Assembly (NCBI GenBank): GCA_031213475.1
Contig: JARUPZ010000020.1
Coordinates: forward strand, 10,529,562 to 10,593,561
Reading direction: 5' to 3'
DNA: 64,000 nucleotides
Source of the DNA: Nereocystis luetkeana
Taxonomy: Eukaryota > Sar > Phaeophyceae > Laminariales > Laminariaceae
The position numbers and the translations under genes were made by a program. Under the pieces are notes generated by a model. That model was not told the origin of the DNA and ran no database searches. It worked only from the letters and a program-made list of their open reading frames with translations. Positions 1-64,000 of the stretch are shown here, in pieces; positions within the stretch are counted from its first letter, which is position 1; each line of letters starts with the position of its first letter.

Positions 1-2607
1 CCAGTCCTCCTCCTGCTGTATGTATAGCGAGCCAGTAGCAGTCCAGGGTGGCAGTCTTGGGCCACCGCTGCTAGTAGCTTGCCGCGTTTACGCGTTTCGA
101 GGCTACTTAACCTATTAAAGGTTTATGGCGCAGAACCTACTAGGTATGGCGATTGGCGTGTGTACCAGCTCGTAGCTGGTGTGTACGCCTAGACTCGATT
201 GCCGATGGCCGGCAATACACAGTCAAAATGTTCGAGGCAAACACGTAGTCACTGTCAGGTGACTAGTACGTGAAGCTTCAACATAGAAGAGAAGAAGATG
301 GTGTGGTGACCCCAAGCCACATTGTTGATTGATTGCTCAGCTGGAAGCTGATGATGGTGAGCAGATGTAGAGCAAAAGTAGAGTGAGCTCAAAGGGGAGG
401 GCGGTGCGCGTGTGCGCTCGCAGCTCGCAACAAAGGACGACCCTTGCACTTCGGTCAAACAAAAACAAAATGAGGGAATACCCTCGTATTCCGTTCAAAA
501 TAAAAACAACGAAGAGAACCCCCAGATTTACTGTAAAGAACAATATATCTTGGGGTACATATCCATGACCCCAGTGTAGCCTATGTTGTTCCTCCAACCA
601 GAACTACATTGTAACAGTAAAACTATGCTACCGGTCTCGGAGGGATACTGAAGATATCCTTTCCATTATTTACCAATGATAGCACGTACTAAATGTGCTG
701 TCTACCGTAGATCATGTACGTACGTACCACAACAACAGTAGATCCATGGCACTACTCGTCATTGGGACTTTATTCTGTGCGTACGGGTGCACAGCAGTAT
801 ATGCGTAAAAAGACAGCTGCTGCTATCCTACTATACAGTATAACTCAGACTGGAAAACTGTCTGTTGTACATATAATGCGTAAATGTATACCAGATGATG
901 TAAGTGTAATCGAGTAACGAATATGATGGTTACTGACAAGTAAGTATCATCTCTAATAATGATACCATGTACGCGGAGCTTGCAGACCTTGCAAATGCCA
1001 AGTTCCAAAATGTACTTCGATTCCAAAATATGGGTGATGTCGAACAAGTGTTTTACTGTGCAACAATTAAGGGACATCACGCCGGGTCATGGTCGAAGTT
1101 GGCCTAAGTTTTTAATACATGTAATACCCCGAAGCCATAACCGTGAACCAACGAAGCTTCCCGCGTGTGGAGGATTGCAAAAGTATGTATGGACCCTCTC
1201 CGGGTGTAGATGTTCTCGGACTCGTTGGTGCACTGCTGCAGTCACGCCACACCTCTCAGACGTCCACCCGACAGTGGTTTAGGCTGCAGATCCCATATAT
1301 TTGGGGCTCTCAACACTACCGTCTAATGCGGCCGCCACCGCCACCGCCGCCGGATCTTCGTCGCTGAACACGTTGTATATGTCTAGATGGGTGTTTGCTA
1401 TATAGTACAGAAATTTGCAAATCTGTGTTTGTCATGGGCTCCTTCTAGGCTGAGCATCTGTCGGCTGTCTCGATTATCGACTTATTTCGGCGTAAAACAA
1501 GTATACTTGGCTCGACAAATAAAAAACGGCAGACACCACAAACCCATGTGCCAGCTTTTTCGGCTCCGAAAACAAATTATTTCGGCCTCTTCGTCTCGAA
1601 TGTCCAAACGCCGGCTAGAATGATTAAAAATCGGCTCGTTCACACGGAAAGGGGCTTTTGTTGTGTTGGATGCAGGCTCGATGGGCGTGCATTGCCTGCA
1701 GAGCGCTGCCCACATCGGCCGGCAGGCGTCAGGAATCCGTAAGGCAGCTCCAATTTATTTTCAAAACAGTTTCCGTTATAGTAAACAAGTTCCAGGTGTT
1801 TTTGTACAGGGGACTAGTGAAAGTGAGGGTTTTAGCGGACCTCGGCCCCCGGGTCTAAAACACGGCCGTCCCCCCCTAAAATCGGCCCAAGAAAAATACT
1901 CGGGGGCTTTTCTACCCCAAACTCGGCCTTTCTGGCCCTTTCAGGAAAAGCTGGCCGAGGATCGGCCTAGTTCGTTCGCTGCCTCAATCATATGCATGGT
2001 TCGAAGCATATTTCTCCGAACGGTACCCTCGCTTGCCGTTTATCTGCCGTTCCGCAATGGACCGAGCGCCACAGGCAGCGTCTCTTGCTTTGTATTGGCA
2101 TCGGCCACATCTCACTACAGGTCGTGCTGTACTCATTCGGGAGTTATGGCAGTTTGGCTAAACGTTTCCACACAAACCATAGGAAATACATCAACGCTGA
2201 TTGGTGATAGATGGTGCATTTAGTGTAGTACATACCCTTCCTCACATAACAAATGTGAGCCGGTCGGGCACTGTTAACCACACCATATACACCTTTGGCT
2301 CAGATGCCGTGACGCGATGCTTGCATGAGCCCCACTAGTTTTCGTTCGACGAATGCACCACTCACGATTTACCTCCCATCTATAGACGGCACCAGAGCTT
2401 AGGTCGTGGCCAATTGGTCTACTGAAATCTCGCCACTCACTGATGGTTACCGGCGCCCCTACCGCGTCGTGAAGCACGCTTGTTCCGCCACGACTTGTGT
2501 ATTTGCCACCCTAGACCCTCCCCACTGCTTGTTGCGGCTAGGCGTGGTCAATGCATGCGTCAAGGCTATAGTTGTTAGTACACGCCATCTTCGCTGCCCC
2601 TGTTTAC
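1..2607. other. No supportable gene; TCGGC-rich stretch
   Basis: I see no coil exon, RNA gene or element with defined ends here. From about 1440 to 1980 the sequence repeats short TCGGC/CGGCC-containing phrases. The longest open frames begin with non-ATG codons and show no family resemblance. It may be intron or downstream sequence of the beta-helix gene. Confidence 0.4.
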
Positions 2608-2688
2608 CTCCGTCGTAGCCTGAGTTGTGGGAAATGTAGGTAGACCCATCAAATCTGATGCCCGATCGGGAGGAGTAAAGAGCTCCAC
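2608..2688 (-). CDS. Exon 16: Pmp coil (27 aa), last one seen
   Basis: An 81 bp exon whose coding potential is visible only as a coil between splice sites: acceptor CTACAG|GTGGAG, donor GGAG|GTAAA. It codes GALYSSRSGIRFDGSTYIS followed by HNSGYDGG after the rebuilt glycine. It is divergent (F-D-G-S-T-Y-I) but keeps the G-A-L-Y start, H-N ladder and terminal G-G. No further coil exon was found between it and position 1. Confidence 0.6.
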
Positions 2689-3807
2689 CTGTAGGTAAAA
2701 TAGGTCGAGCGTGGGGGGGTTTGGTGTATGCCTAGCACCTCGCGCGTTGTGCTCTTTGCCGGATTAGAGAGGAGCTTGATACATGATTTCTCAAGGCGGG
2801 TTCAAACGGATTAGGCGCAGAGCAAAGCAAACAAGAACAGAGCATCTAGATGGAGCCCACAACGCTTCAAACCACCCTACGACTTGCGTCAGACGTTCCT
2901 ACTGCTAAAAGTTTACTAGACGTGTAGGGCCAATAGACGAAAAAAAACTAACTCAGAGGGAATGAACCCAAAGCCTAACGATAGGCAAAACGCGTTATGT
3001 GCTCCGAATTGCCCGCGTGTCTCAATCCGTAGGTTTTCCGCGGCAGTCCTTAACTATCGCTTGCAACACGGAAGCTTTCGACGGGGGAATAGACCGTGTG
3101 CACCACTAGTAACCAAGCTAATTCGGAGCCGAAGATTAGTATCTAAATTTACTGTAGTTTTTGTAGGTATGTCCAAGACGGTGCCTTTTACGAAATGTAT
3201 GGGCCACGGCTGGCTGTTGCCGGGTCGGATGTATTTTGATTTTCGTCCAAGAGGTTCTTGGTCCATGGGAGCAATGCTACTTCAACTCCGTTGTGGCTAG
3301 CGTGGTTCGCAACGGGTACCTTCGAAACGGTGCACTTTTGCGAAGAAACTGGGATCGCACCTAGGCGCAAACCGTCTAAAACATTCAGCTACAGCAGCTC
3401 TCAACTTCGCCAGTAAGCTGGTGCATAATCTGAGACACCTGCATGCATGCAGAGGTTCGAAACGCTATTCCGCCGGTGCGTATCGCACTGTTAATAAAAA
3501 TATGTCAATGCGTGGTACATCCTTTTTTTTACTTTACGTAGGCCACGTTCGGACGTGTAGACCGAAACCATACCAGTCGAAAACGCGGAAGCGTGCAGCA
3601 TGCTTCGTCGAAAGATGCTTCTTATTGCGCCTTCGGGAACAATGTTGATATTGCAAGCCTGTCGAAAATGTCTACGTGTCATTCACGTACACAACACAGC
3701 ATATTTATTTGGCTATAGTGTCATCGAATCATGTTTGACGTAGGCGTATGACGACAGCCTGTATGATGCGACAATGTCATCAGCGCACGCTTGATGCAAT
3801 GCCTCAC

Positions 3808-3888
3808 CTCCGGGCGATTTGGCTGTGTTGTTAATAACTGAAGTGCGGCCGCCGATATAGATCTTCGACTCAGAGGCATATAAGGAAC
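3808..3888 (-). CDS. Exon 15: Pmp coil (27 aa)
   Basis: An 81 bp exon coding GSLYASESKIYIGGRTSVI followed by NNTAKSPGG, acceptor CAACAG|GTTCC, donor GGAG|GTGAG. Ser replaces Ala at the second position and Arg replaces the core Asn (G-R-T-S). Phase and ends are intact. Confidence 0.7.
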
Positions 3889-5242
3889 CTGTTGAAAGGC
3901 ACAAAGAGAGTGTGTTTGTGGCATAGATACCTTCTATATGTCTTTTCCGTGGTACAGAGAGAAGGAATGGCAGACATGTATCAACTCGCACGGGCAGATA
4001 CACACGACGTTAGCAAAGCACGCGAGTTCGAGCTCGAGTCGACCGAATACTTACAAAAAATAATGGTATGCAGAAGGTACAAAAGACCGAACACTTTGCT
4101 ACCTGGTACAAAAAACAAAATCATACTTCGAAGTATCTAGCTAGGAAGTAAGCGTCCCCTCCGCCACCGCGGCGGTAGGACCTCACCCCCCGTTTCCATA
4201 CATCTTGTAGTAGTAGCCCCTGTACAGCTGCTCCCACGTTTTAGGGAAACTGTACTTGGAGTTTATGTGGGACAGAAACCGTACACGTGATATTTCCACA
4301 TTGGGCCAGCAACAAGAGCAACCAACAAATACTACAACAATAAAATGTGCTAATCAATCTGCTGGAACAGGTTGCGTGGAATTAGTGTGACACAGCAAGA
4401 ACACACAAAATATTCTCACTCTAGTCCAGGCCAACAACAACAATAAAACACACAACCCAAACAATGTTTACAGTGGCATGAGGGTGGGTTTCTCGGCGAG
4501 TTTACGTTATTTTGTGACGTGTATTCACTCGGTTTCAGTACGACATATACCCTCTCTGTAGTATACTCCCCTGTCTGGTCTCGAACATAATAGTGGAGTG
4601 TCGGATTGTGTTTACCTTTGTCTGTTGAGGCAAGTGTGTTCAGATAGCTTTATTATTGGACCATAATTGGGATATTGCTTTCATGGTTAAGCGAGATGCG
4701 CGCCAGCGTCCAACGTTTGAACTGGTACCAAATATCATACTAATCTCAGGTATTCTTAAGAACTTGACAACCAGACATAATTAACAGCAGCAACAAGCTC
4801 CTACTGCTGCTACTGGTCAGCTGGTGGCGGCGAAGGTAATGGTGATTGATGGCCTCTGGTGCCTGGTTCCTAATTCGTTCTCCAGTGAGGCAGCAGCATA
4901 CCGGAACGAATACAGCAACTACCCACCACCACCACCACCATGTGAAGAGATGGCCGAGGGAAAGGGTAACGGACGCAGGTGTATCTGATAGCTGGGAAGC
5001 AATGCTTGGCTTCTTCTGATATAGAGATTCCTTATTGTTGGTGAGAGGTAAGAAAGTGCGCTCGTAGGCAAGTGAGAGGTAGAGGGGGGGGACTCGACAC
5101 CCAGATATTATGCTCGTCCCACCCGATGCTACAACCACTCCTAAATTCCTCTCATCTGGATGGACTCCTATGTATATTTCCTGTGGCTACCGATCGTTCT
5201 TCTGCTAGTCTAAGAACTTCTCATTTCATGGTCCTATCTCCG

Positions 5243-5339
5243 TTAACCCTTTTAGAACCGCAGTCCAGTTTTGGGGACAAACCACTCAGATTTCAAGTAG
5301 TTTGTCCCCAAAACAGGACTGCGGTTCTAAATGGGTTAA
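5243..5339. mobile_element. TTAA-flanked MITE, piggyBac type
   Basis: TTAACCCTTTTAGAACCGCA at the left is mirrored by TGCGGTTCTAAATGGGTTAA at the right, giving a 97 bp near-perfect hairpin with an internal GTTTTGGGGACAAAC/GTTTGTCCCCAAAAC pair. TTAA target sites and a CCC start are hallmarks of the piggyBac superfamily. It lies in an intron of the beta-helix gene. Confidence 0.8.
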
Positions 5340-5810
5340 GGAGCATCACTCTAGTCTCACGAGGTATCCGCCATAGAGAACACTCTGAAAATAGCGTTCC
5401 CCTCGGCTAACGCAATATCTGCCGGGTTAATACATTCTTGGAGTATCCCCGTGGTCCTGAGACTACAAAATTACAGACTATTATCTATATGTAGCCCTAT
5501 GTAGCCCATGCGTACTTCACTCCTATCACATTAGCCCACCCTGAATAGTCGAATGTGCACACCACAAGATGATCGAAGGATGATGACAAGTTCATCCCAA
5601 ACGACCAGAAAAGAGGTCGAAGATGCGGCCATTCGAAACAAAGAAAATTAAACTATATAACCCACCATACCTCGTAATAAGACCCAAACACTAAAATGGG
5701 GGATGCTCCCTGAGAGCAACCACTAGAACGGAGACCAAAGGAGAAGACGACATAACTCAAAGCGGAGGCGAAAGGAGAAACCAGCCAAAGCGAAATCAAT
5801 GAATAACGAT

Positions 5811-5856
5811 AACCACCACCACCACCACCACCATCACCACCACCACCACCACCACT
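5811..5856 (+). repeat. (CAC)n microsatellite
   Basis: About 15 CAC/CCA triplets with one CAT interruption. Open frames through it encode poly-His or poly-Thr/Pro and are not evidence of a gene. Confidence 0.9.
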
Positions 5857-6363
5857 ACCGACAAGCTTCAGCTGGTACTGGTGCTCAGCTAGTGGTGGTG
5901 GTGGTGGTGCTTCATTCGAGGATGGTTGTTATGGAGGCCTCGGGTACCTGCCACCTGCTATCTGGTATGCCGCGGAATACGTACGTATGCTCACTGTTCC
6001 TAGGACGACTCCTGGTACCTGGTAAATAGACCACTCATCATAACCAAGCTTCGTGAACTCACGACGGGTTTGAGCACTATCAATAGTAGAAGAGGATACA
6101 TATATGCTATTTAAGGGCCTTCAGAGAAGCCGCCCGTTTCGAAATCGGTGGTGTTTCGGTCGCGCACGGTGACAGAAGGCGACGTACGCGTATCATATGA
6201 TAGGAGTATCGGCACGAGGATGAACGATACAATAAAAAAGTAGATCAACGACGAATCACTGTGGCCACGACCACAAGCACGGCGCAAGTACAAGTTGTAA
6301 TATGCCAACGTGCAACGTAATAAGACGGTCCCGGACATGTCGGTGTAGGGAGAAGCGTGCGGT

Positions 6364-6858
6364 TTGAATGTGGCTGGTGAAAAAACTGGAATATGTTTAT
6401 TTTTGCGTTTGGTCCACTCTAAGTTGCTAGAATGTATTTGGCGTCAAATATCACTTGATGAACGCAATGCTCTTTGGGCACCAGACGAACAGCAATATCT
6501 AAAGCAGATGTATCATTTCCTCGATTCCACGACGGGATTAACCCGGGGTATGCATGCCGCATCCCAAGGCAGTGGGACGTGATACTCCCAGGCCAGAGTG
6601 CTGAAACTCAACCACTCCGACCTTATGTTGGCCGTGGGGAAACGCCCGCAGGACCTAGGCGAACAGTATAATAAGAAATACTGGACCTTACAACACGTAA
6701 TCAGGGAAAATGGAATCATGGAGTACGCCGACGACGCTTGTCACGATGGTATTCATAGTTTATCGGCCATGTATCTGAGAAAACTCGAGGCTCTAAACTA
6801 CCGTAAATCGAGGCACGGCAGATCATCAACGAGTTATGAAACTGCACACTCGAAGTGA
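6364..6858 (+). pseudogene. Open frame relic with one in-frame stop, unknown
   Basis: One plus-strand frame runs from an ATG at 6364 for about 165 codons with a single TGA at 6580-6582. The two halves read as ordinary soluble protein (ALWAPDEQQYLKQMYHF, then NHSDLMLAVGKRPQDLGEQY). I recognise no family. It lies on the opposite strand to the beta-helix gene, in its intron, so a decayed inserted gene or transposon fragment is possible. Chance openness cannot be excluded. Confidence 0.25.
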
Positions 6859-6896
6859 TGGAGTGAATGTCGCCTGAAATACAGGAGTATTCTCAC

Positions 6897-6980
6897 CTCC
6901 GGCGCTCCTGGCTGCATTTCGGTGAAACGAGGTGTGCCCGTTGATATTCACTGAAGAGTTTCCAACGATGTACGCGGCAC
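6897..6980 (-). CDS. Exon 14: Pmp coil
   Basis: An 84 bp exon coding GAAYIVGNSSVNINGHTSF followed by HRNAARSAGG, acceptor CACGCAG|GTGCC, donor GGAG|GTGAG. It does not fit classes A-C cleanly: it has the I-N-G core of class C and the Y-x-V-G-N-S-S segment seen in class B. It may be an older or hybrid coil. Confidence 0.7.
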
Positions 6981-7721
6981 CTGCGTGTTGACAATGTAAA
7001 GTGTGCGGGTTATTAAGACACCCAACTACACACAAAGACGACCCTAGATCTACTGTTGTGTGACCTCGATTTAAATTCCAACGTTGCATTGAGTAAACAC
7101 AATTATCTCACCAACTAACTAGGTAGAAGGCTTACTCTCGGCAGTCTCCTGAATAGGCCCGATCGTCAACATCTACCCGCTACCCGGCCCGTGCGTTCGC
7201 TTGAATAGCGCCTCAGTGTGCTCGCGGTCCCGATACTGTTTTTGTTTGCACGCTTTGGCCCGTTAGATGACATCGAGAGGCACAGACAAAAGTGTTTTTG
7301 TTCGATCGAGACTCGAACTATCAACCCTCCGTCAGGAAGAACGACAAAACAAGCGACTTGGATCGCCAGCATAAATATACCCGATACAAGGCTCCCCTCC
7401 GGGAAGCGCCTAGAAGAAGAGGAGTGGCGTAAAAACAAAATCGTACTTTGAAAACTCAGAAACAGGTCTATTTTACGAACGAGAAACTACAATATTCCAG
7501 GATCGTGTAGGGTAGTTTGTCCGCTTTCCATGTATGTATGGCAGAGAGGGTTGTAACGTTGTATCTTCATAGATTGCACGCTCTACACCCCTCTCGCGCT
7601 TGCCATTATTTGTTGTTCGGATTGTACTCCCAGAAAAAAACCCTCTGTATACAGAATGATATGCACCATTCAAATATTTACATCAACATACAACGGCCTT
7701 TCTTTACATTTCCGGGCGTGA

Positions 7722-8560
7722 AGAACAGAACACAACACAGATACTCATACAGAGTGCTATTATATATAATTCATCATGATGGTGGCATGTAATGTCTATG
7801 CGCACACACAGGCACCACAACACAGCATGTTGTCTATATATCCGGTCGGGCAGCGCGGCAGTAAGGTCACAGCAAGCTGATATACCACGGTCGGCACTGC
7901 TGCTGGTACTAAGTGTTGTTTGTTGTGTGGCTTGTGCTCCGAGGACAAATACATGATATCCGGTAACATAGGAACCGTTTACTAGTTAGTACTTCGAAGT
8001 AATACTATTAAACGGTCCGTACATCAATCTATGGAAAAATGGCTAGTTAGGTGAAAAATAACGGAATACAACACCCGCGAATTCGTACATAAAGAGTGCT
8101 GTACAGAGTGCATCGTCTGGTGGCATGTATGTATGACACAAAACGCCGCAGCACAGTGTGCCTATTGATCCTGCTGGGCGGCAGGGCTGTAATGTCACAG
8201 CAAGCCGGTTGCAGCACGGCGTTCACTGTGTTGCTGTAGTTGTGTGCTGCTTATATTTCGCTCCCAGGACTAAACACACAATATCCGTATAATACGAGGT
8301 TCATATGGGCACTATTTGTGAAAAAAAGATATCACCATAATAATCGGCCCTTACGTACATTTCAGGACAAAAGGGCTGTCTACGTGAAACATAACGGAAA
8401 ATAACACACACATTGGTACATAAAAAGTGTTGTACAGAAGTACATAATGAGGATGGCATGCATACGTATACATACACACACCACAGCGCAGCATGACTAC
8501 TGATCAAGTTGGGCGACAGTGTTGTAACGTTGTTGCTGGCACGCTCTGCAGTTTTCGGTG
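7722..8560. repeat. About 335 bp tandem repeat, 2.5 diverged units
   Basis: Phrases CATA(C/A)A-GAGTG(C/T)T, GGTGGCATG(T/C)AT, CACAGCA-GTGT and GTCACAGCAAGC recur at an offset of about 335 bp (for example near 7740, 8075 and 8410). The units are about 65-70% alike and lie within the largest intron. Confidence 0.55.
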
Positions 8561-9444
8561 GTTCTCCTATAATATAGTACTCCGTAAAAGGGCATGGGCT
8601 TGCAAATGTTATCGTATTCGTGTGATGCCAATTAATGGCCGAGTGGCACCAGAAACTGTATATAGCCAGAATAAAACAATGTGCTTTTGACCGTACAATT
8701 AACGGTAAATAGTTGTTGTTGTTTCGGTTGTGCATCGTTCGTTGGTGTTTTGTTCTCCATACTTCCTATTACTGCACTTTGGTGTACGTAGCGTTTTTTC
8801 TTGTTTATTTTGCGTTTAATCCCGTTTTCTTGTTTCGCTTTTTCCGGATATTTTTTGTCTTGCTTCTTTGTTGTCGCCGTCGAGTTTCGTTGATTTGCTT
8901 CTCGATCTGTTTTGATTTCCGTAAAACCGTGCTACCGACAAAACTGATACAACGGTATACAAAAAAACACACACAAGCCCTTGACCTCTGGAACGCTCCC
9001 CAATCTGAGTATATTGTGAAGCGTACATTGGACACTCCGGGGACGCTGTGAACGCACTCCATTGGCCAATGGCTGACCTTGAGATTTGTGGGTCAATGTT
9101 GTTTTTTTCAGGCCAACCGGAGTACGTTCTCGAGGTAACCCAGCCGCCACATGTGTGTAGTAGTAGTGTAGTACTGCCATCACGCGCATACCAGGTATAT
9201 TGCTGGGCATCAGCCACAGCAGATACCATTGCCGGCACATTTACATACATTCCTGGTACCTAACGCCATGTCACGCTAAAAATGTTTGTTTATTCGTAGT
9301 GAAGTATGTTGTTGAACAATAATAGCATAGCAGCTGCTACATCACGTTGTAGTCGCGAGTACAACGTATTGTCTACCAGGCATCGTCTGTAGCGTCCTGT
9401 CGTAAATACAGGACATCGATTATATATCTAACACACCTCGGATA

Positions 9445-11255
9445 ACGTAACACTTGACGTTTTATGTTAGTGTTGGGCGCCAGCGAAAACACCCATAACA
9501 GTACGTTATTACGTTAACTACTATCTGGATTTTGTGATACCATCGAGTTAGTGTGTTACGATATTGGCGGGCGATCGTATAACATTATGATAGAGTGTTA
9601 CCTTGATCCCGTAATGACCGCAGTATACGTGTTACGGTGTTAGGGTATTCAGCCCATAGCGAGTAACACAATGTTAGCGTGTTAGCGGAATTCCTTGTTG
9701 TGGCTATCTATCGTAACACATGTTGAAGGGAAACCGTAAACGGCCAACTAAACGTTAACATTATATTACTGTGTCTGCGACATCAGTCCGTAGCGATCAA
9801 CGATATGTTAGTTTGTTAGCGGGGGATTCATATTTGCTACCGTAACATCCTTTTAGACGGAAAACGCACACGGCCAAATAAACGCGTACACTCCACTATC
9901 TACTTTAGTGTGTTAGTAAAATTCTTATACTAGCGGTTATCGTAGAGCACACGCTAATAGAGGGATGACGTATATGCTCAATACAACGTTAACATTATGT
10001 TACCGTATCAGCCGCGGCAGCAGTCCGTATCGAGCAACATTATGTGAGGGTGTGAACGAAAGTCTTGCTACCATAGCATTCATTAAACAAATAACATATA
10101 CCACGTATAATCGATACCACACTAACATAATATTAATGTGTAGCTCGCAAACAATGTATGTAGCGACACAAGTTAGCAGATAATGTACACGCCCAATCTA
10201 ACATCACAACCATATGTCACTGCCGTATTAGCTTTTGTACGTGCGAGTGTACAGATATATATATATATATATATATATGCCGTTATAGATGGATAACGTA
10301 AATTACGTTTTTTTAGATGGATAACGTACTGGCGGGGTTTCCAGAAGAACAATGATGCGTTCTTTTGCGGGGACCTCTCCTAAGTATCCCCTGTTTAGGT
10401 TTTTTAGAATATGGGGGCGTTTTTACCGGGTAGGCCATGCTATCTTCCCCGCAGGGATATTTTTCTAGGTATCCCCTACTGGGATGTCGGCGAAAATCGA
10501 TATTACGGCTACGTTATGTCACTCCCACACGCCGATTTACCACTAACACAGGTAACAATTGTTGGGTCTCGGGAAGGTCCAAAGGGTAACCTACTACTGT
10601 AGTAACATTACGTTCGAACGACTTCGGCCCCAACGGTAAGTCAGTAACATAATTTTAGATCCGGATAATTTGTTTTGGTAACACGGTAACGGAATGTTTC
10701 CTTCAGATCTTTACTGACGGTAACACCGTAACATAATGCTAGAAATACCTCCACATTTAGGCTAACATCCTAACATAATGTTACGTATGGGTCGGCCAAG
10801 ACTGTAATGTATCTAGCGTCTGTTAAGTGTTACGTTATCCGAGCCTAAGACAATCAGATGGGGGGTCCAGATGACGTAGTGTAGAAGTAGTGCTGGCGAA
10901 CATGGTAACGTTATGTTAGGTTGTTATGTATGTGTAAAACTCCTCCTAAGAAGGGTAATACTATGTTAGTGTGTTAGGTCGAACGCTGCGTCGACAGTCA
11001 CATTATGTTATCGTGTTAGTAAATATGCGCATATCGATCTGGGCAAGTTACGTAGAGTGAAAACGTGCGTGTTTGGTCAAAGCGTAACACTGTGTCACGG
11101 TGTTAGTTCAAGGGCTGATCACGGCACAGAGCTGGACGAGATCGAGCAGCAACATAGCGTCAAGGCGTGTGCCCGCTCGTGGGTTTCCAGTTAACATGGT
11201 GTTCCCGCGTTACCGCTATGGCTCCTCCAGTGCTAACACTACGTTAGTACGTTAC
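9445..11255. repeat. Field of TAACA-ATGTTA dyads
   Basis: A 20-24 bp phrase of the form GTAACACAATGTTAGCGTGTTAG recurs in more than twenty variants. Clear examples are 9663-9686, 10762-10785, 10955-10977, 10997-11019, 11083-11106 and 11232-11254, usually 40-120 bp apart with unrelated spacers. The phrase has dyad symmetry around TAACAT/ATGTTA. Confidence 0.65.
10255..10278. repeat. (TA)n microsatellite
   Basis: About 12 uninterrupted AT dinucleotides inside the TAACA dyad field. Confidence 0.9.
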
Positions 11256-11536
11256 CACGTTCCTGTGTTATACCCTATAACGTAGATAAGTGTTATCCGA
11301 CTGTCACGTCATCCGAGGTGTGACATTTAACACTAACAACCCAAAAAAGTACCGTCTCTTTTATGTGTTAATTCTTGACTTACTTACTACTGTACTGTAT
11401 GTAGCTGGACTTTGGATCCTCAGGAATTTTGCTGATGTACGCGGGACAGCTAATGACGGGCATCATCCCACCGTGGCGAATCCTCCCTCGTATACTACAT
11501 GTGTTTGTGTCCTATAGTTCTGAACAAGTTTCTCAC

Positions 11537-11617
11537 CTCCGTTGTCGGCGAAGTTGTTGTGGATTTGATTGTCACCGTGGACGTTGATAGACGAACTCGC
11601 CGAAGCCCCGATGGCAC
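11537..11617 (-). CDS. Exon 13: Pmp coil, class C-like (27 aa)
   Basis: An 81 bp exon coding GAIGASASSSINVHGDNQI followed by HNNFADNGG, acceptor GCGTGCAG|GTGCC, donor GGAG|GTGAG. One residue shorter than the class norm. The I-N-V-x-G core follows class C, with Asp-Asn-Gln in place of Asn-Thr-Ser. The next intron toward the 3' end is the longest in the gene (about 4.6 kb). Confidence 0.7.
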
Positions 11618-12854
11618 CTGCACGCAGGAAACGGCGTTGTTCGTGATGAACATTTACAGACCACCGGGAAGGTGGCGGGGCGATAACTCGTGTCGTACTC
11701 CTAATATTCGATGGTCTCAACGATATCGCTAAGTACACTAAAATTACATTAGAAACTGCAGTATCCTCAAGACGTTCTATCAATAGTGTAGAACTCGAAT
11801 GGAATGTACAAGGGGTCGCTGTCCGTGCCCCCGAAATGGCATGATAGCAAAGAAAGGCTAACGCCGGAACTGATAGGCGCTCATACTGGTGCTGGTGACT
11901 TGGTAGAAGAAAACGTGTACCAGCACATTAATCCATCGGGCCAAATTTGGCGTAGATCAGTAGACTGGTTGGGGTCTATGTGGGTACCGTGATGCAGCAG
12001 CGGGGAGTGACATCGTGTGGGCTGTCTCCTGTCCCGCAACATCGAGACAGTAGAATAATAGGTGTATTGTAGCTGTGCCGTGGGTTGCTGGACTCTCTAA
12101 CGCGACACTTCGATACCTAGCAACGATGACAAGTAGGTGTTGTTTGATGTCATCCGCTAATAATAGTCATTTGTAAAGGCACTTTGAAAAGGGGGCGAGT
12201 CTAGGGCCCCGAGACACATGCATTGTTTGTGAAACACCTAAATTTGCCGGTATAGTACGGTTTCATAGTGAAACACAAGAGGATCCCGATCGCCTTGTAC
12301 AACATTGCGGACGCCACGTCGCGATTTCGCGAAAGTTGAGCATTTGCTTGCAGCGCGGGCCGGTTTAAGCTGGCATGCGACAAGCTTGGCGTATTCATAA
12401 ATCATTTAAGATGGAGTGCTGAAAAATCCGATCCTTCTAACTTGGCACCAATGATAGAATGCTCCGAGACGGGGCGCAACCCGGTTAGGTTCGTCAAAAC
12501 GCTTGCCCAAAATTGTGCTGCGGTCGATTTCGAGGGGAGGAGTCATCTTGCAGTGGTTTTTCAACGGCAGGCGTGAGTATCTCAAGGCTATTCAACGGAC
12601 AACAAGCGTGCTCACCCCTAAATTATAGTAGAAATACCTGAAGAAAACATATGCAATCAATCAAAGCAGCCAGAGAGGTGTGGCGTAGGGTTGGCATGGC
12701 GTAGAGCATTCATCTATGTATGGTTGTATGTGTCGAATAGGGCTTAGGACGGGAAACGCTAATTTTATCAACGGACAGACGTCGCGACTGTCGAACCGCA
12801 CACAACCCGGCCACATGAGATCATCTAGTTTGTACGATGTAACCGGGCTTGGCC

Positions 12855-12950
12855 ACGCGCTGCTACCCTAACATACATGTGGAAGCCACCATCACGCCTG
12901 GAAATACGTTTCATAATAACGTAAATGCTATTGACGCCGGGTGTCCGATG
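12855..12950 (+). pseudogene. Possible inverted relic coil on the opposite strand
   Basis: In one plus-strand frame this intronic segment reads NIHVEATITPGNTFHNNV followed by NAIDAG. It carries the G-N-T-F-x-N-N core, an A-I-D-A-G near-match to A-T-I-D-G-G, and a beta-strand-like preceding segment. There is no matching acceptor or donor, and the strand is opposite to the gene. It may be an inverted duplicate exon in decay, or chance. Confidence 0.3.
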
Positions 12951-13264
12951 GCCCTCCTTCAATAGACGATTGTTTCCAGGTCAGGATCAAGAAACGCTTT
13001 CTAGATAAACCGTTCCAATTGGATCGTCGTTTTCGACCAGGGACTTTCTACTGCATAAGACAAGATACACCATGAAATAACAATACCCGTCAGCCCTCGT
13101 TTATCGTAACTCTAACCCTGTCGGATAAAAACGCACCAGTCGAATGCGCTGGGGTGAAACGACTGACGAAAGCTTCTTCTGCTGTTTCGTTCGCACATTG
13201 CATCGCCTACAGTAGTATAATCCGGCTATACTGTTGACACCATCCGTTCTGAGACTCCTCTTAC

Positions 13265-13348
13265 CTCCGTCAGATTCGGCATTATTGTTGAGAATCGAGG
13301 TGCTGCCCTCGATGTGCAAAGAGGAGTTACCGAACACATATATAGCAC
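13265..13348 (-). CDS. Exon 12: Pmp coil, class B
   Basis: An 84 bp exon coding GAIYVFGNSSLHIEGSTSI followed by LNNNAESDGG, acceptor CTGCCCGCAG|GTGCTATATAT, donor GGAG|GTAAG. Both exon and acceptor match the other class B exons (19598, 16298). The coil keeps the Asn ladder (L-N-N-N). Confidence 0.75.
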
Positions 13349-14366
13349 CTGCGGGCAGGCAACACAGTTAGCATTTATTTTGTCGTTACGGCCGTCATCC
13401 ACCTCGGCGGAGAACGAACACTGCCCCCTCTGCACGATTCAATTTCATGGACTACCCAATACAACTTTTCGCGCCTATAATAATGCTGACATTTGATCGA
13501 TCTTGACTTTGTCGATTAATTATTGACATTCTCTTTTTTGTGTTGTCATACTTAGGGTTAGGTTTGCGATACCCTTCACGACTAACCGCTATTAAATTTT
13601 ACTATTCAGACTAACCCTATCTCGATTGGACCTCCTGCCTGCTGATCGCATTGTGAGATTTCACCTTTAGGGTTGTTCTCGCACGAGACTCAATCGTTGT
13701 TCAAAAGGGTAGCACTAAAAAACTAACGTGCACCTCAATCGAAACGGCTTCCAAACAACAGTTAACTATATATAGCATTTATTTTTCCCGAGGGCTTAAA
13801 ATTGGTAAAACCATATATATATATCGAGAACTAACTGGTTAAGGGATGTATTGCTTGGCATGCAGAGGAAACTTACCGCACGTTTATGAGGCGTGTGAGC
13901 CAAAAAGCGAAATCCTTATACCTGTTCATTGTTCGTTAACATCATCAGATATGTTAGGGACGTTTCCAATGTATTCGCAAAAATGTGATACTTGGCTTTC
14001 TGAATCGGCAATTAATTGGTTTCGCTAGGCTGGCCGCATGTATCGAGACAGGATGAAACTGGCCTATTGAAGCGCTCCCTTCCACAACGCTTTAATGCCC
14101 CCCAAATATCGGTGTACGCCGTTCCCACGTCTGTATACAAGGTATTTTTCTACAAAGATGCTCATAATAATTAGGCATGCGGATGCGAACACCTCACAAT
14201 AAAGCGGTACGGCAACATACACCACACATATCGTGTATCGAGAGCGCATTGTTGATGTATATATCGTAGTCGTAAGTGTCCAAATTACCCTGGTAAGTCA
14301 TTTTGTGTTTGCAACGACAACGAAATCAGGGACAGCGCACCCAGTGTCTGAAGGCATTTTCCTCAC

Positions 14367-14450
14367 CTCCATCGATGGTGGCAGTGTTATTGGCAAAAGT
14401 GATGTTGCCGTCGACCTTTGCCGAGGAATGTTGAGACGCGTAAAGGGCAC
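14367..14450 (-). CDS. Exon 11: Pmp coil, class A
   Basis: An 84 bp exon coding GALYASQHSSAKVDGNITF followed by ANNTATIDGG, acceptor ATCAG|GTGCC, donor GGAG|GTGAG. It shares the V-D-G-N core and the A-T-I-D-G-G ending with the exon at 22993 and starts the last A-B-C triplet (14367, 13265, 11537). The upstream intron contains a TACCAGGTACC-type palindrome at 14606-14626 and an array of three CCCTAA units at 14801-14819. Confidence 0.75.
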
Positions 14451-14800
14451 CTGATAATAGGCCAGCACCGAAAATGGCAATTGCCGGCTTATGAACATAT
14501 TCAGCGCTACGACGGTCTCTGCGGTGCTTCGAAGCTACTGTAGTTTCTGACTCATCTGATAGGATACAGTAGACCACAACGTCATGAAACGTACCAGCAT
14601 AAATGTTACCAGGTACCACCTGGTAATGCCTTTGGCATAGCAACTCCATGCATAAAACTGAATCTCGAACGGAAACTACAGTAGTTGGAACCTATTCTTC
14701 GTCACATTCCTACCCTCTTCTTGCGAGTGCATGCTGTATGGTTTACTGTACGTCATACTCGTTATCGTTTTTAAATCTCGAAGCGGAATATATATATGGA

Positions 14801-14819
14801 AACCCTAACCCTAACCCTA
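14801..14819 (+). repeat. Internal CCCTAA tract
   Basis: AACCCTAACCCTAACCCTA, three TTAGGG-type units on the complementary strand, in an intron. A shorter pair occurs near 21180 and another near 48843. Confidence 0.85.
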
Positions 14820-15050
14820 TGGAAACCCTTTTCTAATATAATGGACGAATACCCTCGAACCCAGTTAGTTTGAGACGGTGCATTCCGATCATGGTCACCG
14901 TCATTGTCAATGTAACTGCCAAGAACTGGAGGGGCTCTGGAATACCAGCGACCCCAGCCCTGTACACGGTTAAGCAATTGAGTTTGAGTGCCTACGGGAG
15001 TATGGCAACACATCTAGCATTGAAACAAGGCATTTCAACGAGAATCTCAC

Positions 15051-15134
15051 CTCCGTTTTCCGCGGCTATGTTGTTGATAAATGAGGTGTTGCCGTTGATG
15101 TTGATAGATGTACCTAAGTAGGCACCTAGGGCAC
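15051..15134 (-). CDS. Exon 10: Pmp coil, class C
   Basis: An 84 bp exon coding GALGAYLGTSININGNTSF followed by INNIAAENGG. The acceptor is CCACCCGCAG|GTGCC. A second AG at 15126 would give a 9-nt shorter exon that also stays in frame. The donor is GGAG|GTGAG. It is the closest relative of the exon at 18958. Confidence 0.75.
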
Positions 15135-15968
15135 CTGCGGGTGGGAACGTTTACATGAACTCAGCACTCTCAGGCTTCGGGAATACTTCGACGATGTCGA
15201 CTCTATCTTATATTTATGTGTAGGTGCGTGCGAGCGAGTGTATTCAAATGCATGCAAAGTACAAGCAACTTTACAGGGAAATGACTGAAATTGACATATG
15301 CAAGTCCAGGTAAGGGCATGCGAATGCATGCAAGAGTCACGGTATCATTTTTCAGCTTCGCAGCAGGCAGCGACCCGTATGCTGTATTGCCTTCTAACAC
15401 AGCGCCCTAGAGTCTTTGCAAGCACAGCGACCGTTTCACAGCGTATTTCTAAGCCCAGCGCCCTAAAGTCGTTTTCGCACACAGCCACGAAGCAGTCTGG
15501 AGTTGGGGTTGGGGTTAGCGCTATTGTCAGAGTTCGAGGTAGAGTTCCATCTTGGGGTTGGTTGTGGAAAGAGTGGCTGCAGTGTGGCCGGCACCAACTC
15601 GAGCACAGGAAACAACAAACAAGCAAAAGGAAAACTGGCTGAAATAGTCGCCGGAAGATATGAACCCATCGAATCGGTCGTCTGCATTTTTTTTATCTTC
15701 TTTTTTCTCGCAAAAGGCGCCTTTCGCCAACGTGTGAAATAGCAACCAACTTGCAGTCAGTTTGGATGCAAGTTGCATGAACGTTCGTGCACTTACTTGC
15801 ATAAGTACGTCAACGCACTTGAACGCACTTAGATGCAAAGTTTCAAGCATCACGCAAGTTTTAGGACACTCGCATGCAACTTGCATAAACTTTGGTGCAA
15901 GTGTAGGCAGTTCCATGGAATTTCGTTCAGGCTTGCATGCATCTATCTGTCATAAAAATCAAAATATA

Positions 15969-15984
15969 TACCAGGTACCTGGTA
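15969..15984. repeat. Perfect TACCAGGTACCTGGTA palindrome
   Basis: One of three perfect copies of this 16 bp palindrome in the window, here in an intron of the beta-helix gene. Confidence 0.9.
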
Positions 15985-16297
15985 CGAAGCTCAAGTAAAT
16001 CGTACTACATACCGCGACGCGGGTCAATGCCGTAATCCATCGTATACCCAACGATGCCGATTGCCCGAAGACAATGCCATACTGAAAGCAGATGCTTACC
16101 GGGACTTAATGGAAACCATGTACACTTGAAATTATACCAGTACCCCTGTCGTGCCTCCATTGACAATCAATCATCGAACGAGCTACAGCAACGTATCTCA
16201 AGACGAGTGATTCTACATTTGGAGGCTTGTATTCCTACATAATAACGAAAAACCCGGCGGTAAGTATGATATCGAGATGACGTCCATGGCGTCTTAC

Positions 16298-16381
16298 CTC
16301 CGTCATTTTTGGCAGAGTTGTCGCGAGTGGATGCGCTGCCTTCGATTTGAATGGAGCAGCTAGTGAAAAGATATATAGCAC
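16298..16381 (-). CDS. Exon 9: Pmp coil, class B
   Basis: An 84 bp exon coding GAIYLFTSCSIQIEGSAST followed by RDNSAKNDGG, with the class B acceptor CTACCCGCAG|GTGCTATATAT and donor GGAG|GTAAG. The aromatic F at the usual G-N-x-x-F position is lost (A-S-T-R). The exon otherwise parallels those at 19598 and 13265, including the intron side. Confidence 0.75.
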
Positions 16382-17025
16382 CTGCGGGTAGGCAAGGTTA
16401 GTCGTGAGGGTCTTCCGCCCATCCGACGAAACACGTGGACGGTGGCCCATGAACGACCCAGTGTATCTATACGAAGAAAAATGATGATACGGGGTGAAGG
16501 ACAATATCGCTAATGTATTGGTAGCAGGTTGGCATATCAATATAGATGACGGTCTGGGGGTGATCCAAGTCGGTGCTTTTTATCGGGTTTGAAGGGAATT
16601 CAACCATTTTCCGTACTTGTGATGTACACAGGCTCGTCTAAGCTACACTCATGACCAACGGAAGTTCATGCGTCTTAGGCATGACCACTCATGCACGTCG
16701 TACTGCAGACGACCCGCCAATGCCACACCATAATGGTGTTTGCGCTTGCTTCTTCACACCAGCAACAACACCGCGTTACATCTATCGAGGTACACAATAT
16801 AAAAAAAGTGGACAATTTCTTCGACGGGGCCCACTGACCCCAATAAAGACCACTGCCTCGTAGCGTTTCTGGAGAATAATCAAAAGCGATAACTCCCGCG
16901 CTAGCACCTACCAGGTATGTAACTTCACACGCTCGTAGTGCACGGCAGGAATGCATTTTATGTCCTCCAAGAAGAGCTGAACAGCAGCATTATTATAGCA
17001 CAATCTTGGTCAACAGTTTCCTCAC

Positions 17026-17109
17026 CGCCTTGCAAGCCGGCCAAGTTTTTGTAAAACTTGCTGTTGTCGCCGACCTTGATGGAGGAGCTATGAAAAGCGC
17101 ACAGGGCAC
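17026..17109 (-). CDS. Exon 8: Pmp coil, divergent class A
   Basis: An 84 bp exon coding GALCAFHSSSIKVGDNSKF followed by YKNLAGLQGG. Its donor is GGCG|GTGAG instead of GGAG, still restoring Gly-Gly at the junction. Tyr-Ala is replaced by Cys-Ala and the core glycine is shifted (V-G-D-N), making it the most divergent intact coil. It interrupts the A-B-C order as an extra A-like exon. Confidence 0.65.
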
Positions 17110-17624
17110 CTGAAGGTACACCAAATGAGGCCGAACGGATATTAATTTCTTCTCAACAAATTTAGCGGCACGACAGACTGTACGCTGATTCGGAATTATG
17201 CTGTTGTCCCTCCCGTAGAATGCACTATACCACAGGAGAGCGGTGAAGAATAAAAAAATGGCAATGACGTGGGCTATCCCGGGAGTAAATCAGCTATGTG
17301 CGCGGGGCAAAGCGTTGTTAGAGAGGGTTTTAAAGCGGATACAATTTGGCTACCTTCAGTGGATTCTGGAAAGTGCGCTTAGCTAACGCCACGCACAATA
17401 CACTCATGGTACAGGCTATGCGCCGGGGGCTGCGTGGATACTGGATACTGAGGCTATGCGTGTGTGAAATAGAAAGACAGCGAACCAAAGCCCACAGGCC
17501 AGACTCCCGGGGAACGAAATATTGTGAGACTGCGCCTTTTATCGAAACTGTTAGCCGCAGGTGATTTGTGCTGGTCAAGGGACTAAAAGCGGTGAAGTGA
17601 CTGAATATTCCGGACGTTGCTCAC

Positions 17625-17708
17625 CTCCGTGGAACCCGGCAGAATTATCCCCAAATATACTGTCGCCATAGACGTCTATAGAGGAGCTCTCGGAAGCGTA
17701 TAGTGCCC
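17625..17708 (-). CDS. Exon 7: Pmp coil, class A
   Basis: An 84 bp exon coding GALYASESSSIDVYGDSIF followed by GDNSAGFHGG. The acceptor reads GCCAG|GGGCAC, so the first two exon bases are GG rather than GT, but the rebuilt codon is still glycine. The donor is GGAG|GTGAG. Asp replaces Asn in the inward-facing ladder position twice (G-D-S, G-D-N). Confidence 0.75.
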
Positions 17709-18136
17709 CTGGCGATAGGAAACGGGCATTGTAGGAGTTCTTATCACACGAACGGTAGGGTGAGGACGGTCTGTACACGACTCCGGAGCCATATTCAACA
17801 CACCCGCCACAATGTATGTGCCAATCGGAGAAGGACTGAAAGTTATTTATTTGGGGTATTACTCGTTTGGGTGTGATGGTTCACGAACGAAACGCTGACG
17901 AAAGGGGCCTTGAAATGGGAAATATCTTTTGCACCTGCTCTGGTTCAAGATGTTGCACCCTCTTCTAGACACAGCTTGTAGCGCGGATCCGCCACAACAA
18001 CCACCAACGGCACAGACAGTGCGTATCTAGGCTACATGCTAAAGCATCAGGCAGTATACTACTGACTGCTCATCGGCAACAAAGTCGTTTACAGGAGGTA
18101 GGTCCAATATGCAGCTCAATTCGTCAGTGCTCAGTA

Positions 18137-18241
18137 TTACGGGGGAACATAGTTAATAGGACCCATGGTATACATAAAAACCTTTATAGTTACTCATTTT
18201 TACTAACAGTATTTGGTCCTATTATCTATAGTCCCCCGTAA
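18137..18241. mobile_element. TA-flanked MITE (Tc1/mariner-like), copy 1
   Basis: The ends TTACGGGGGAACATAG...TAATAGGACC and GGTCCTATTATCTATAG...CCCCGTAA are inverted repeats of about 35 bp, bounded by TA at 18135-18136 and 18242-18243. The internal part is AT-rich with a TTTTTACTAACA phrase. It is intronic and has no coding capacity. Confidence 0.75.
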
Positions 18242-18744
18242 TAGCATGAAGCACTATTGACGTAAGAACATGATATACAATGTTATGCGGTCAATCTACA
18301 TTACGTGCCAGATGCTATATACTTGGTATATGAGTAGTATAGTCTGGCAGCCGCAGTGTGGTGAAACTGATTCCTGCTAGGCAGGCGGTACAATCCAGCG
18401 CGTAGTCGAACGCAAAAAACACCTTACGAGAAGTATTCGTCGGGCGATTGCCGATAGCATTTTTTCTCCAGGAGCAATCACCAAAAATCATTGCTGTGGT
18501 CGACCAGTACACGGACCCGTGATAGGGTAGATCTAGATGTAGAGACGAAAGGGTTGAAGATAGTTCTAAAAGCCACCTAGACCACAACATATTCTGCTCA
18601 ACTCGTTTTTATATTTTAAATATCAATTTCCTTTGTTTAGGCCCACAGAGAGCCACCTTTCATAGTAATATATATATATATTATATTCGGCACGAAGCTC
18701 TACAGCCCGCCTATCAGTGGCATGTGCCAAATATCTAGACTAGC

Positions 18745-18805
18745 ACCTCCGCCAGGATGTTACACGTGGACACTCCGACAAAAGGTTTTGCGCCTCGACG
18801 TGTAT
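18745..18805 (-). pseudogene. Decayed class C coil fragment
   Basis: Plus-strand sequence from CTCCGCCAGG onward follows the layout of the exon at 18958: an AAAAGGT-TTTGC block, then a GACGT block at matching spacing. It has a TAA in the reading frame and no clean acceptor. It looks like a partial duplicate of a neighbouring coil exon. Similarity is short and was judged by eye. Confidence 0.25.
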
Positions 18806-18957
18806 CTACCGTGCAAAAAGCCTGTCCAAAGCCGATACCATATCAAACCTGTGGACACGAAATATCCGGATACTCATTTTTGACAGACGGACACTTAAAA
18901 GCTGACGATGGCCACCGAAAACGTCAATGAAACAGCGCATGTTCAGGGGGTTCTCAC

Positions 18958-19041
18958 CTCCGCTTTGCGTGGCTACGTTGTGAACAAATGAGGTGTTGCC
19001 TTTGACGTTGATGGCAGCGTTTATATACGCACCCATGGCAC
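18958..19041 (-). CDS. Exon 6: Pmp coil, class C
   Basis: An 84 bp exon coding GAMGAYINAAINVKGNTSF followed by VHNVATQSGG, with a CCCGCAG|GTGCC acceptor and GGAG|GTGAG donor. The G-A-Y-[IL] loop and I-N-[VI]-x-G-N-T-S-F core are shared with the exon at 15051 and define class C. About 150 bp further downstream (18745-18805) a decayed copy of the same pattern is visible. Confidence 0.75.
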
Positions 19042-19597
19042 CTGCGGGTTGGCAATTTCGCGTGTCAGTGTTCTCAGCCTACAGGTGTATAACCCGAAGA
19101 CCATGCCCCACGTGCCTCTTCTAATAATACTTGGTTACACGCCGTATGTCATGTGTATAAACCAGATACATTTCGATCCCCGGAATCGCCTCGCGAATGG
19201 CATGCGTGCGGTTTCGGTTCCTTCTCCACATACATGGCTTATTATGCCAAGCTTCGAAAAAACATTTTGGATGCATCTTCTCGGGTACATTACACAGCGT
19301 ATCATCCACCGTCGAGCGTGTCAATGCCGAAAGCTATTAATAATACATAACGGCGCTGGGTACTCGCAGTTAACACTGAACTACATGGCTGGTTACTGGG
19401 ATTTCAGTAGAATCGTGTCTACTTTGGCCGATGTACGTGCTATTGCCGTAACGTTATTGACGAGCTATAGAAAAATGTGAAATAAGGGAAGTCTACTACT
19501 GTACTGTTGACATCTATAAGTCTTCAATGCGGGAATTAATCCCGCTGTACACTCGTACTATGACATATATATGTGTCAAGTTGGAGACGCTACGTAC

Positions 19598-19681
19598 CTC
19601 CGTCATCTTCGGCAGTGTTGCTGGCAAAAGAGGTGCTGCCGGCGATTTTGATGGAAGAGCTGCTATACACATATATAGCAC
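19598..19681 (-). CDS. Exon 5: Pmp coil, class B
   Basis: An 84 bp exon coding GAIYVYSSSSIKIAGSTSF followed by ASNTAEDDGG. It is preceded by a CTACCCGCAG acceptor shared with the exons at 16298 and 13265 (CTGCCCGCAG there). The GAIY start, I-x-G-S core and x-D-D/N-D-G-G ending define class B. The donor is GGAG|GTACG, a weaker +3 context than the usual GTGAG. Confidence 0.75.
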
Positions 19682-20674
19682 CTGCGGGTAGCGATAGCAT
19701 TTTACGTCAGCGGTTTCAGTCCAACTGACGGAGCATGCGCGTGTCGGCCTGAGCACGACTCAGCTATCTATCATCTGCATAAACACACACCCACACTACA
19801 ATATAATATAGCTCACAAGAAATTCCACTGCTGCTACGGAAAAAAGCTGGGGTTAGGATTTCTATTGCAGCAACGGACTATGTAGGCACGCTTCGATTTG
19901 GGTTCGAACTGTAACTCTTGCGTGTATCCACACTTACTTGTGTGATACACTACACCACTAGGCTGGAATCAAGACAACGGGGAGAATGCCATTCTGCCCG
20001 AGGGATGAGCACATATCCCCGCCTTTCAGAATACTTCCCGATAGTACGAGCTCATCAATGCCTGACACCGTCTGGACATCATAAGCGCGCCCGATATAGT
20101 ATTACGTTGATGTTATGCAAGGCGTTGCTTACCGTACAACACGCTAGCGATAACACACTCCCTGGACGACTTTCCGAGCCTAGTTTCTCCAAACCAAGGG
20201 CGGCGCACACGACGAAAATGACGGCGTCGGAACGATTTGGTCGAGGTATTTCCATACGCCCATCGCTCAGTCTTTGCCCGCTCCCTGTCGTCGAGAAAAC
20301 AGGCTTTTACATTTATTTGCCCTGCTACGGTGTGTTACTAGGATGTATGCCATGCTACATTAGTGCTTGCTCTCACAGAAGGTGCAGGTAGCACCGGCGT
20401 TGCTGGCAGTGTCCAGGCGTGCTACGACACACCCGAAACAAGTAGCACCGGTTTCTAAGAATACAGTGAAAACAACAGGGTACTGCTCTGCTGTTCCTCC
20501 GATGAGGCAGTGGCCGTAAACAAATCCACGGACTACGTGTGTGAAGAGCGACTCATATGTTGTGATATTGCTCTCGGTATCGAAATTGTATGTAACCAAG
20601 TAACGAAGACCAAATTTAGGTATGTCAAGCGACAAGAACAGGTTGGTATTTCGAAATCCCAAGACCCTTCTCAC

Positions 20675-20758
20675 CTCCGATGTTGCCGGCAGCGTTGTTG
20701 CTGAAACTGCTGTTGCCGTCGACTTCAATGGAAGAATGCGTCGATGCGTACAGAGCAC
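20675..20758 (-). CDS. Exon 4: Pmp coil, class A
   Basis: An 84 bp exon coding GALYASTHSSIEVDGNSSF followed by SNNAAGNIGG. The donor is GGAG|GTGAG. The acceptor (TATTTAG|GTGCT) is less pyrimidine-rich than its neighbours, yet the frame and coil are intact. The I-E-V-D-G-N core places it in class A. It heads the first A-B-C triplet (20675, 19598, 18958). Confidence 0.75.
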
Positions 20759-22992
20759 CTAAATAAATACAGTAACGGATAATGTAAGTGCTATTGCCAC
20801 ACCTTGCGTGTAGTGTGGCGACCGCCTATTATTACCTCGAAGCCAGGTACACAAAGTCCGGTATGATTGATGCTTCGGGTACGCATGGCGACGTGTTGTC
20901 GAGCTGGGCATTGAACCGTAGACGTATTTTGAATATCTCGCCTATGGACATGGCATAAATAAACACGAAGCTAACACGTGAAACAACGTCAACTGGGACG
21001 CAGTGAGTTGCGACATTCTGTCTCAAGTTTATGAACGGAGTGCCCACTTGTAGTATTGTTGTGGACGTGCTAATCCAGGGGGTTGGCGCGAGCCGCTGGT
21101 ACGGGGGCTAGCAAACTGCACTCGGAAAAATATATCGTGTTGAAAAGCGACACTTTCTGGGCGAGGACGAAGAAGGTTGCCCTAACCCTAAGTTTCCAGC
21201 GAGGTACGAGCCTCGCTCTTTGTGCCTTGTCGAGCTCGAAATGAGTAAAGCTGCTCTCCCGCTATCTCTATGCAATCAACATGAGTATCAACGAGTACCT
21301 GCTCAATAGGCAAACCTGGCAACGGATATAAAGTGTCCCGACCTGGTTTTGCTCTACCAGGCATCGACGGAAGGACATGTATGTGTCGTTGGTTGTGAAA
21401 CAAGTTTTTTGGAACAACAAAAATGTAAAGCGATTTTCTCATGCCAAGAATTTGGTGTATCACTCTTCCTGGACCCGCAGAGTTTGCTACCTGGTACGAA
21501 CTTCGAAGTACTGTAGGCACGTACGGCCCCATGCTGAGATCAAGCACCCCGCTCTTCAGCGTTCCGAAGGGGGGAGAGGTGTTTGCTTAGATTGGGTAGG
21601 GAATTGGCTGACCGTTTACCAGTAGTAGCAACACAGACTAAGACATTATTAACGGTACGTTGTGCGTATGTGGTGCGTGATGAGCTGTTTACGTTTATGC
21701 ACGCGTGTGGGCTGTGCATCTGTGACGTGTAATGAGCTGGATACTTACGTGGATGCATAAAAACATGTTTGCATATTTGACGAGTGATGCGTTGTTTACT
21801 TACATGTATATACATGCGCATGTTCGCTTGTGAGCGAGTGGGGTTATAAATATTCGTGATATATACGTATAAGAGATCGGTGATAGGTGATGACAGGTAT
21901 AGTGTGGGATGAGATTTGTGTGTTACGGTTTGTTTTCGCACGTTTACATGTATGTATGCGTATAGTCGCATGCTGATAATAGCGTGAAGTATGCCGCTCA
22001 TACAAATGCTTTTGCTCTGTTCCCTGTAGAAAACAGTACGCCCTAGAATGCACCCGATGCTCTCTAGGAAACTTGGAATACACGGGGCATGGTTTTCGTG
22101 TTAAACGTGTGCGGGTGTACTAGGCGCGGAGTGGAAATACACGTGTATGCACAGGATGGAGAGAAAATATGCAATGACAGTAAGGACAACACATTGTGGC
22201 AGACGGTTTTAGTCAGAGGTTGATTTTCTCCCCGATAGTAGACAACAACACGCCACCATAAAAACGACACCATTTCTGCGGAAGACTTGTTTGATAAGAT
22301 TGTGGTTGACTACCACTCACTGTGAAGCATGGCACGAAGTCAACATTGACGTGGAACGTTAAGTCTTACGGTATCCGAGGTGTGGAGTCTTGTGATGGAG
22401 GATATATCTTTCTTCCTATCGAAGTTCATGACCAGGAAACTAGCAGTAGTAGTAGCAATTTTACACTACGTTGTAACAGCAATGCAAACAAAAACATTTC
22501 TGTGTCGGCGACGATTCAACGGTTCGTGCATTCTCCACTGCAAATCCTGGAAGCCCCTCGCGCCCATGAGCACTCCCACACATGAGCATTGTGTTGTTGA
22601 GTTCATGTCTTGTTTCCAGATCTCTCGAATGCCAGACACTATATCAACCGGTTTGGGCTGGACAATCAAAGATTGTATTCGAATACGAAATATGTTTCGA
22701 GGCCATGGCAGAGAGACAACAATTATCGCAGTTCGTGTGGAGAGTGCCGACGTTCCACGGGGTTCAGGCATACTTTGTATATCTATTGCACAAATGGTCT
22801 GGGAGTGATAGGGCTATTTATTTTACGGCACACTGGCTCTGATTTCGACCATTTCCTAGGTTTCGCGGTGAATGAGCTGAAGCAAGAAGGTCAACGTTGC
22901 TTTTCTATCGCTGCGTATTCTAGGTTGGGTTTTAGACGCGAAACGACAGGGGGCAGGAGGGCCTTTTGTATCATCATCAAGACGTTCCTCAC

Positions 22993-23076
22993 CTCCGTCA
23001 ATCGTGGCAACATTGTTGCCGAATATGCTGTTGCCGTCGACTTCGACATAAGAACTTGCAGAAGCGTACAGGGCAC
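22993..23076 (-). CDS. Exon 3: Pmp coil, class A
   Basis: An 84 bp exon coding GALYASASSYVEVDGNSIF followed by GNNVATIDGG. The acceptor is TCCAG|GTGCC and the donor GGAG|GTGAG. The V-D-G-N core and the A-T-I-D-G-G ending match the exon at 14367 closely, which defines a class A coil. The intron on the 5' side (23077-24604) carries the relic exon at 23706 and a TA-flanked MITE. Confidence 0.75.
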
Positions 23077-23294
23077 CTGGACATAGACAACGGACACTGT
23101 CAGTCTCCTCGTCCCAACACGCATAGCGCCACGATGGCCCAAGTGGTACTTATATTCCCGGTTTTCAGCGCACCCGGTTCGCAACACAAAGTTACAAATT
23201 CACGGGCAGCAGTGGTCTCGATGACGCACGTACGCACAATAATACGTATCGAAAGGGGATTTGAACTGGAAGCATTGGTAATGCCTCTGTTCAA

Positions 23295-23402
23295 TTACGG
23301 GTAACCATATTAAAGAGGACCTACTTACGTGAAAGGCAAAAACTATATATTTCCCTGTTTTTACTAACAATAATAAGTCCTATTTACTATGGTTCCTTGT
23401 AA
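23295..23402. mobile_element. TA-flanked MITE, copy 2
   Basis: It begins TTACGGGTAACCATATTAAA and ends AAGTCCTATTTACTATGGTT then CCTTGTAA. It shares the internal TTTTTACTAACAATA phrase with 18137-18241 at about 75% identity. The right flank is TA; the left flank is AA, so one target base has changed. Confidence 0.7.
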
Positions 23403-23705
23403 TAGCTCTAGAAAATGCGATTCGCTACATTGGTATGATGGTCGTGAACCTAGCGACGTTCGGTCACTATTCCTATACACCATATTACACGGGATCGTGG
23501 AATGTCCGAAACCCTTTCCTTATATACTGAGGATTCTCAGGCCATGGGCACGATAACCGTGTCACCACGGTCGGTGCTGCGGGCGTTGACAATCCGGACC
23601 ACATTCGTACATGCGACGGAGCTAAAACCAAACACAATGACTTGACGAGTTTGCCGAGGTCGACAATGATCTTTGCCCATAAACAATGTATTTCCAGGTA
23701 TCTTA

Positions 23706-23804
23706 CCCCGGGCTGACCTGGCTTTGTTAACAGCAAAATATAAGCTGCCGTCGAGTTTCGTAGGATGAGTATCCTACATATCTAGACCACCTACGGGTAG
23801 GGAG
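23706..23804 (-). pseudogene. Relic coil exon with in-frame stop
   Basis: A plausible acceptor (CGTAG|GTGG) and donor (GGG|GTAAG) bracket about 99 bp that aligns loosely to a coil: a 'KLDGSLYFAVNKA' stretch takes the place of x-V-x-G-N-x-x-F-x-x-N-x-A. An in-frame TAG five codons in would truncate the protein. It lies between two intact exons of the same gene. I read it as a decayed exon that splicing now skips, but a chance resemblance is possible. Confidence 0.4.
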
Positions 23805-24464
23805 CAAGAGCAGCGGAGGGACGAAGACTGCCCACGTTCTACATCCTACCTGAACTACTGTCTGGTGTCACGCTGGTACTGCTGTGCGTTTGACGCTACA
23901 CCAAAAAGACCGATACATATATTTGGCGGTATATTTATATTTCATGTATAATACCTACACCTCCGGATGAGGTTTTGAAGTGCTACTACTATTGACACCG
24001 AGAAGGTGTTTCGCTGACCAATGTCCATTCCGAATCGGCTTGAATACGGTTAACCTGGTCCCAACCCCAGCTTTAATCCAAACGATCCCTTCGAATGCAG
24101 AAACACAAGTTTTGTCCGAACACTTGTAGCTCAAAGCATGCTGGCTTTTCCGTGCCCTCTAGATGTTCGAGCGTGTTTTTGCTTCTTTTTCAGGGCAGGT
24201 TTCATTGTGTTTGCTTGTCTCTATCTAGAGGGATGCTATTGTTTCCATCTTCCAATTCAAGGCTGTAGGAGGCGAGGAAAGACCGTTTCCGTTGAACAAA
24301 CCGTTTACACTCGTTGCCCACGAGGCACAGGAGCTATTTCCCGCAATATATGAGACTTATTGTTCTGTGACTCTTATGAATTTGCCGCTCTGTGGTAACC
24401 TAAACACAACAGATAAATCTACCGGTTCGATTTGCCGTGTCACATGTATGTCGTGTCTCATAGG

Positions 24465-24566
24465 TTAACCCCTTTGGAACCGCAGTCCCGTTTTGGGGAC
24501 TAAATACTTGAAGTTTGACTGGTTTGTCCCCACATATATATGGGACTGCTGTTCTAAAAGGGTTAA
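24465..24566. mobile_element. TTAA-flanked MITE, second copy
   Basis: A 102 bp hairpin with TTAACCCCTTTGGAACCGCA and TGCTGTTCTAAAAGGGTTAA ends. It is more diverged than the copy at 5243; one arm has an ATATATAT replacement. It lies in the intron just downstream of exon 2. Confidence 0.8.
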
Positions 24567-24604
24567 CGCCGCTCATTATTCCAAAGGGTAGGGTCGTATC
24601 TTAC

Positions 24605-24682
24605 CTCCAAATTGGGCTGAGTTGTCATCGAACGAAGTGTTGCCGGTGACGTAGATTGCCGAGGTAGAGGCATATATTGCAC
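24605..24682 (-). CDS. Exon 2: single Pmp coil (26 aa)
   Basis: This is the first short exon after the cap. It reads GAIYASTSAIYVTGNTSF followed by DDNSAQFGG, with acceptor AACCAG|GTGC and donor GGAG|GTAAG. At 78 bp it is the shortest clean coil, two residues under the 28-residue norm, with the loss in the Y-A-S-x-S loop. It preserves the GNTSF and N-x-A core that packs inside a beta-helix. A TTAA-flanked MITE sits about 40 bp downstream in the following intron. Confidence 0.7.
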
Positions 24683-24994
24683 CTGGTTGTAAAGCGCAAG
24701 GGCTTCTTCAGCGATCTTTCACTGAGTGGCGACTTTACGCCGAGAAGACACCGAAAGAGGCTTCGAAGGTAAAACACATTATTGGGACCACTTTAACACT
24801 ACCAGGTACAAAGGAAAGTCGGTCAATCACCACGGTATATATGCAGAAGGAAAACACGACCACAAAACAAACTGGCAACATTGCAAATCACCTTACCACG
24901 GTAATGATATTGAGAGAAAACAAACTGCTACGTCAGGTTCAAGAAAATAAATGCAAAAAGAGTGACCGGGTCATCTGTCACGCATTCAGCTCAC

Positions 24995-25071
24995 CGCGGC
25001 CACCTTCGATGGCAATACGGCTTGGGTTCCAGTTCCTTCCAAAGCAAACGATTCGTGAACTACCGCTGCGC
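24995..25071 (-). pseudogene. Possible frame-damaged coil exon between exons 1 and 2
   Basis: On the minus strand, after a CACAAG acceptor, the frame reads GAAVVHESFALEGTGTQAV followed by LPSKVAA, then GCG|GTGAG. The layout (G-A start, x-S-x-x-L-x-G-T core, V-A near the end) mimics a coil. At 77 bp, however, it ends in a different phase from every real exon, and the G-G end is missing. I read it as a one-base-damaged relic or a coincidence. Confidence 0.25.
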
Positions 25072-25440
25072 CTTGTGACCCCTTGCTTCTAAAAAAAACT
25101 GAAAGTTGCCTGCAGAAACTGTGTGCTATTCCCGTGCCGGTTTTGGGGCGCAATAATAGCGGACGAGCAACACTTCCAGCACACGGATAGGAAATGCTTC
25201 GCGATGACAAACTCTCGTATTCTAGACGTTTGTTGTTGTCCTGGTGCGGTTCTGCTCATTTCATAGAGATCACTGTGTCGACATATATATATTTATATAT
25301 ATATACGTATGTATATAAAAAACCGCGGTCCAGCCGTGAGTTGTTTTTGGGAGGTGGAGAGTGGCCACTTACTTACTTACTTACTTAGACATTGAATAAA
25401 CTCTGCCCTGGGCGCTTGTATGGTTAACCTGTTGACTCAC

Positions 25441-25996
25441 CTCCCTTCGAAGCGTTGTTGTTAGCAAAGGTGCAACTTGATGCAAAGAGGGAGCTAGAAG
25501 AATGAAGGCCGACTGCCCCCCCATGGTCTGCGTTTCCTCCGTCCAGCACCAAGTTGTTTAGGCGGAGAGTAGACCCGTTGGACACCGAAAAAATCCCATT
25601 GCTATGTCCCCCTCCAGCACCGACGACGCCACCACAATCGATACCGTCCGCCGGAGCACCACGAATGATGGGATAACCGGGCCCAGTGACAGTAACCGTC
25701 TTCCCATTCGACACGCTAATCGTCTGCACGACGGTCAAGGCTGGATACCACGTTACGTTAAAATCCCCTTCCCCCGTGCAGGTCAACGCATCGGTAAGGT
25801 CCTGCACGTCGTCTACTGAGGTCACGTGCACGTCAACAGTACTCGATGGACATGGACATGGAGCTGATTGTGTTCCTGAAACGAAGAAGATGGTAAACCA
25901 TATCATCATCACATTTGCCCCGTGCACCATGCTGTTGGGATATTGCACGAGCGGACGTGACGTGATGCGGAGATCTTCGAAAGTTAGGGCAGTCAT
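25441..25996 (-). CDS. Exon 1: signal peptide and N-terminal beta-helix cap
   Basis: This is the first coding exon of the modular gene. Two in-frame ATGs are possible, at about 25996 and 25930. The second gives a textbook signal peptide (MVHGANVMMIWFTIFFVSG, then TQSA before PCPCP), so it may be the true start. The mature part begins with a 'VDVHVTSVDDVQDLTDAL' segment, then a conserved N-terminal helix stretch (FNVTWYPALTV, VTVTGPGYPIIRG), and ends with two complete coils (DGGNADHGGAVG and SSLFASSCTFANNNASKGG). N-glycosylation sequons are frequent (NVT, NGS, NAS). The exon ends GGAG before a GTGAGT donor at 25440-25436, the same phase as all later exons. The fold assignment is firm; the biological role is not. 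Confidence 0.8.
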
Positions 25997-26220
25997 CACA
26001 AGCGGACAAGAAGAGGACGCTAGTTTGCAGTAGTGGTGCCAGATATCTCGAGTACGCCGCGGCAGTTGATACAGTAGAGTTGTTATGATGGGGGGAATCT
26101 GTCACCCAGTCGGTTGTTGATAAACATGCAAAAAGAGTCACCCCACCGTAGGGGTTGCACTTTTTGGGCCAAGGTTTTTGACCAATTGAGTTTCTTAAGA
26201 AGTGAGGAACTACCACTTAC

Positions 26221-26964
26221 TTAGGACGGAACTTTTACTCGTATGTATACCAGGTATCTGGTATTTGTTTTAGGACTATTAAATACGCAACCAGGGTATG
26301 CATATACGAGTGCCGGTCGGGTGGCACAAACGAAATTCTTCCAAGTATTGTATCGGGTAATATATTGAGCTCCTACAGACTGGGCTGGCCAAGAGAGGCT
26401 TTCAAGGGTTCCAAACACATTCTCAGCCCGTTTTTGCGAACTTCGCTCTGAAAATTTGACAAACACTTCATCATAGTCTCGGGGGCTAAGGCGCATATCA
26501 AAAACACCAAAAAACGTTTTTGACCAAAACCGAAAACAAGTTGAAAGAAAAATGGTGCAGTAATTAGTGCCTTTGTCTTTCCCGTAATACAGGACACCTG
26601 TTGCGATAAAGAAGCTCTTTCTGTTGGACAAAACATGTGAGACGCAGATTTTTATTGTAGGAGTAAAAAACAATCGAGGTCGAAAAAAGAAAAACCGGTG
26701 TGAGAATAGCTGATTTTGTATGGATCTCATCGTTATGTCTTGACTTTGTATAGGATGCCGTAAACGCGCCATATCTCTTGATGTAAATCGACTTAGAACA
26801 ACATATTCGCCTGATTGAGAGCGAGAGCCAAATAAATTGAAATTTCGGGTCCAGACGCCTCTTGCCATTTCTTGGTAAGTAGGGGACGGGCTATTCCAAG
26901 AAGCGGCGCAAATTGAAGGTCTCGTCAGCAGCGTCGCGAGCATATATATGCGTGTCATCGTCAT
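26221..26964 (-). CDS. 247-codon open frame of unknown function
   Basis: An uninterrupted ATG-started frame lies on the same strand as, and about 225 bp upstream of, exon 1 of the beta-helix gene. It begins MTMTRIYMLATLLTRPS, a weak signal-like start, and contains an aromatic-rich run (RFFFFRPRLFF). It ends TCCTAA immediately before a GTAAGT. The final codons overlap a TACCAGGTATCTGGTA palindrome. At this length a chance frame is unlikely but not excluded in a 64 kb window. I recognise no domain. It could be a real gene, or a transposon-derived frame. Confidence 0.3.
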   Translation of the reverse strand: MTMTRIYMLATLLTRPSICAASWNSPSPTYQEMARGVWTRNFNLFGSRSQSGEYVVLSRFTSRDMARLRHPIQSQDITMRSIQNQLFSHRFFFFRPRLFFTPTIKICVSHVLSNRKSFFIATGVLYYGKDKGTNYCTIFLSTCFRFWSKTFFGVFDMRLSPRDYDEVFVKFSERSSQKRAENVFGTLESLSWPAQSVGAQYITRYNTWKNFVCATRPALVYAYPGCVFNSPKTNTRYLVYIRVKVPS

Positions 26965-28483
26965 CGGATGCTGCAGCTAGGAGCTAGACAAGTTGCTAGA
27001 TTTCCCCAGATTGGCTATTATTCCTGCCTCAAACTGTTTCGCCTCGGGCGGTGGGCTCTACTGTAGCTTCTGCTCCCGGCTGTAGCTCCACACCGAGAGA
27101 CTCCCACACGATGACCAGGGTAGCGCCTTGAAGCTACGGGCTAGCCCTTCAATTCAAGCTACACAGCAAGCTCCCCCTCTCAGCGGTAGTCCGGCTACAG
27201 CGTATCGCGCAGTCTCGCTCTCAATCAGATACTACGCTCCCAATCAGGCGAAAATGTTGTTTTAGGCGTTTTTAAGGGTTTCTGTACTTGGGGCATTCCT
27301 CAAGGGATATTCACACCGAGTACCTGCGGCATCGGTTGTCGGGCTTACGTATATATTTTAGTGTTGACATTTGACGGGAAATATATGTTTTATCAATTTC
27401 TCGACAAAATCAAATCGGATTAAAAAAAATCAAGGTCTGCAAATGGGCTGCCGGCCCAGTAGCACTGTTGCGAAATTTGGGGTCATAATACTTCCAAGTG
27501 GTTGCGAAAGCGCAGGACAAATCTAGAAGCTGGTCTTGGCCAGCCCAGCTCGCAATGTGAGGCGCTCAGGAACTTCTGGTGCTCCCCTACCGTGAGACAG
27601 CTAAAAACACTGCAGTCTCAATCGTACGCAGACAAGGGCGTACAAGAACATTTGTTCGACACCTCACGTCGAATTTCTCAATTTCGACCCTCCCTGCAAG
27701 TGGGGGGGGGGGGGGATACCCGACCCCCCCCCCAAAAAAAAAGAAGAAGCCACACTATCTCCTCTATAAACCACCGTACTACACTAATCCCTGCACTAAA
27801 CATAATTATGAATATCAAGTCCATACAAATTCCTATACTTCGTACAAACAGGGCTTTAATTCCTGCACATACATGTCGCTGAACTATACTACTAACAATA
27901 CAAAGCATGAAACCCTTTACTGCCCGAATTCCTAGATAAACAATAACACCATATAAATCCCCATATTCACCACGATACTATGCTAGTTTCTTTACGAAAC
28001 CCTAGGTATACTACTATAATTCCTATATGAACAGGGGGACGAACCCAAATTTTTGTATAAACCTACATGTTATACCCAGATGCGTGTCGTGCCAATATCG
28101 GAATGCCGACGAATCTGCGCGGTTCTATATGTCGTACCTACTGTAGTAGTACACGACACATAGTGCTACTTCTATATTTATTTACGTAAAAAGAGGCACC
28201 TCCACAGGTAGAAAACGAGACGAGGCGTAGGCTGATATTGCCGGCAGATTGGGGTAGGCGCGCACGAAGAAAATTATACCAGAGGTGTAGAGTAACTCGC
28301 GACTTCAATTTTGTTTTGGGACTGTAGCAAACGATGTTATGAAACTTTCCATACCTGGCGCCTAACTAAAATCCAGTAGGCGGCATGGACTGCTTTTCTT
28401 GCGTCGGTAAGTAAGTTGTGTTCGGGTCTAGTCACCATGCCTGGCTAGACGGGTCATATTGCAGGTTCCTTCCCGTCCCGGCA

Positions 28484-28514
<31 letters not shown>

Positions 28515-28646
28515 TATATATATAGTATTTCGTGGCTGACTGTGACCGCCCCTCTTGCCCTTCCAACAACTTCCGAAGACAACCAATCAGGGAAACTGTG
28601 CCTGGTACATAATTGATACCAGTACCTGGTACCAACTACCCCGTAC
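26965..28646. other. Intergenic stretch, no gene seen
   Basis: It holds repeated CTACAGC/GCTGTAG-type phrases (26990-27260). A poly-G tract of about 14 (27702-27715) sits 8 bp before a poly-C tract of about 10 (27724-27733) and a poly-A. After an AT-rich segment comes a TA microsatellite at 28482-28524. No coding or RNA feature is supported. Confidence 0.5.
28482..28524. repeat. (AT)n microsatellite
   Basis: About 14 AT dinucleotides, then a GTATATTATATATATA tail, 120 bp upstream of the LTR retrotransposon. Confidence 0.9.
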
Positions 28647-29187
28647 TGTTGCAGCGCTACGGGCTTCAGGAGTCGCCCAGGTGGGCGACAGGGTATTCTG
28701 TGATGTACGTTGACTGACCTGACCAGTGACGCACGGAGGGTGCATCGTGTAAGGCAGCGATAAAGCCGTAGGATGGCTCGCTGTCATATCGATGTAGGTA
28801 TACAATGGAGTGTCCCCGGCGGGGGAGGCCATTGTCTGGGTCATGGAAACCCCGTATCGGCTGTAATGGTCGATGCGGGTGCTCTCTGGCCCTACCTGGG
28901 GTTAGTCAATCCCACCAAAGAACGAAAGAAACAAGTCAAACCATATCCTGTTCACACACCGTGCATGATTATCGCCTATCACGTGCCTGTCTGTTAACCA
29001 CGCGTCGCACCTGCTGAGTAATATCAACACTCAACTCTCGTGGCGTCTGGCCACCCCGTGGCCAGAGAGGATTTAGGAGCGAGGTACGGAGGAAATCCCC
29101 ATGAGGACTCTCTCAACGAACGACAACAGCTGGCTATCGAGGTGAGACCGAGCCGATAGCGGTACACAGGAGGAGGCAGCTGTAACA
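28647..29187 (+). repeat. 5' LTR (541 bp)
   Basis: It begins TGTTGCAGCG and ends AGCTGTAACA, with short imperfect inverted ends (TGTTGCAGC / TGTTACAGC). It matches 35743-36283 with no difference that I could find. Its last 155 bp (29033-29187) are also present at 29752-29906 because of the leader duplication. Confidence 0.85.
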
Positions 29188-30470
29188 TGGTGAACCCAGG
29201 GAGATGACAGAGAGAGGGGGAGATTGGAGCGCAAGGTCATGAGCTCTGGCGGGGACACGAGAGATCCGTACCCAGGGAATTTGTTCGGCCCCGAGCACCT
29301 GGGCCCGAGTTTTCTCCCGGGCGGAACGAGGGCCCGAATAACTGGGCCCGAGAGTCCTCCTGGGCGGAATGGGGCCCAAACATCGGGGCCCGAGTTTTCC
29401 TTGGGTGGGATCAGTGTCTCTGCCCGAGCTTTTCCGGGATGGAATCTGATGGGTGGCCAAGTGTCGAGCCCCGAGTTCTGTCCGGGATGATGGAGTCTGA
29501 TGGGTACCAGCGGCGAGGGATACACGTAAAAACTACGATAGAGTACATATACTTCGTATTCGGGTAGCACTACTGCTGTTTATAGCAGTAACCATGCATA
29601 ACGTATCAGGAAACAGTAGTCACGACAGGTAGCCACCATCGCATACTCGCGATAAGGCAGCACCAAAAAAAAAGGCCACGAATCTCTCCGTCCTGACCCT
29701 CGATTTGTTTTTTGTTCCCGCGCACGCCTTGACGATTGTTTGCAGCCGGCCAACTCTCGTGGCGTCTGGCCACCCCGTGGCCAGAGAGGATTTAGGAGCG
29801 AGGTACGGAGGAAATCCCCATGAGGACTCTCTCAACGAACGACAACAGCTGGCTATCGAGGTGAGACCGAGCCGATAGCGGTACACAGGAGGAGGCAGCT
29901 GTAACATGATGAACCCAGGCCGATGACAGAGAGAGGGGGAGATTGGAGCGCAAGGTCATGAGCTCTGGCGGGGACACGAGAGATCCGTACCCAGGGAATT
30001 TGTTCGGCCCCGAGCACCTGGGCCCGAGTTTTCTCCCGGGCGGAACGAGGGCCCGAATAACTGGGCCCGAGAGTCCTCCTGGGCGGAATGGGGCCCAAAC
30101 ATCGGGGCCCGAGTTTTCCTTGGGTGGGATCAGTGTCTCTGCCCGAGCTTTTCCGGGATGGAATCTGATGGGTGGCCAAGTGTCGAGCCCCGAGTTCTGT
30201 CCGGGATGATGGAGTCTGATGGGTACCAGCGGCGAGGGATACACGTAAAAACTACGATAGAGTACATATACTTCGTATTCGGGTAGCACTACTGCTGTTT
30301 ATAGCAGTAACCATGCATAACGTATCAGGAAACAGTAGTCACGACAGGTAGCCACCATCGCATACTCGCGATAAGGCAGCACCAAAAAAAAAGGCCACGA
30401 ATCTCTCCGTCCTGACCCTCGATTTGTTTTTTGTTCCCGCGCACGCCTTGACGATTGTTTGCAGCCGGCC
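29033..30470 (+). repeat. 719 bp tandem duplication in the retrotransposon leader (x2)
   Basis: Units 29033-29751 and 29752-30470 are nearly identical; the visible differences cluster around 29189-29206, such as ATGGTGAACCCAGGGAG versus ATGATGAACCCAGGCCG. Each unit begins inside the LTR sequence (AACTCTCGTGGCG) and includes the LTR tail, PBS region and a GC-rich leader. Within each unit, a phrase built on GGGCCCGAGTTTTC plus CCGGGCGGAA repeats about every 42-46 bp (29290-29490 in the first). Open frames of 165 codons on the opposite strand exist in both copies but overlap the LTR and are probably incidental. Confidence 0.85.
29188..29202 (+). other. Primer binding site
   Basis: TGGTGAACCCAGG starts directly after the terminal CA of the 5' LTR, the position and TGG start expected for pairing with a tRNA 3' CCA end. 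The tRNA was not identified. The duplicated leader copy at 29907 reads TGATGAACCC and would pair less well. Confidence 0.6.
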
Positions 30471-31320
30471 TTCGCCTCAGGTGTAACTCTCGTTTTTTTG
30501 CGGCCGTTCTCCGCCTCAGGCGTCACTCTCGATTTTTTTTGTTTTCACCCCCGCACATCTCGTCTGTGTTTTTTTGGTGCGGCCGGTTTTTTTTCTTGCT
30601 GTGCGGTACTCCTCGAGGAAAAAAATGGGGGGGGTCGGCTGTATTCATTTAGACTACCATGGCAATACGTATGCGTACAACTCTAATAATCAGCCCAACC
30701 TGAGCGACAGCAGTATTTTCGTGGTCACATGTCACATGTAACTGCTGTTTGTTGAAGTATACCTCGCTGCTGGTATCGAAACAGGGAGTACTTTTGAATA
30801 TCGTTGCGGGAGGAGCGCTTTCCGTAGATGGTTCTAAGTTTGAAGTTGTACGCAGGAACCGATAACCTACCATGCCCCGAGCACTGAGTAATAGCTGCCT
30901 GGAGCAAAGGCGCCTCAACTTGAAAATTACACAGAAAAGCCGCATCCCCGTCTACAATACCATCAGTAGTCTATACACTACCTGGTACGCAGTTTCACAC
31001 GATGCTCAAAAAGATGAGAAGATGGTATACCAGGGTATATTATACGACGAGTTGCATTACCTTACGTACACGACTAATAATATGAATATCAACGATAGTA
31101 CATGTAATGTGGACAAAAGATAGGAAACCATACTCCTACTACTACTGCTCTACTCTGTACCTGGAGTTTTATTTTTTTATTTTTTCTACCCCGAACAGGG
31201 TGAGCTCTTGATACACGGTTAAGCATACAGGGGGGGTGGCTCGCAGTATGTATGCTTTGGACAACATCAATAAAGGGCGTTTATGGGCTATATATAATAC
31301 TACACACTCCCGTAAAACTG

Positions 31321-31336
31321 TACCAGGTACCTGGTA
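31321..31336. repeat. Perfect TACCAGGTACCTGGTA palindrome
   Basis: A perfect copy inside the LTR retrotransposon. A variant, TACCAGGTATCTGG, lies 140 bp further on near 31459. Confidence 0.9.
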
Positions 31337-32011
31337 GGCCGTATGGCAAAATCCTTAGGGACCATTTCGTACATCTCTCTTCCCATCTTTTCGAGTCATG
31401 ATAACGCGTTGAAAAGCGACATATCACGATGTACCACACACACCGTATGCACACGAGTACCAGGTATCTGGGATTCATACGGGGCATACTACGGTGATGA
31501 AGCTCGGTAGAAATGACGAGTTTTAGTCGAAGGCCACATATCATACGTGGAGGATGTATCCACAGTATACCAGGTATACAGTATTCATACCACTATCAAT
31601 ATGACCGTTCATGGGACTGAAGGTCGCACGGCAAAAGCTCTCTAGATCCTTGGGTCCATCGCTCCTCTTTCTTTCACAAGAGTGGAGACGTTTAACTTTG
31701 GCCCCACACATCCCTACACACGTACGGGATGAGTGTCCCCTACTACCGGAGCAAAGTAACGTTGTTGGGAAGCTGTTCAGCTGTGCAGTGTACGGCATGT
31801 TACTATTCGGGGGTAGATGAAAGCTATGTTGAAACAACTGAGGGCACACAACGAGAGTCATAGCGGGTTGTTATGGTCTCCAAGTACCCGATACGCTGGA
31901 ATTCCACTTGTTTCACCCGTTCGGGTCTTCACACCCGGTACGTTGGCATTTCACTGGCTTCCCCTGGTCTTTTGACCCGGTACGTGGCCATAGGAAACAA
32001 CCATACTCATT

Positions 32012-32290
32012 AGCTTTCGCGCACATAATTAGTCCGTCAATTATAAGAAAGAAGAACGGAGAACCCAGGCGATGGGAACGTTTGCAAAACTGTGATATGA
32101 GGTGATCGTGCTCTTTGTATAATCCCAAGCTCTATTTTGCATACTATGTTCTAGCTTCCGCGCACATAATTAGTCCGTCAATTATAGGAAATAAGAACGG
32201 ACAACCCGGGCGATGGGAATGTTTGCAAAACTGTGATATGAGGTGATCGTGTTCTTTCTATAATCCCACGTTCCATCTTGCATACTATGT
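32012..32290. repeat. 141 bp tandem repeat, two units
   Basis: Both units start AGCTT(T/C)CGCGCACATAA and run through a GATGGGAA-GTTTGCAAAACTG segment to a CATACTATGTT end, with about 10% difference. They lie inside the LTR retrotransposon. Confidence 0.75.
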
Positions 32291-32439
32291 TATGGGATAC
32301 TCGTTATATGCATATATCCACATGTTTTCGGGGTTGCCTGCCTTGTAGGAGGGTGATTCGTGTGATATGCTGTTATGTATTCACGCTGCCGATGGTGCTC
32401 TGCCTGTTGTTTCGTAAGGCTTTGAAGATGCTTGTCTGG

Positions 32440-32800
32440 TCAATGCATGCAGGCATACTCGTTGCTCGTGCTCCGTTTGCCTGTTGCTCGTGCTCGTATG
32501 TTCGCTCGTTTTTCATGATCGCACACACATGCATGTTCGTTAATAAATGTCTGCATGCGATTGACCACATAATGTCTTCAAAACCAAATGCAACCGACAG
32601 GTGTCGATACAAGCCAAAGGTGCCGTACGTACTAATACACGCATGCTCTCGTGGACCGGTTGCTCGGTTAGGTGATAACGGAAACTAACAAGGTCGAGCC
32701 TTACGCCGTTTGGGCGAAAATAACCACCCTTTAGAACGATGAACCCCTGGACAACAACGTGCATTGTCGGCTGGCAAACATGGAACTTACTAGAAATCCA
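32440..32800 (+). repeat. Dispersed repeat shared with 60540-60785 and 61830-61890
   Basis: A segment beginning ATACTCGTTGCTC and running past CAAAACCAAATGCAA to GGTTAG(G/A)TGATA matches 60540-60785 at roughly 75-80% by eye. The next part, GAACGATGAACCCCT onward, matches 61835 onward. At the 60 kb copy the two halves are separated by the LINE remnant, so that element inserted into this repeat. Here the repeat is part of the retrotransposon interior. Confidence 0.6.
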
Positions 32801-34239
32801 CGTATGTTGTGATGACTGTGGTGTAGTTTGTGACCACAGGAAAAATCTCTCTCTAGGATCAAATAAAGGGCACGGACACTGGTTGTGCTGGATGTCGACG
32901 GGTAGAAAGCATGGTGTAAGATGAAGAACACATACGCAATACGTGCAGAGTACGGGTCGAACACATACGGCCGCATTACCTTGTTCATCCCGACTGCTGT
33001 AAAGTATGTATATTAACTTTATTCAGCATACCGAGCTGGTATCACATCACACTGGATACGGCAGGCACGACGCACGCATTCCGTCCAAGAGCAGAGAGAG
33101 ATAGCAGTGCGACACCAACGAATAAATAAAACCTACCAGGTATCAACCTAGTGGCACCGGGCATATTAGTACAGGTAGTTACAAACCACCCGGCACTAGA
33201 TTATCGACTACCAGGATGTCGACACAGCAGTTTGTGTCACAGAATCGGGGATCACACACATAAATAGTTGCAATCCCGTGATCACAGCGCCCGAATACTG
33301 GGGGATGCGTGAACAGTTACTTGATAGTATCATGCACGAATATTTGAAAACCGTGAAAACAGGCGTTTGTTTTACATTCGTACTGAAAGGACCTCGGAGC
33401 GCTGGCCTCTATCCGGAGCGCTTTGCCTGTAGCAAGGGTGTCTGCTCTTCCAGAGCAAATACATGCATCCTAAGCAGTGGATACGAGATACACAATGCAA
33501 ATCAAACTGAGGAGAGAAAACCTGGTAGTTTCCGATAGGAAAACAAAGCCCCTCCCCAGCGCGCATACTCACGCGCCGTCTTAGTCGCTGACGCAGTGAA
33601 CGGAGAATCAAACGAGCTTGACTTTGTTCAAGTATTTGACATGGTTCCCAATGACGATTGGGCATCTTCACCGTTTGAGTACTGCACTGCTGTACATGCA
33701 CATAAGGTTGACCCTAATTTTCAAGTGCTTCGTCCCCGCATGGGGAGGGCAGTTCTATGAAGGCGAGGCCACATATGCCCAATGCCCAAACTAAAGGTTC
33801 CCTTCATTTGCGAACGCGATCGTGAAGTGGTTGGGCGTACCACGCACCTGTTGTGTCGTCCGTCTCCAAGCATCGAGCGATCCGCCTGATCGGAAAAGAA
33901 CGGTTGTAGGAATTCTAGATTGCATGACTAATGCTGGAAAACATGATGTAGGCATGGTGTAACCGAGCAGGATACCTTCCTATTTCACTCTCCAAGATTA
34001 GTGGCCCAGTGTTGGAAACACGAAGCGAAAGGTGGGATTGGGATGCCAATAAGCAGTAGGTAGTTTCCGTGCTGGGGGGGTGTTTGTCACCACCTTTCTA
34101 CAACTACTTTCACGAAAACCGTTATACAAGGGTTACGATCTTGAAGTGGTGGTGGATGAATGACGTTTGAGGACTCATGAATTAGTTTTAGAACGAAAGG
34201 GTCTCACCAGTGGACACTGTTCGGGCTGGGGGGGTCGCG

Positions 34240-34690
34240 TGAAGGTGGCGTGAACGTCAGTGCCTTCAAACGACTTAGTTACTCGGAGTCATGTCAGTAC
34301 CTTCAAACGTGGCGTGAACGTCAGTGCCTTAAACGACTTACTTACTCGGAGGCGCGTCAGTGCCTTCAAACGACTTACTTACTCGGAGGCACGTCAGTGA
34401 AGGTGGCGTGAACGTCAGTGCCCTCAAACGACTTACTTACTCGGAGTCATGTCAGTACCTTCAAACGTGGCGTGAACGTCAGTGCCTTCAAACGACTTAC
34501 TTACTCGGAGGCGCGTCAGTGCCTTCAAACGACTTACTTACTCGGAGTCACGTCAGTACCTTCTAACGTGGCGTGAATGTCAGGGCCCTCAACCGATCTG
34601 CTTACTCGGAGTCACGTCAGTACTTGAGGGGGTGGCGTGAACTTCTGAACCTTCAAACGACTTACTTGCTTGGAGTCAAACGTCAGTATC
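34240..34690. repeat. Minisatellite of mixed 37-65 bp units
   Basis: Phrases GGCGTGAACGTCAGTGCC, TTCAAACGACTTACTTACTC and GGAGTCATGTCAGTACC alternate about eight times with variable omission of one block. The result is a compound higher-order minisatellite within the retrotransposon interior. Confidence 0.7.
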
Positions 34691-34756
34691 TTCAAAAGAC
34701 CACACTAGGGGTGCACCAAACGTTCCCGAGCGAAGTTTCACACAGAGCTTGCAAAG

Positions 34757-34993
34757 ATGAGTTTCGACGAAATCCTCGATTGCACAGCTGGTGTTGGGGT
34801 ATTGGCAGCCAAACTCAAGGTCTTCCATGAGCGGCCGAACCACATGAGGCTCGAATGTGAATTCGTCCAATTTCTTGGCGGAGAGGCAGCAGATGTTCTG
34901 GAGGCTGAGAGGGATACTCAAGAGACGGCAGGGGAAAAAGAGCCCCAGAAGAGCGCGGGACGACGCGGCAACTCAGAGGAGTTCCTCGGGTGA
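34757..34993 (+). CDS. Short open frame with SFDEILD start, retrotransposon interior
   Basis: An ATG-started frame of 78 codons beginning MSFDEILDCTAGVGVLAAK, with a charged C-terminal half (EAERDTQETAGEKEPQK). The start phrase also occurs in degraded form at about 40303-40335 on the minus strand (MCLDEILD). The surrounding 34740-35740 is GC-rich with several overlapping open frames (Ala-rich, Gln-rich, Arg/Ser-rich). Which frame was coding is not clear. It could be the remnant of an element-encoded protein. Confidence 0.25.
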   Translation: MSFDEILDCTAGVGVLAAKLKVFHERPNHMRLECEFVQFLGGEAADVLEAERDTQETAGEKEPQKSAGRRGNSEEFLG

Positions 34994-35730
34994 GCAGAAG
35001 CTGGGGGTCAACAGGGTCTTGATCAAGGAGGCGGCCAGCAAACGCGGAAGGGAACGCATCCACGCGAATCGGGCGCACGAGCATTGGACCGGGGGGTAGC
35101 GAATCACTTCCGTCGAGCAGCCCGGTCTGAGCTATCAAGCGTCTATGAGAGGACGCCGGATCAGGGGTCGGGTAGGTTTGTGTGTACCCCGTTACATAAG
35201 CGGCAAAGGATGCTAAAGCATTGTACCATTTTCAAGTTAGATGCACGGAGCCGCAGTCGCAGTCGTGACTGCCGTAGCTGCCACCACCGCCGTAGCAGGA
35301 GTGCCACGCAGGAGCGCAACCGCAGTAGCAGCAACCGAGCACGGCAACGGGAACCGGCAGGACGGGGGGGCAATCAGGTCCACCACCTCCGCCGCCGCGG
35401 AGGGAGCGCAAACAGCCGGCCCAGCAGGAGAAGGAGGAAGAGGTGGAACAGCGTCAGGCGCAGCAACTGTGTCATCATCAGCAGCAGCAGCAACTGCAGC
35501 CGCCGCAGAAGCCGAAACAGCAGCAGCGACCGTCAGAAGGAAAAGCGGAAGGCGTAGGAGCCTCGTCACGAGCATCGGGGATGTCCGTACGTGGCCGAAG
35601 CTCGTTAATCGTCGAATGGATAAGGAAGGACGCGGCAGCCGGTTCGTCGGGGATATGGAGGAGGAGTTGCCCACGCTGTTACCGGGTAGTGGCCGGGATA
35701 CCCGCTGTGCACCGACGATAGTTATGCGTC

Positions 35731-35742
35731 GGGCAGGGGGGG
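35731..35742 (+). other. Polypurine tract before the 3' LTR
   Basis: GGGCAGGGGGGG abuts the TGTTG start of the 3' LTR. This is the expected site for plus-strand priming, and with the PBS it fixes the orientation of the element. Confidence 0.65.
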
Positions 35743-36283
35743 TGTTGCAGCGCTACGGGCTTCAGGAGTCGCCCAGGTGGGCGACAGGGTATTCTGTGAT
35801 GTACGTTGACTGACCTGACCAGTGACGCACGGAGGGTGCATCGTGTAAGGCAGCGATAAAGCCGTAGGATGGCTCGCTGTCATATCGATGTAGGTATACA
35901 ATGGAGTGTCCCCGGCGGGGGAGGCCATTGTCTGGGTCATGGAAACCCCGTATCGGCTGTAATGGTCGATGCGGGTGCTCTCTGGCCCTACCTGGGGTTA
36001 GTCAATCCCACCAAAGAACGAAAGAAACAAGTCAAACCATATCCTGTTCACACACCGTGCATGATTATCGCCTATCACGTGCCTGTCTGTTAACCACGCG
36101 TCGCACCTGCTGAGTAATATCAACACTCAACTCTCGTGGCGTCTGGCCACCCCGTGGCCAGAGAGGATTTAGGAGCGAGGTACGGAGGAAATCCCCATGA
36201 GGACTCTCTCAACGAACGACAACAGCTGGCTATCGAGGTGAGACCGAGCCGATAGCGGTACACAGGAGGAGGCAGCTGTAACA
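35743..36283 (+). repeat. 3' LTR (541 bp)
   Basis: It matches the 5' LTR along its full length. It ends TGTAACA and is followed by GTAC, matching the 4 bp that precede the 5' LTR. Confidence 0.85.
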
Positions 36284-37010
36284 GTACACCACTGCTCCTG
36301 TCGGGAAGTATGGATGATAATCTTCAGCGCTCACATAAATAACTCCTATGGAATGCCTAACAGGGCCAAAACATGTACCAGTAAGTAAAATTATACGGGA
36401 CTACACGGTCATGCAGCGCACGACCAAGCAGCAAACCAAAATACCACAAGCGATGCCAAACGGAAAAATTCCCTGTGCGTGCCTCTTCGGCGCCCCTCCT
36501 CCCTACTGCAGTTGCTCGTACCTGATATAGAATACCTGGTACGAGGTTATGGTATGTCATTTGACCCGATCACGATGTACCATGCAATCAATCTTGCCGA
36601 TTTCGATATATATAGCATGCACTCATTGATTTTACGTTAGCAGTATCACCTCAGGCAATATATATGCAAGTGTGAAGTTGCTGTCGCACAACGCAGATTA
36701 GAGGTTTGGTGTGTTTGTGTTTATTAGTGCGCATTGTATGTACTTCGAAGTATATGTGTGAGGTAGTAAACTGACGATACGGTCAATAATCGAAAAGCTT
36801 GGTCATTGTCTACCACAATAATTAATCATACACTGCGTCCATTGATGGCCATTATTGCCTGCCACCACAGTTAGTTTAAGTTTGAGACAGTGGTATATCG
36901 ATAACCGGCGTCAACCGCAATACACTGAGCAAACTATCCACCAATAACCATTGCCCGTGACAGCAGCCTTCATCGAGGGACTACCGAAGACTGGGATACA
37001 TAAGGAAGTA
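36284..37010. other. Flanking unique sequence, no gene seen
   Basis: It contains a CCTGGTAC half-palindrome near 36535 and a TACTTCGAAGTA palindrome at 36741-36752. No coding or RNA feature is supported. Confidence 0.4.
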
Positions 37011-37019
37011 TCGTACTCG

Positions 37020-37150
37020 TTTCGTACCCGTTTGGAGGCCCCTTTCTCGACGCGAGGTGGACCTTTTTCATTGCTTCTTCCCCTACCGTACCCGCCTGCC
37101 TTTACCTAGCAAACCCGAGGAGACCTGCCGGGTGGCCCGCTCGAGCGCTT
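37020..37150. repeat. Dispersed repeat shared with 55630-55800
   Basis: A TTTCTCGACGCGAGG phrase, a TTGCTTCTTCCC phrase and a GGTGGCC(C/T)GCTC phrase occur in the same order and spacing at both loci, with about 20% divergence. The minus strand of both reads as an Arg-rich frame with an SARAGH-A/S-G-LLG phrase, suggesting descent from a once-coding element. The ends were not defined. Confidence 0.55.
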
Positions 37151-37209
37151 GTTGTGCGTCCGGCCTATACACAGAAGTTTGCAAAATCCCAACAAATCTA
37201 ATTATGTTG

Positions 37210-37345
37210 TTATGAGGCTTAGATTGTGGGTAGGCGATTGGTTAATCTTTTACCTTTACCCCAACGAACGGACTAAGACCTTCACAAATAACGTCGTCGT
37301 CAAGACATGGGTCGTGGGTCGTGAGTTCGAATCTCACGTCCGCCA
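37210..37345 (+). repeat. SINE-like unit with tRNA-like 3' arm; second copy at 37488-37566
   Basis: Both copies share GAGGCTTA-ATTG, then GGGTAGGCGATTGGTTAA and a CGGACTAA phrase; the GATTGGTTAA part resembles a pol III A box. Only the first copy continues to a perfect T-arm, GTGAG-TTCGAAT-CTCAC (37321-37337), followed by GTCCGCCA. No complementary 5' acceptor strand (GGCGGAC) is present, so this is not an intact tRNA. A tRNA-derived SINE or a degenerate tRNA is the best reading. Confidence 0.4.
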
Positions 37346-37698
37346 TGAAATCGATTTATAAAGAATAGTGAGTTTCGGCATATCAATAATCTGAAAATAA
37401 CGTTTCTGGACCCCAGAAATTGGAACCGCGTGTGTGTGGTGGCGCGTCGACCCGTAAAATCCGGTCCGTTCCAGGGGGGGAGAGCGGTATGAGGCTTAAA
37501 TTGGGTAGGCGATTGGTTAACCTTTTTTTTGCCTTTCGCCCAACGGACTAAAAAAGATCTTCAAAATGTACGCACTGTACTACTACCAGGCACCAGGAGG
37601 TACGTTCTATGCCCTTGTTTTTGGGGTGTGTTTATTTGGAACGTTCTGCAAAAAAGATACAACAGATAGATAGTAACGCACCTAAAAACTATGGTGTC

Positions 37699-37756
37699 CT
37701 ATGTGCCACCGTTGGTGGTCTATGTGCCACCGTTGGTGGTCTATGTGCCACCGTTG
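37699..37756. repeat. 21 bp tandem repeat, about 2.8 units
   Basis: CTATGTGCCACCGTTGGTGG units start at 37699, 37720 and 37741; the last is cut short. Confidence 0.85.
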
Positions 37757-38163
37757 TGAAGAGTGGTGAGCCAGCACGCGGGGCGTAGTATCCGCACACG
37801 AACTCGATTTGGCTGCCACGTTAGTTGGAACACACACACGTGTAAAAATAGTGTACTTACACGTGCCAGGGGCTCCGCAGTCAAGGCATATATTTTATAT
37901 ATGCGCTCATCTGGCACAGACAGGCGTACCGTAGTACTAAGTACGTACAACGAACAAGAATGAAAGTAGCAAAGTAGCTCCCTCGCAGTATAAGATCGTC
38001 GGCACTAAGAACATGCAGCAGACAGCCTGGTACCTACTGTAAACGTCTAACTTACCAGACAGGTGCGTTCATTTTCAATGATGCCTTTCAAACGTACTAA
38101 AATACGTTAAACACTACTGTACCAATACCAGGTATATGGCACCGGGTATTGTGTGTGATTTTA

Positions 38164-40277
38164 GCCAAAATCAGGTATACCTGGCCACTTTTCAGCCAAA
38201 ATCAGTTGCACTCTAAAAACAAGTACAAAACACACACGCTAGGACATGCCCAGCCAGCTATTGGCCAGACTGACATTGTACCTGATCTTGTCTCGAAAAG
38301 GCCAAGGTATACCTGGCTTTGTTTACTGTGTCTAAATAGCTTTCAACTGACTATGACCAACTCTGAAGCGATCAGAGAGGCCATACGTACAAGGTTTTCT
38401 CTCTGTGTATGCGTCTGCGGTCTGCGGTCTGCGGGCTCTCGGTTGGAGTTCTTGTGTACAGTATGAACTCTGTACTTTACCCTGTATACCACAGCGCGGT
38501 CTCAACTCCAAACACAAAGGGGGCAAGTTCCGCTGACCCTTTGGTGGCTCAGAACTCCCTAAGGTCTTCGACATGCATCTATGCCGAGTCTTAAACTGTC
38601 CGCCAGGCATCGGCTCTCCCCACCAGCCACCGTCCCGAACATTACCCGACTGGGTAATCGCTCCTTTCTTTGCCGAGCCACGCCCCCCGCACAGAAGAGC
38701 CGCCGTTTACTGATGGTCGTTTCGATGCTTTCGCAACATGTCATCTTGAGGTCTTCGTGTACGAGAGGGTGGCATGGTCAGTACGAAGTCGGCGCTGGAA
38801 GCCAATGACTCGCAACAGGACTTGGTGGTGAGCCGTTCGAAGCATGGCAAAGTGTTCAACTCCGAGGGTCCACCTCACACACCCGTACAGCAGGGTCTGA
38901 ACCACCTCGGCCTTCAGCATTCGGACTTCCAGGCTAAGGGGGGCACTCGTCATGTCATCCAACTCCGGGCCGAACCGTTCGAGGCATGCTCGCATGAGAC
39001 GAGTCCGTCGGTCGATTTCAAGCGAGAGACCGGCGTTTTCGTGGATATTACCGCCTAGGTATAAGAACTGGGCCGTCTGCTTATACCTCTGGCCTGCTGC
39101 TTCGACGACGAGCGGTGGTGCGAGGGTTGTCTGGTCTGGTGCTCGTAGAATCATTGTCTCTGTCTTACTTTCCGATACCGTGAGGCCTGCTGCTTCGAAG
39201 AAATTCACGATGACTGTCATCATTTTCACAAGCCCTTCAGCCGACTTCGAGATTATTCCTCCGTCATCGGCGTACAAACCATGCCCCATACAGCCCTTCT
39301 AACGCACGCCAACGGCTCCTGCTTCTCTGGTCCGACTACTCGAGCATCACTGAGTTGGACCAAATTCCTCACGATGGCTTCGTCTTGGCTGAAGCGTACA
39401 ACTGTAGTACCACGTGGAACACAGCAGCGAAGGACACGTTGAACAGTAACGGTGACAGCACGGAGCCTTGTCGCAGCCCCTACGTGACATCAAACCATTC
39501 TGAGTGCTCGCCGTCATCCGTACGCACGTACGCACGCGAGCCCGCATGCATTCGTGAAAATTACGGAGAATAATTGTCAGAATCTTGGTTGGTACGCCAA
39601 AGCGTGTGAGTACGTCCCATAGCAGCTATTGGTCGACAGAGTCGTACGCTTTCTGCAGATCGATGAAGCAAACGTACAGGGAGGTATTCCTCGGTCGTCC
39701 GACCTCTTAAAACCGGCGCACGACGAACAACATATCAATCGTTGATCGTGCGGGGCGGAAGCCGAACTGCTGTTCCTCCGGAAGTAATCCCTCGGTCTCG
39801 CAGTAGTAGTTGCTGAGGCGGGACGCGACGATATTCAACAAAACTTTGTGCACACACGGCATTATTTCGCCTGCACCACCCCGCGTAGAGAGGTGGTCTC
39901 ATGTTTGGTACGGCAAGATAATTTCATGCCGAGCAGGCGGTTCCGCGAGAATTTCCGAGAAACTCCAAATTTGGCAACGCGGGGACGGCACCAGAATAAA
40001 TACTCTTCGTAGGTGCTCCCTGCCGCATGACGAAACAAACGAAATCTGGTGTCCCTCTGCAGGTCCAAGTGTGGATCCCGTGGGACCTATACCGGAAAAA
40101 AACACAACAATTCAGACTTTGGAGGCCACACGCTTAATCTTTAGGCTCATCTGAAAAAAAAGGATTTTCATAGTATAGGCAAAACACCGCTCGTGGAGCG
40201 CGTTTTTTACTTGGTTCAGTATGTACCTGGTTTTGACCCAAATGGATCAGGTATATACCTGATTTTTGGGCACAGCC
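38164..40277 (+). mobile_element. TIR element copy 1, interrupted by a LINE
   Basis: The left arm starts GCCAAAATCAGGTATACCTG and the right arm ends CCTGATTTTTGGGCACAGCCC on the same strand, so the outer about 85 bp form inverted repeats. Inside the left arm are GGCCAGACTGACAT and GAGGCCATACGTACA; inside the right arm are GGTCCAAGTG, GAGGCCACACG and a GAGCGCGTTTTTTAC phrase. The same blocks occur in the copies at 43853, 46711 and 56134. Between the arms the usual core is replaced by a reverse-transcriptase pseudogene (about 38470-39880). No transposase is seen, so the family is non-autonomous by structure. Confidence 0.65.
38470..39880 (-). pseudogene. Non-LTR retrotransposon reverse transcriptase, decayed
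   Basis: On the minus strand the order of RT blocks is clear: VASRLSNYY, then [42 protein letters not shown], the YADDG catalytic box (YADDGGIISKSAEGL near 39270), then the post-catalytic AGLTVSESKTETM and LYLGG-type thumb blocks. The C-terminal IETTISKRRLFCAG region follows at 38560-38744. It is broken by a TAA near 39708, a TAG near 39627, a frameshift near 39530 and further stops. The palm Asp pair of the YADD box is present. It is probably a 5'-truncated LINE copy that inserted into the TIR element. Confidence 0.85.
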
Positions 40278-40302
40278 CAGAAAAAAACCAACAGGTTTAG
40301 GA

Positions 40303-40630
40303 TCGAGGATTTCGTCGAGACACATCTTTGCAATCTGTATGTGGTACAATACAGTTAGTGCTTCGATCGCGCGTCCTTTAAAACGGGATTTATATGGCCT
40401 CATTTTTTTTTTTTTTGTTTTGCTCATCCCATTTATTATCTTCGCACATCTTCTTCTCTCTCTCCTTGCAACTCGTAACTCAGATCTGGGGTCACATAGC
40501 AGGCTCTTCTCCCCCCTTCCCGCTACGGTACGTGCCTTCATTTTTTATCGCGAGAAGATTTCAGCCTTTTCTTCCCTCTTTGACTCGCATCGAATTGTGC
40601 CTACCCAAGCTGCAAGGCGCTCTCAACAAT
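40303..40630 (-). repeat. Dispersed repeat shared with 55150-55395
   Basis: Plus-strand phrases CCCATTTATTATCTTCGC, AACTCAGATC(T/C)GGGGTCACA, CCGCTACGGT(A/T)CGTGCCTT and TCGAATTG(T/C)GCCTAC occur in the same order at both sites. The minus strand at 40303-40335 carries the MCLDEILD phrase also found at 34757. It appears to be a fragment of a once-coding dispersed element; ends undefined. Confidence 0.55.
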
Positions 40631-40834
40631 TGGATCCTTTTTCATGGGGGGTGTATACAGCAGGCCCCATATATATGCAGTATGAGGAAGACGAATATCT
40701 GAAGAAGCAAAATTCATGGGGGGGGTGTGCCTATTATACCTGGTATATTATTAGGGAAATACATCAAAAAAACATCGGGAGGTCGCACGTACACACGTGG
40801 CCAATCGGCTACCCCAAAAAACCCTCCAGGGAAC

Positions 40835-41440
40835 AATTTGACCCTCCAGAGGGCGTGGCCACCCTCCAGAGGGTGTTTGAGGCTTGGAGGGTCAGGCCTT
40901 TCGCCCTCTAGAGGGATTTTTTTTCCTTTGGTACCCTGTACAGGCTTGTCATGTGCGCTAGCCTCTAGAGTGGGCTGTCTATATACCGCTGGAGGGCCGT
41001 GCGGCAGGTTTGTTCCGGAGGAGGGTAACGACCGTTTCAACCCTCTAGAGGGGTTTATATTGAAAACTCTGGAGGGGGGTCGGCATTTCACCCTCCAGAG
41101 CGCGTTGGCGATTGTCTAGGGTATGAGGTTTCGCCCCTCTAGAGGGAGCTCTTTTCTGATGCGACGGCTGGAGGCCTCTACTAAATGCTAGCCTCTAGAG
41201 TGATTGCGTGCCGTTCGCTCTGGAGCGCCGTGGGAAATAGTTGCTCCGGTGGAGGTCTATGTGGATGGGCAGCCTCTGGAGGCACATTGACATTGCACCC
41301 GCTGAAGGTGGAACAACATGCTACCCACCAGAGGCATTGAGATTGCGCACGCGTGTGAGGAATGGTCATGTCGCCCCCCAGGGGCATTGTGACTGCAGCG
41401 ATTCGATCAGTTCCCCTCCAAAGGCTGGCTGTACCTGCCC
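40835..41440. repeat. Field of CCCTCYAGAGGG palindromes, locus 1
   Basis: CCCTCCAGAGGG and CCCTCTAGAGGG 12-bp palindromes, plus half-sites (TCTAGAG, CTGGAGG), recur about every 20-60 bp. Two larger units of about 230 bp can be aligned by their GCTAGCCTCTAGAGTG phrases near 40958 and 41188. The same motif forms the tandem array at 46064-46620. Confidence 0.7.
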
Positions 41441-41694
41441 TCCCTTGAGTGATTCGTGGCTTGCTCGAGTCTTTCTTTGGACGGAAATTATCCAAATTAC
41501 CTCCCAGTGTCTTACTTGACGAAAGCTCCGGCGCTTGCGAATTGAGCATTACACGACATGGGGTGGCCGTGGCGTATACACCAGTAACAACGCGATCCTT
41601 TTGCCAAGGCTCGCGAATTGTGATGCGAACATCGAGCATAGACAGCCTATAGAATGGCGTTTCTGCCTGAGCACAAACGCTTCGCTGCAATTCC

Positions 41695-42426
41695 TTATAT
41701 CTCGAAATATTTCAGCCTGAATTCTTGACTACTTGATTCTCGACACATGTCGCGTACTATACGCTCCGGGTCCAGACCGCACATACACACATACCGCTGC
41801 ACAGCGGCAGCCTGTACCCAGCGGCCATTTTTTTTTTTTTCAAAATACGTTGCTTCAACCCCTATGAAAACAAGCTTCACAAGCATTTCGAAACCCTCAA
41901 AACCCGCCAGTCCGTTGAAGCCACACGCTGCACGCCACAGCTCTTGCCGATGGCAGCACTGGCAGCAAGCAGTTACAGGCGATATACACATTCCCGTCGC
42001 ATATACTCGTAGCTCTGAGCATGTGAAATCATTGAGTCGAAACGCTGTGGGTGAGGGCGTGGAGGGGCACCTAGGCCGACAATTTGAAATACAACTACCA
42101 GGTACCAGGTACAGCAGTACGCGAGCGTCCCTCCAAAACAGAAGCCTTTTTCGAAATGGACGAGACTGGAGAGCTGGAGAGGACAGCTCTCTCCATGGAC
42201 TAGACGACCAGCGACAGCGTTGATGGCAGCTATCCCAAGGTGAGAGTACTCGAATGCTACTTTCCTTGTGGGTGGGTAACACATCATGGCTTGGAGTGGA
42301 CCGCGTGATATATACAGCAGTGGGTCCCCCTGTCTCAACTATTACTACTCGTGGTACTGCGCTGTGGTATCGTACAAGGGGGTCACGCTTTTTGTACGTC
42401 TGATCAGTGATAGCTCTCCTAGCCAA
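41695..42426 (-). other. Long open frame without ATG start, unknown
   Basis: A 243-codon frame whose first codon is TTG; internal ATGs exist. It contains a Cys-rich stretch (CCQCCHRQELWRAACG) and a tail with VQRYVCMCGLDPERIVRDM. It overlaps a TACCAGGTACC motif and competing open frames on the other strand. I cannot assign a family. It could be an exon or chance. Confidence 0.15.
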
Positions 42427-42547
42427 TCGGAGCGATGCTACCAGATTTCCTTCTCGCCACCTAATTCTATCCCTCTTGTTAGACCCACAGCAGCAAGGAG
42501 ATCACTGCTGCGCTCTTCATATTGTGATGCCCTGCTGGTGTACCTGT

Positions 42548-43165
42548 TGTACAAGTTTTTTTTTACCCCACGGCATAAATTTAAAGACCCAACGGGCTGC
42601 ATTTTGAATTTTGAACTTCGAGCATCTTTTTTTCGTACGAGTATTACGTACCTGGTACGTGTATACGTACATCCATCCTGGTACTGCTGTACTCTACATC
42701 CACAAGCGGAGATTTTTTGTACAGTACGTTTGTTTGTATGATACGTATGTTAGGCATCACCTGGTGTTGTCCCATTTGGTACTTTGACCCCGCAGTGGGC
42801 CCATCCCATTCGACACCCGGCTCCCACTTGGAGGTTCAGAAAAACATGTTGTACGAGTTTTTTTATGCTCCACGGCATACATTAAAAAACCCAAACGGGC
42901 TGCATTTTTGAATTTTGAACTTTGATTTTTTTCACGTACGCACATCCTGGTACTCTCTCCGGCCACCCGCGGAGAAAATGTACGTACGTTCAAACTTGAA
43001 ATTTGAGTGGTTTGTCCCCAAAACGGGACTGCGGTTCTAAAAGGGTTTTTTTTTTTTTAACAGCAGTAGGTTGGCACGTATATGTTACATTGTATTTTCC
43101 CATTTGGTCATTTGACCCATCCCATTTGACACCCTACTCCCGCTTGGAGGCGCAGAAATATGATC
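42548..43165. repeat. About 300 bp tandem repeat, roughly 2 units
   Basis: Phrases GTAC(A/G)AGTTTTTTT, CCACGGCATA, CGGGCTGCATTTT and GAATTTTGAACTT recur at an offset of about 300 bp (42555 and 42850). The CCCATTTGG-GACCC-TCCCATT phrase recurs at about 42772 and 43098. The second unit is interrupted by a half MITE at 43003-43047. Confidence 0.65.
43003..43047 (+). repeat. Half of a TTAA-type MITE
   Basis: GTTTGTCCCCAAAACGGGAC followed by TGCGGTTCTAAAAGGGTT matches the right arm of the MITEs at 5243-5339 and 24465-24566. The left arm is missing and the outer TTAA is replaced by a poly-T run. Confidence 0.7.
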
Positions 43166-43852
43166 AACCCTCCGCAGGAACCGCCGAACGCCCACCTGGC
43201 ATCCTGGTCTCATTTGGTGCCATGTGTATATAATAGGCCATGCAGATCTACAACAACTCCAATGCTATCTGCTACACATACAGCCGTTTTGAAGCTACGT
43301 GCACTGAAGAGCCTTGGACGTTCGTGGGATTTCTCTGTGTCTCAGTCCTACGGGTACTGCTGTGCTGTTGTACTGCTGTAGTTGTCTGGTAGACGTCTGC
43401 CACGGATACTCTACTTTTCTGTCTCGCCCATTAAAGGTTTTTCAACTACAGCAGTTCAACCGCATAGCGCTACCCCTGTAGCGTGCAGTTGGGGAGTGAT
43501 TATCTGCAGGCGGCTTATCCCGATGGCCATGTCGGCGTCGAGAGTGACAAACACCTCATCGACGCAAACATATTCTTGTGGTTGTTTTGCATCCTTCTTA
43601 CGCTGAATGCTGTCCGTATTGTGTACCAGGTCTTTTTTTTGGTGTGGCAGATGCTGCGTCTGTTCGCTTTCAGGAAAGGCCGGCTTGCGTTCAACCTTCC
43701 AAACAGACATGCAACCTACATCGGCGAAGAGGCGGACGCCGTGGCAACTTTCTGCCGCTGTCTCTGACCTTATCTCCTCGGTGAGTGCATGTCGCCACCG
43801 CTGCTGTACAAGCAGTTGACCACTGTTGGAGCTTGTTTTAGAAAGAGTTTTA

Positions 43853-44680
43853 CCCAAAATCAGGTATACCTGGTCATTTTTAGGCCAAAATCAATTATAC
43901 CAGAAACAAGTGCAAAACACACGCCAGGAGCCCTGCTATTGGCCAGACTGACATCGTCACTGATTTTGGTTCGAATTGGTCAAGGGTTTACCTGATTTAT
44001 CTACAAGTACTATGTCTAGCTTTCAACGTTCAACTGATTTGGGCCTATTTTGAACCAATGGTAGGGGCCATACGTACACAGTTTTTTCTCCGCGTATGCG
44101 TGTGTGGTCCATCGGTTGCACAATTCTTGTGTAGAAACTCGTACCAGGTACGTAGGTACACATTCATGCGTACACTCGTACGCTCTGTGCTTGTACGTAC
44201 CAGTAGTACTTACGTATTTATGCATACATGTCGCACGGTGATTCCATTTTTCCTTCTTTGGGGTGTACGGCAAGTATGTCAGGAGACCGCGTTTTCACCC
44301 CTTGACGGACAGCAACTTTGCCTCGACATGTCTCGACTGACACCAAACTACTGTGGTACAGTACCTGTTAGGTTTTAGTTTGGAACATCGGCCCTACATC
44401 CTTGACAGCGCACGTTTTACTCCTGATATCTTCGGTGTACGATGTACTTCAGTTGTTATGATGTGTAATCTGTTGTTTTCTATGACCTATACCCTAAATA
44501 AAACAAAATAATTCAGATTTGGGAGGCCACACGATATATATGTTGAGGCGCAGGTTTTTTTATATAGATCTCCATGGACTAAACGCCGATTGTGGCGCGC
44601 GTTTTGTACTTGGTTTTAGTATGTAACTGATTTTGGCCCAAAAATCGCCAGGTATACGTACCTGATTTTGGTCACAGCCC
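43853..44680 (+). mobile_element. TIR element copy 2
   Basis: It begins CCCAAAATCAGGTATACCTG and ends CCTGATTTTGGTCACAGCCC, with arms that pair for about 85 bp (shared CCAAAATCAGTTACAT and AAGTACAAAACGCGCGCCA blocks on the reversed right arm). The core between arms (about 44160-44470) has ATTTATGCATACATG and GGGGTGTACGG phrases, also found in the copy at 46711. No coding frame. Confidence 0.65.
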
Positions 44681-44997
44681 TTTTTGAAATATGTACCACG
44701 TAGATAAAGCTACGTAGCTAGAGGTCGGCCGCCATAGTTGGGATTTTCCGCATCCCATTTGAGAACTATACCGTGCCAGTTGTTGAAGTCGCGACGACCC
44801 AACTCAATTCCGTTGCATTCTCCCAAACGTCGACTATGTACTCTTGATTGCACTCGCACATATTCGGCCCGGCCCACGTACCATATTTCAGGTAGAACCG
44901 ATGACGATGAGCCACAGCCATCAACCGACGGCGACGGCAGGTTAAAAACAAGAGCTCATAGAAGTCAGAGTGGCCCCGTCGACGACACGGAGGAAAT

Positions 44998-45563
44998 TCA
45001 GAGGAATCCACAGGCGGGAGGAGTAGCGATGGCGAGGGCTATAGCCAAGACAGCTGTTGCGATGACGATCACCGGGGCCTGGTCGAAGAAACCTCCACTC
45101 GTGGGGATAAGTTGCCATGGACGAAGACTCTTCTTGTGTAGGTTACGGCCTTTCAGCCATAGACGACAAGGAGGGGGGAAGGGGGTGAGGCGGCTGGCGC
45201 CTGAACAGTCGTGGATGACTACTAGGATTCTGATTAGTCGGGGGGAGGGGGGGATCAGAGCATCAGGGCATGTCTGTTTTCTATCTATTGGATTGCGTTC
45301 ATATTCGTTGTTTTCCCGTGCTCGATGGTGGCAGGTGTGAGTAATTTTGTTGGGATGTCCCTGACCCATGTGTAGTGGCATCTCTGTTCCGTTGCAGTGC
45401 CCGCAGGGTGTGTTTTGTTCAAAGCGCGTGTTTGGCTCACACAGGTTGCCACAATGTGATGCCCCCTCTTGTCTTCGAATGATGATACCGTCTTCGTTTT
45501 TGTATTCTGGCCAGTTGATGCTGGGAATTTCAATATCCACATCTCTGTGTCTGGCTGCTGCCT
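44998..45563 (-). CDS. Cys/His-rich open frame, possible piggyBac-like transposase tail
   Basis: The frame opens after a plausible acceptor (TACAATATAG|GC) and reads through DVDIEIPSINWPEYKNEDG, then CGNLC, CGHC and HPNKITHTCHH. The spacing C-x3-C-x11-C-x2-C followed about 20 residues later by H-x5-H-x-C-H-H resembles the C-terminal zinc-binding region of piggyBac-type transposases. A C-terminal hydrophobic run (VIVIATAVLAIALAIA) is not expected there and may lie beyond the real exon end. Three TTAA/CCCTTT MITE copies in the window make a piggyBac source plausible. The catalytic Asp region was not found. Tentative. Confidence 0.25.
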
Positions 45564-46063
45564 ATATTGTAATTGTTTGTCGACGAAAGCTCAAGACAGG
45601 GGGGTTACTAATTTGTGAATTACGTATGATACTCGCTCAACCACGACATGTGGGGAGTTGTTATACTGTTGCCTCATCGTGGCGCATTGGTTTAGAACTC
45701 GTCAAAGAGAGGCACGGGCTTCCCCGAAGCATACGCACGTAGATGCATTGAGCAGGGAGGAGGCAGAAGGACACGCAAGGGGTAGGTTAGGCGGGTACCA
45801 CGCCGCACGGTCGACATACTGTACCCATCGGTGTTTGTATGGCGTAGAATAGGTTCGAAAGGCGTGGCAGATATAGGACATCGTGTGTAAACAACTGTCC
45901 ACACAGGGCCAGTTGGATTGAGCAAACATGTAGTAGATTCATAATATAAAGCAAAATATTTGATGCAACAATGTGTACTGTTTCCGCATATATATCTATA
46001 AATACAGGGGGCGCGTATGACTGTCAGCGTCTTGTGGCGGTTCACCGTACAAACCCACTAGAT

Positions 46064-46620
46064 GTCGGTGTGGTGGGTGCGTTTTCGACTGCACTGTAGG
46101 GTCGCCCTTTTTTGGGCACCCTCCAGCGGGTACGGTCGCATACCCTCCAGAGGGTTTTGGGGGGTGGCGTCAGCCTCCACAGCGTGCGCGCCGGAAAACT
46201 CTGAACGTCGATGTGGTGGGTCTGAAAATTGCCGTGCGATAGTGTCACCCAATTTTGGGCACCCTCCAGAGGAAAAGATATTCTGCCCTCCAGAGGGTTT
46301 CTACTGTGACGCCGGCCTCCAGAGCGTGCGCGGCCGACCACTCTGTACGTCGGTGTGGTGGGTCTAAAATTTACCGCACCATAGTATCGCCAAATTTTGG
46401 GCACCCTCCAGAGGGAAAGATATTCTGCCCGCCAGAGGGTTTTTGTTGTGACGTCGGCCTCCAGAGCGTGCGCGGCCGACCACTCTGTACGTCGGTGTGG
46501 TGGGCCTAAAATTTACCGCACGATAGTATAGCCCATTTTTGGGCACCCTCCAGAGGGTAATATATCTTGCCCTCCAGAGGGTGTTTGGTGGTAGCCGATT
46601 GGCCACGTGTGTAGCTTGCA
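46064..46620. repeat. 142 bp tandem array, about 4 units, with CCCTCCAGAGGG palindromes
   Basis: GTCG(G/A)TGTGGTGGG begins units at 46064, 46207, 46349 and 46491. Each unit carries TTTTGGGCACCCTCCAGAGG, a second CCCTCCAGAGGG-like site about 30 bp on, and a GCCTCCAGAGCGTGCGCG phrase. Units are about 85-95% alike. Confidence 0.85.
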
Positions 46621-46629
46621 ACAAGTGAG

Positions 46630-46650
46630 CCCCCCCCCCCCCCCCCCCCC
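46630..46650 (+). repeat. Poly-C tract (about 21)
   Basis: An uninterrupted run of C directly downstream of the 142 bp array and 60 bp before the third TIR element. Confidence 0.9.
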
Positions 46651-46710
46651 AATTACAGGTGGGTGTCTGTTTTATACCCTATATTACTGTTCCTAAAAAG
46701 AAGGAGTTTA

Positions 46711-47666
46711 GCCGAAATCACGTATATCTGGCACGTTTGGGCCAAGGTAAGGTACACTGCTTTGCATTGTGAGTTAATGTGAGAACAACAACAACAAACA
46801 ACACACACACACACCAAAAAAAGTACAATTCTCAGGCCAGGGCTCCAGCTTTGGGCCAGACTGACATCGTACCTGATCTTGACTCTAAAAGGAAAGGTAT
46901 ACCTGCATTGGTCTACTCTCTCCCAACTGATTTTGGCGAATTTCGAACCAGTCAGAGAGGCCATACGTACACTGCTGTTTTTTCTTTGCGTATGAGTCTG
47001 CGGTCTGCGGTCCCTCGGTTGCAGTTTTTGCGTATAAACCATTAATATGTACTTGTACTTGTACTTGAATGCACGAGTTTATGCATACAGTAGTGCATAC
47101 GTACGCTGATTTCACTTCCGCTTATGCTTTCATTTTTTTTTTCTATTTATGGGGTGTACGAAATGCTTTATTTAGTTGTTGTGAATTCTGTTTTCTATTA
47201 TTACAGAAGTAATACTTCGTATTGCAGCACAAGGGGCACACATGCGGCGGTTCGTCTGCCCCAGCCGTCGTCGAGGTGGTCTCAGGTTTTGTACGAGTAC
47301 GACAAAATAATTTCGTGCCGAGCATGCCGTTCCGCGAGGATGGCCTCTAGAAGCTTCTAAGCTGGTAACGGCGGGGAGGGGGCGCCAGAATACATTCTCT
47401 TGGCGCTTCCGCCCCGGCGAAGCAGACGCACCCTGTTTCCTCTCTGCGGGTCCAAGTGGCGCCCGTGGTACCTATACCTTCAAGAAAACAGAAAAAAAAA
47501 AACAGATTTTGGAGGCCACACGCGCTATGTTCAGGCCCAGAAAAAGAATATCATGGTTGTTCATGGACTGAACACCGCTCGTGGCGCGCGCTTTTTACTT
47601 GGGTTTAGGATGCACCTAAATCTGGCCCAAATGGATAAAGCGTACCCGATTTTTGCCACTACCCTG
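46711..47666 (+). mobile_element. TIR element copy 3
   Basis: The left arm (GCCGAAATCACGTATATCTG) and right arm (CCGATTTTTGCCACTACCCTG) are more diverged than in copy 2. The internal blocks GGCCAGACTGACATCGTACC, GAGGCCATACGTACA, GGTCCAAGTG and GAGGCCACACGC are all present in order. The core includes GTTTATGCATACAG and GGGGTGTACG. An intact-core reference against which copy 1 shows its LINE insertion. Confidence 0.65.
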
Positions 47667-48732
47667 AAAAAATACCTGGTAGTAGTGTTCAAGGTATGTT
47701 ACGAGTACACGTTCCAATATTGCTCGCACCATATACATACACGTTTCAACTTTGCTGCAGTAGGGACAGACGCAATGCCATGCCGTGGGTGAACGTTCGT
47801 TCTTTCAAGGTGTACTGCATTTATTTGTGGTTCTGAGGTCCTACTGTACCCAACATATCGAGCTCACCTCCTCCACGTTATTTGTCGCAGTACGGCCAGC
47901 AGATAGATAGTGTGCCGACACCTACCTGCCTGCGACTCCGTGGCCATCGGGCATGGGATAAACACAGGAGTATTACGTGCAGCATAAATGTCAGCATACA
48001 CTACTGGCGCAGTTCTCGTAGCAGTAGTAGTCGGGGTAGTACTATACATATACTTCTAGTACCAAGCACAGTAGTAGTGTAATAATAGTAGCGTACGGCA
48101 GAGTAGTTATGTCGTTCCCTTCCAAGACAGATGCAGGCGCATACGTTTAGCAAGAACAGCGCCAATGTCACAGGGAACAATTTTGCTTCACCAGTGCTGC
48201 TGTGTCGTGGGTGAACGCCGCACGCATATATTAATCCCAGTAAATAACCATAAAAAAATTATGAAGGATGCGCTACTGTACGTCATCCTTGTTTTCTGCA
48301 ACCCTTTTTTTGCTGTGGGCTCGATACACGATTGATTATCCAATGTGCCTCCAGCAGAGATTGATTACAAAAAAGTTTTGTTCCTGCAGTTCTGTTTCAA
48401 AAACATATCTCCAACCTCAACAGAATGAATGCGTAAAAAAAGCCCCTTATTGGCAGTGCTAAACTTTGCCGCTACTGTGGCTGTGGCCTTGACATATTCT
48501 ACTGCACGTACGACGTCTATCGCTATCCATTGCAGGCGTAGTACGTACGCGGAAGAGCAGTAGTAGCGGCCATCAGTTCGCCGAGGCGAAGCCGGCCCCC
48601 TTATATCGATGTACATCACCGACGACAACATATATATTGAGAAACGTGCCAACCGATCACCCTGCTTTGCTTTACTGCCGACAATAGACTCGTCCATTGC
48701 AGCGCCATACTGAAAATATATACCAGGTTAGG

Positions 48733-48748
48733 TACCAGGTACCTGGTA
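48733..48748. repeat. Perfect TACCAGGTACCTGGTA palindrome
   Basis: One of three perfect copies (also 15969-15984 and 31321-31336). Here it is flanked by a TACCAGG half-site at 48721 and a CCTGGTACC site about 60 bp on, forming a cluster. Confidence 0.9.
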
Positions 48749-50459
48749 TACAGCAGCCCTGGAGATTGTATTGCTGCTGAAATACCGTCCATTGTGTATA
48801 CCTGGTACCAAGCGAGTACAAGGTACGGTCCACAGGGTGTCACACCCTAACCCTATTATTTAGCTATGTTGATTGAGGACTAGAAGTAGAACGAAAAGGT
48901 TTCATACGTTCATTTATTGTGATCGATTCGTTCTAAACTGGCCTGAAAGTCCAACGAAGCGGTTTTACTCCGTGCCCGTACATTATAGCAACCAGTGTAC
49001 TTCTTTTTTGCTATGTTTTGTTTTTAGTGAGTTCCCGGCGGGGAGGGCTTCAGAGGAGCCGGATATATATGCGTTTGAGTTGAAAATGTGTGGGAAAACG
49101 AGGAAATGAGTGGGCGTAAACATACCAGGTATTTGGCACAATTCTCAAGTAGCGACTACAAGGGTATAAGAACACGCCGGCCATCGATCGGGAGTCTTCG
49201 ACCAGGATCGACTGTATCGAAGATCGCAGAAACCCAAGATCCAAATTCGATTTGGTGAAATCGGGAAATTCGAGGGTTGAATGACACACGCATGTATGTG
49301 CAGCTGACAACTAACTATTAATAATCGATTGAATGGGCATCTCTCAACATTGCTTCTTACCATACTCACGGGCATTTTACTGCTACTCGTACTGCAGTTA
49401 GTTGTCACAGCGAGTTTTCAACTTCCTGCCGCTGTCAGCCGGCTATTGCCTACCGGTATTTCAGTGCAGCTTTTCTTCCACACAAACATGTTTATGTAGC
49501 GACCATAGACGGTTCTGTTGATGTTCAGGGTGTGATCTGTAGTTGTCTAGGGTTGTGATAATTTTTGCTTGCTCCATCCCATCGAAGGCAACTCCAATAG
49601 CACCGTAACATACGTGTCTATGCACATATGTACTATATACTATATGTATGGGCCGATCTACTGTTGTTGTTGTTGTTGTTGATATACCTACACACATCAA
49701 ACTCGCCGATAAACGCACGAACACTTCGACAACATTCCAGGGAACAGGCGCGAAACTACTATTATTAGTGTACGTTACACGGCCGACCCCGCGTACATAA
49801 TGTAAATGATAAATTTATGATCGATACTCCTACTGTATAGTAGTGTGAAATGTAACGTCCCCGACATGCTGCAAAAAACAGAGCGCGGAGAGCCTGACAT
49901 ACCATTATTTGACAAGCACGTGGCGAGGGCGTGTAAATGTTGGCCAAGAGCACATCAACTACGATTACATCGAAGGGGCATACCCGAGCCAGAGTGCAGG
50001 GTACGCGCTCGTAGAGTAGTATTAACAGTGACTCCAGGTACAGTAGATACTAAGTCTTCGAATTGCAAATGTTCGCCACTCACATTCAAAAGTGTGTCGT
50101 TGTTGTGTGCTGGTATCTTGCTAGGCTGCTGTGCACTAGTGGTACCCCAATATTAATAGCAGCTTCCTGTACTGCCGCAGAAGAAGCTAAAATAGCTTTC
50201 TGAATCAACGAGTGAGTGCCAATGATTGCTGCTGCTGGTGTGGGCGCAGCCCTCAATGTAGCCGGAGGCAGAGAATGAATGGTATTACTCCTGCTCTACG
50301 CCTACTTGCTTTGCCGAAGAGATTTTTTTTTTTATGGTTGCAAGTGATGTGAGTACAGCATAATAAGCTTTTCCGTGTTTTGCTTTTCCGCTTCCCCTTT
50401 TGCCTCCACACCCACCCCTACTCACTATTACTATATACTATTTTGTCCTTTGTTCCCCT

Positions 50460-50511
<52 letters not shown>
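50460..50511 (+). repeat. (CTA)n microsatellite
   Basis: About 17 uninterrupted CTA/TAC triplets, followed by an imperfect CTCCTACTAC end. Confidence 0.95.
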
Positions 50512-50513
<2 letters not shown>

Positions 50514-52439
50514 CTACTACATTTTCACAGAAATTTCAAGTGAGTGTTTCATCTTCCACAAGGGCGCAAGAGGAGAGTATGCCAGAAGAAGCATTCCTTT
50601 CCGAATATCACAATACATACGTTAAAGTATGTAAATAATCGGATCATTCATGGTGGTTGTTGTTGAGACTGTACGACGAGTAGTATCAACCATTATGATG
50701 GATACATGGACGTCCACCGGTCGCACGCTCCCGTCACTGGTCATGCCCGACATAGCGTCGAAAAATGAAGGCCATACTTGTAGCCAAAAATGGTGAGACT
50801 GCTGCTCTACACACTGCCCACGGGGAATGTGGGCAGTGGGAGAGCGACTGCGGTATACAGATACTCGTACATGCAATCTCCTATTTGTTGTATAATATCC
50901 AACCCACATGTGATCCGTGAACAGTTGGTGGTGCCGATATACGGTACGTAGCTCCGCGGACTCGATACAACACACGACACACAGACGGACTGCAAAACAT
51001 ATATATATATATTCATGCTGCGATATCGGTCGTTCCGCTTTTACCCGATACACAGAAAAAAACAGCGATAATCAACCGCGCCATCTTGAATGACTAACGA
51101 TGCACCCTGCAGAGGCGCAGCTGCTGCTGCTGCTGCAGAACCCTTGGTTGGAAGAGGAAACCCTCGTGATTCCACGACAGGGTGGGTTGTGAGGAGCGTA
51201 CCGGTGTGTTGTCTGACCAGTCGAGTAAATCGGGTATATTGGACCTATGAATCAGTTGTGTACTGTATGATACATATTAATAGTAATATTTTAATCTTAT
51301 GAAATTTAAAATACGTCATCAGTTTCTGAAGCCCGCAAGTAAATTTCCCAGTAAGTACATGCTACGAGAAGTTGATTACAACAATATAAATCTCTTGCAC
51401 ATTGTCGGATGGCAAAATAAATAAATAAATAAAATATAAATCTCTTCATTTTTTGGAATGTTTGTGGGAGACGAATGAATGTTGAAGCTTTACGCTACAC
51501 ATAACATCATAGGTATAGGCCGGATGTCAACCCCACTTAGTCTAATAATATCTTTTGATAACAAGGGCAGCACAGCACAGCAGCAGTAGCAGCAGCGCAC
51601 GAGCACCTCTAACCGTCGGGAGGATGTCGAAAACACGAAGACTAATAATGATGAATGCCTGACGGACAAACAGTCCCATTATTATTAATAAGCACGATCG
51701 GTTGATCGTTCTGTGGGCTCTACACACCTAACCATTCGTTCCACCCATCGACCTTCATCTACGTAGTAGCCGTCGTAGGGCACATACATTCAAAATAGTG
51801 TCCGTGCTGAAGTAGCGGCAGCAAAAACAAGTGTGGTTTATCTGCAACCACGAAGTACGACGAGTGAAAAAACACATGCGCAACGCACTGGGTACAAAAC
51901 ACGGGACACGAACATACACACACTTCTTAAGTTAAAGCCCTCCTACTCGTATGTATGCAGTAGACAGTGTGCAGACAACAAGGAATACCAAAAGTGAAAT
52001 AAAAACAACGATGCTCTACGTATACCAGCCCGCAAACAGAGAACAAAACTATTGTAAGAGGAAGACGGAGGAAATTACGCGTCCTGGAGTATTTCGAACA
52101 CTGGTGTTACGTAAAGGCGAATCGACCCAACTCGAAGTACTCTGTTGCACAGGGTTAGCACTGCAAAAATTTTCGAACTAGCCGTACCGATATATATATT
52201 AACAACAACAACGAGTGGAACAGGATGTCAGTAACAGGGAGGGAACCACGTCCCAAGAGGAGGTTTCGTGCAAGTTGGGACGGAGATGTTGATTAGGGGA
52301 GAATGCTTGGTACGGCCAGAGACACACAGAGAGCGAAACGGTGGGGGTTATTTCCTCGGTACGAGCGATAACAGTATCGGACAGTACCACCCTTTCTGCG
52401 CGTTTGAAGGTACGCGCAGCAGAAATGCATTCGTCGTTA

Positions 52440-55010
52440 TTATGGGCAGTGGATTGTCGTTCAATGCTTCTTCTTCGGAAGCGTTATAGATTTGACTTTT
52501 AATTTTGAGGTGGGAGGAGGCCATGATCGGCGTTGGAGCAACACGAAGAAGTGAGGGCAGCGAGAGCAAACCTACCGAGAAGAGAGAGACCGAGACGGTG
52601 GGGGGGGTGGGGGGGGTTTTCTTGGGTACGTTCGTTCGATCGATAGCAGAGTCTCTCTCCGAGAAGAATGGGCCTCAGACTGCAAACAATGCCGCACAAC
52701 CTTATGCACGTCGGAATATATATACGGTCAGAAGTTACAACTCAGTCATTTTCAGGGACAGCGGGTTGTCTTTCGATGTTTCTTGAGAATTATTTGGAGG
52801 GAGGACTTAGCCCTTGCGTTCGGAGGGGGCAATCACATATTTCAAAGCAGTAGTGACTGGGGGAAGGTAGGGACGACGACCGAATTACAGAGAAAGCGGA
52901 AAGGCGGGAAATAATTGCCTGGTGCACGACCGATAGTATGCTATCAATAGTATAACGTATGACAGCAATACCCCGCGACCTTCCAGTTCGAGTTTGTCGA
53001 ATAGTCGAGACAATGGTTGGTATACGCCGTTGTGGAAACAAAGGGACAAATGCCAACGAATGGTTAATTTAGTTTGATTGGCTTAGGTTTACGGTTACCG
53101 TACGGTTGCTGTGAGGGCGAGTCTAGTTCGTATCGTACCTCGTACACCGTTTCCCTCAACCATCCGATCGAAGTATACGTCAGCTCCCCTCCGCATGTCC
53201 GACCTTCTGTCTGTTGAAGGCTTCGCGCAGCAGTCACAAAGCATCCCAGTTCAAGGTACTAGATTGATGGACAGCGGGTTCTCGTTTGATTTTCCATCGG
53301 AAGTGTTCGGGGAGGGCGGGTTGACCCTTGCGGTTGGAGGTGACAAGGCTAGGGTTGCGATAAATTGTGGTTGAGGTGGTAGGGGGTTAAGGGGGCCGTG
53401 CTACAGAGAGAGAAAAATATTGTAGGGCTCTTTCCTCCGTACTGCCGACAGCAGTAGTATCAGACAGCAATGCCGCGCAACCTCCTGCACGTTGAAAATC
53501 ACGCGCAGGAGTTACAAACAAGGCAATTAATTATTATAAACAGCGGGTGGTCGTTTGTTACTTCTTCGGAAAGCTGGCGGAGAGGACTCTGCCTCTGCGG
53601 TTGGAGGTAGCAAGGTTAGAGTTGGAGGAAGCGATGCGTACGGAGCGTGGGTAACGAAGGCTGGGCTACAGTAAGAGGGAGAAGGTGGGGGCGTTCTCCT
53701 AGGTACCACCGATAGCAGCGTCAGGCAGCAAATCCAACGGAAGGCCTGGGCGATAAAACGTACGCAGAGCAGTTACAAACCAGCCATTTTTATAGACGTC
53801 GGGTTTCGGCCGATGCTTCTTAGGAGGTGCATGGAGGGGAGACCTTGTCCTTGCGATTGGAGGTGGCAAGGCCAGGGGTGGCAGCAGTAGTTGGGGAGAT
53901 GGGGTAACCAGGGCCGGGCTTCGGAAGGAACGAGACGGCGGTGATTTCTCCCTTAACAAGACTGGTAGCAGTGTCAAGCAGTAATACCGCACAAATGCCT
54001 GCAAGTTGGATTTTACGCGCAGCGGATACAAAGCAGCTATTTATATGGATACCCGGTTGTTCTTCGATGCTTCTTAGGAAGTTCTAGGGGGGAAGGGCGT
54101 ATACTTATTTGTCGCTTGTATTAGTCGCTTGACCATAAACCACGCATCCCTTTCGAGACGGAGCACCGTGGTAGTGTTCGAGGAAAGGGAACTTGGCCCT
54201 TGCGATAGGAGGTGGCAAGGTTAGGGGTGTGCAGTAGTAGTAGTTGGCGGGATGGGGTGGCCAGGGCTGGACAACAGAGGGAGCGAGACGACGGGTGCTC
54301 GCTCTTTAGTAGTGCGACCGGTAGCAATATGAGCCAGCACTACCGCACAACCTCCTTCACGTTGGAGCGTACGCGAAGCAGTTACGAAGGAGGTAGTTTA
54401 ACGGATACCGGGTTGTCCTTCGATTCTCCCAGGGTTCTACACTATTTGACTTTTTCGTGGCATGGCCATGGTACTAGCCGTGGCATACCATGGCATCCCC
54501 ACGGCATCCCATGGCGCGGCATAGGACTACATGGCGCCGTGGGGGGTGTCGTGGCATGCCATGGGTGGCACTATGGCAACCCTAGCGGGATTCCCACGGT
54601 ATGTCGCGAAAAAGGACAATAATTAACGTATTTCTCAGGAAATAAATGTTGAAGGCGTACTTACTTGTTGCTTGCCGTAGTACTTTGACAGTAGACCACG
54701 AATCGATTTCGAGACGGAGCAACGTGGAAATGTTAGGGGGCAGGGAACTTGGCCCTTGACGTTGGCGGTCGCATGATTGGGAGCGAGAACATGAGTTGTG
54801 TTAGGTGGTTGATCAGGGCCAAGCTACAGAAGAAGCACGATGGGGGAAATCTTCCCTTATTACGACCGATAGCAATAATATCAGACAGCAATACGTAACA
54901 ACAATTAATTGGGCAACAGTCCTAAATCTGACATTTTTAAAGAAAGCGGGTTGTCGTTCGACGCTTCTTCGAAGTGTTTGAGGACATTTAGCCCGTGGAC
55001 TCAGGAGAAG
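52440..55010. repeat. Diverged satellite, about 260 bp period
   Basis: The phrase CGGGTTGTCGTTCGATGCTT, with variants, recurs near 52452, 52761, 53272, 53540, 53799, 54050, 54410 and 54945, at roughly 260 bp steps or multiples. In between, the same order repeats: GGAAGT, CCCTTGCG-TTGGAGGTGGCA, GGGCTACAG, GAGACGG, ACCGATAGCAGTATCAG and CGCAGCAGTTACAAA. Units are about 65-75% alike, so this is an old tandem array. No coding frame persists across units. Confidence 0.75.
54455..54605. repeat. CCATGG-rich palindromic insertion in the satellite
   Basis: CATGGCATGGCCATGGTAC, CCATGGCATCCC and GGCATGCCATGG phrases crowd into about 150 bp, with CCATGG or GCATGC every 10-25 bp. It interrupts one satellite unit. 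Confidence 0.65.
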
Positions 55011-55149
55011 GAGAACAGGGAGGTACATCTAGGTTTCGTTGTTTCAAGTTGTTGGAACAATCGTTTCACTCTGTGTTCCTTGTGGTTTGGATTTTCAGTT
55101 ATTGCATTATTTTTTGGGTGTATGTTGACACTCACTGTTTGGTCCCATT

Positions 55150-55800
55150 TTTTCCATCCCATTTATTATCTTCGCCGTTCTTTCCTCTCTCCCTCCTATT
55201 AAAAGTCGTAACTCAGATCCGGGGTCACACCGTGGGATTGCCTCCCCTCTCTCCGCTACGGTTCGTGCCTTGACTGTCGCTACGGCTCGTGCCTAGCTTG
55301 TGTATCGCGTTGATACGTACTTTAGCCAATTCTTCCCTCGTCGACTCGGGTCGAATTGCGCCTACGCCCACACTAAGCGCTCTCAGCAGTACATTCCGAG
55401 ATACTTCTGCAAACAAATTCATCACATTGATTGGTGGATGGTAAATAAATGAAATAAGAACAAAATATATATATATATATATATATATTGATAGTATGGA
55501 GATTAATAGTAGTAGCATTGATAGTAATAGTCATACAATAATAGAGTATCAGAAGAGTAATAATAATAACAATAATTATTAGGATGATAATATAGTATAC
55601 CAGGTATGGAATATGATACCCACTTCGCTCTCGACGAAGCACACGACTTCCGAGTTCTCTGCGCGCTTGGAGACTTTTTTCTCGACGCGAGGAAGACCCT
55701 TTACCGTTTGCTTCTTCCCGTGTCGTGCCCGGCTGTTTGGACCTATCTGACCCGAGTAGGCCTGCTGAGTGGCCTGCTCTAGCGCTCGTGCGGCGGCGTA
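55150..55800 (-). repeat. Two dispersed-repeat fragments in one block
   Basis: 55150-55395 matches 40428-40630 and 55630-55800 matches 37020-37150. Their co-occurrence here suggests that both belong to one larger decayed element. Minus-strand reading is favoured by Arg/Ser-rich open frames (SARAGHSAGLLG). Confidence 0.5.
55464..55489. repeat. (AT)n microsatellite
   Basis: About 13 AT dinucleotides between two dispersed-repeat fragments (55150-55395 and 55630-55800). Confidence 0.95.
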
Positions 55801-56133
55801 ACAGGTAAGCGCAGAAGAAGAAGCTTTCCAAACCTGCTCAACGTCGGCACCTTCGTGACTATTAATAGTGTATTCAGATTTTGTAAGAGGTAATTTTGTA
55901 ACAGGTAATAATGCTCATCAGAGGGTACTACTACAGTAGTACTGTCAAAATAAGTTTCGATTGTAAATACATACGATTCAACCATGGCAACACTTGCAAT
56001 ATCGTATGCTTACGGCCGTAACTATTGAACACATATAACACCTGACAGGTGAAACGATGTACACGTGACCGCGGCGTCGAGGTATACGTCGACGGCAGTA
56101 GTAGTAGGAGTTTATTTTTAATTTGGCGAAAAT

Positions 56134-56678
56134 GCCAAAATCAGGTATTATACCTGATGATCCTTTTGATGAGCCGAAATCGGATACCTGATGATCCTTT
56201 TGAGCCGAAATCGGGTATACTAAAACCAAGTAAAGACAGCGCGCCACGAGCTGTGTTCTGTCCATGAGAGTATGGTAAAAACAATATTGCCCCTAAAGCA
56301 TTAAACGTGCCACATGGCCTGCAGTTAGTTTCTGAATTGTTTTGTTTTCCTTAGCGTGTAGATGATACCACGAGTACAGAGTTTATACGTTCACAGGGAA
56401 GAATTTCAACGGAGGGAGGGCAGACGCATAAGGAGAGAAAAAACAGGCAGTGTACGTATGACCTCTCTGATTGGTTCAAAGTTGGCCAAAATCAGTTGAA
56501 AGCTAGACGGATTACAAAAAAACAGGTATACCTTGGCCTTTTCGGGCCAAAATCGGTTACAATGTCAGCCTGGCCAATACCTGGTAAATAGCAGGGCTCC
56601 TGGGGTGTGTGTTTTGTACTTTTTTTTAGCATGTAACTGATTTTGGCCGAAAAGTGGCCAGGTATACCTGATTTTGGC
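56134..56678 (-). mobile_element. TIR element copy 4, short and inverted
   Basis: It starts GCCAAAATCAGGTATTATAC and ends GGTATACCTGATTTTGGC. The left half corresponds to the right arm of copies 1-3 (CAAGTAAAGACAGCGCGCCA) and the right half to their left arm (GTGTACGTATGACCTCTCTG, GCCAATAC-TGG), so the copy is inverted. The middle (56270-56400) is shorter than in copies 2 and 3. Confidence 0.65.
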
Positions 56679-56679
56679 A

Positions 56680-57869
56680 AATACCGTTTATTATGTTTTT
56701 ATTAATAGCAATATTATAGTAGGAGAAATGACGACTATTTCGGCCAAATTTACTCCGAAACTACCAGAAGATAGCTATGTATTGCCCCGAAATGGCCCGA
56801 GAACGTCCCGCGTTAAACCGACAAACCGGTATACCAGGTACTACTGCCTGCTGTATAACTAGGTTTATTGGTGTGCATGGCGTCCATCTTTTGTTCGCGT
56901 CGTCACTCACCACCACGTTCTTGCGCATGTATTCGTATTTGTCTACGACATATATATATATATATCGTCTTCGAAGATATATATGTATACAACCGTACCA
57001 GGAGCTATGAAGTACACACCGGAGAACTCCCCTCCCGTGGGAAACTGTACGTACAACCTCGGGATGTTTTTTCAAAAATAGACATTAAGCCCCGCCCCTC
57101 AATTCGGCAGGTAGGTGGTTCTGAAGCAGAATTTGTCTTTCTCGACTGCGGCTCCGCACATGCCCGTATTGGTCGAGGATATGCCATAGATAGGCAAACA
57201 AAGGCGACAAATAAAATGCGACACTACATACTTACTGCCAAAATGTCCACACATATGCATCGTAGTTGAGTCAAGGGTAGAAGAAAACAAACGAAAACGA
57301 CACGACAACAACACACTGCTGTAAAAAAAGTCACGAAGAGGTCGAAGAAAAGCAGGCTACATGTCATATGAGTACGCGTTTGTTTCCAACAAATTCATAT
57401 TGTTTGAGTGCAGATAAGTTTAGGTTTGATTTGCAGTAGTAGTAGTGAATATAAACAACTCAATGAAAAGTCTGCACTATTAATAGGAGTCGATGATCGT
57501 CATCATGCATCGAATCTCCAAACAAAATGTCGAACTCCGCGATGATTGGAGAAACAAGGAACCACTTTTTATATCAAAATCTTCGAGGAAAGCTGTAATT
57601 ATTTATTTTCCGGTTGGTTTGGAAATGCTATCTGACCAAAACAATTAAATAAATTGACTTCGGTTTCAATTTAATTATTTCGTACTGGAAATAGAGGTAC
57701 TTATTTATTTTCCGTCTTCGGGCACACGAAAATAAACTGGAATAAGGCGTAGAAATCAGTTCGGAAACCAGCGGAATTGTTCATAATAATAGGCTGTTTC
57801 ATAATATATATGTTGTGTTTTTAAATCTTCGAAAGAACATATTTTGAACAGATTGTCCTGCTCATTTAT
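56680..57869. other. AT-rich stretch, no gene seen
   Basis: It contains an AT microsatellite with a CTTCGAAG core near 56950-56985. At 57590-57760 there is a segment with two TTATTTATTTTCCG phrases that could be part of an AT-rich MITE. No supported coding frame. Confidence 0.4.
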
Positions 57870-58259
57870 TTATGTATCACAAATTGAATCGAGCTTTCTG
57901 GCGCCGATCGAGGAACAGGATATATTTTGCGGTGTAATTCCGACGTCATGTCTTGTTAGATGAAAACAATTCGCGAACGACGGGGGGTCTCCAAGGTCGG
58001 CATTCCGGACAAAAAAAACCCACGCCGACGCTCCGCACTCTGCCTGGGGGAACGCCCACCACCTCCGCTTCCCGCGCCTCGCGTCCTCGCCCTCTGTATC
58101 GGACAAGTCCTCGCCGTCGTCAAAGATGAGGTTCCACGTGCCTAGAGAGAACGGGTGGGCTTGTTGGGCGTACACTACTGTGATCAAGGCCAACAAAGTC
58201 ACAGCGAGTGGAGCCGACCTCCAAACGTCATCAGCATCCCCGACCTCACCAGAAGCCAT
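57870..58259 (-). CDS. Small predicted secreted protein, unknown
   Basis: From the ATG at 58259 the frame gives 129 residues: MASGEVGDADDVWRSAP, then a hydrophobic core (LAVTLLALITVVYA) consistent with a signal peptide or anchor, cleavage plausibly after VYA. The mature part has an acidic linker (FDDGEDLSDTEGEDARR) and scattered cysteines (AECGAS, NCFH, ISCSS), and ends LDSICDT. The frame is open a further 24 codons upstream without an ATG. ATAAATAAATGAG after the stop could serve as a polyadenylation region. No family recognised. A single-exon gene or the last exon of a longer one. Confidence 0.45.
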   Translation of the reverse strand: MASGEVGDADDVWRSAPLAVTLLALITVVYAQQAHPFSLGTWNLIFDDGEDLSDTEGEDARRGKRRWWAFPQAECGASAWVFFVRNADLGDPPSFANCFHLTRHDVGITPQNISCSSIGARKLDSICDT

Positions 58260-58750
58260 TCGTCCAGCAGAAAACGGGTGCACCACCCCAACCAAGCTGG
58301 GTATTCTTATGTCTGCGGTGGTGCCTAACACAACCCTCCGTGGGCGGTAGTGTCACAGCGAGTGGCGCCGGGGCGAATGGTTTAAGGCGTTGCGACTCTC
58401 GTGACCAGCGCTATGAAGAGGAGCATACGGCGCAAGACAACTGCTCTGATCAGTGTCATGCCTCTGGTCTATTTGTATGGACAGAGGGTAATATTTCAAT
58501 ACACCTGTATCGCACTGCCCATAAAGCACAAAAAAAACTCCCGGCAACAAAGACACTGGAGGCACGTCTGCCACCGTTTTTTTTCTCGACGATGTCTCAT
58601 TTTTCTGCTCAAGCTCCGAACATTTCCATCGAGCCAAAATATGCAAGACAGATAGACAGATAGGAGTGTCTTGGTGCACTCCCTTGAGTGTTGAATGAGA
58701 CAGCAGACTGTACTTCCCGTGTGCGTGCTTCTTCGAGGCGGACCTCATCG

Positions 58751-58900
58751 CTGGAGTTTGATGATATTAAATGTGGTTCCAGGCGGTTGGAGTTTGATAA
58801 TATTAAATGTGGTTCCAGGCGGTTGGAGTTTGATAATATTAAATGTGGTTCCAGGCGGTTGGAGTTTGATAATATTAAATGTGGTTCCAGGCGGTTGGAG
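58751..58900 (+). repeat. 36 bp minisatellite, about 4.2 units
   Basis: Units start at 58751, 58787, 58823, 58859 and 58895 (partial). After the first, which differs by one base, they look identical. The period is a multiple of three, and one plus-strand frame stays open as RRLEFDNIKCGS repeats, continuing into a hydrophobic stretch (RLLALTVVICFFSVV). No ATG opens that frame. Confidence 0.9.
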
Positions 58901-58909
58901 TTTCGGTTG

Positions 58910-60540
58910 CTCGCACTGACTGTCGTCATTTGTTTTTTTTCAGTAGTTCGTTGTGAAAGGAGCAGTAGGAACGCAGGAGGAGCTACTACTACTACTACTG
59001 CTGCATTCACTCACTCGTACATACGACGTACGGATGTAGAGAATATTCTCGGGTTTTCTCTTGCTGCTCGTTCTAAGACCACGGCCATAGTCTAGGGAAA
59101 TCGAGTCAAGCGCACTACGTACGTGGTGTCTGTATGTGAATGAGAGAAAATGGAGTTATCTGTCACACTTTTTTCTTTTACTTTTCCTTCTTCATTTTCG
59201 ATTTTTTTTTTTTTTGTGTTTTTCTGTTTCTTTCTTGCATAGAATTTCCACGTCCTGCCCGTTGTGTCCAGTATGTCCAAATGGCACTGCATTGTCGAAT
59301 CAGCCTACTGCATAATAATGTAGTATCTCTGTGGCGTAGTTTTGTGATGACATAACTTGGACCTCTCTAGGACTGAAGGATCAGCACGGACACGGGTTGT
59401 GATGGAAACCGACGGGTATGAATAACGGTTCAATGTGAAGAACACACGCACTGGCGCTAAGAAGGCGGAAGCACGCGAGACGAATATTTGTGTACAGCAT
59501 ATATATTGGGAGGACTCGCTCGCACAGCTTCTTTTGCGTCCCTCCTTCTCGATACTTGGCTATGTACAGTACAAAAAAATAAAATTCAAGCGTTTTGGAC
59601 CAAACGTTAAAGCTTGAGCGACGACATCCGCCCCGAAGGAAGACATGGAAAGTGCTGTCACTTTGGCACACTCACAGGAGTTCCCCAAGGAACCCATAGT
59701 TTCCCTGAATACTTCTGGCTTGATGGATTCGTTCGGAGCCAGAGCACAAAAACCAATGACCCCAGAAAAAATATCGGTGGTAGATGTGGTTTTAGTGTCT
59801 TCGTTGTCGAGAGTTTCGGCGATATCATTACTTTGTGGTCAGCAAAACAAGGGTAAACAGCCCCCCCGGGCGCATCTTATAGGGTCAGGGAGAATCTCCG
59901 GTGTGGAAACTCTTCATCCTCGGGTGAGGAGCTCGTGATGAGGTTTAGGGAACATTCAATGTTTACCGACCACTAACATGACCAAACAAAGTCTAGGCCA
60001 AGTTACATGCGATACCTGTCGTAACAACCTTCTGCCTCTTGGGTCCCGTCTTGCCCGTCGTTCCCTTAGATCGTGTGTGGTGCTTCTTTGATAGATAGTT
60101 GCATCTGGCTGCTTGCAACAACCGTCTTGCAAAGATTCACTATCTATCTGCGTGACCCGACCCTCCCTGTAGCAGATCACTTCTCCAACACTAACAAATA
60201 TCAGGTTAACCAGGCTGAGAGATCTAACAAGTGCGGGGTAATTTAAGTGCCTGAGGGTTGTACGCGGTTGTATCATGGTGAACTCTGGTTGATCGAAGAG
60301 CGTCACAGGAAATTGGAGTGTTTGCGAAACGGTTGCAGGATATCTGAGTGTTCGCAAAAATGTGAAGGGGTTGTATCGCGCTGTTCTGTTTGCATCATCA
60401 CGTTCGGTCTGGTTACGATGTATCGTATACATGTGTAGATGCACCTTTTTTTGTTTTTGCCAGATTGATATTCTGGTCATACTTTCTATGCTGTTATGTA
60501 TGTGCATTGCCTGGTGCCCGTCCTAGTTGGTGAGCACCGA
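58910..60540. other. Intergenic stretch, no supportable gene
   Basis: Part of it (59345-59455) matches 32820-32945 loosely (GGACACGGGTTGTG, GACGGGTA, GAAGAACACA). A poly-T run lies near 59200. Two overlapping plus-strand frames at 59614-59938 and a minus frame at 59956-60507 were considered and not accepted. Confidence 0.4.
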
Positions 60541-60967
60541 TTTGCAGGAATACTCGTTGCTCCTGCTGCGTTTTCCTGTTGCTCGTGCTCGTCTGTCTCC
60601 TCGTTGTTCATGATCGCACGAATGCATGTCCGATAATGAACGACTGCATGCTATTGACCACTTATTGTTTTCAAAACCAAATGCAAACGACAGGCGTCGA
60701 TACAAATCAAAGATGACGAACATATAGCAATAATACGCATACTCCACAGTGCCGTTTTCCTGGTTAGATGATACCGGAGACTACTTATTATTTTATTTGC
60801 CTTCTGACAATGTGCAGGGCGTTATCCAGTCAAAATGAAAAAACTGACATAATTCATCGAATACCACTAACTTCATCGAACCAATTCTCCTTCCCTGCGT
60901 GTACTCACTTGCACCCCCACCATTTACCGAGATATTGTACCTACTATGTATCTATACGCCACGCTTC

Positions 60968-61750
60968 CTACTCCGCATCTACATTCCACCCCCACGCCAT
61001 GGGAAGTAGTCCTCCCTCCTCCTCCCTTCTCCCCCTGGCGGCCTGGCGGTCTCGCAGGGCGAGCTTATATCGGTGCACTCTGCGCGAGGTCGCGACCTTG
61101 GTAGTCACCGATATGACCTGGAAAAGGTGCTCCTTACAAACCCCTTTTCTTGCTAAAGATCCCCCGTCCGTTCCTCCAACGATGCTCGCCGCCACCTGGT
61201 CGATGAAATCGCTACCTTCCGTCCCGAGGCGTCCAAAGCTTTCCACCGCGAGGGTGACAAGTTTATGGCTGCGCTCGTCGAAGGACACTTGTCCTGCACG
61301 AGCGTAGTGGTTGCGCTTTCGCGCCTCAGAAGTGGAAGCGGCTGAACCGTCTCGATCAGCGCTGCCAGCCCGCATGTGGACCCTCGCTTGGGGGTCTGCA
61401 TGCGTGACGTCGAGGAGTATCGCCTTGTTGCGGTACTCTGACGACGTAGCGTCTCGGAGGCCTCCCCTCTCTATCACTATGTCCATGCGGAGGTTTCTAT
61501 CGGCGTTGAAGGGCGCTCCGCTTTCTATTTGGTGGCGGGACAACCGCTTAAAGGTGCGAGACAGCGCGTGGACCAGCGGCTGATGCTGGTTAACCCGTGC
61601 GCCTGCTCGGTGGCATGTACGCGCGTGACGTGTGGTGACATCCGTCGCTTCGCAGCAGGGGCACCTCGCCGCTATGGGCTCCTCCATTCTCAGGAAGCGC
61701 CGTCCCATAGACACGAACTCAGAAGCCGGTATGATACGTGCCATGTCCAC
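60968..61750 (-). pseudogene. C-terminal remnant of a non-LTR retroelement ORF
   Basis: A 260-codon open frame without an ATG start, closed upstream by a TAG six codons earlier. It contains a zinc-knuckle-like CPCC then H-x4-C-H (ARCPCCEATDVTTRHARTCH), followed by RAGARVNQHQPLVHALSRT, a NLRMDIVIERGGLRD block, LLDVTHADPQAR and QVSFDERSHKLVTLAVESFG. I recognise this arrangement as the conserved C-terminal module of retroelement proteins common in stramenopile genomes; that is from memory, not a search. The reverse transcriptase itself is absent, so the copy is 5'-truncated, as LINEs often are. The module is otherwise intact, suggesting a fairly recent insertion. Confidence 0.75.
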
Positions 61751-61805
61751 GGGCCTTGCCCGAGACTAACGACGTTGGGTCTACTACACTGTGTGGGCGG
61801 GCAAA

Positions 61806-61824
61806 TCCCTAACCCTAACCCTAT
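61806..61824 (+). repeat. Telomere-like CCCTAA tract at the LINE 5' junction
   Basis: CCCTAACCCTAACCCTA lies where the truncated LINE body ends and the older dispersed repeat (ACGAACGATGAACCCC) resumes. On the element strand it reads as TTAGGG-type repeats just upstream of the truncation. Confidence 0.7.
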
Positions 61825-61899
61825 CCCTGACGAACGATGAACCCCTCGACAGCACTGTGCATTGTAGGCAGGCCGACATGGAAATCTTACGAAAACCGA

Positions 61900-64000
61900 G
61901 TACATTTTGGTAACGAGAATAGGTTATTACTGCGAGGATTAGAGTAAGTAATATATTAATCGTCGTACATACGTTGCGTACATCTAGCAAGGCACCGACA
62001 TCGACGAATCGACTATATACATGCACTCCCCAACGGAAAATACGATACACTTTTAGTTCTCTTTGATATCTCCGGTCGCACTGTTCTCTGTGTAGCATTC
62101 CAGACAAGCTTTGTGTTCGAGTATCAGGCACAAAAGGTGAAGGATCGAAAGTCAAACATAAATGGATCGGAAAAGAAAACGACGCCACGTTGCTGACCTT
62201 ACGCCCTATGGGTCATTCGGCGCGAATAAATCCAAAAACGCGCAAGATCGAGAGAGCGAAGCCACCAACACAAACGCAGCGGCGGTAACAGGCTGCCAAT
62301 ATTTTACGAGTGTGTCTGCTTGTGATAGTCGCGGTTTTGAATTGCGGATTGCGAGAGCTGTACATTAACAATTTCCACAACCCCAGCATCTGCAGAAGCG
62401 GGCACGCTTGAGTGAAAGCGTGAGACTTGGCTCGACGCAAGTCGTCTCGAGTTAGTCGCATTCGCCGTGCTGCTGGCGTTTCTTGAGTGCGGCGGGATTT
62501 CGTTTTGTTTCTATTTTGTTTCTCCCGAGCGCACAAGGCCTACTACGACATGTATGTATGGGGAAGCCTTGCATCATGTACTTCTATCCTACTGCTGCTG
62601 CAGCACTTGTTTGCAATACAACTTTAGGGTCCACTCATGCACTTGCACACAACAGAAATGCTGTGCACTCTCTGTTTCCTAATTTACTCTACTTACTTGT
62701 ACATGCACCTCTCTACTTGGGTTTTTACAGGGTCGACGTTTTTCTGCAGCAGCCGGTGCAGTCTGCCTACGACACGATCACGAGCACGTACCGTCGGTGA
62801 ACAGTTAACTCGATCAAGTGAAATGAAGAAGTGTAGACGAGAACGTGCAGGTGGAAGGCAATTCATGGGGAAACACACGTGTGCCAATCGCATCTTCGCT
62901 TGTACGTGGTACATGTTGATAAGATCGACTAACTTATTTGGCACATAAAGTCTAATGTCTGGGTATTGGTAGTGCTTTGCTCCCTGACAGTAGTAGCGGT
63001 TGTGAATCCGTTATGGCTGAACCGCGCAGAAGCAGTCTTGGCTGATCCTTGCGCCCACAGCCCACCGAAACATATAAACAATGATCTTCACAAATAGTTC
63101 ACGCGCACCGCGCTAACTGTGGACTGACCGTAAGTGTCGGGTGTGGTTGGCATGGACCGTATACCTATAATGATTGTGCGCAACAATCAAGACACGTGGA
63201 AACCTTCATTGACAGAGGGCGCAACACACAAAATCACCATCATCATCTTGTTCTCAGAGGAGTAATAACGTCGGTTATAACCCATGGTGTCTGCTTGAAT
63301 ATTATTGAGACAATGCACAAGCTGCACGCGTCGTACAGCTTATGGTTTGATCTGAACAGTACTCTTCACATTGCTCTCACTCAATATATGCACCACTTTT
63401 GCTTGCGCGACCGGTCACAATTGAAGCCCGCTAGACGTATTTCGTCTCGGGCGGATCCAACTCGCACCCCCTACTCATTTTACAAAGAAGGTTATTTTGC
63501 GTCGGCTGGTTAAAGTCGTGGCAACGCTCGTCTAGTACACAGCGGTTCACATGCTGCCCCCCCACCTTTTGGTCCAAACAACTGTTTATATGTTACCCTA
63601 AGTTCATACCAAGTACAGGAAAACGCACGAAAATCTCGATGGCAAAGATGACTGTATGTACTGCAATGTTTTGGTGCCCCCGGATCTCGAGCAGCGTCAT
63701 GTTCTGCATATTTCCTATTCCAACCTAGGGTCGTCGGCGACTCACTCTGCCACACGCTATACGTTAGACCTGCAGGGCTTCCGCTATCCACGGAAGCGCG
63801 CAGTTTGCCCCGATGGGCGTATACTTCTCTCTTCCCTGATGACACCTGCGTCCCCACCCGTGAGACGCGGGATGTGGGTAACACGCTCTATGTTAGCCCG
63901 AATGTGATATATAAATGACGATAATTGAATTGGCGCTCTCTCGAGCACTGAACAAAAACAGGAAGTGTTTTACTCGGTGTTTCAGTACGCCTCGATATGG
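61900..64000. other. Right end of the window, no supportable gene
   Basis: 62160-62240 shares a CCTTACGCC-TATGGG phrase with 32698 onward, so part of it is again the dispersed repeat. Open frames are short, overlapping and without recognisable motifs. No RNA gene seen. Confidence 0.4.

Follow-up and report, generated by a model that had tools for sequence, protein, structure and literature searches.

A Nereocystis luetkeana gene encoding predicted beta-helix coils one to an exon, and its relatives

Exon anatomy of the coil gene

The window, i.e. the whole 64,000-nucleotide stretch of Nereocystis luetkeana DNA that was analysed, contains only the 5' part, about two thirds, of a gene with a total length of ~36 kb. 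The gene lies on the minus strand, with its 5' end at the high coordinates, and a signal-peptide exon precedes 15 one-coil exons of 78, 81 or 84 bp (Table 1), each corresponding to one Pmp-type beta-helix repeat with the pattern GGA[ILV]..FxxN. A sequence-only reading had proposed at least 15 such exons of 78-84 bp with all introns in the same phase, and both proposals were borne out. Every coil seam interrupts a glycine codon between its first and second bases, so that all introns are phase 1, and any single coil exon (phases 1-1) can be skipped without loss of frame. The coils start with Gly-Ala in 13 of 15 cases. The seam had also been described as conserved (GGAG/GTGAG donor, CAG acceptor), which holds for most exons, with CAG acceptors in 14/15 and GTRAG donors in 13/15, but not for all: one acceptor is TAG and one exon ends in GCG, so that GGAG does not precede every donor.

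A scan for phase-1 one-coil exons passed 14 of 126 minus-strand candidates and none of 105 on the plus strand. For positions 1-26200 of the minus strand the scan gives 14 hits; none came from any of 100 first-order Markov shuffles or from three further segments of the window. The scan was written after some of the exons had been seen, with a profile built from those exons; support independent of it comes from the TIGR01376 and PF02415 models and from three paralogs. The fifteenth exon, recognized on visual inspection, reaches 35 bits against a profile of which it forms part, and one extra 8.4-bit profile match in the gene lacks phase-1 sites. Splice sites and conservation suggest that the coil exons are joined in the transcript, and it is on these that even constitutive splicing is proposed here.

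Table 1. Features of the coil gene within the window (coordinates of the window, all on the minus strand)
Feature	Position	Strand	Basis or remark
First coding exon: signal peptide, N-terminal cap, first coils	25441..25930	-	open frame, donor gtgagt; 71% identical exon in paralog C41
Start codon of first coding exon, uncertain	ATG at 25996, 25930, 25909 or 25906	-	
Coil exon 1, 78 bp, phase 1-1	24605..24682	-	scan, profile, splice sites
Coil exon 2, 84 bp	22993..23076	-	scan, profile, splice sites
Coil exon 3, 84 bp	20675..20758	-	scan, profile, splice sites
Coil exon 4, 84 bp, B type	19598..19681	-	scan, profile, splice sites, exon-type comparison
Coil exon 5, 84 bp, C type	18958..19041	-	scan, profile, splice sites, exon-type comparison
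Coil exon 6, 84 bp	17625..17708	-	scan, profile, splice sites
Coil exon 7, 84 bp	17026..17109	-	scan, profile, splice sites
Coil exon 8, 84 bp, B type	16298..16381	-	scan, profile, splice sites, exon-type comparison
Coil exon 9, 84 bp, C type	15051..15134	-	scan, profile, splice sites, exon-type comparison
Coil exon 10, 84 bp	14367..14450	-	scan, profile, splice sites
Coil exon 11, 84 bp, B type	13265..13348	-	scan, profile, splice sites, exon-type comparison
Coil exon 12, 81 bp	11537..11617	-	scan, profile, splice sites
Coil exon 13, 84 bp	6897..6980	-	scan, profile, splice sites
Coil exon 14, 81 bp	3808..3888	-	scan, profile, splice sites
Coil exon 15, 81 bp; gene goes on past window base 1	2608..2688	-	profile, splice sites

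The complete gene and its predicted protein

The gene is not confined to 2608..25996. It extends ~10.5 kb beyond base 1 of the window, to about window position -10,497, and this 3' part, mostly conserved with the paralog C41, carries a sixteenth coil exon, Cys-rich segments, more coil segments and an exon for a multi-pass membrane region, whose open frame of 353 residues is rich in hydrophobic stretches. The reading frame is open in exon 1, in the membrane exon and in all 16 coil exons, whose splice sites are likewise intact. One intron of the gene contains what looks like a young LTR-type insertion. The signal peptide, recognized by eye, and the downstream hydrophobic multi-pass exon are consistent with the cell-surface protein proposed earlier. 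Pfam assigns the membrane exon to no family with significance; a TRP match at E 0.1, short of the cut-off, was rejected. Pfam searches detected no autotransporter domain with three C-terminal queries, and no ROC-COR, LRR, NB-ARC or TPR domains in either the joined coils or the pieces from the C-terminus.

The joined coils match TIGR01376 (1.5e-30) and PF02415 (8.5e-29), which supports their identification as Pmp coil repeats. In PMC11166332, each GGA[ILV]/FxxN repeat of the Pmp proteins is described as one coil of a long beta-helix. For the coils here such a fold is suggested by the model of a prokaryotic relative, which has three strands per about 28 residues (pLDDT 70.8), in agreement with the earlier suggestion that exon boundaries coincide with coil boundaries. 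Foldseek returned weak matches to the same model (best E 0.019), with none at E≤0.001 among the 230 listed at E≤10. An AlphaFold model of exon 1 alone was uninformative (pLDDT 41.5), and a PDB sequence search with the joined protein gave no match at E≤0.1.

Gene family, chromosomal setting and coil number

The 465-Mb genome holds a family of split coil genes as well as compact relatives with uninterrupted coils. The uniform phase extends to three paralogs, where phase-1 sites flank 34/34 coil matches of at least 8 bits, and coil-exon types are shared between genes of the family. In several paralogs the membrane exon is interrupted by a stop. Family loci are concentrated near contig ends, with 14 of 20 lying within 350 kb of one (6.7% expected), a limit picked after the positions had been seen; counted by match instead of by locus, the figure is 21 of 35. 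The interior loci lie on C3, C9, C13, C24, C25 and C26. No telomeric repeat was found in the last 400 bases of the window's own contig end.

The closest paralog, C41, has 18 coil exons compared to 16 in the window gene (C20). The two extra exons are adjacent and the remainder is colinear; no remnants of them are recognizable in intron 2 of the window gene. The C10 gene contains copies of a 7.4-kb six-coil block that are 98-100% identical, and two of these copies, as assembled, are without the same 1.6 kb, corresponding to exactly two coil exons. The block carries a dispersed repeat that swamped a search with the whole block, and the comparison used a piece free of it. The near identity of the C10 blocks points to recent duplication; assembly errors could account for part of it. 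These whole-exon differences between genes and between blocks support gain and loss of coils at the DNA level without loss of frame, as the sequence-only reading had anticipated.

A probable rod built from exons, and its alternatives

We consider it probable (roughly 0.7) that the window covers the 5' two thirds of a gene for a membrane-anchored surface protein with an exon-built beta-helix rod. Behind a signal peptide, the protein would carry a rod of about 20 right-handed Pmp-type coils together with a Cys-rich segment, and it would end in a multi-pass membrane domain; sixteen of the coils are encoded singly, each by one symmetrical (1-1) exon. A coil exon with its intron ends was probably duplicated in tandem, singly and in blocks, which would account for the uniform intron phase. 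This phase would in turn let recombination between introns, the presumed mechanism, add or remove whole coils with frame and coil stack intact. The subtelomeric setting may help coil turnover, and the rod may bind ligands in recognition or adhesion.

Alternatively, the gene may encode a structural adhesin or wall sensor of fixed form, whose exons would have multiplied as a side effect of tandem duplication in repeat-rich chromosome ends without being selected for variability. This reading is quite possible though short of even odds. Purifying selection prevails overall, with dN/dS of 0.42 for the coils (0.23 for core columns) and 0.29 for exon 1. The variable columns give 0.50 (bootstrap range 0.28-0.84; one paralog pair, 11 coils), no positive selection was found on this one pair, and the compact relatives manage without an exon array. 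However, coil number varies between close paralogs and between recent blocks, and dN exceeds dS in 1 of 16 coil pairs (exon 7, 0.46 compared to 0.37, a single short exon).

A splicing-based repertoire, where symmetrical coil exons would be alternatively included to give many rod lengths from one locus, is possible but less likely than not. Each coil exon can drop out in frame, and PMC11378527 reports that the one-repeat exons of ROCO genes in brown algae are alternatively spliced. Exon symmetry alone, however, is already expected from exon duplication, and the intron stretches that can be aligned between C20 and C41 are mostly 66-71% identical, about as the synonymous divergence of 0.45 suggests.

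The motif GGAG/GT resembles a proto-splice site. Introns might have been inserted in parallel into every Gly-Gly seam of an originally uninterrupted coil array, as the uninterrupted coils of the compact relatives and the GGAGGT at no fewer than 12 of 105 of their seams in five genes would allow. This is improbable: the compact-gene seam codons are mixed, the same seam is split throughout the coil matches of the three paralogs, and the similarity among exons of the window gene carries on for some 3 to 33 bases of flanking intron, as exon duplication predicts. A decaying subtelomeric pseudogene, suggested by the stops in paralogous membrane exons and the apparent LTR-type insertion, is less probable still given the open exons of the window gene and a dN/dS well below 1.

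The closest precedent for the exon-built rod is provided by the brown-algal ROCO (LRR-ROC-COR) genes, in which each LRR has an exon of its own, described with NB-TPR genes in PMC11378527, within which Zambounis 2012 and Teng 2023 are cited. One structural repeat per exon, uniform phase and variable repeat number are found in both systems, and the ROCO and NB-TPR genes share with ours the brown-algal host and a proposed recognition role. In contrast, the ROCO exons are 72 bp in phase 2 and encode LRRs rather than Pmp coils on 78-84-bp phase-1 exons, and in the window gene a signal peptide and a multi-pass membrane exon stand in place of ROC-COR or NB-ARC domains. ROCO repeat exons are reported to be alternatively spliced, a behaviour that the coil exons might share. 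The chromosomal setting differs as well, and the string 'telomer' is absent from the main text of that paper. The chlamydial Pmp proteins (TIGR01376/PF02415) share the GGA[ILV]/FxxN repeat with one coil each, but are bacterial autotransporters with a beta-barrel, whereas the window gene is eukaryotic, interrupted by introns and predicted to encode a multi-pass C-terminus; the relevant passages of PMC11166332 name Pmp-like proteins in Methanobacteria and Trichomonas and mention no algae alongside. A brown-algal protein labelled in an expression study perhaps belongs to the same broad family and is expressed; the likeness rests on the label, given there with no gene structure. Among the literature matches listed, covering few subscription journals and no preprints, there was no account of such Pmp-coil exons or of their subtelomeric placement.

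Subtelomeric families of variable surface genes are also known from var and VSG. The enrichment near chromosome ends is similar, but the proteins are unrelated to the coil proteins, and switching or exclusive expression is a var/VSG feature, the coil family being known at the DNA level. A wider and rather unlikely extension of the exon-built rod would be a mostly subtelomeric brown-algal repertoire of beta-helix receptors, with ligand-binding rods rebuilt exon by exon through intron recombination of coil blocks and single coils combined by splicing. Alongside the LRR and TPR genes, this would be a third recognition system of exon-modular design, serving immunity or the distinction of self from non-self.

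In this gene family, protein turn, exon and presumed recombination unit coincide. Sister genes differ by whole turns, so rod length can change without breaking the protein, and in one paralog coil gain or loss is visible at almost no sequence divergence. With this family, the exon-shuffled candidate receptors of brown algae would gain a further repeat fold, and comparing strains and cDNAs offers a way to test how surface recognition is diversified in seaweeds.

Exon anatomy and fold of the coil repeat

The sequence-only reading had proposed 15 or more exons of 78-84 bp, each encoding one coil and all in a single intron phase, and this was borne out by an exon scan and a profile. When an open exon between AG and GT with a split glycine codon at both of its ends was required, 14 of 126 minus-strand and 0 of 105 plus-strand candidates in the window passed; the same scan returned none from 100 first-order Markov shuffles or three other window DNA stretches. 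The 15th coil exon was found by eye and scored 35 bits with a profile made from all 15. Coil exons measure 78, 81 or 84 bp, and introns within the window 515-4556 bp. The glycine codon is cut after its first base at every seam, which puts all introns in phase 1 and makes each coil exon symmetrical; of the 17 coil hits that reach 8 bits in this gene, 16 are phase-1 exons and the exception scores 8.4 bits. The GGAG donor context, earlier described as conserved, is common but not universal.

The joined exons matched TIGR01376, the repeat of polymorphic outer membrane proteins (E 1.5e-30), as well as PF02415, Chlam_PMP (E 8.5e-29). For chlamydial Pmps, the larger repeat with GGA[ILV] and FxxN is described as equivalent to single coils of a predicted long β-helix (PMC11166332). 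G1, N22 and G28 are invariant across 37 coils, each 28 residues long and drawn from four genes; G15 and A24 are each present in 35 of them, A2 and F19 each in 33. A Methanobrevibacter relative, found by sequence and folded from its own sequence alone (pLDDT 70.8, pTM 0.79), gave a model with three strands per ~28 residues across much of its length. Foldseek with this model yielded no match at E≤0.001; the best of its weak matches are β-helix proteins, namely a fucoidan lyase, phage tailspikes and the adhesin PfbA.

Gene body and turnover of coils

The window (C20:10529562-10593561, in a 465-Mb assembly) holds the 5′ end of the gene, which exits at base 1; judged by eye, the N-terminus of the first exon looks like a signal peptide. 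Most of the 3′ segments to the left of the window are kept in the paralog on contig C41, and the gene spans 36.4 kb overall from the membrane exon (C-terminal, hydrophobic, multi-pass) to the first exon. Pfam gave no significant family for the membrane exon. The intron that follows coil exon 15 carries an 846-bp direct repeat whose copies resemble the ends of a young LTR-type insertion, and related ~100-bp intron sequences are perhaps a short inverted-repeat transposon family. Elsewhere in the window, two near-identical 168-residue open frames are a recent tandem duplication.

Features of the window gene, its surroundings and related loci (negative values, bases left of the window start)
Feature	Position	Remark
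Coil exon 15	window 2688-2608	
Coil exon 16	C20:10526207-10526127	one coil; left of window
Multi-coil, further coil and Cys-rich segments		left of window; exon borders approximate
353-residue open frame (membrane exon)	match end at window -10,497	left of window; many hydrophobic stretches
Direct repeat, 846 bp	window 113-958; window -2385 to -3230	99.9% identical
Related intron sequences, ~100 bp	window 24566-24464; 5339-5242	5.3-kb copy palindromic
Paired open frames	window 29073-29579; 29792-30298	minus strand; 719 bp apart
C10 first exon; membrane exon	34359; 92413	
C10 repeated units	C10:35697-71447	L089, one unit
C22 first-exon array	C22:171541-660483	L029-L036
C22 split-type membrane exon	701731	
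Compact relatives	C22 2.2-2.5 Mb; C2 7.8-7.9 Mb; C30, C28, C16, others	
Other Beta_helix (PF13229) clusters	C8 8.6-10.0 Mb; C14 5.7-6.3 Mb; C3 15.8-16.7 Mb	dense

In three partly covered paralogs (C41, C14 and C20:10.71 Mb), every coil hit scoring 8 bits or more (34 of 34) was a phase-1 exon. The C41 gene is colinear with the window gene (DNA identity ~64-82%) and has 18 one-coil exons versus 16, the extra two adjoining each other; intron 2 of the window gene held no recognisable remnant of them. B-like exons, one of the exon classes, occur in C14 near the place of the extra pair, which slightly favours loss in the window gene, on an exon grouping that is not well supported. In the exon tree, exons cluster by type across genes (local support 0.85 for the B clade, 0.91-0.94 for the C clade) and B-C neighbour pairs recur along the gene, a pattern that points to duplication of blocks before C20 and C41 diverged.

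Coil turnover is clearest in the gene on contig C10, where a unit of 7.4 kb, containing six phase-1 exons of one coil each, is repeated between the first and membrane exons. A 3251-base piece of this unit is present in six copies, 98-100% identical: three complete, one from base 1482, and two without bases 1291-2882, a stretch that contains exactly two coil exons. The array contains ~29 coil exons: alignment gives 24, belonging to five types, and an identical 35-mer adds 5 of a sixth type. Unless the assembly is wrong there, whole coil exons have been gained and lost at almost no divergence.

Family and chromosomal setting

A first-exon search of the assembly (115 of 115 candidates scored) found 67 places at E≤0.001. 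The 35 hits at E≤1e-9 on large contigs, with weaker hits and small-contig copies excluded, formed 20 loci after neighbours within 250 kb were merged. Fourteen sit no more than 350 kb from a contig end, versus 6.7% of the sequence in 39 listed contigs (p 9e-13), and ten within 100 kb, versus 1.9% (p 1e-12), both limits having been set after the positions were seen. Counted per hit, the 350-kb figure is 21 of 35, because five of the eight C22 copies sit farther inward; interior loci are on C3, C9, C13, C24, C25 and C26. Of 15 contig ends inspected, 9 carry TTAGGG arrays, 5 lack them and 1 is N.

For the membrane exon, 57 of 121 matches were used, excluding small contigs, second fragments and weak C3-type matches. 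Loci within 350 kb of an end made up 17 of 25 at ≥47% identity versus 2 of 13 below (Fisher p 0.005), a line drawn after the list was seen. Below it, compact genes predominate, their coils running uninterrupted through a single open frame. The median distance from first to membrane exon was 5.7 kb in 18 compact cases versus 56.6 kb in 18 split genes (one coil per exon), the pairs being assigned by strand and nearness and unchecked one by one. The genome has 107 occurrences of a 35-base pattern that joins a coil end to a phase-1 donor (reversed control, 0); of the 100 that were listed, 8 fall in interior loci (C9, C13, C23-C26).

The C22 array has eight tandem first-exon copies, mostly ~61-63 kb apart; in an ungapped comparison over 3501 positions, five of the remaining seven show 1-2 differences from L029. 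Among the matches listed, C22 has one split-type membrane exon, and coil-pattern hits only past the last first-exon copy; the array could reflect many first exons that share a single body, a repeat, or an artefact of the assembly. The compact relatives carry a related membrane domain as well as their uninterrupted Pmp coils, and several equal-scoring copies of them sit on small contigs. EsV-1-7 motifs (PF19114) gave at least 150 matches in the assembly (every one of the 150 scored, out of 1718 first-look candidates) and 0 in 14 control genomes, those named being prokaryotes; PMC7457493 describes this family as expanded in brown algae and patchy elsewhere. The assembly is probably that of a brown alga.

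Constraint, origin and novelty of the coil exons

The protein is under constraint. Across 16 coil pairs between C20 and C41, dN was 0.19 and dS 0.45 (ratio 0.42), and dN exceeded dS in exon 7 only (0.46 versus 0.37); the first exon gave 0.29. In 11 full-length coil pairs, dN/dS was 0.23 in core columns, chosen from the same alignment as used for the ratios, and 0.50 in other columns (bootstrap 0.28-0.84); positive selection is not shown by the C20/C41 coil comparison.

Tandem duplication, in which a coil exon would have been copied along with its intron ends, is the best explanation for the uniform phase, because similar exons of the window gene have ~3 to 33 bases of flank in common. Repeated intron insertion at the seams is less likely, because the seam codons of compact genes are mixed, with GGAGGT in at least 12 of 105. 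Given tandem duplication, the long introns may serve as safe targets for recombination, and blocks of coils could be duplicated or deleted while the rod still stacks. Single loci might vary by splicing as well.

Brown-algal ROCO genes (PMC11378527) are alike in having one repeat (LRR) per exon, uniform phase and varying repeat number, with alternative splicing; their LRR exons are 72 bp and phase 2, in contrast to coil exons of 78-84 bp and phase 1, and the paper also mentions TPR exons of NB-TPR genes. Among the literature matches listed there was no account of such Pmp-coil exons, and what is new relative to known one-repeat-per-exon genes is therefore the repeat fold, the other phase, the membrane anchoring and the mostly subtelomeric setting. 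From the architecture, we infer a role in recognition or adhesion.
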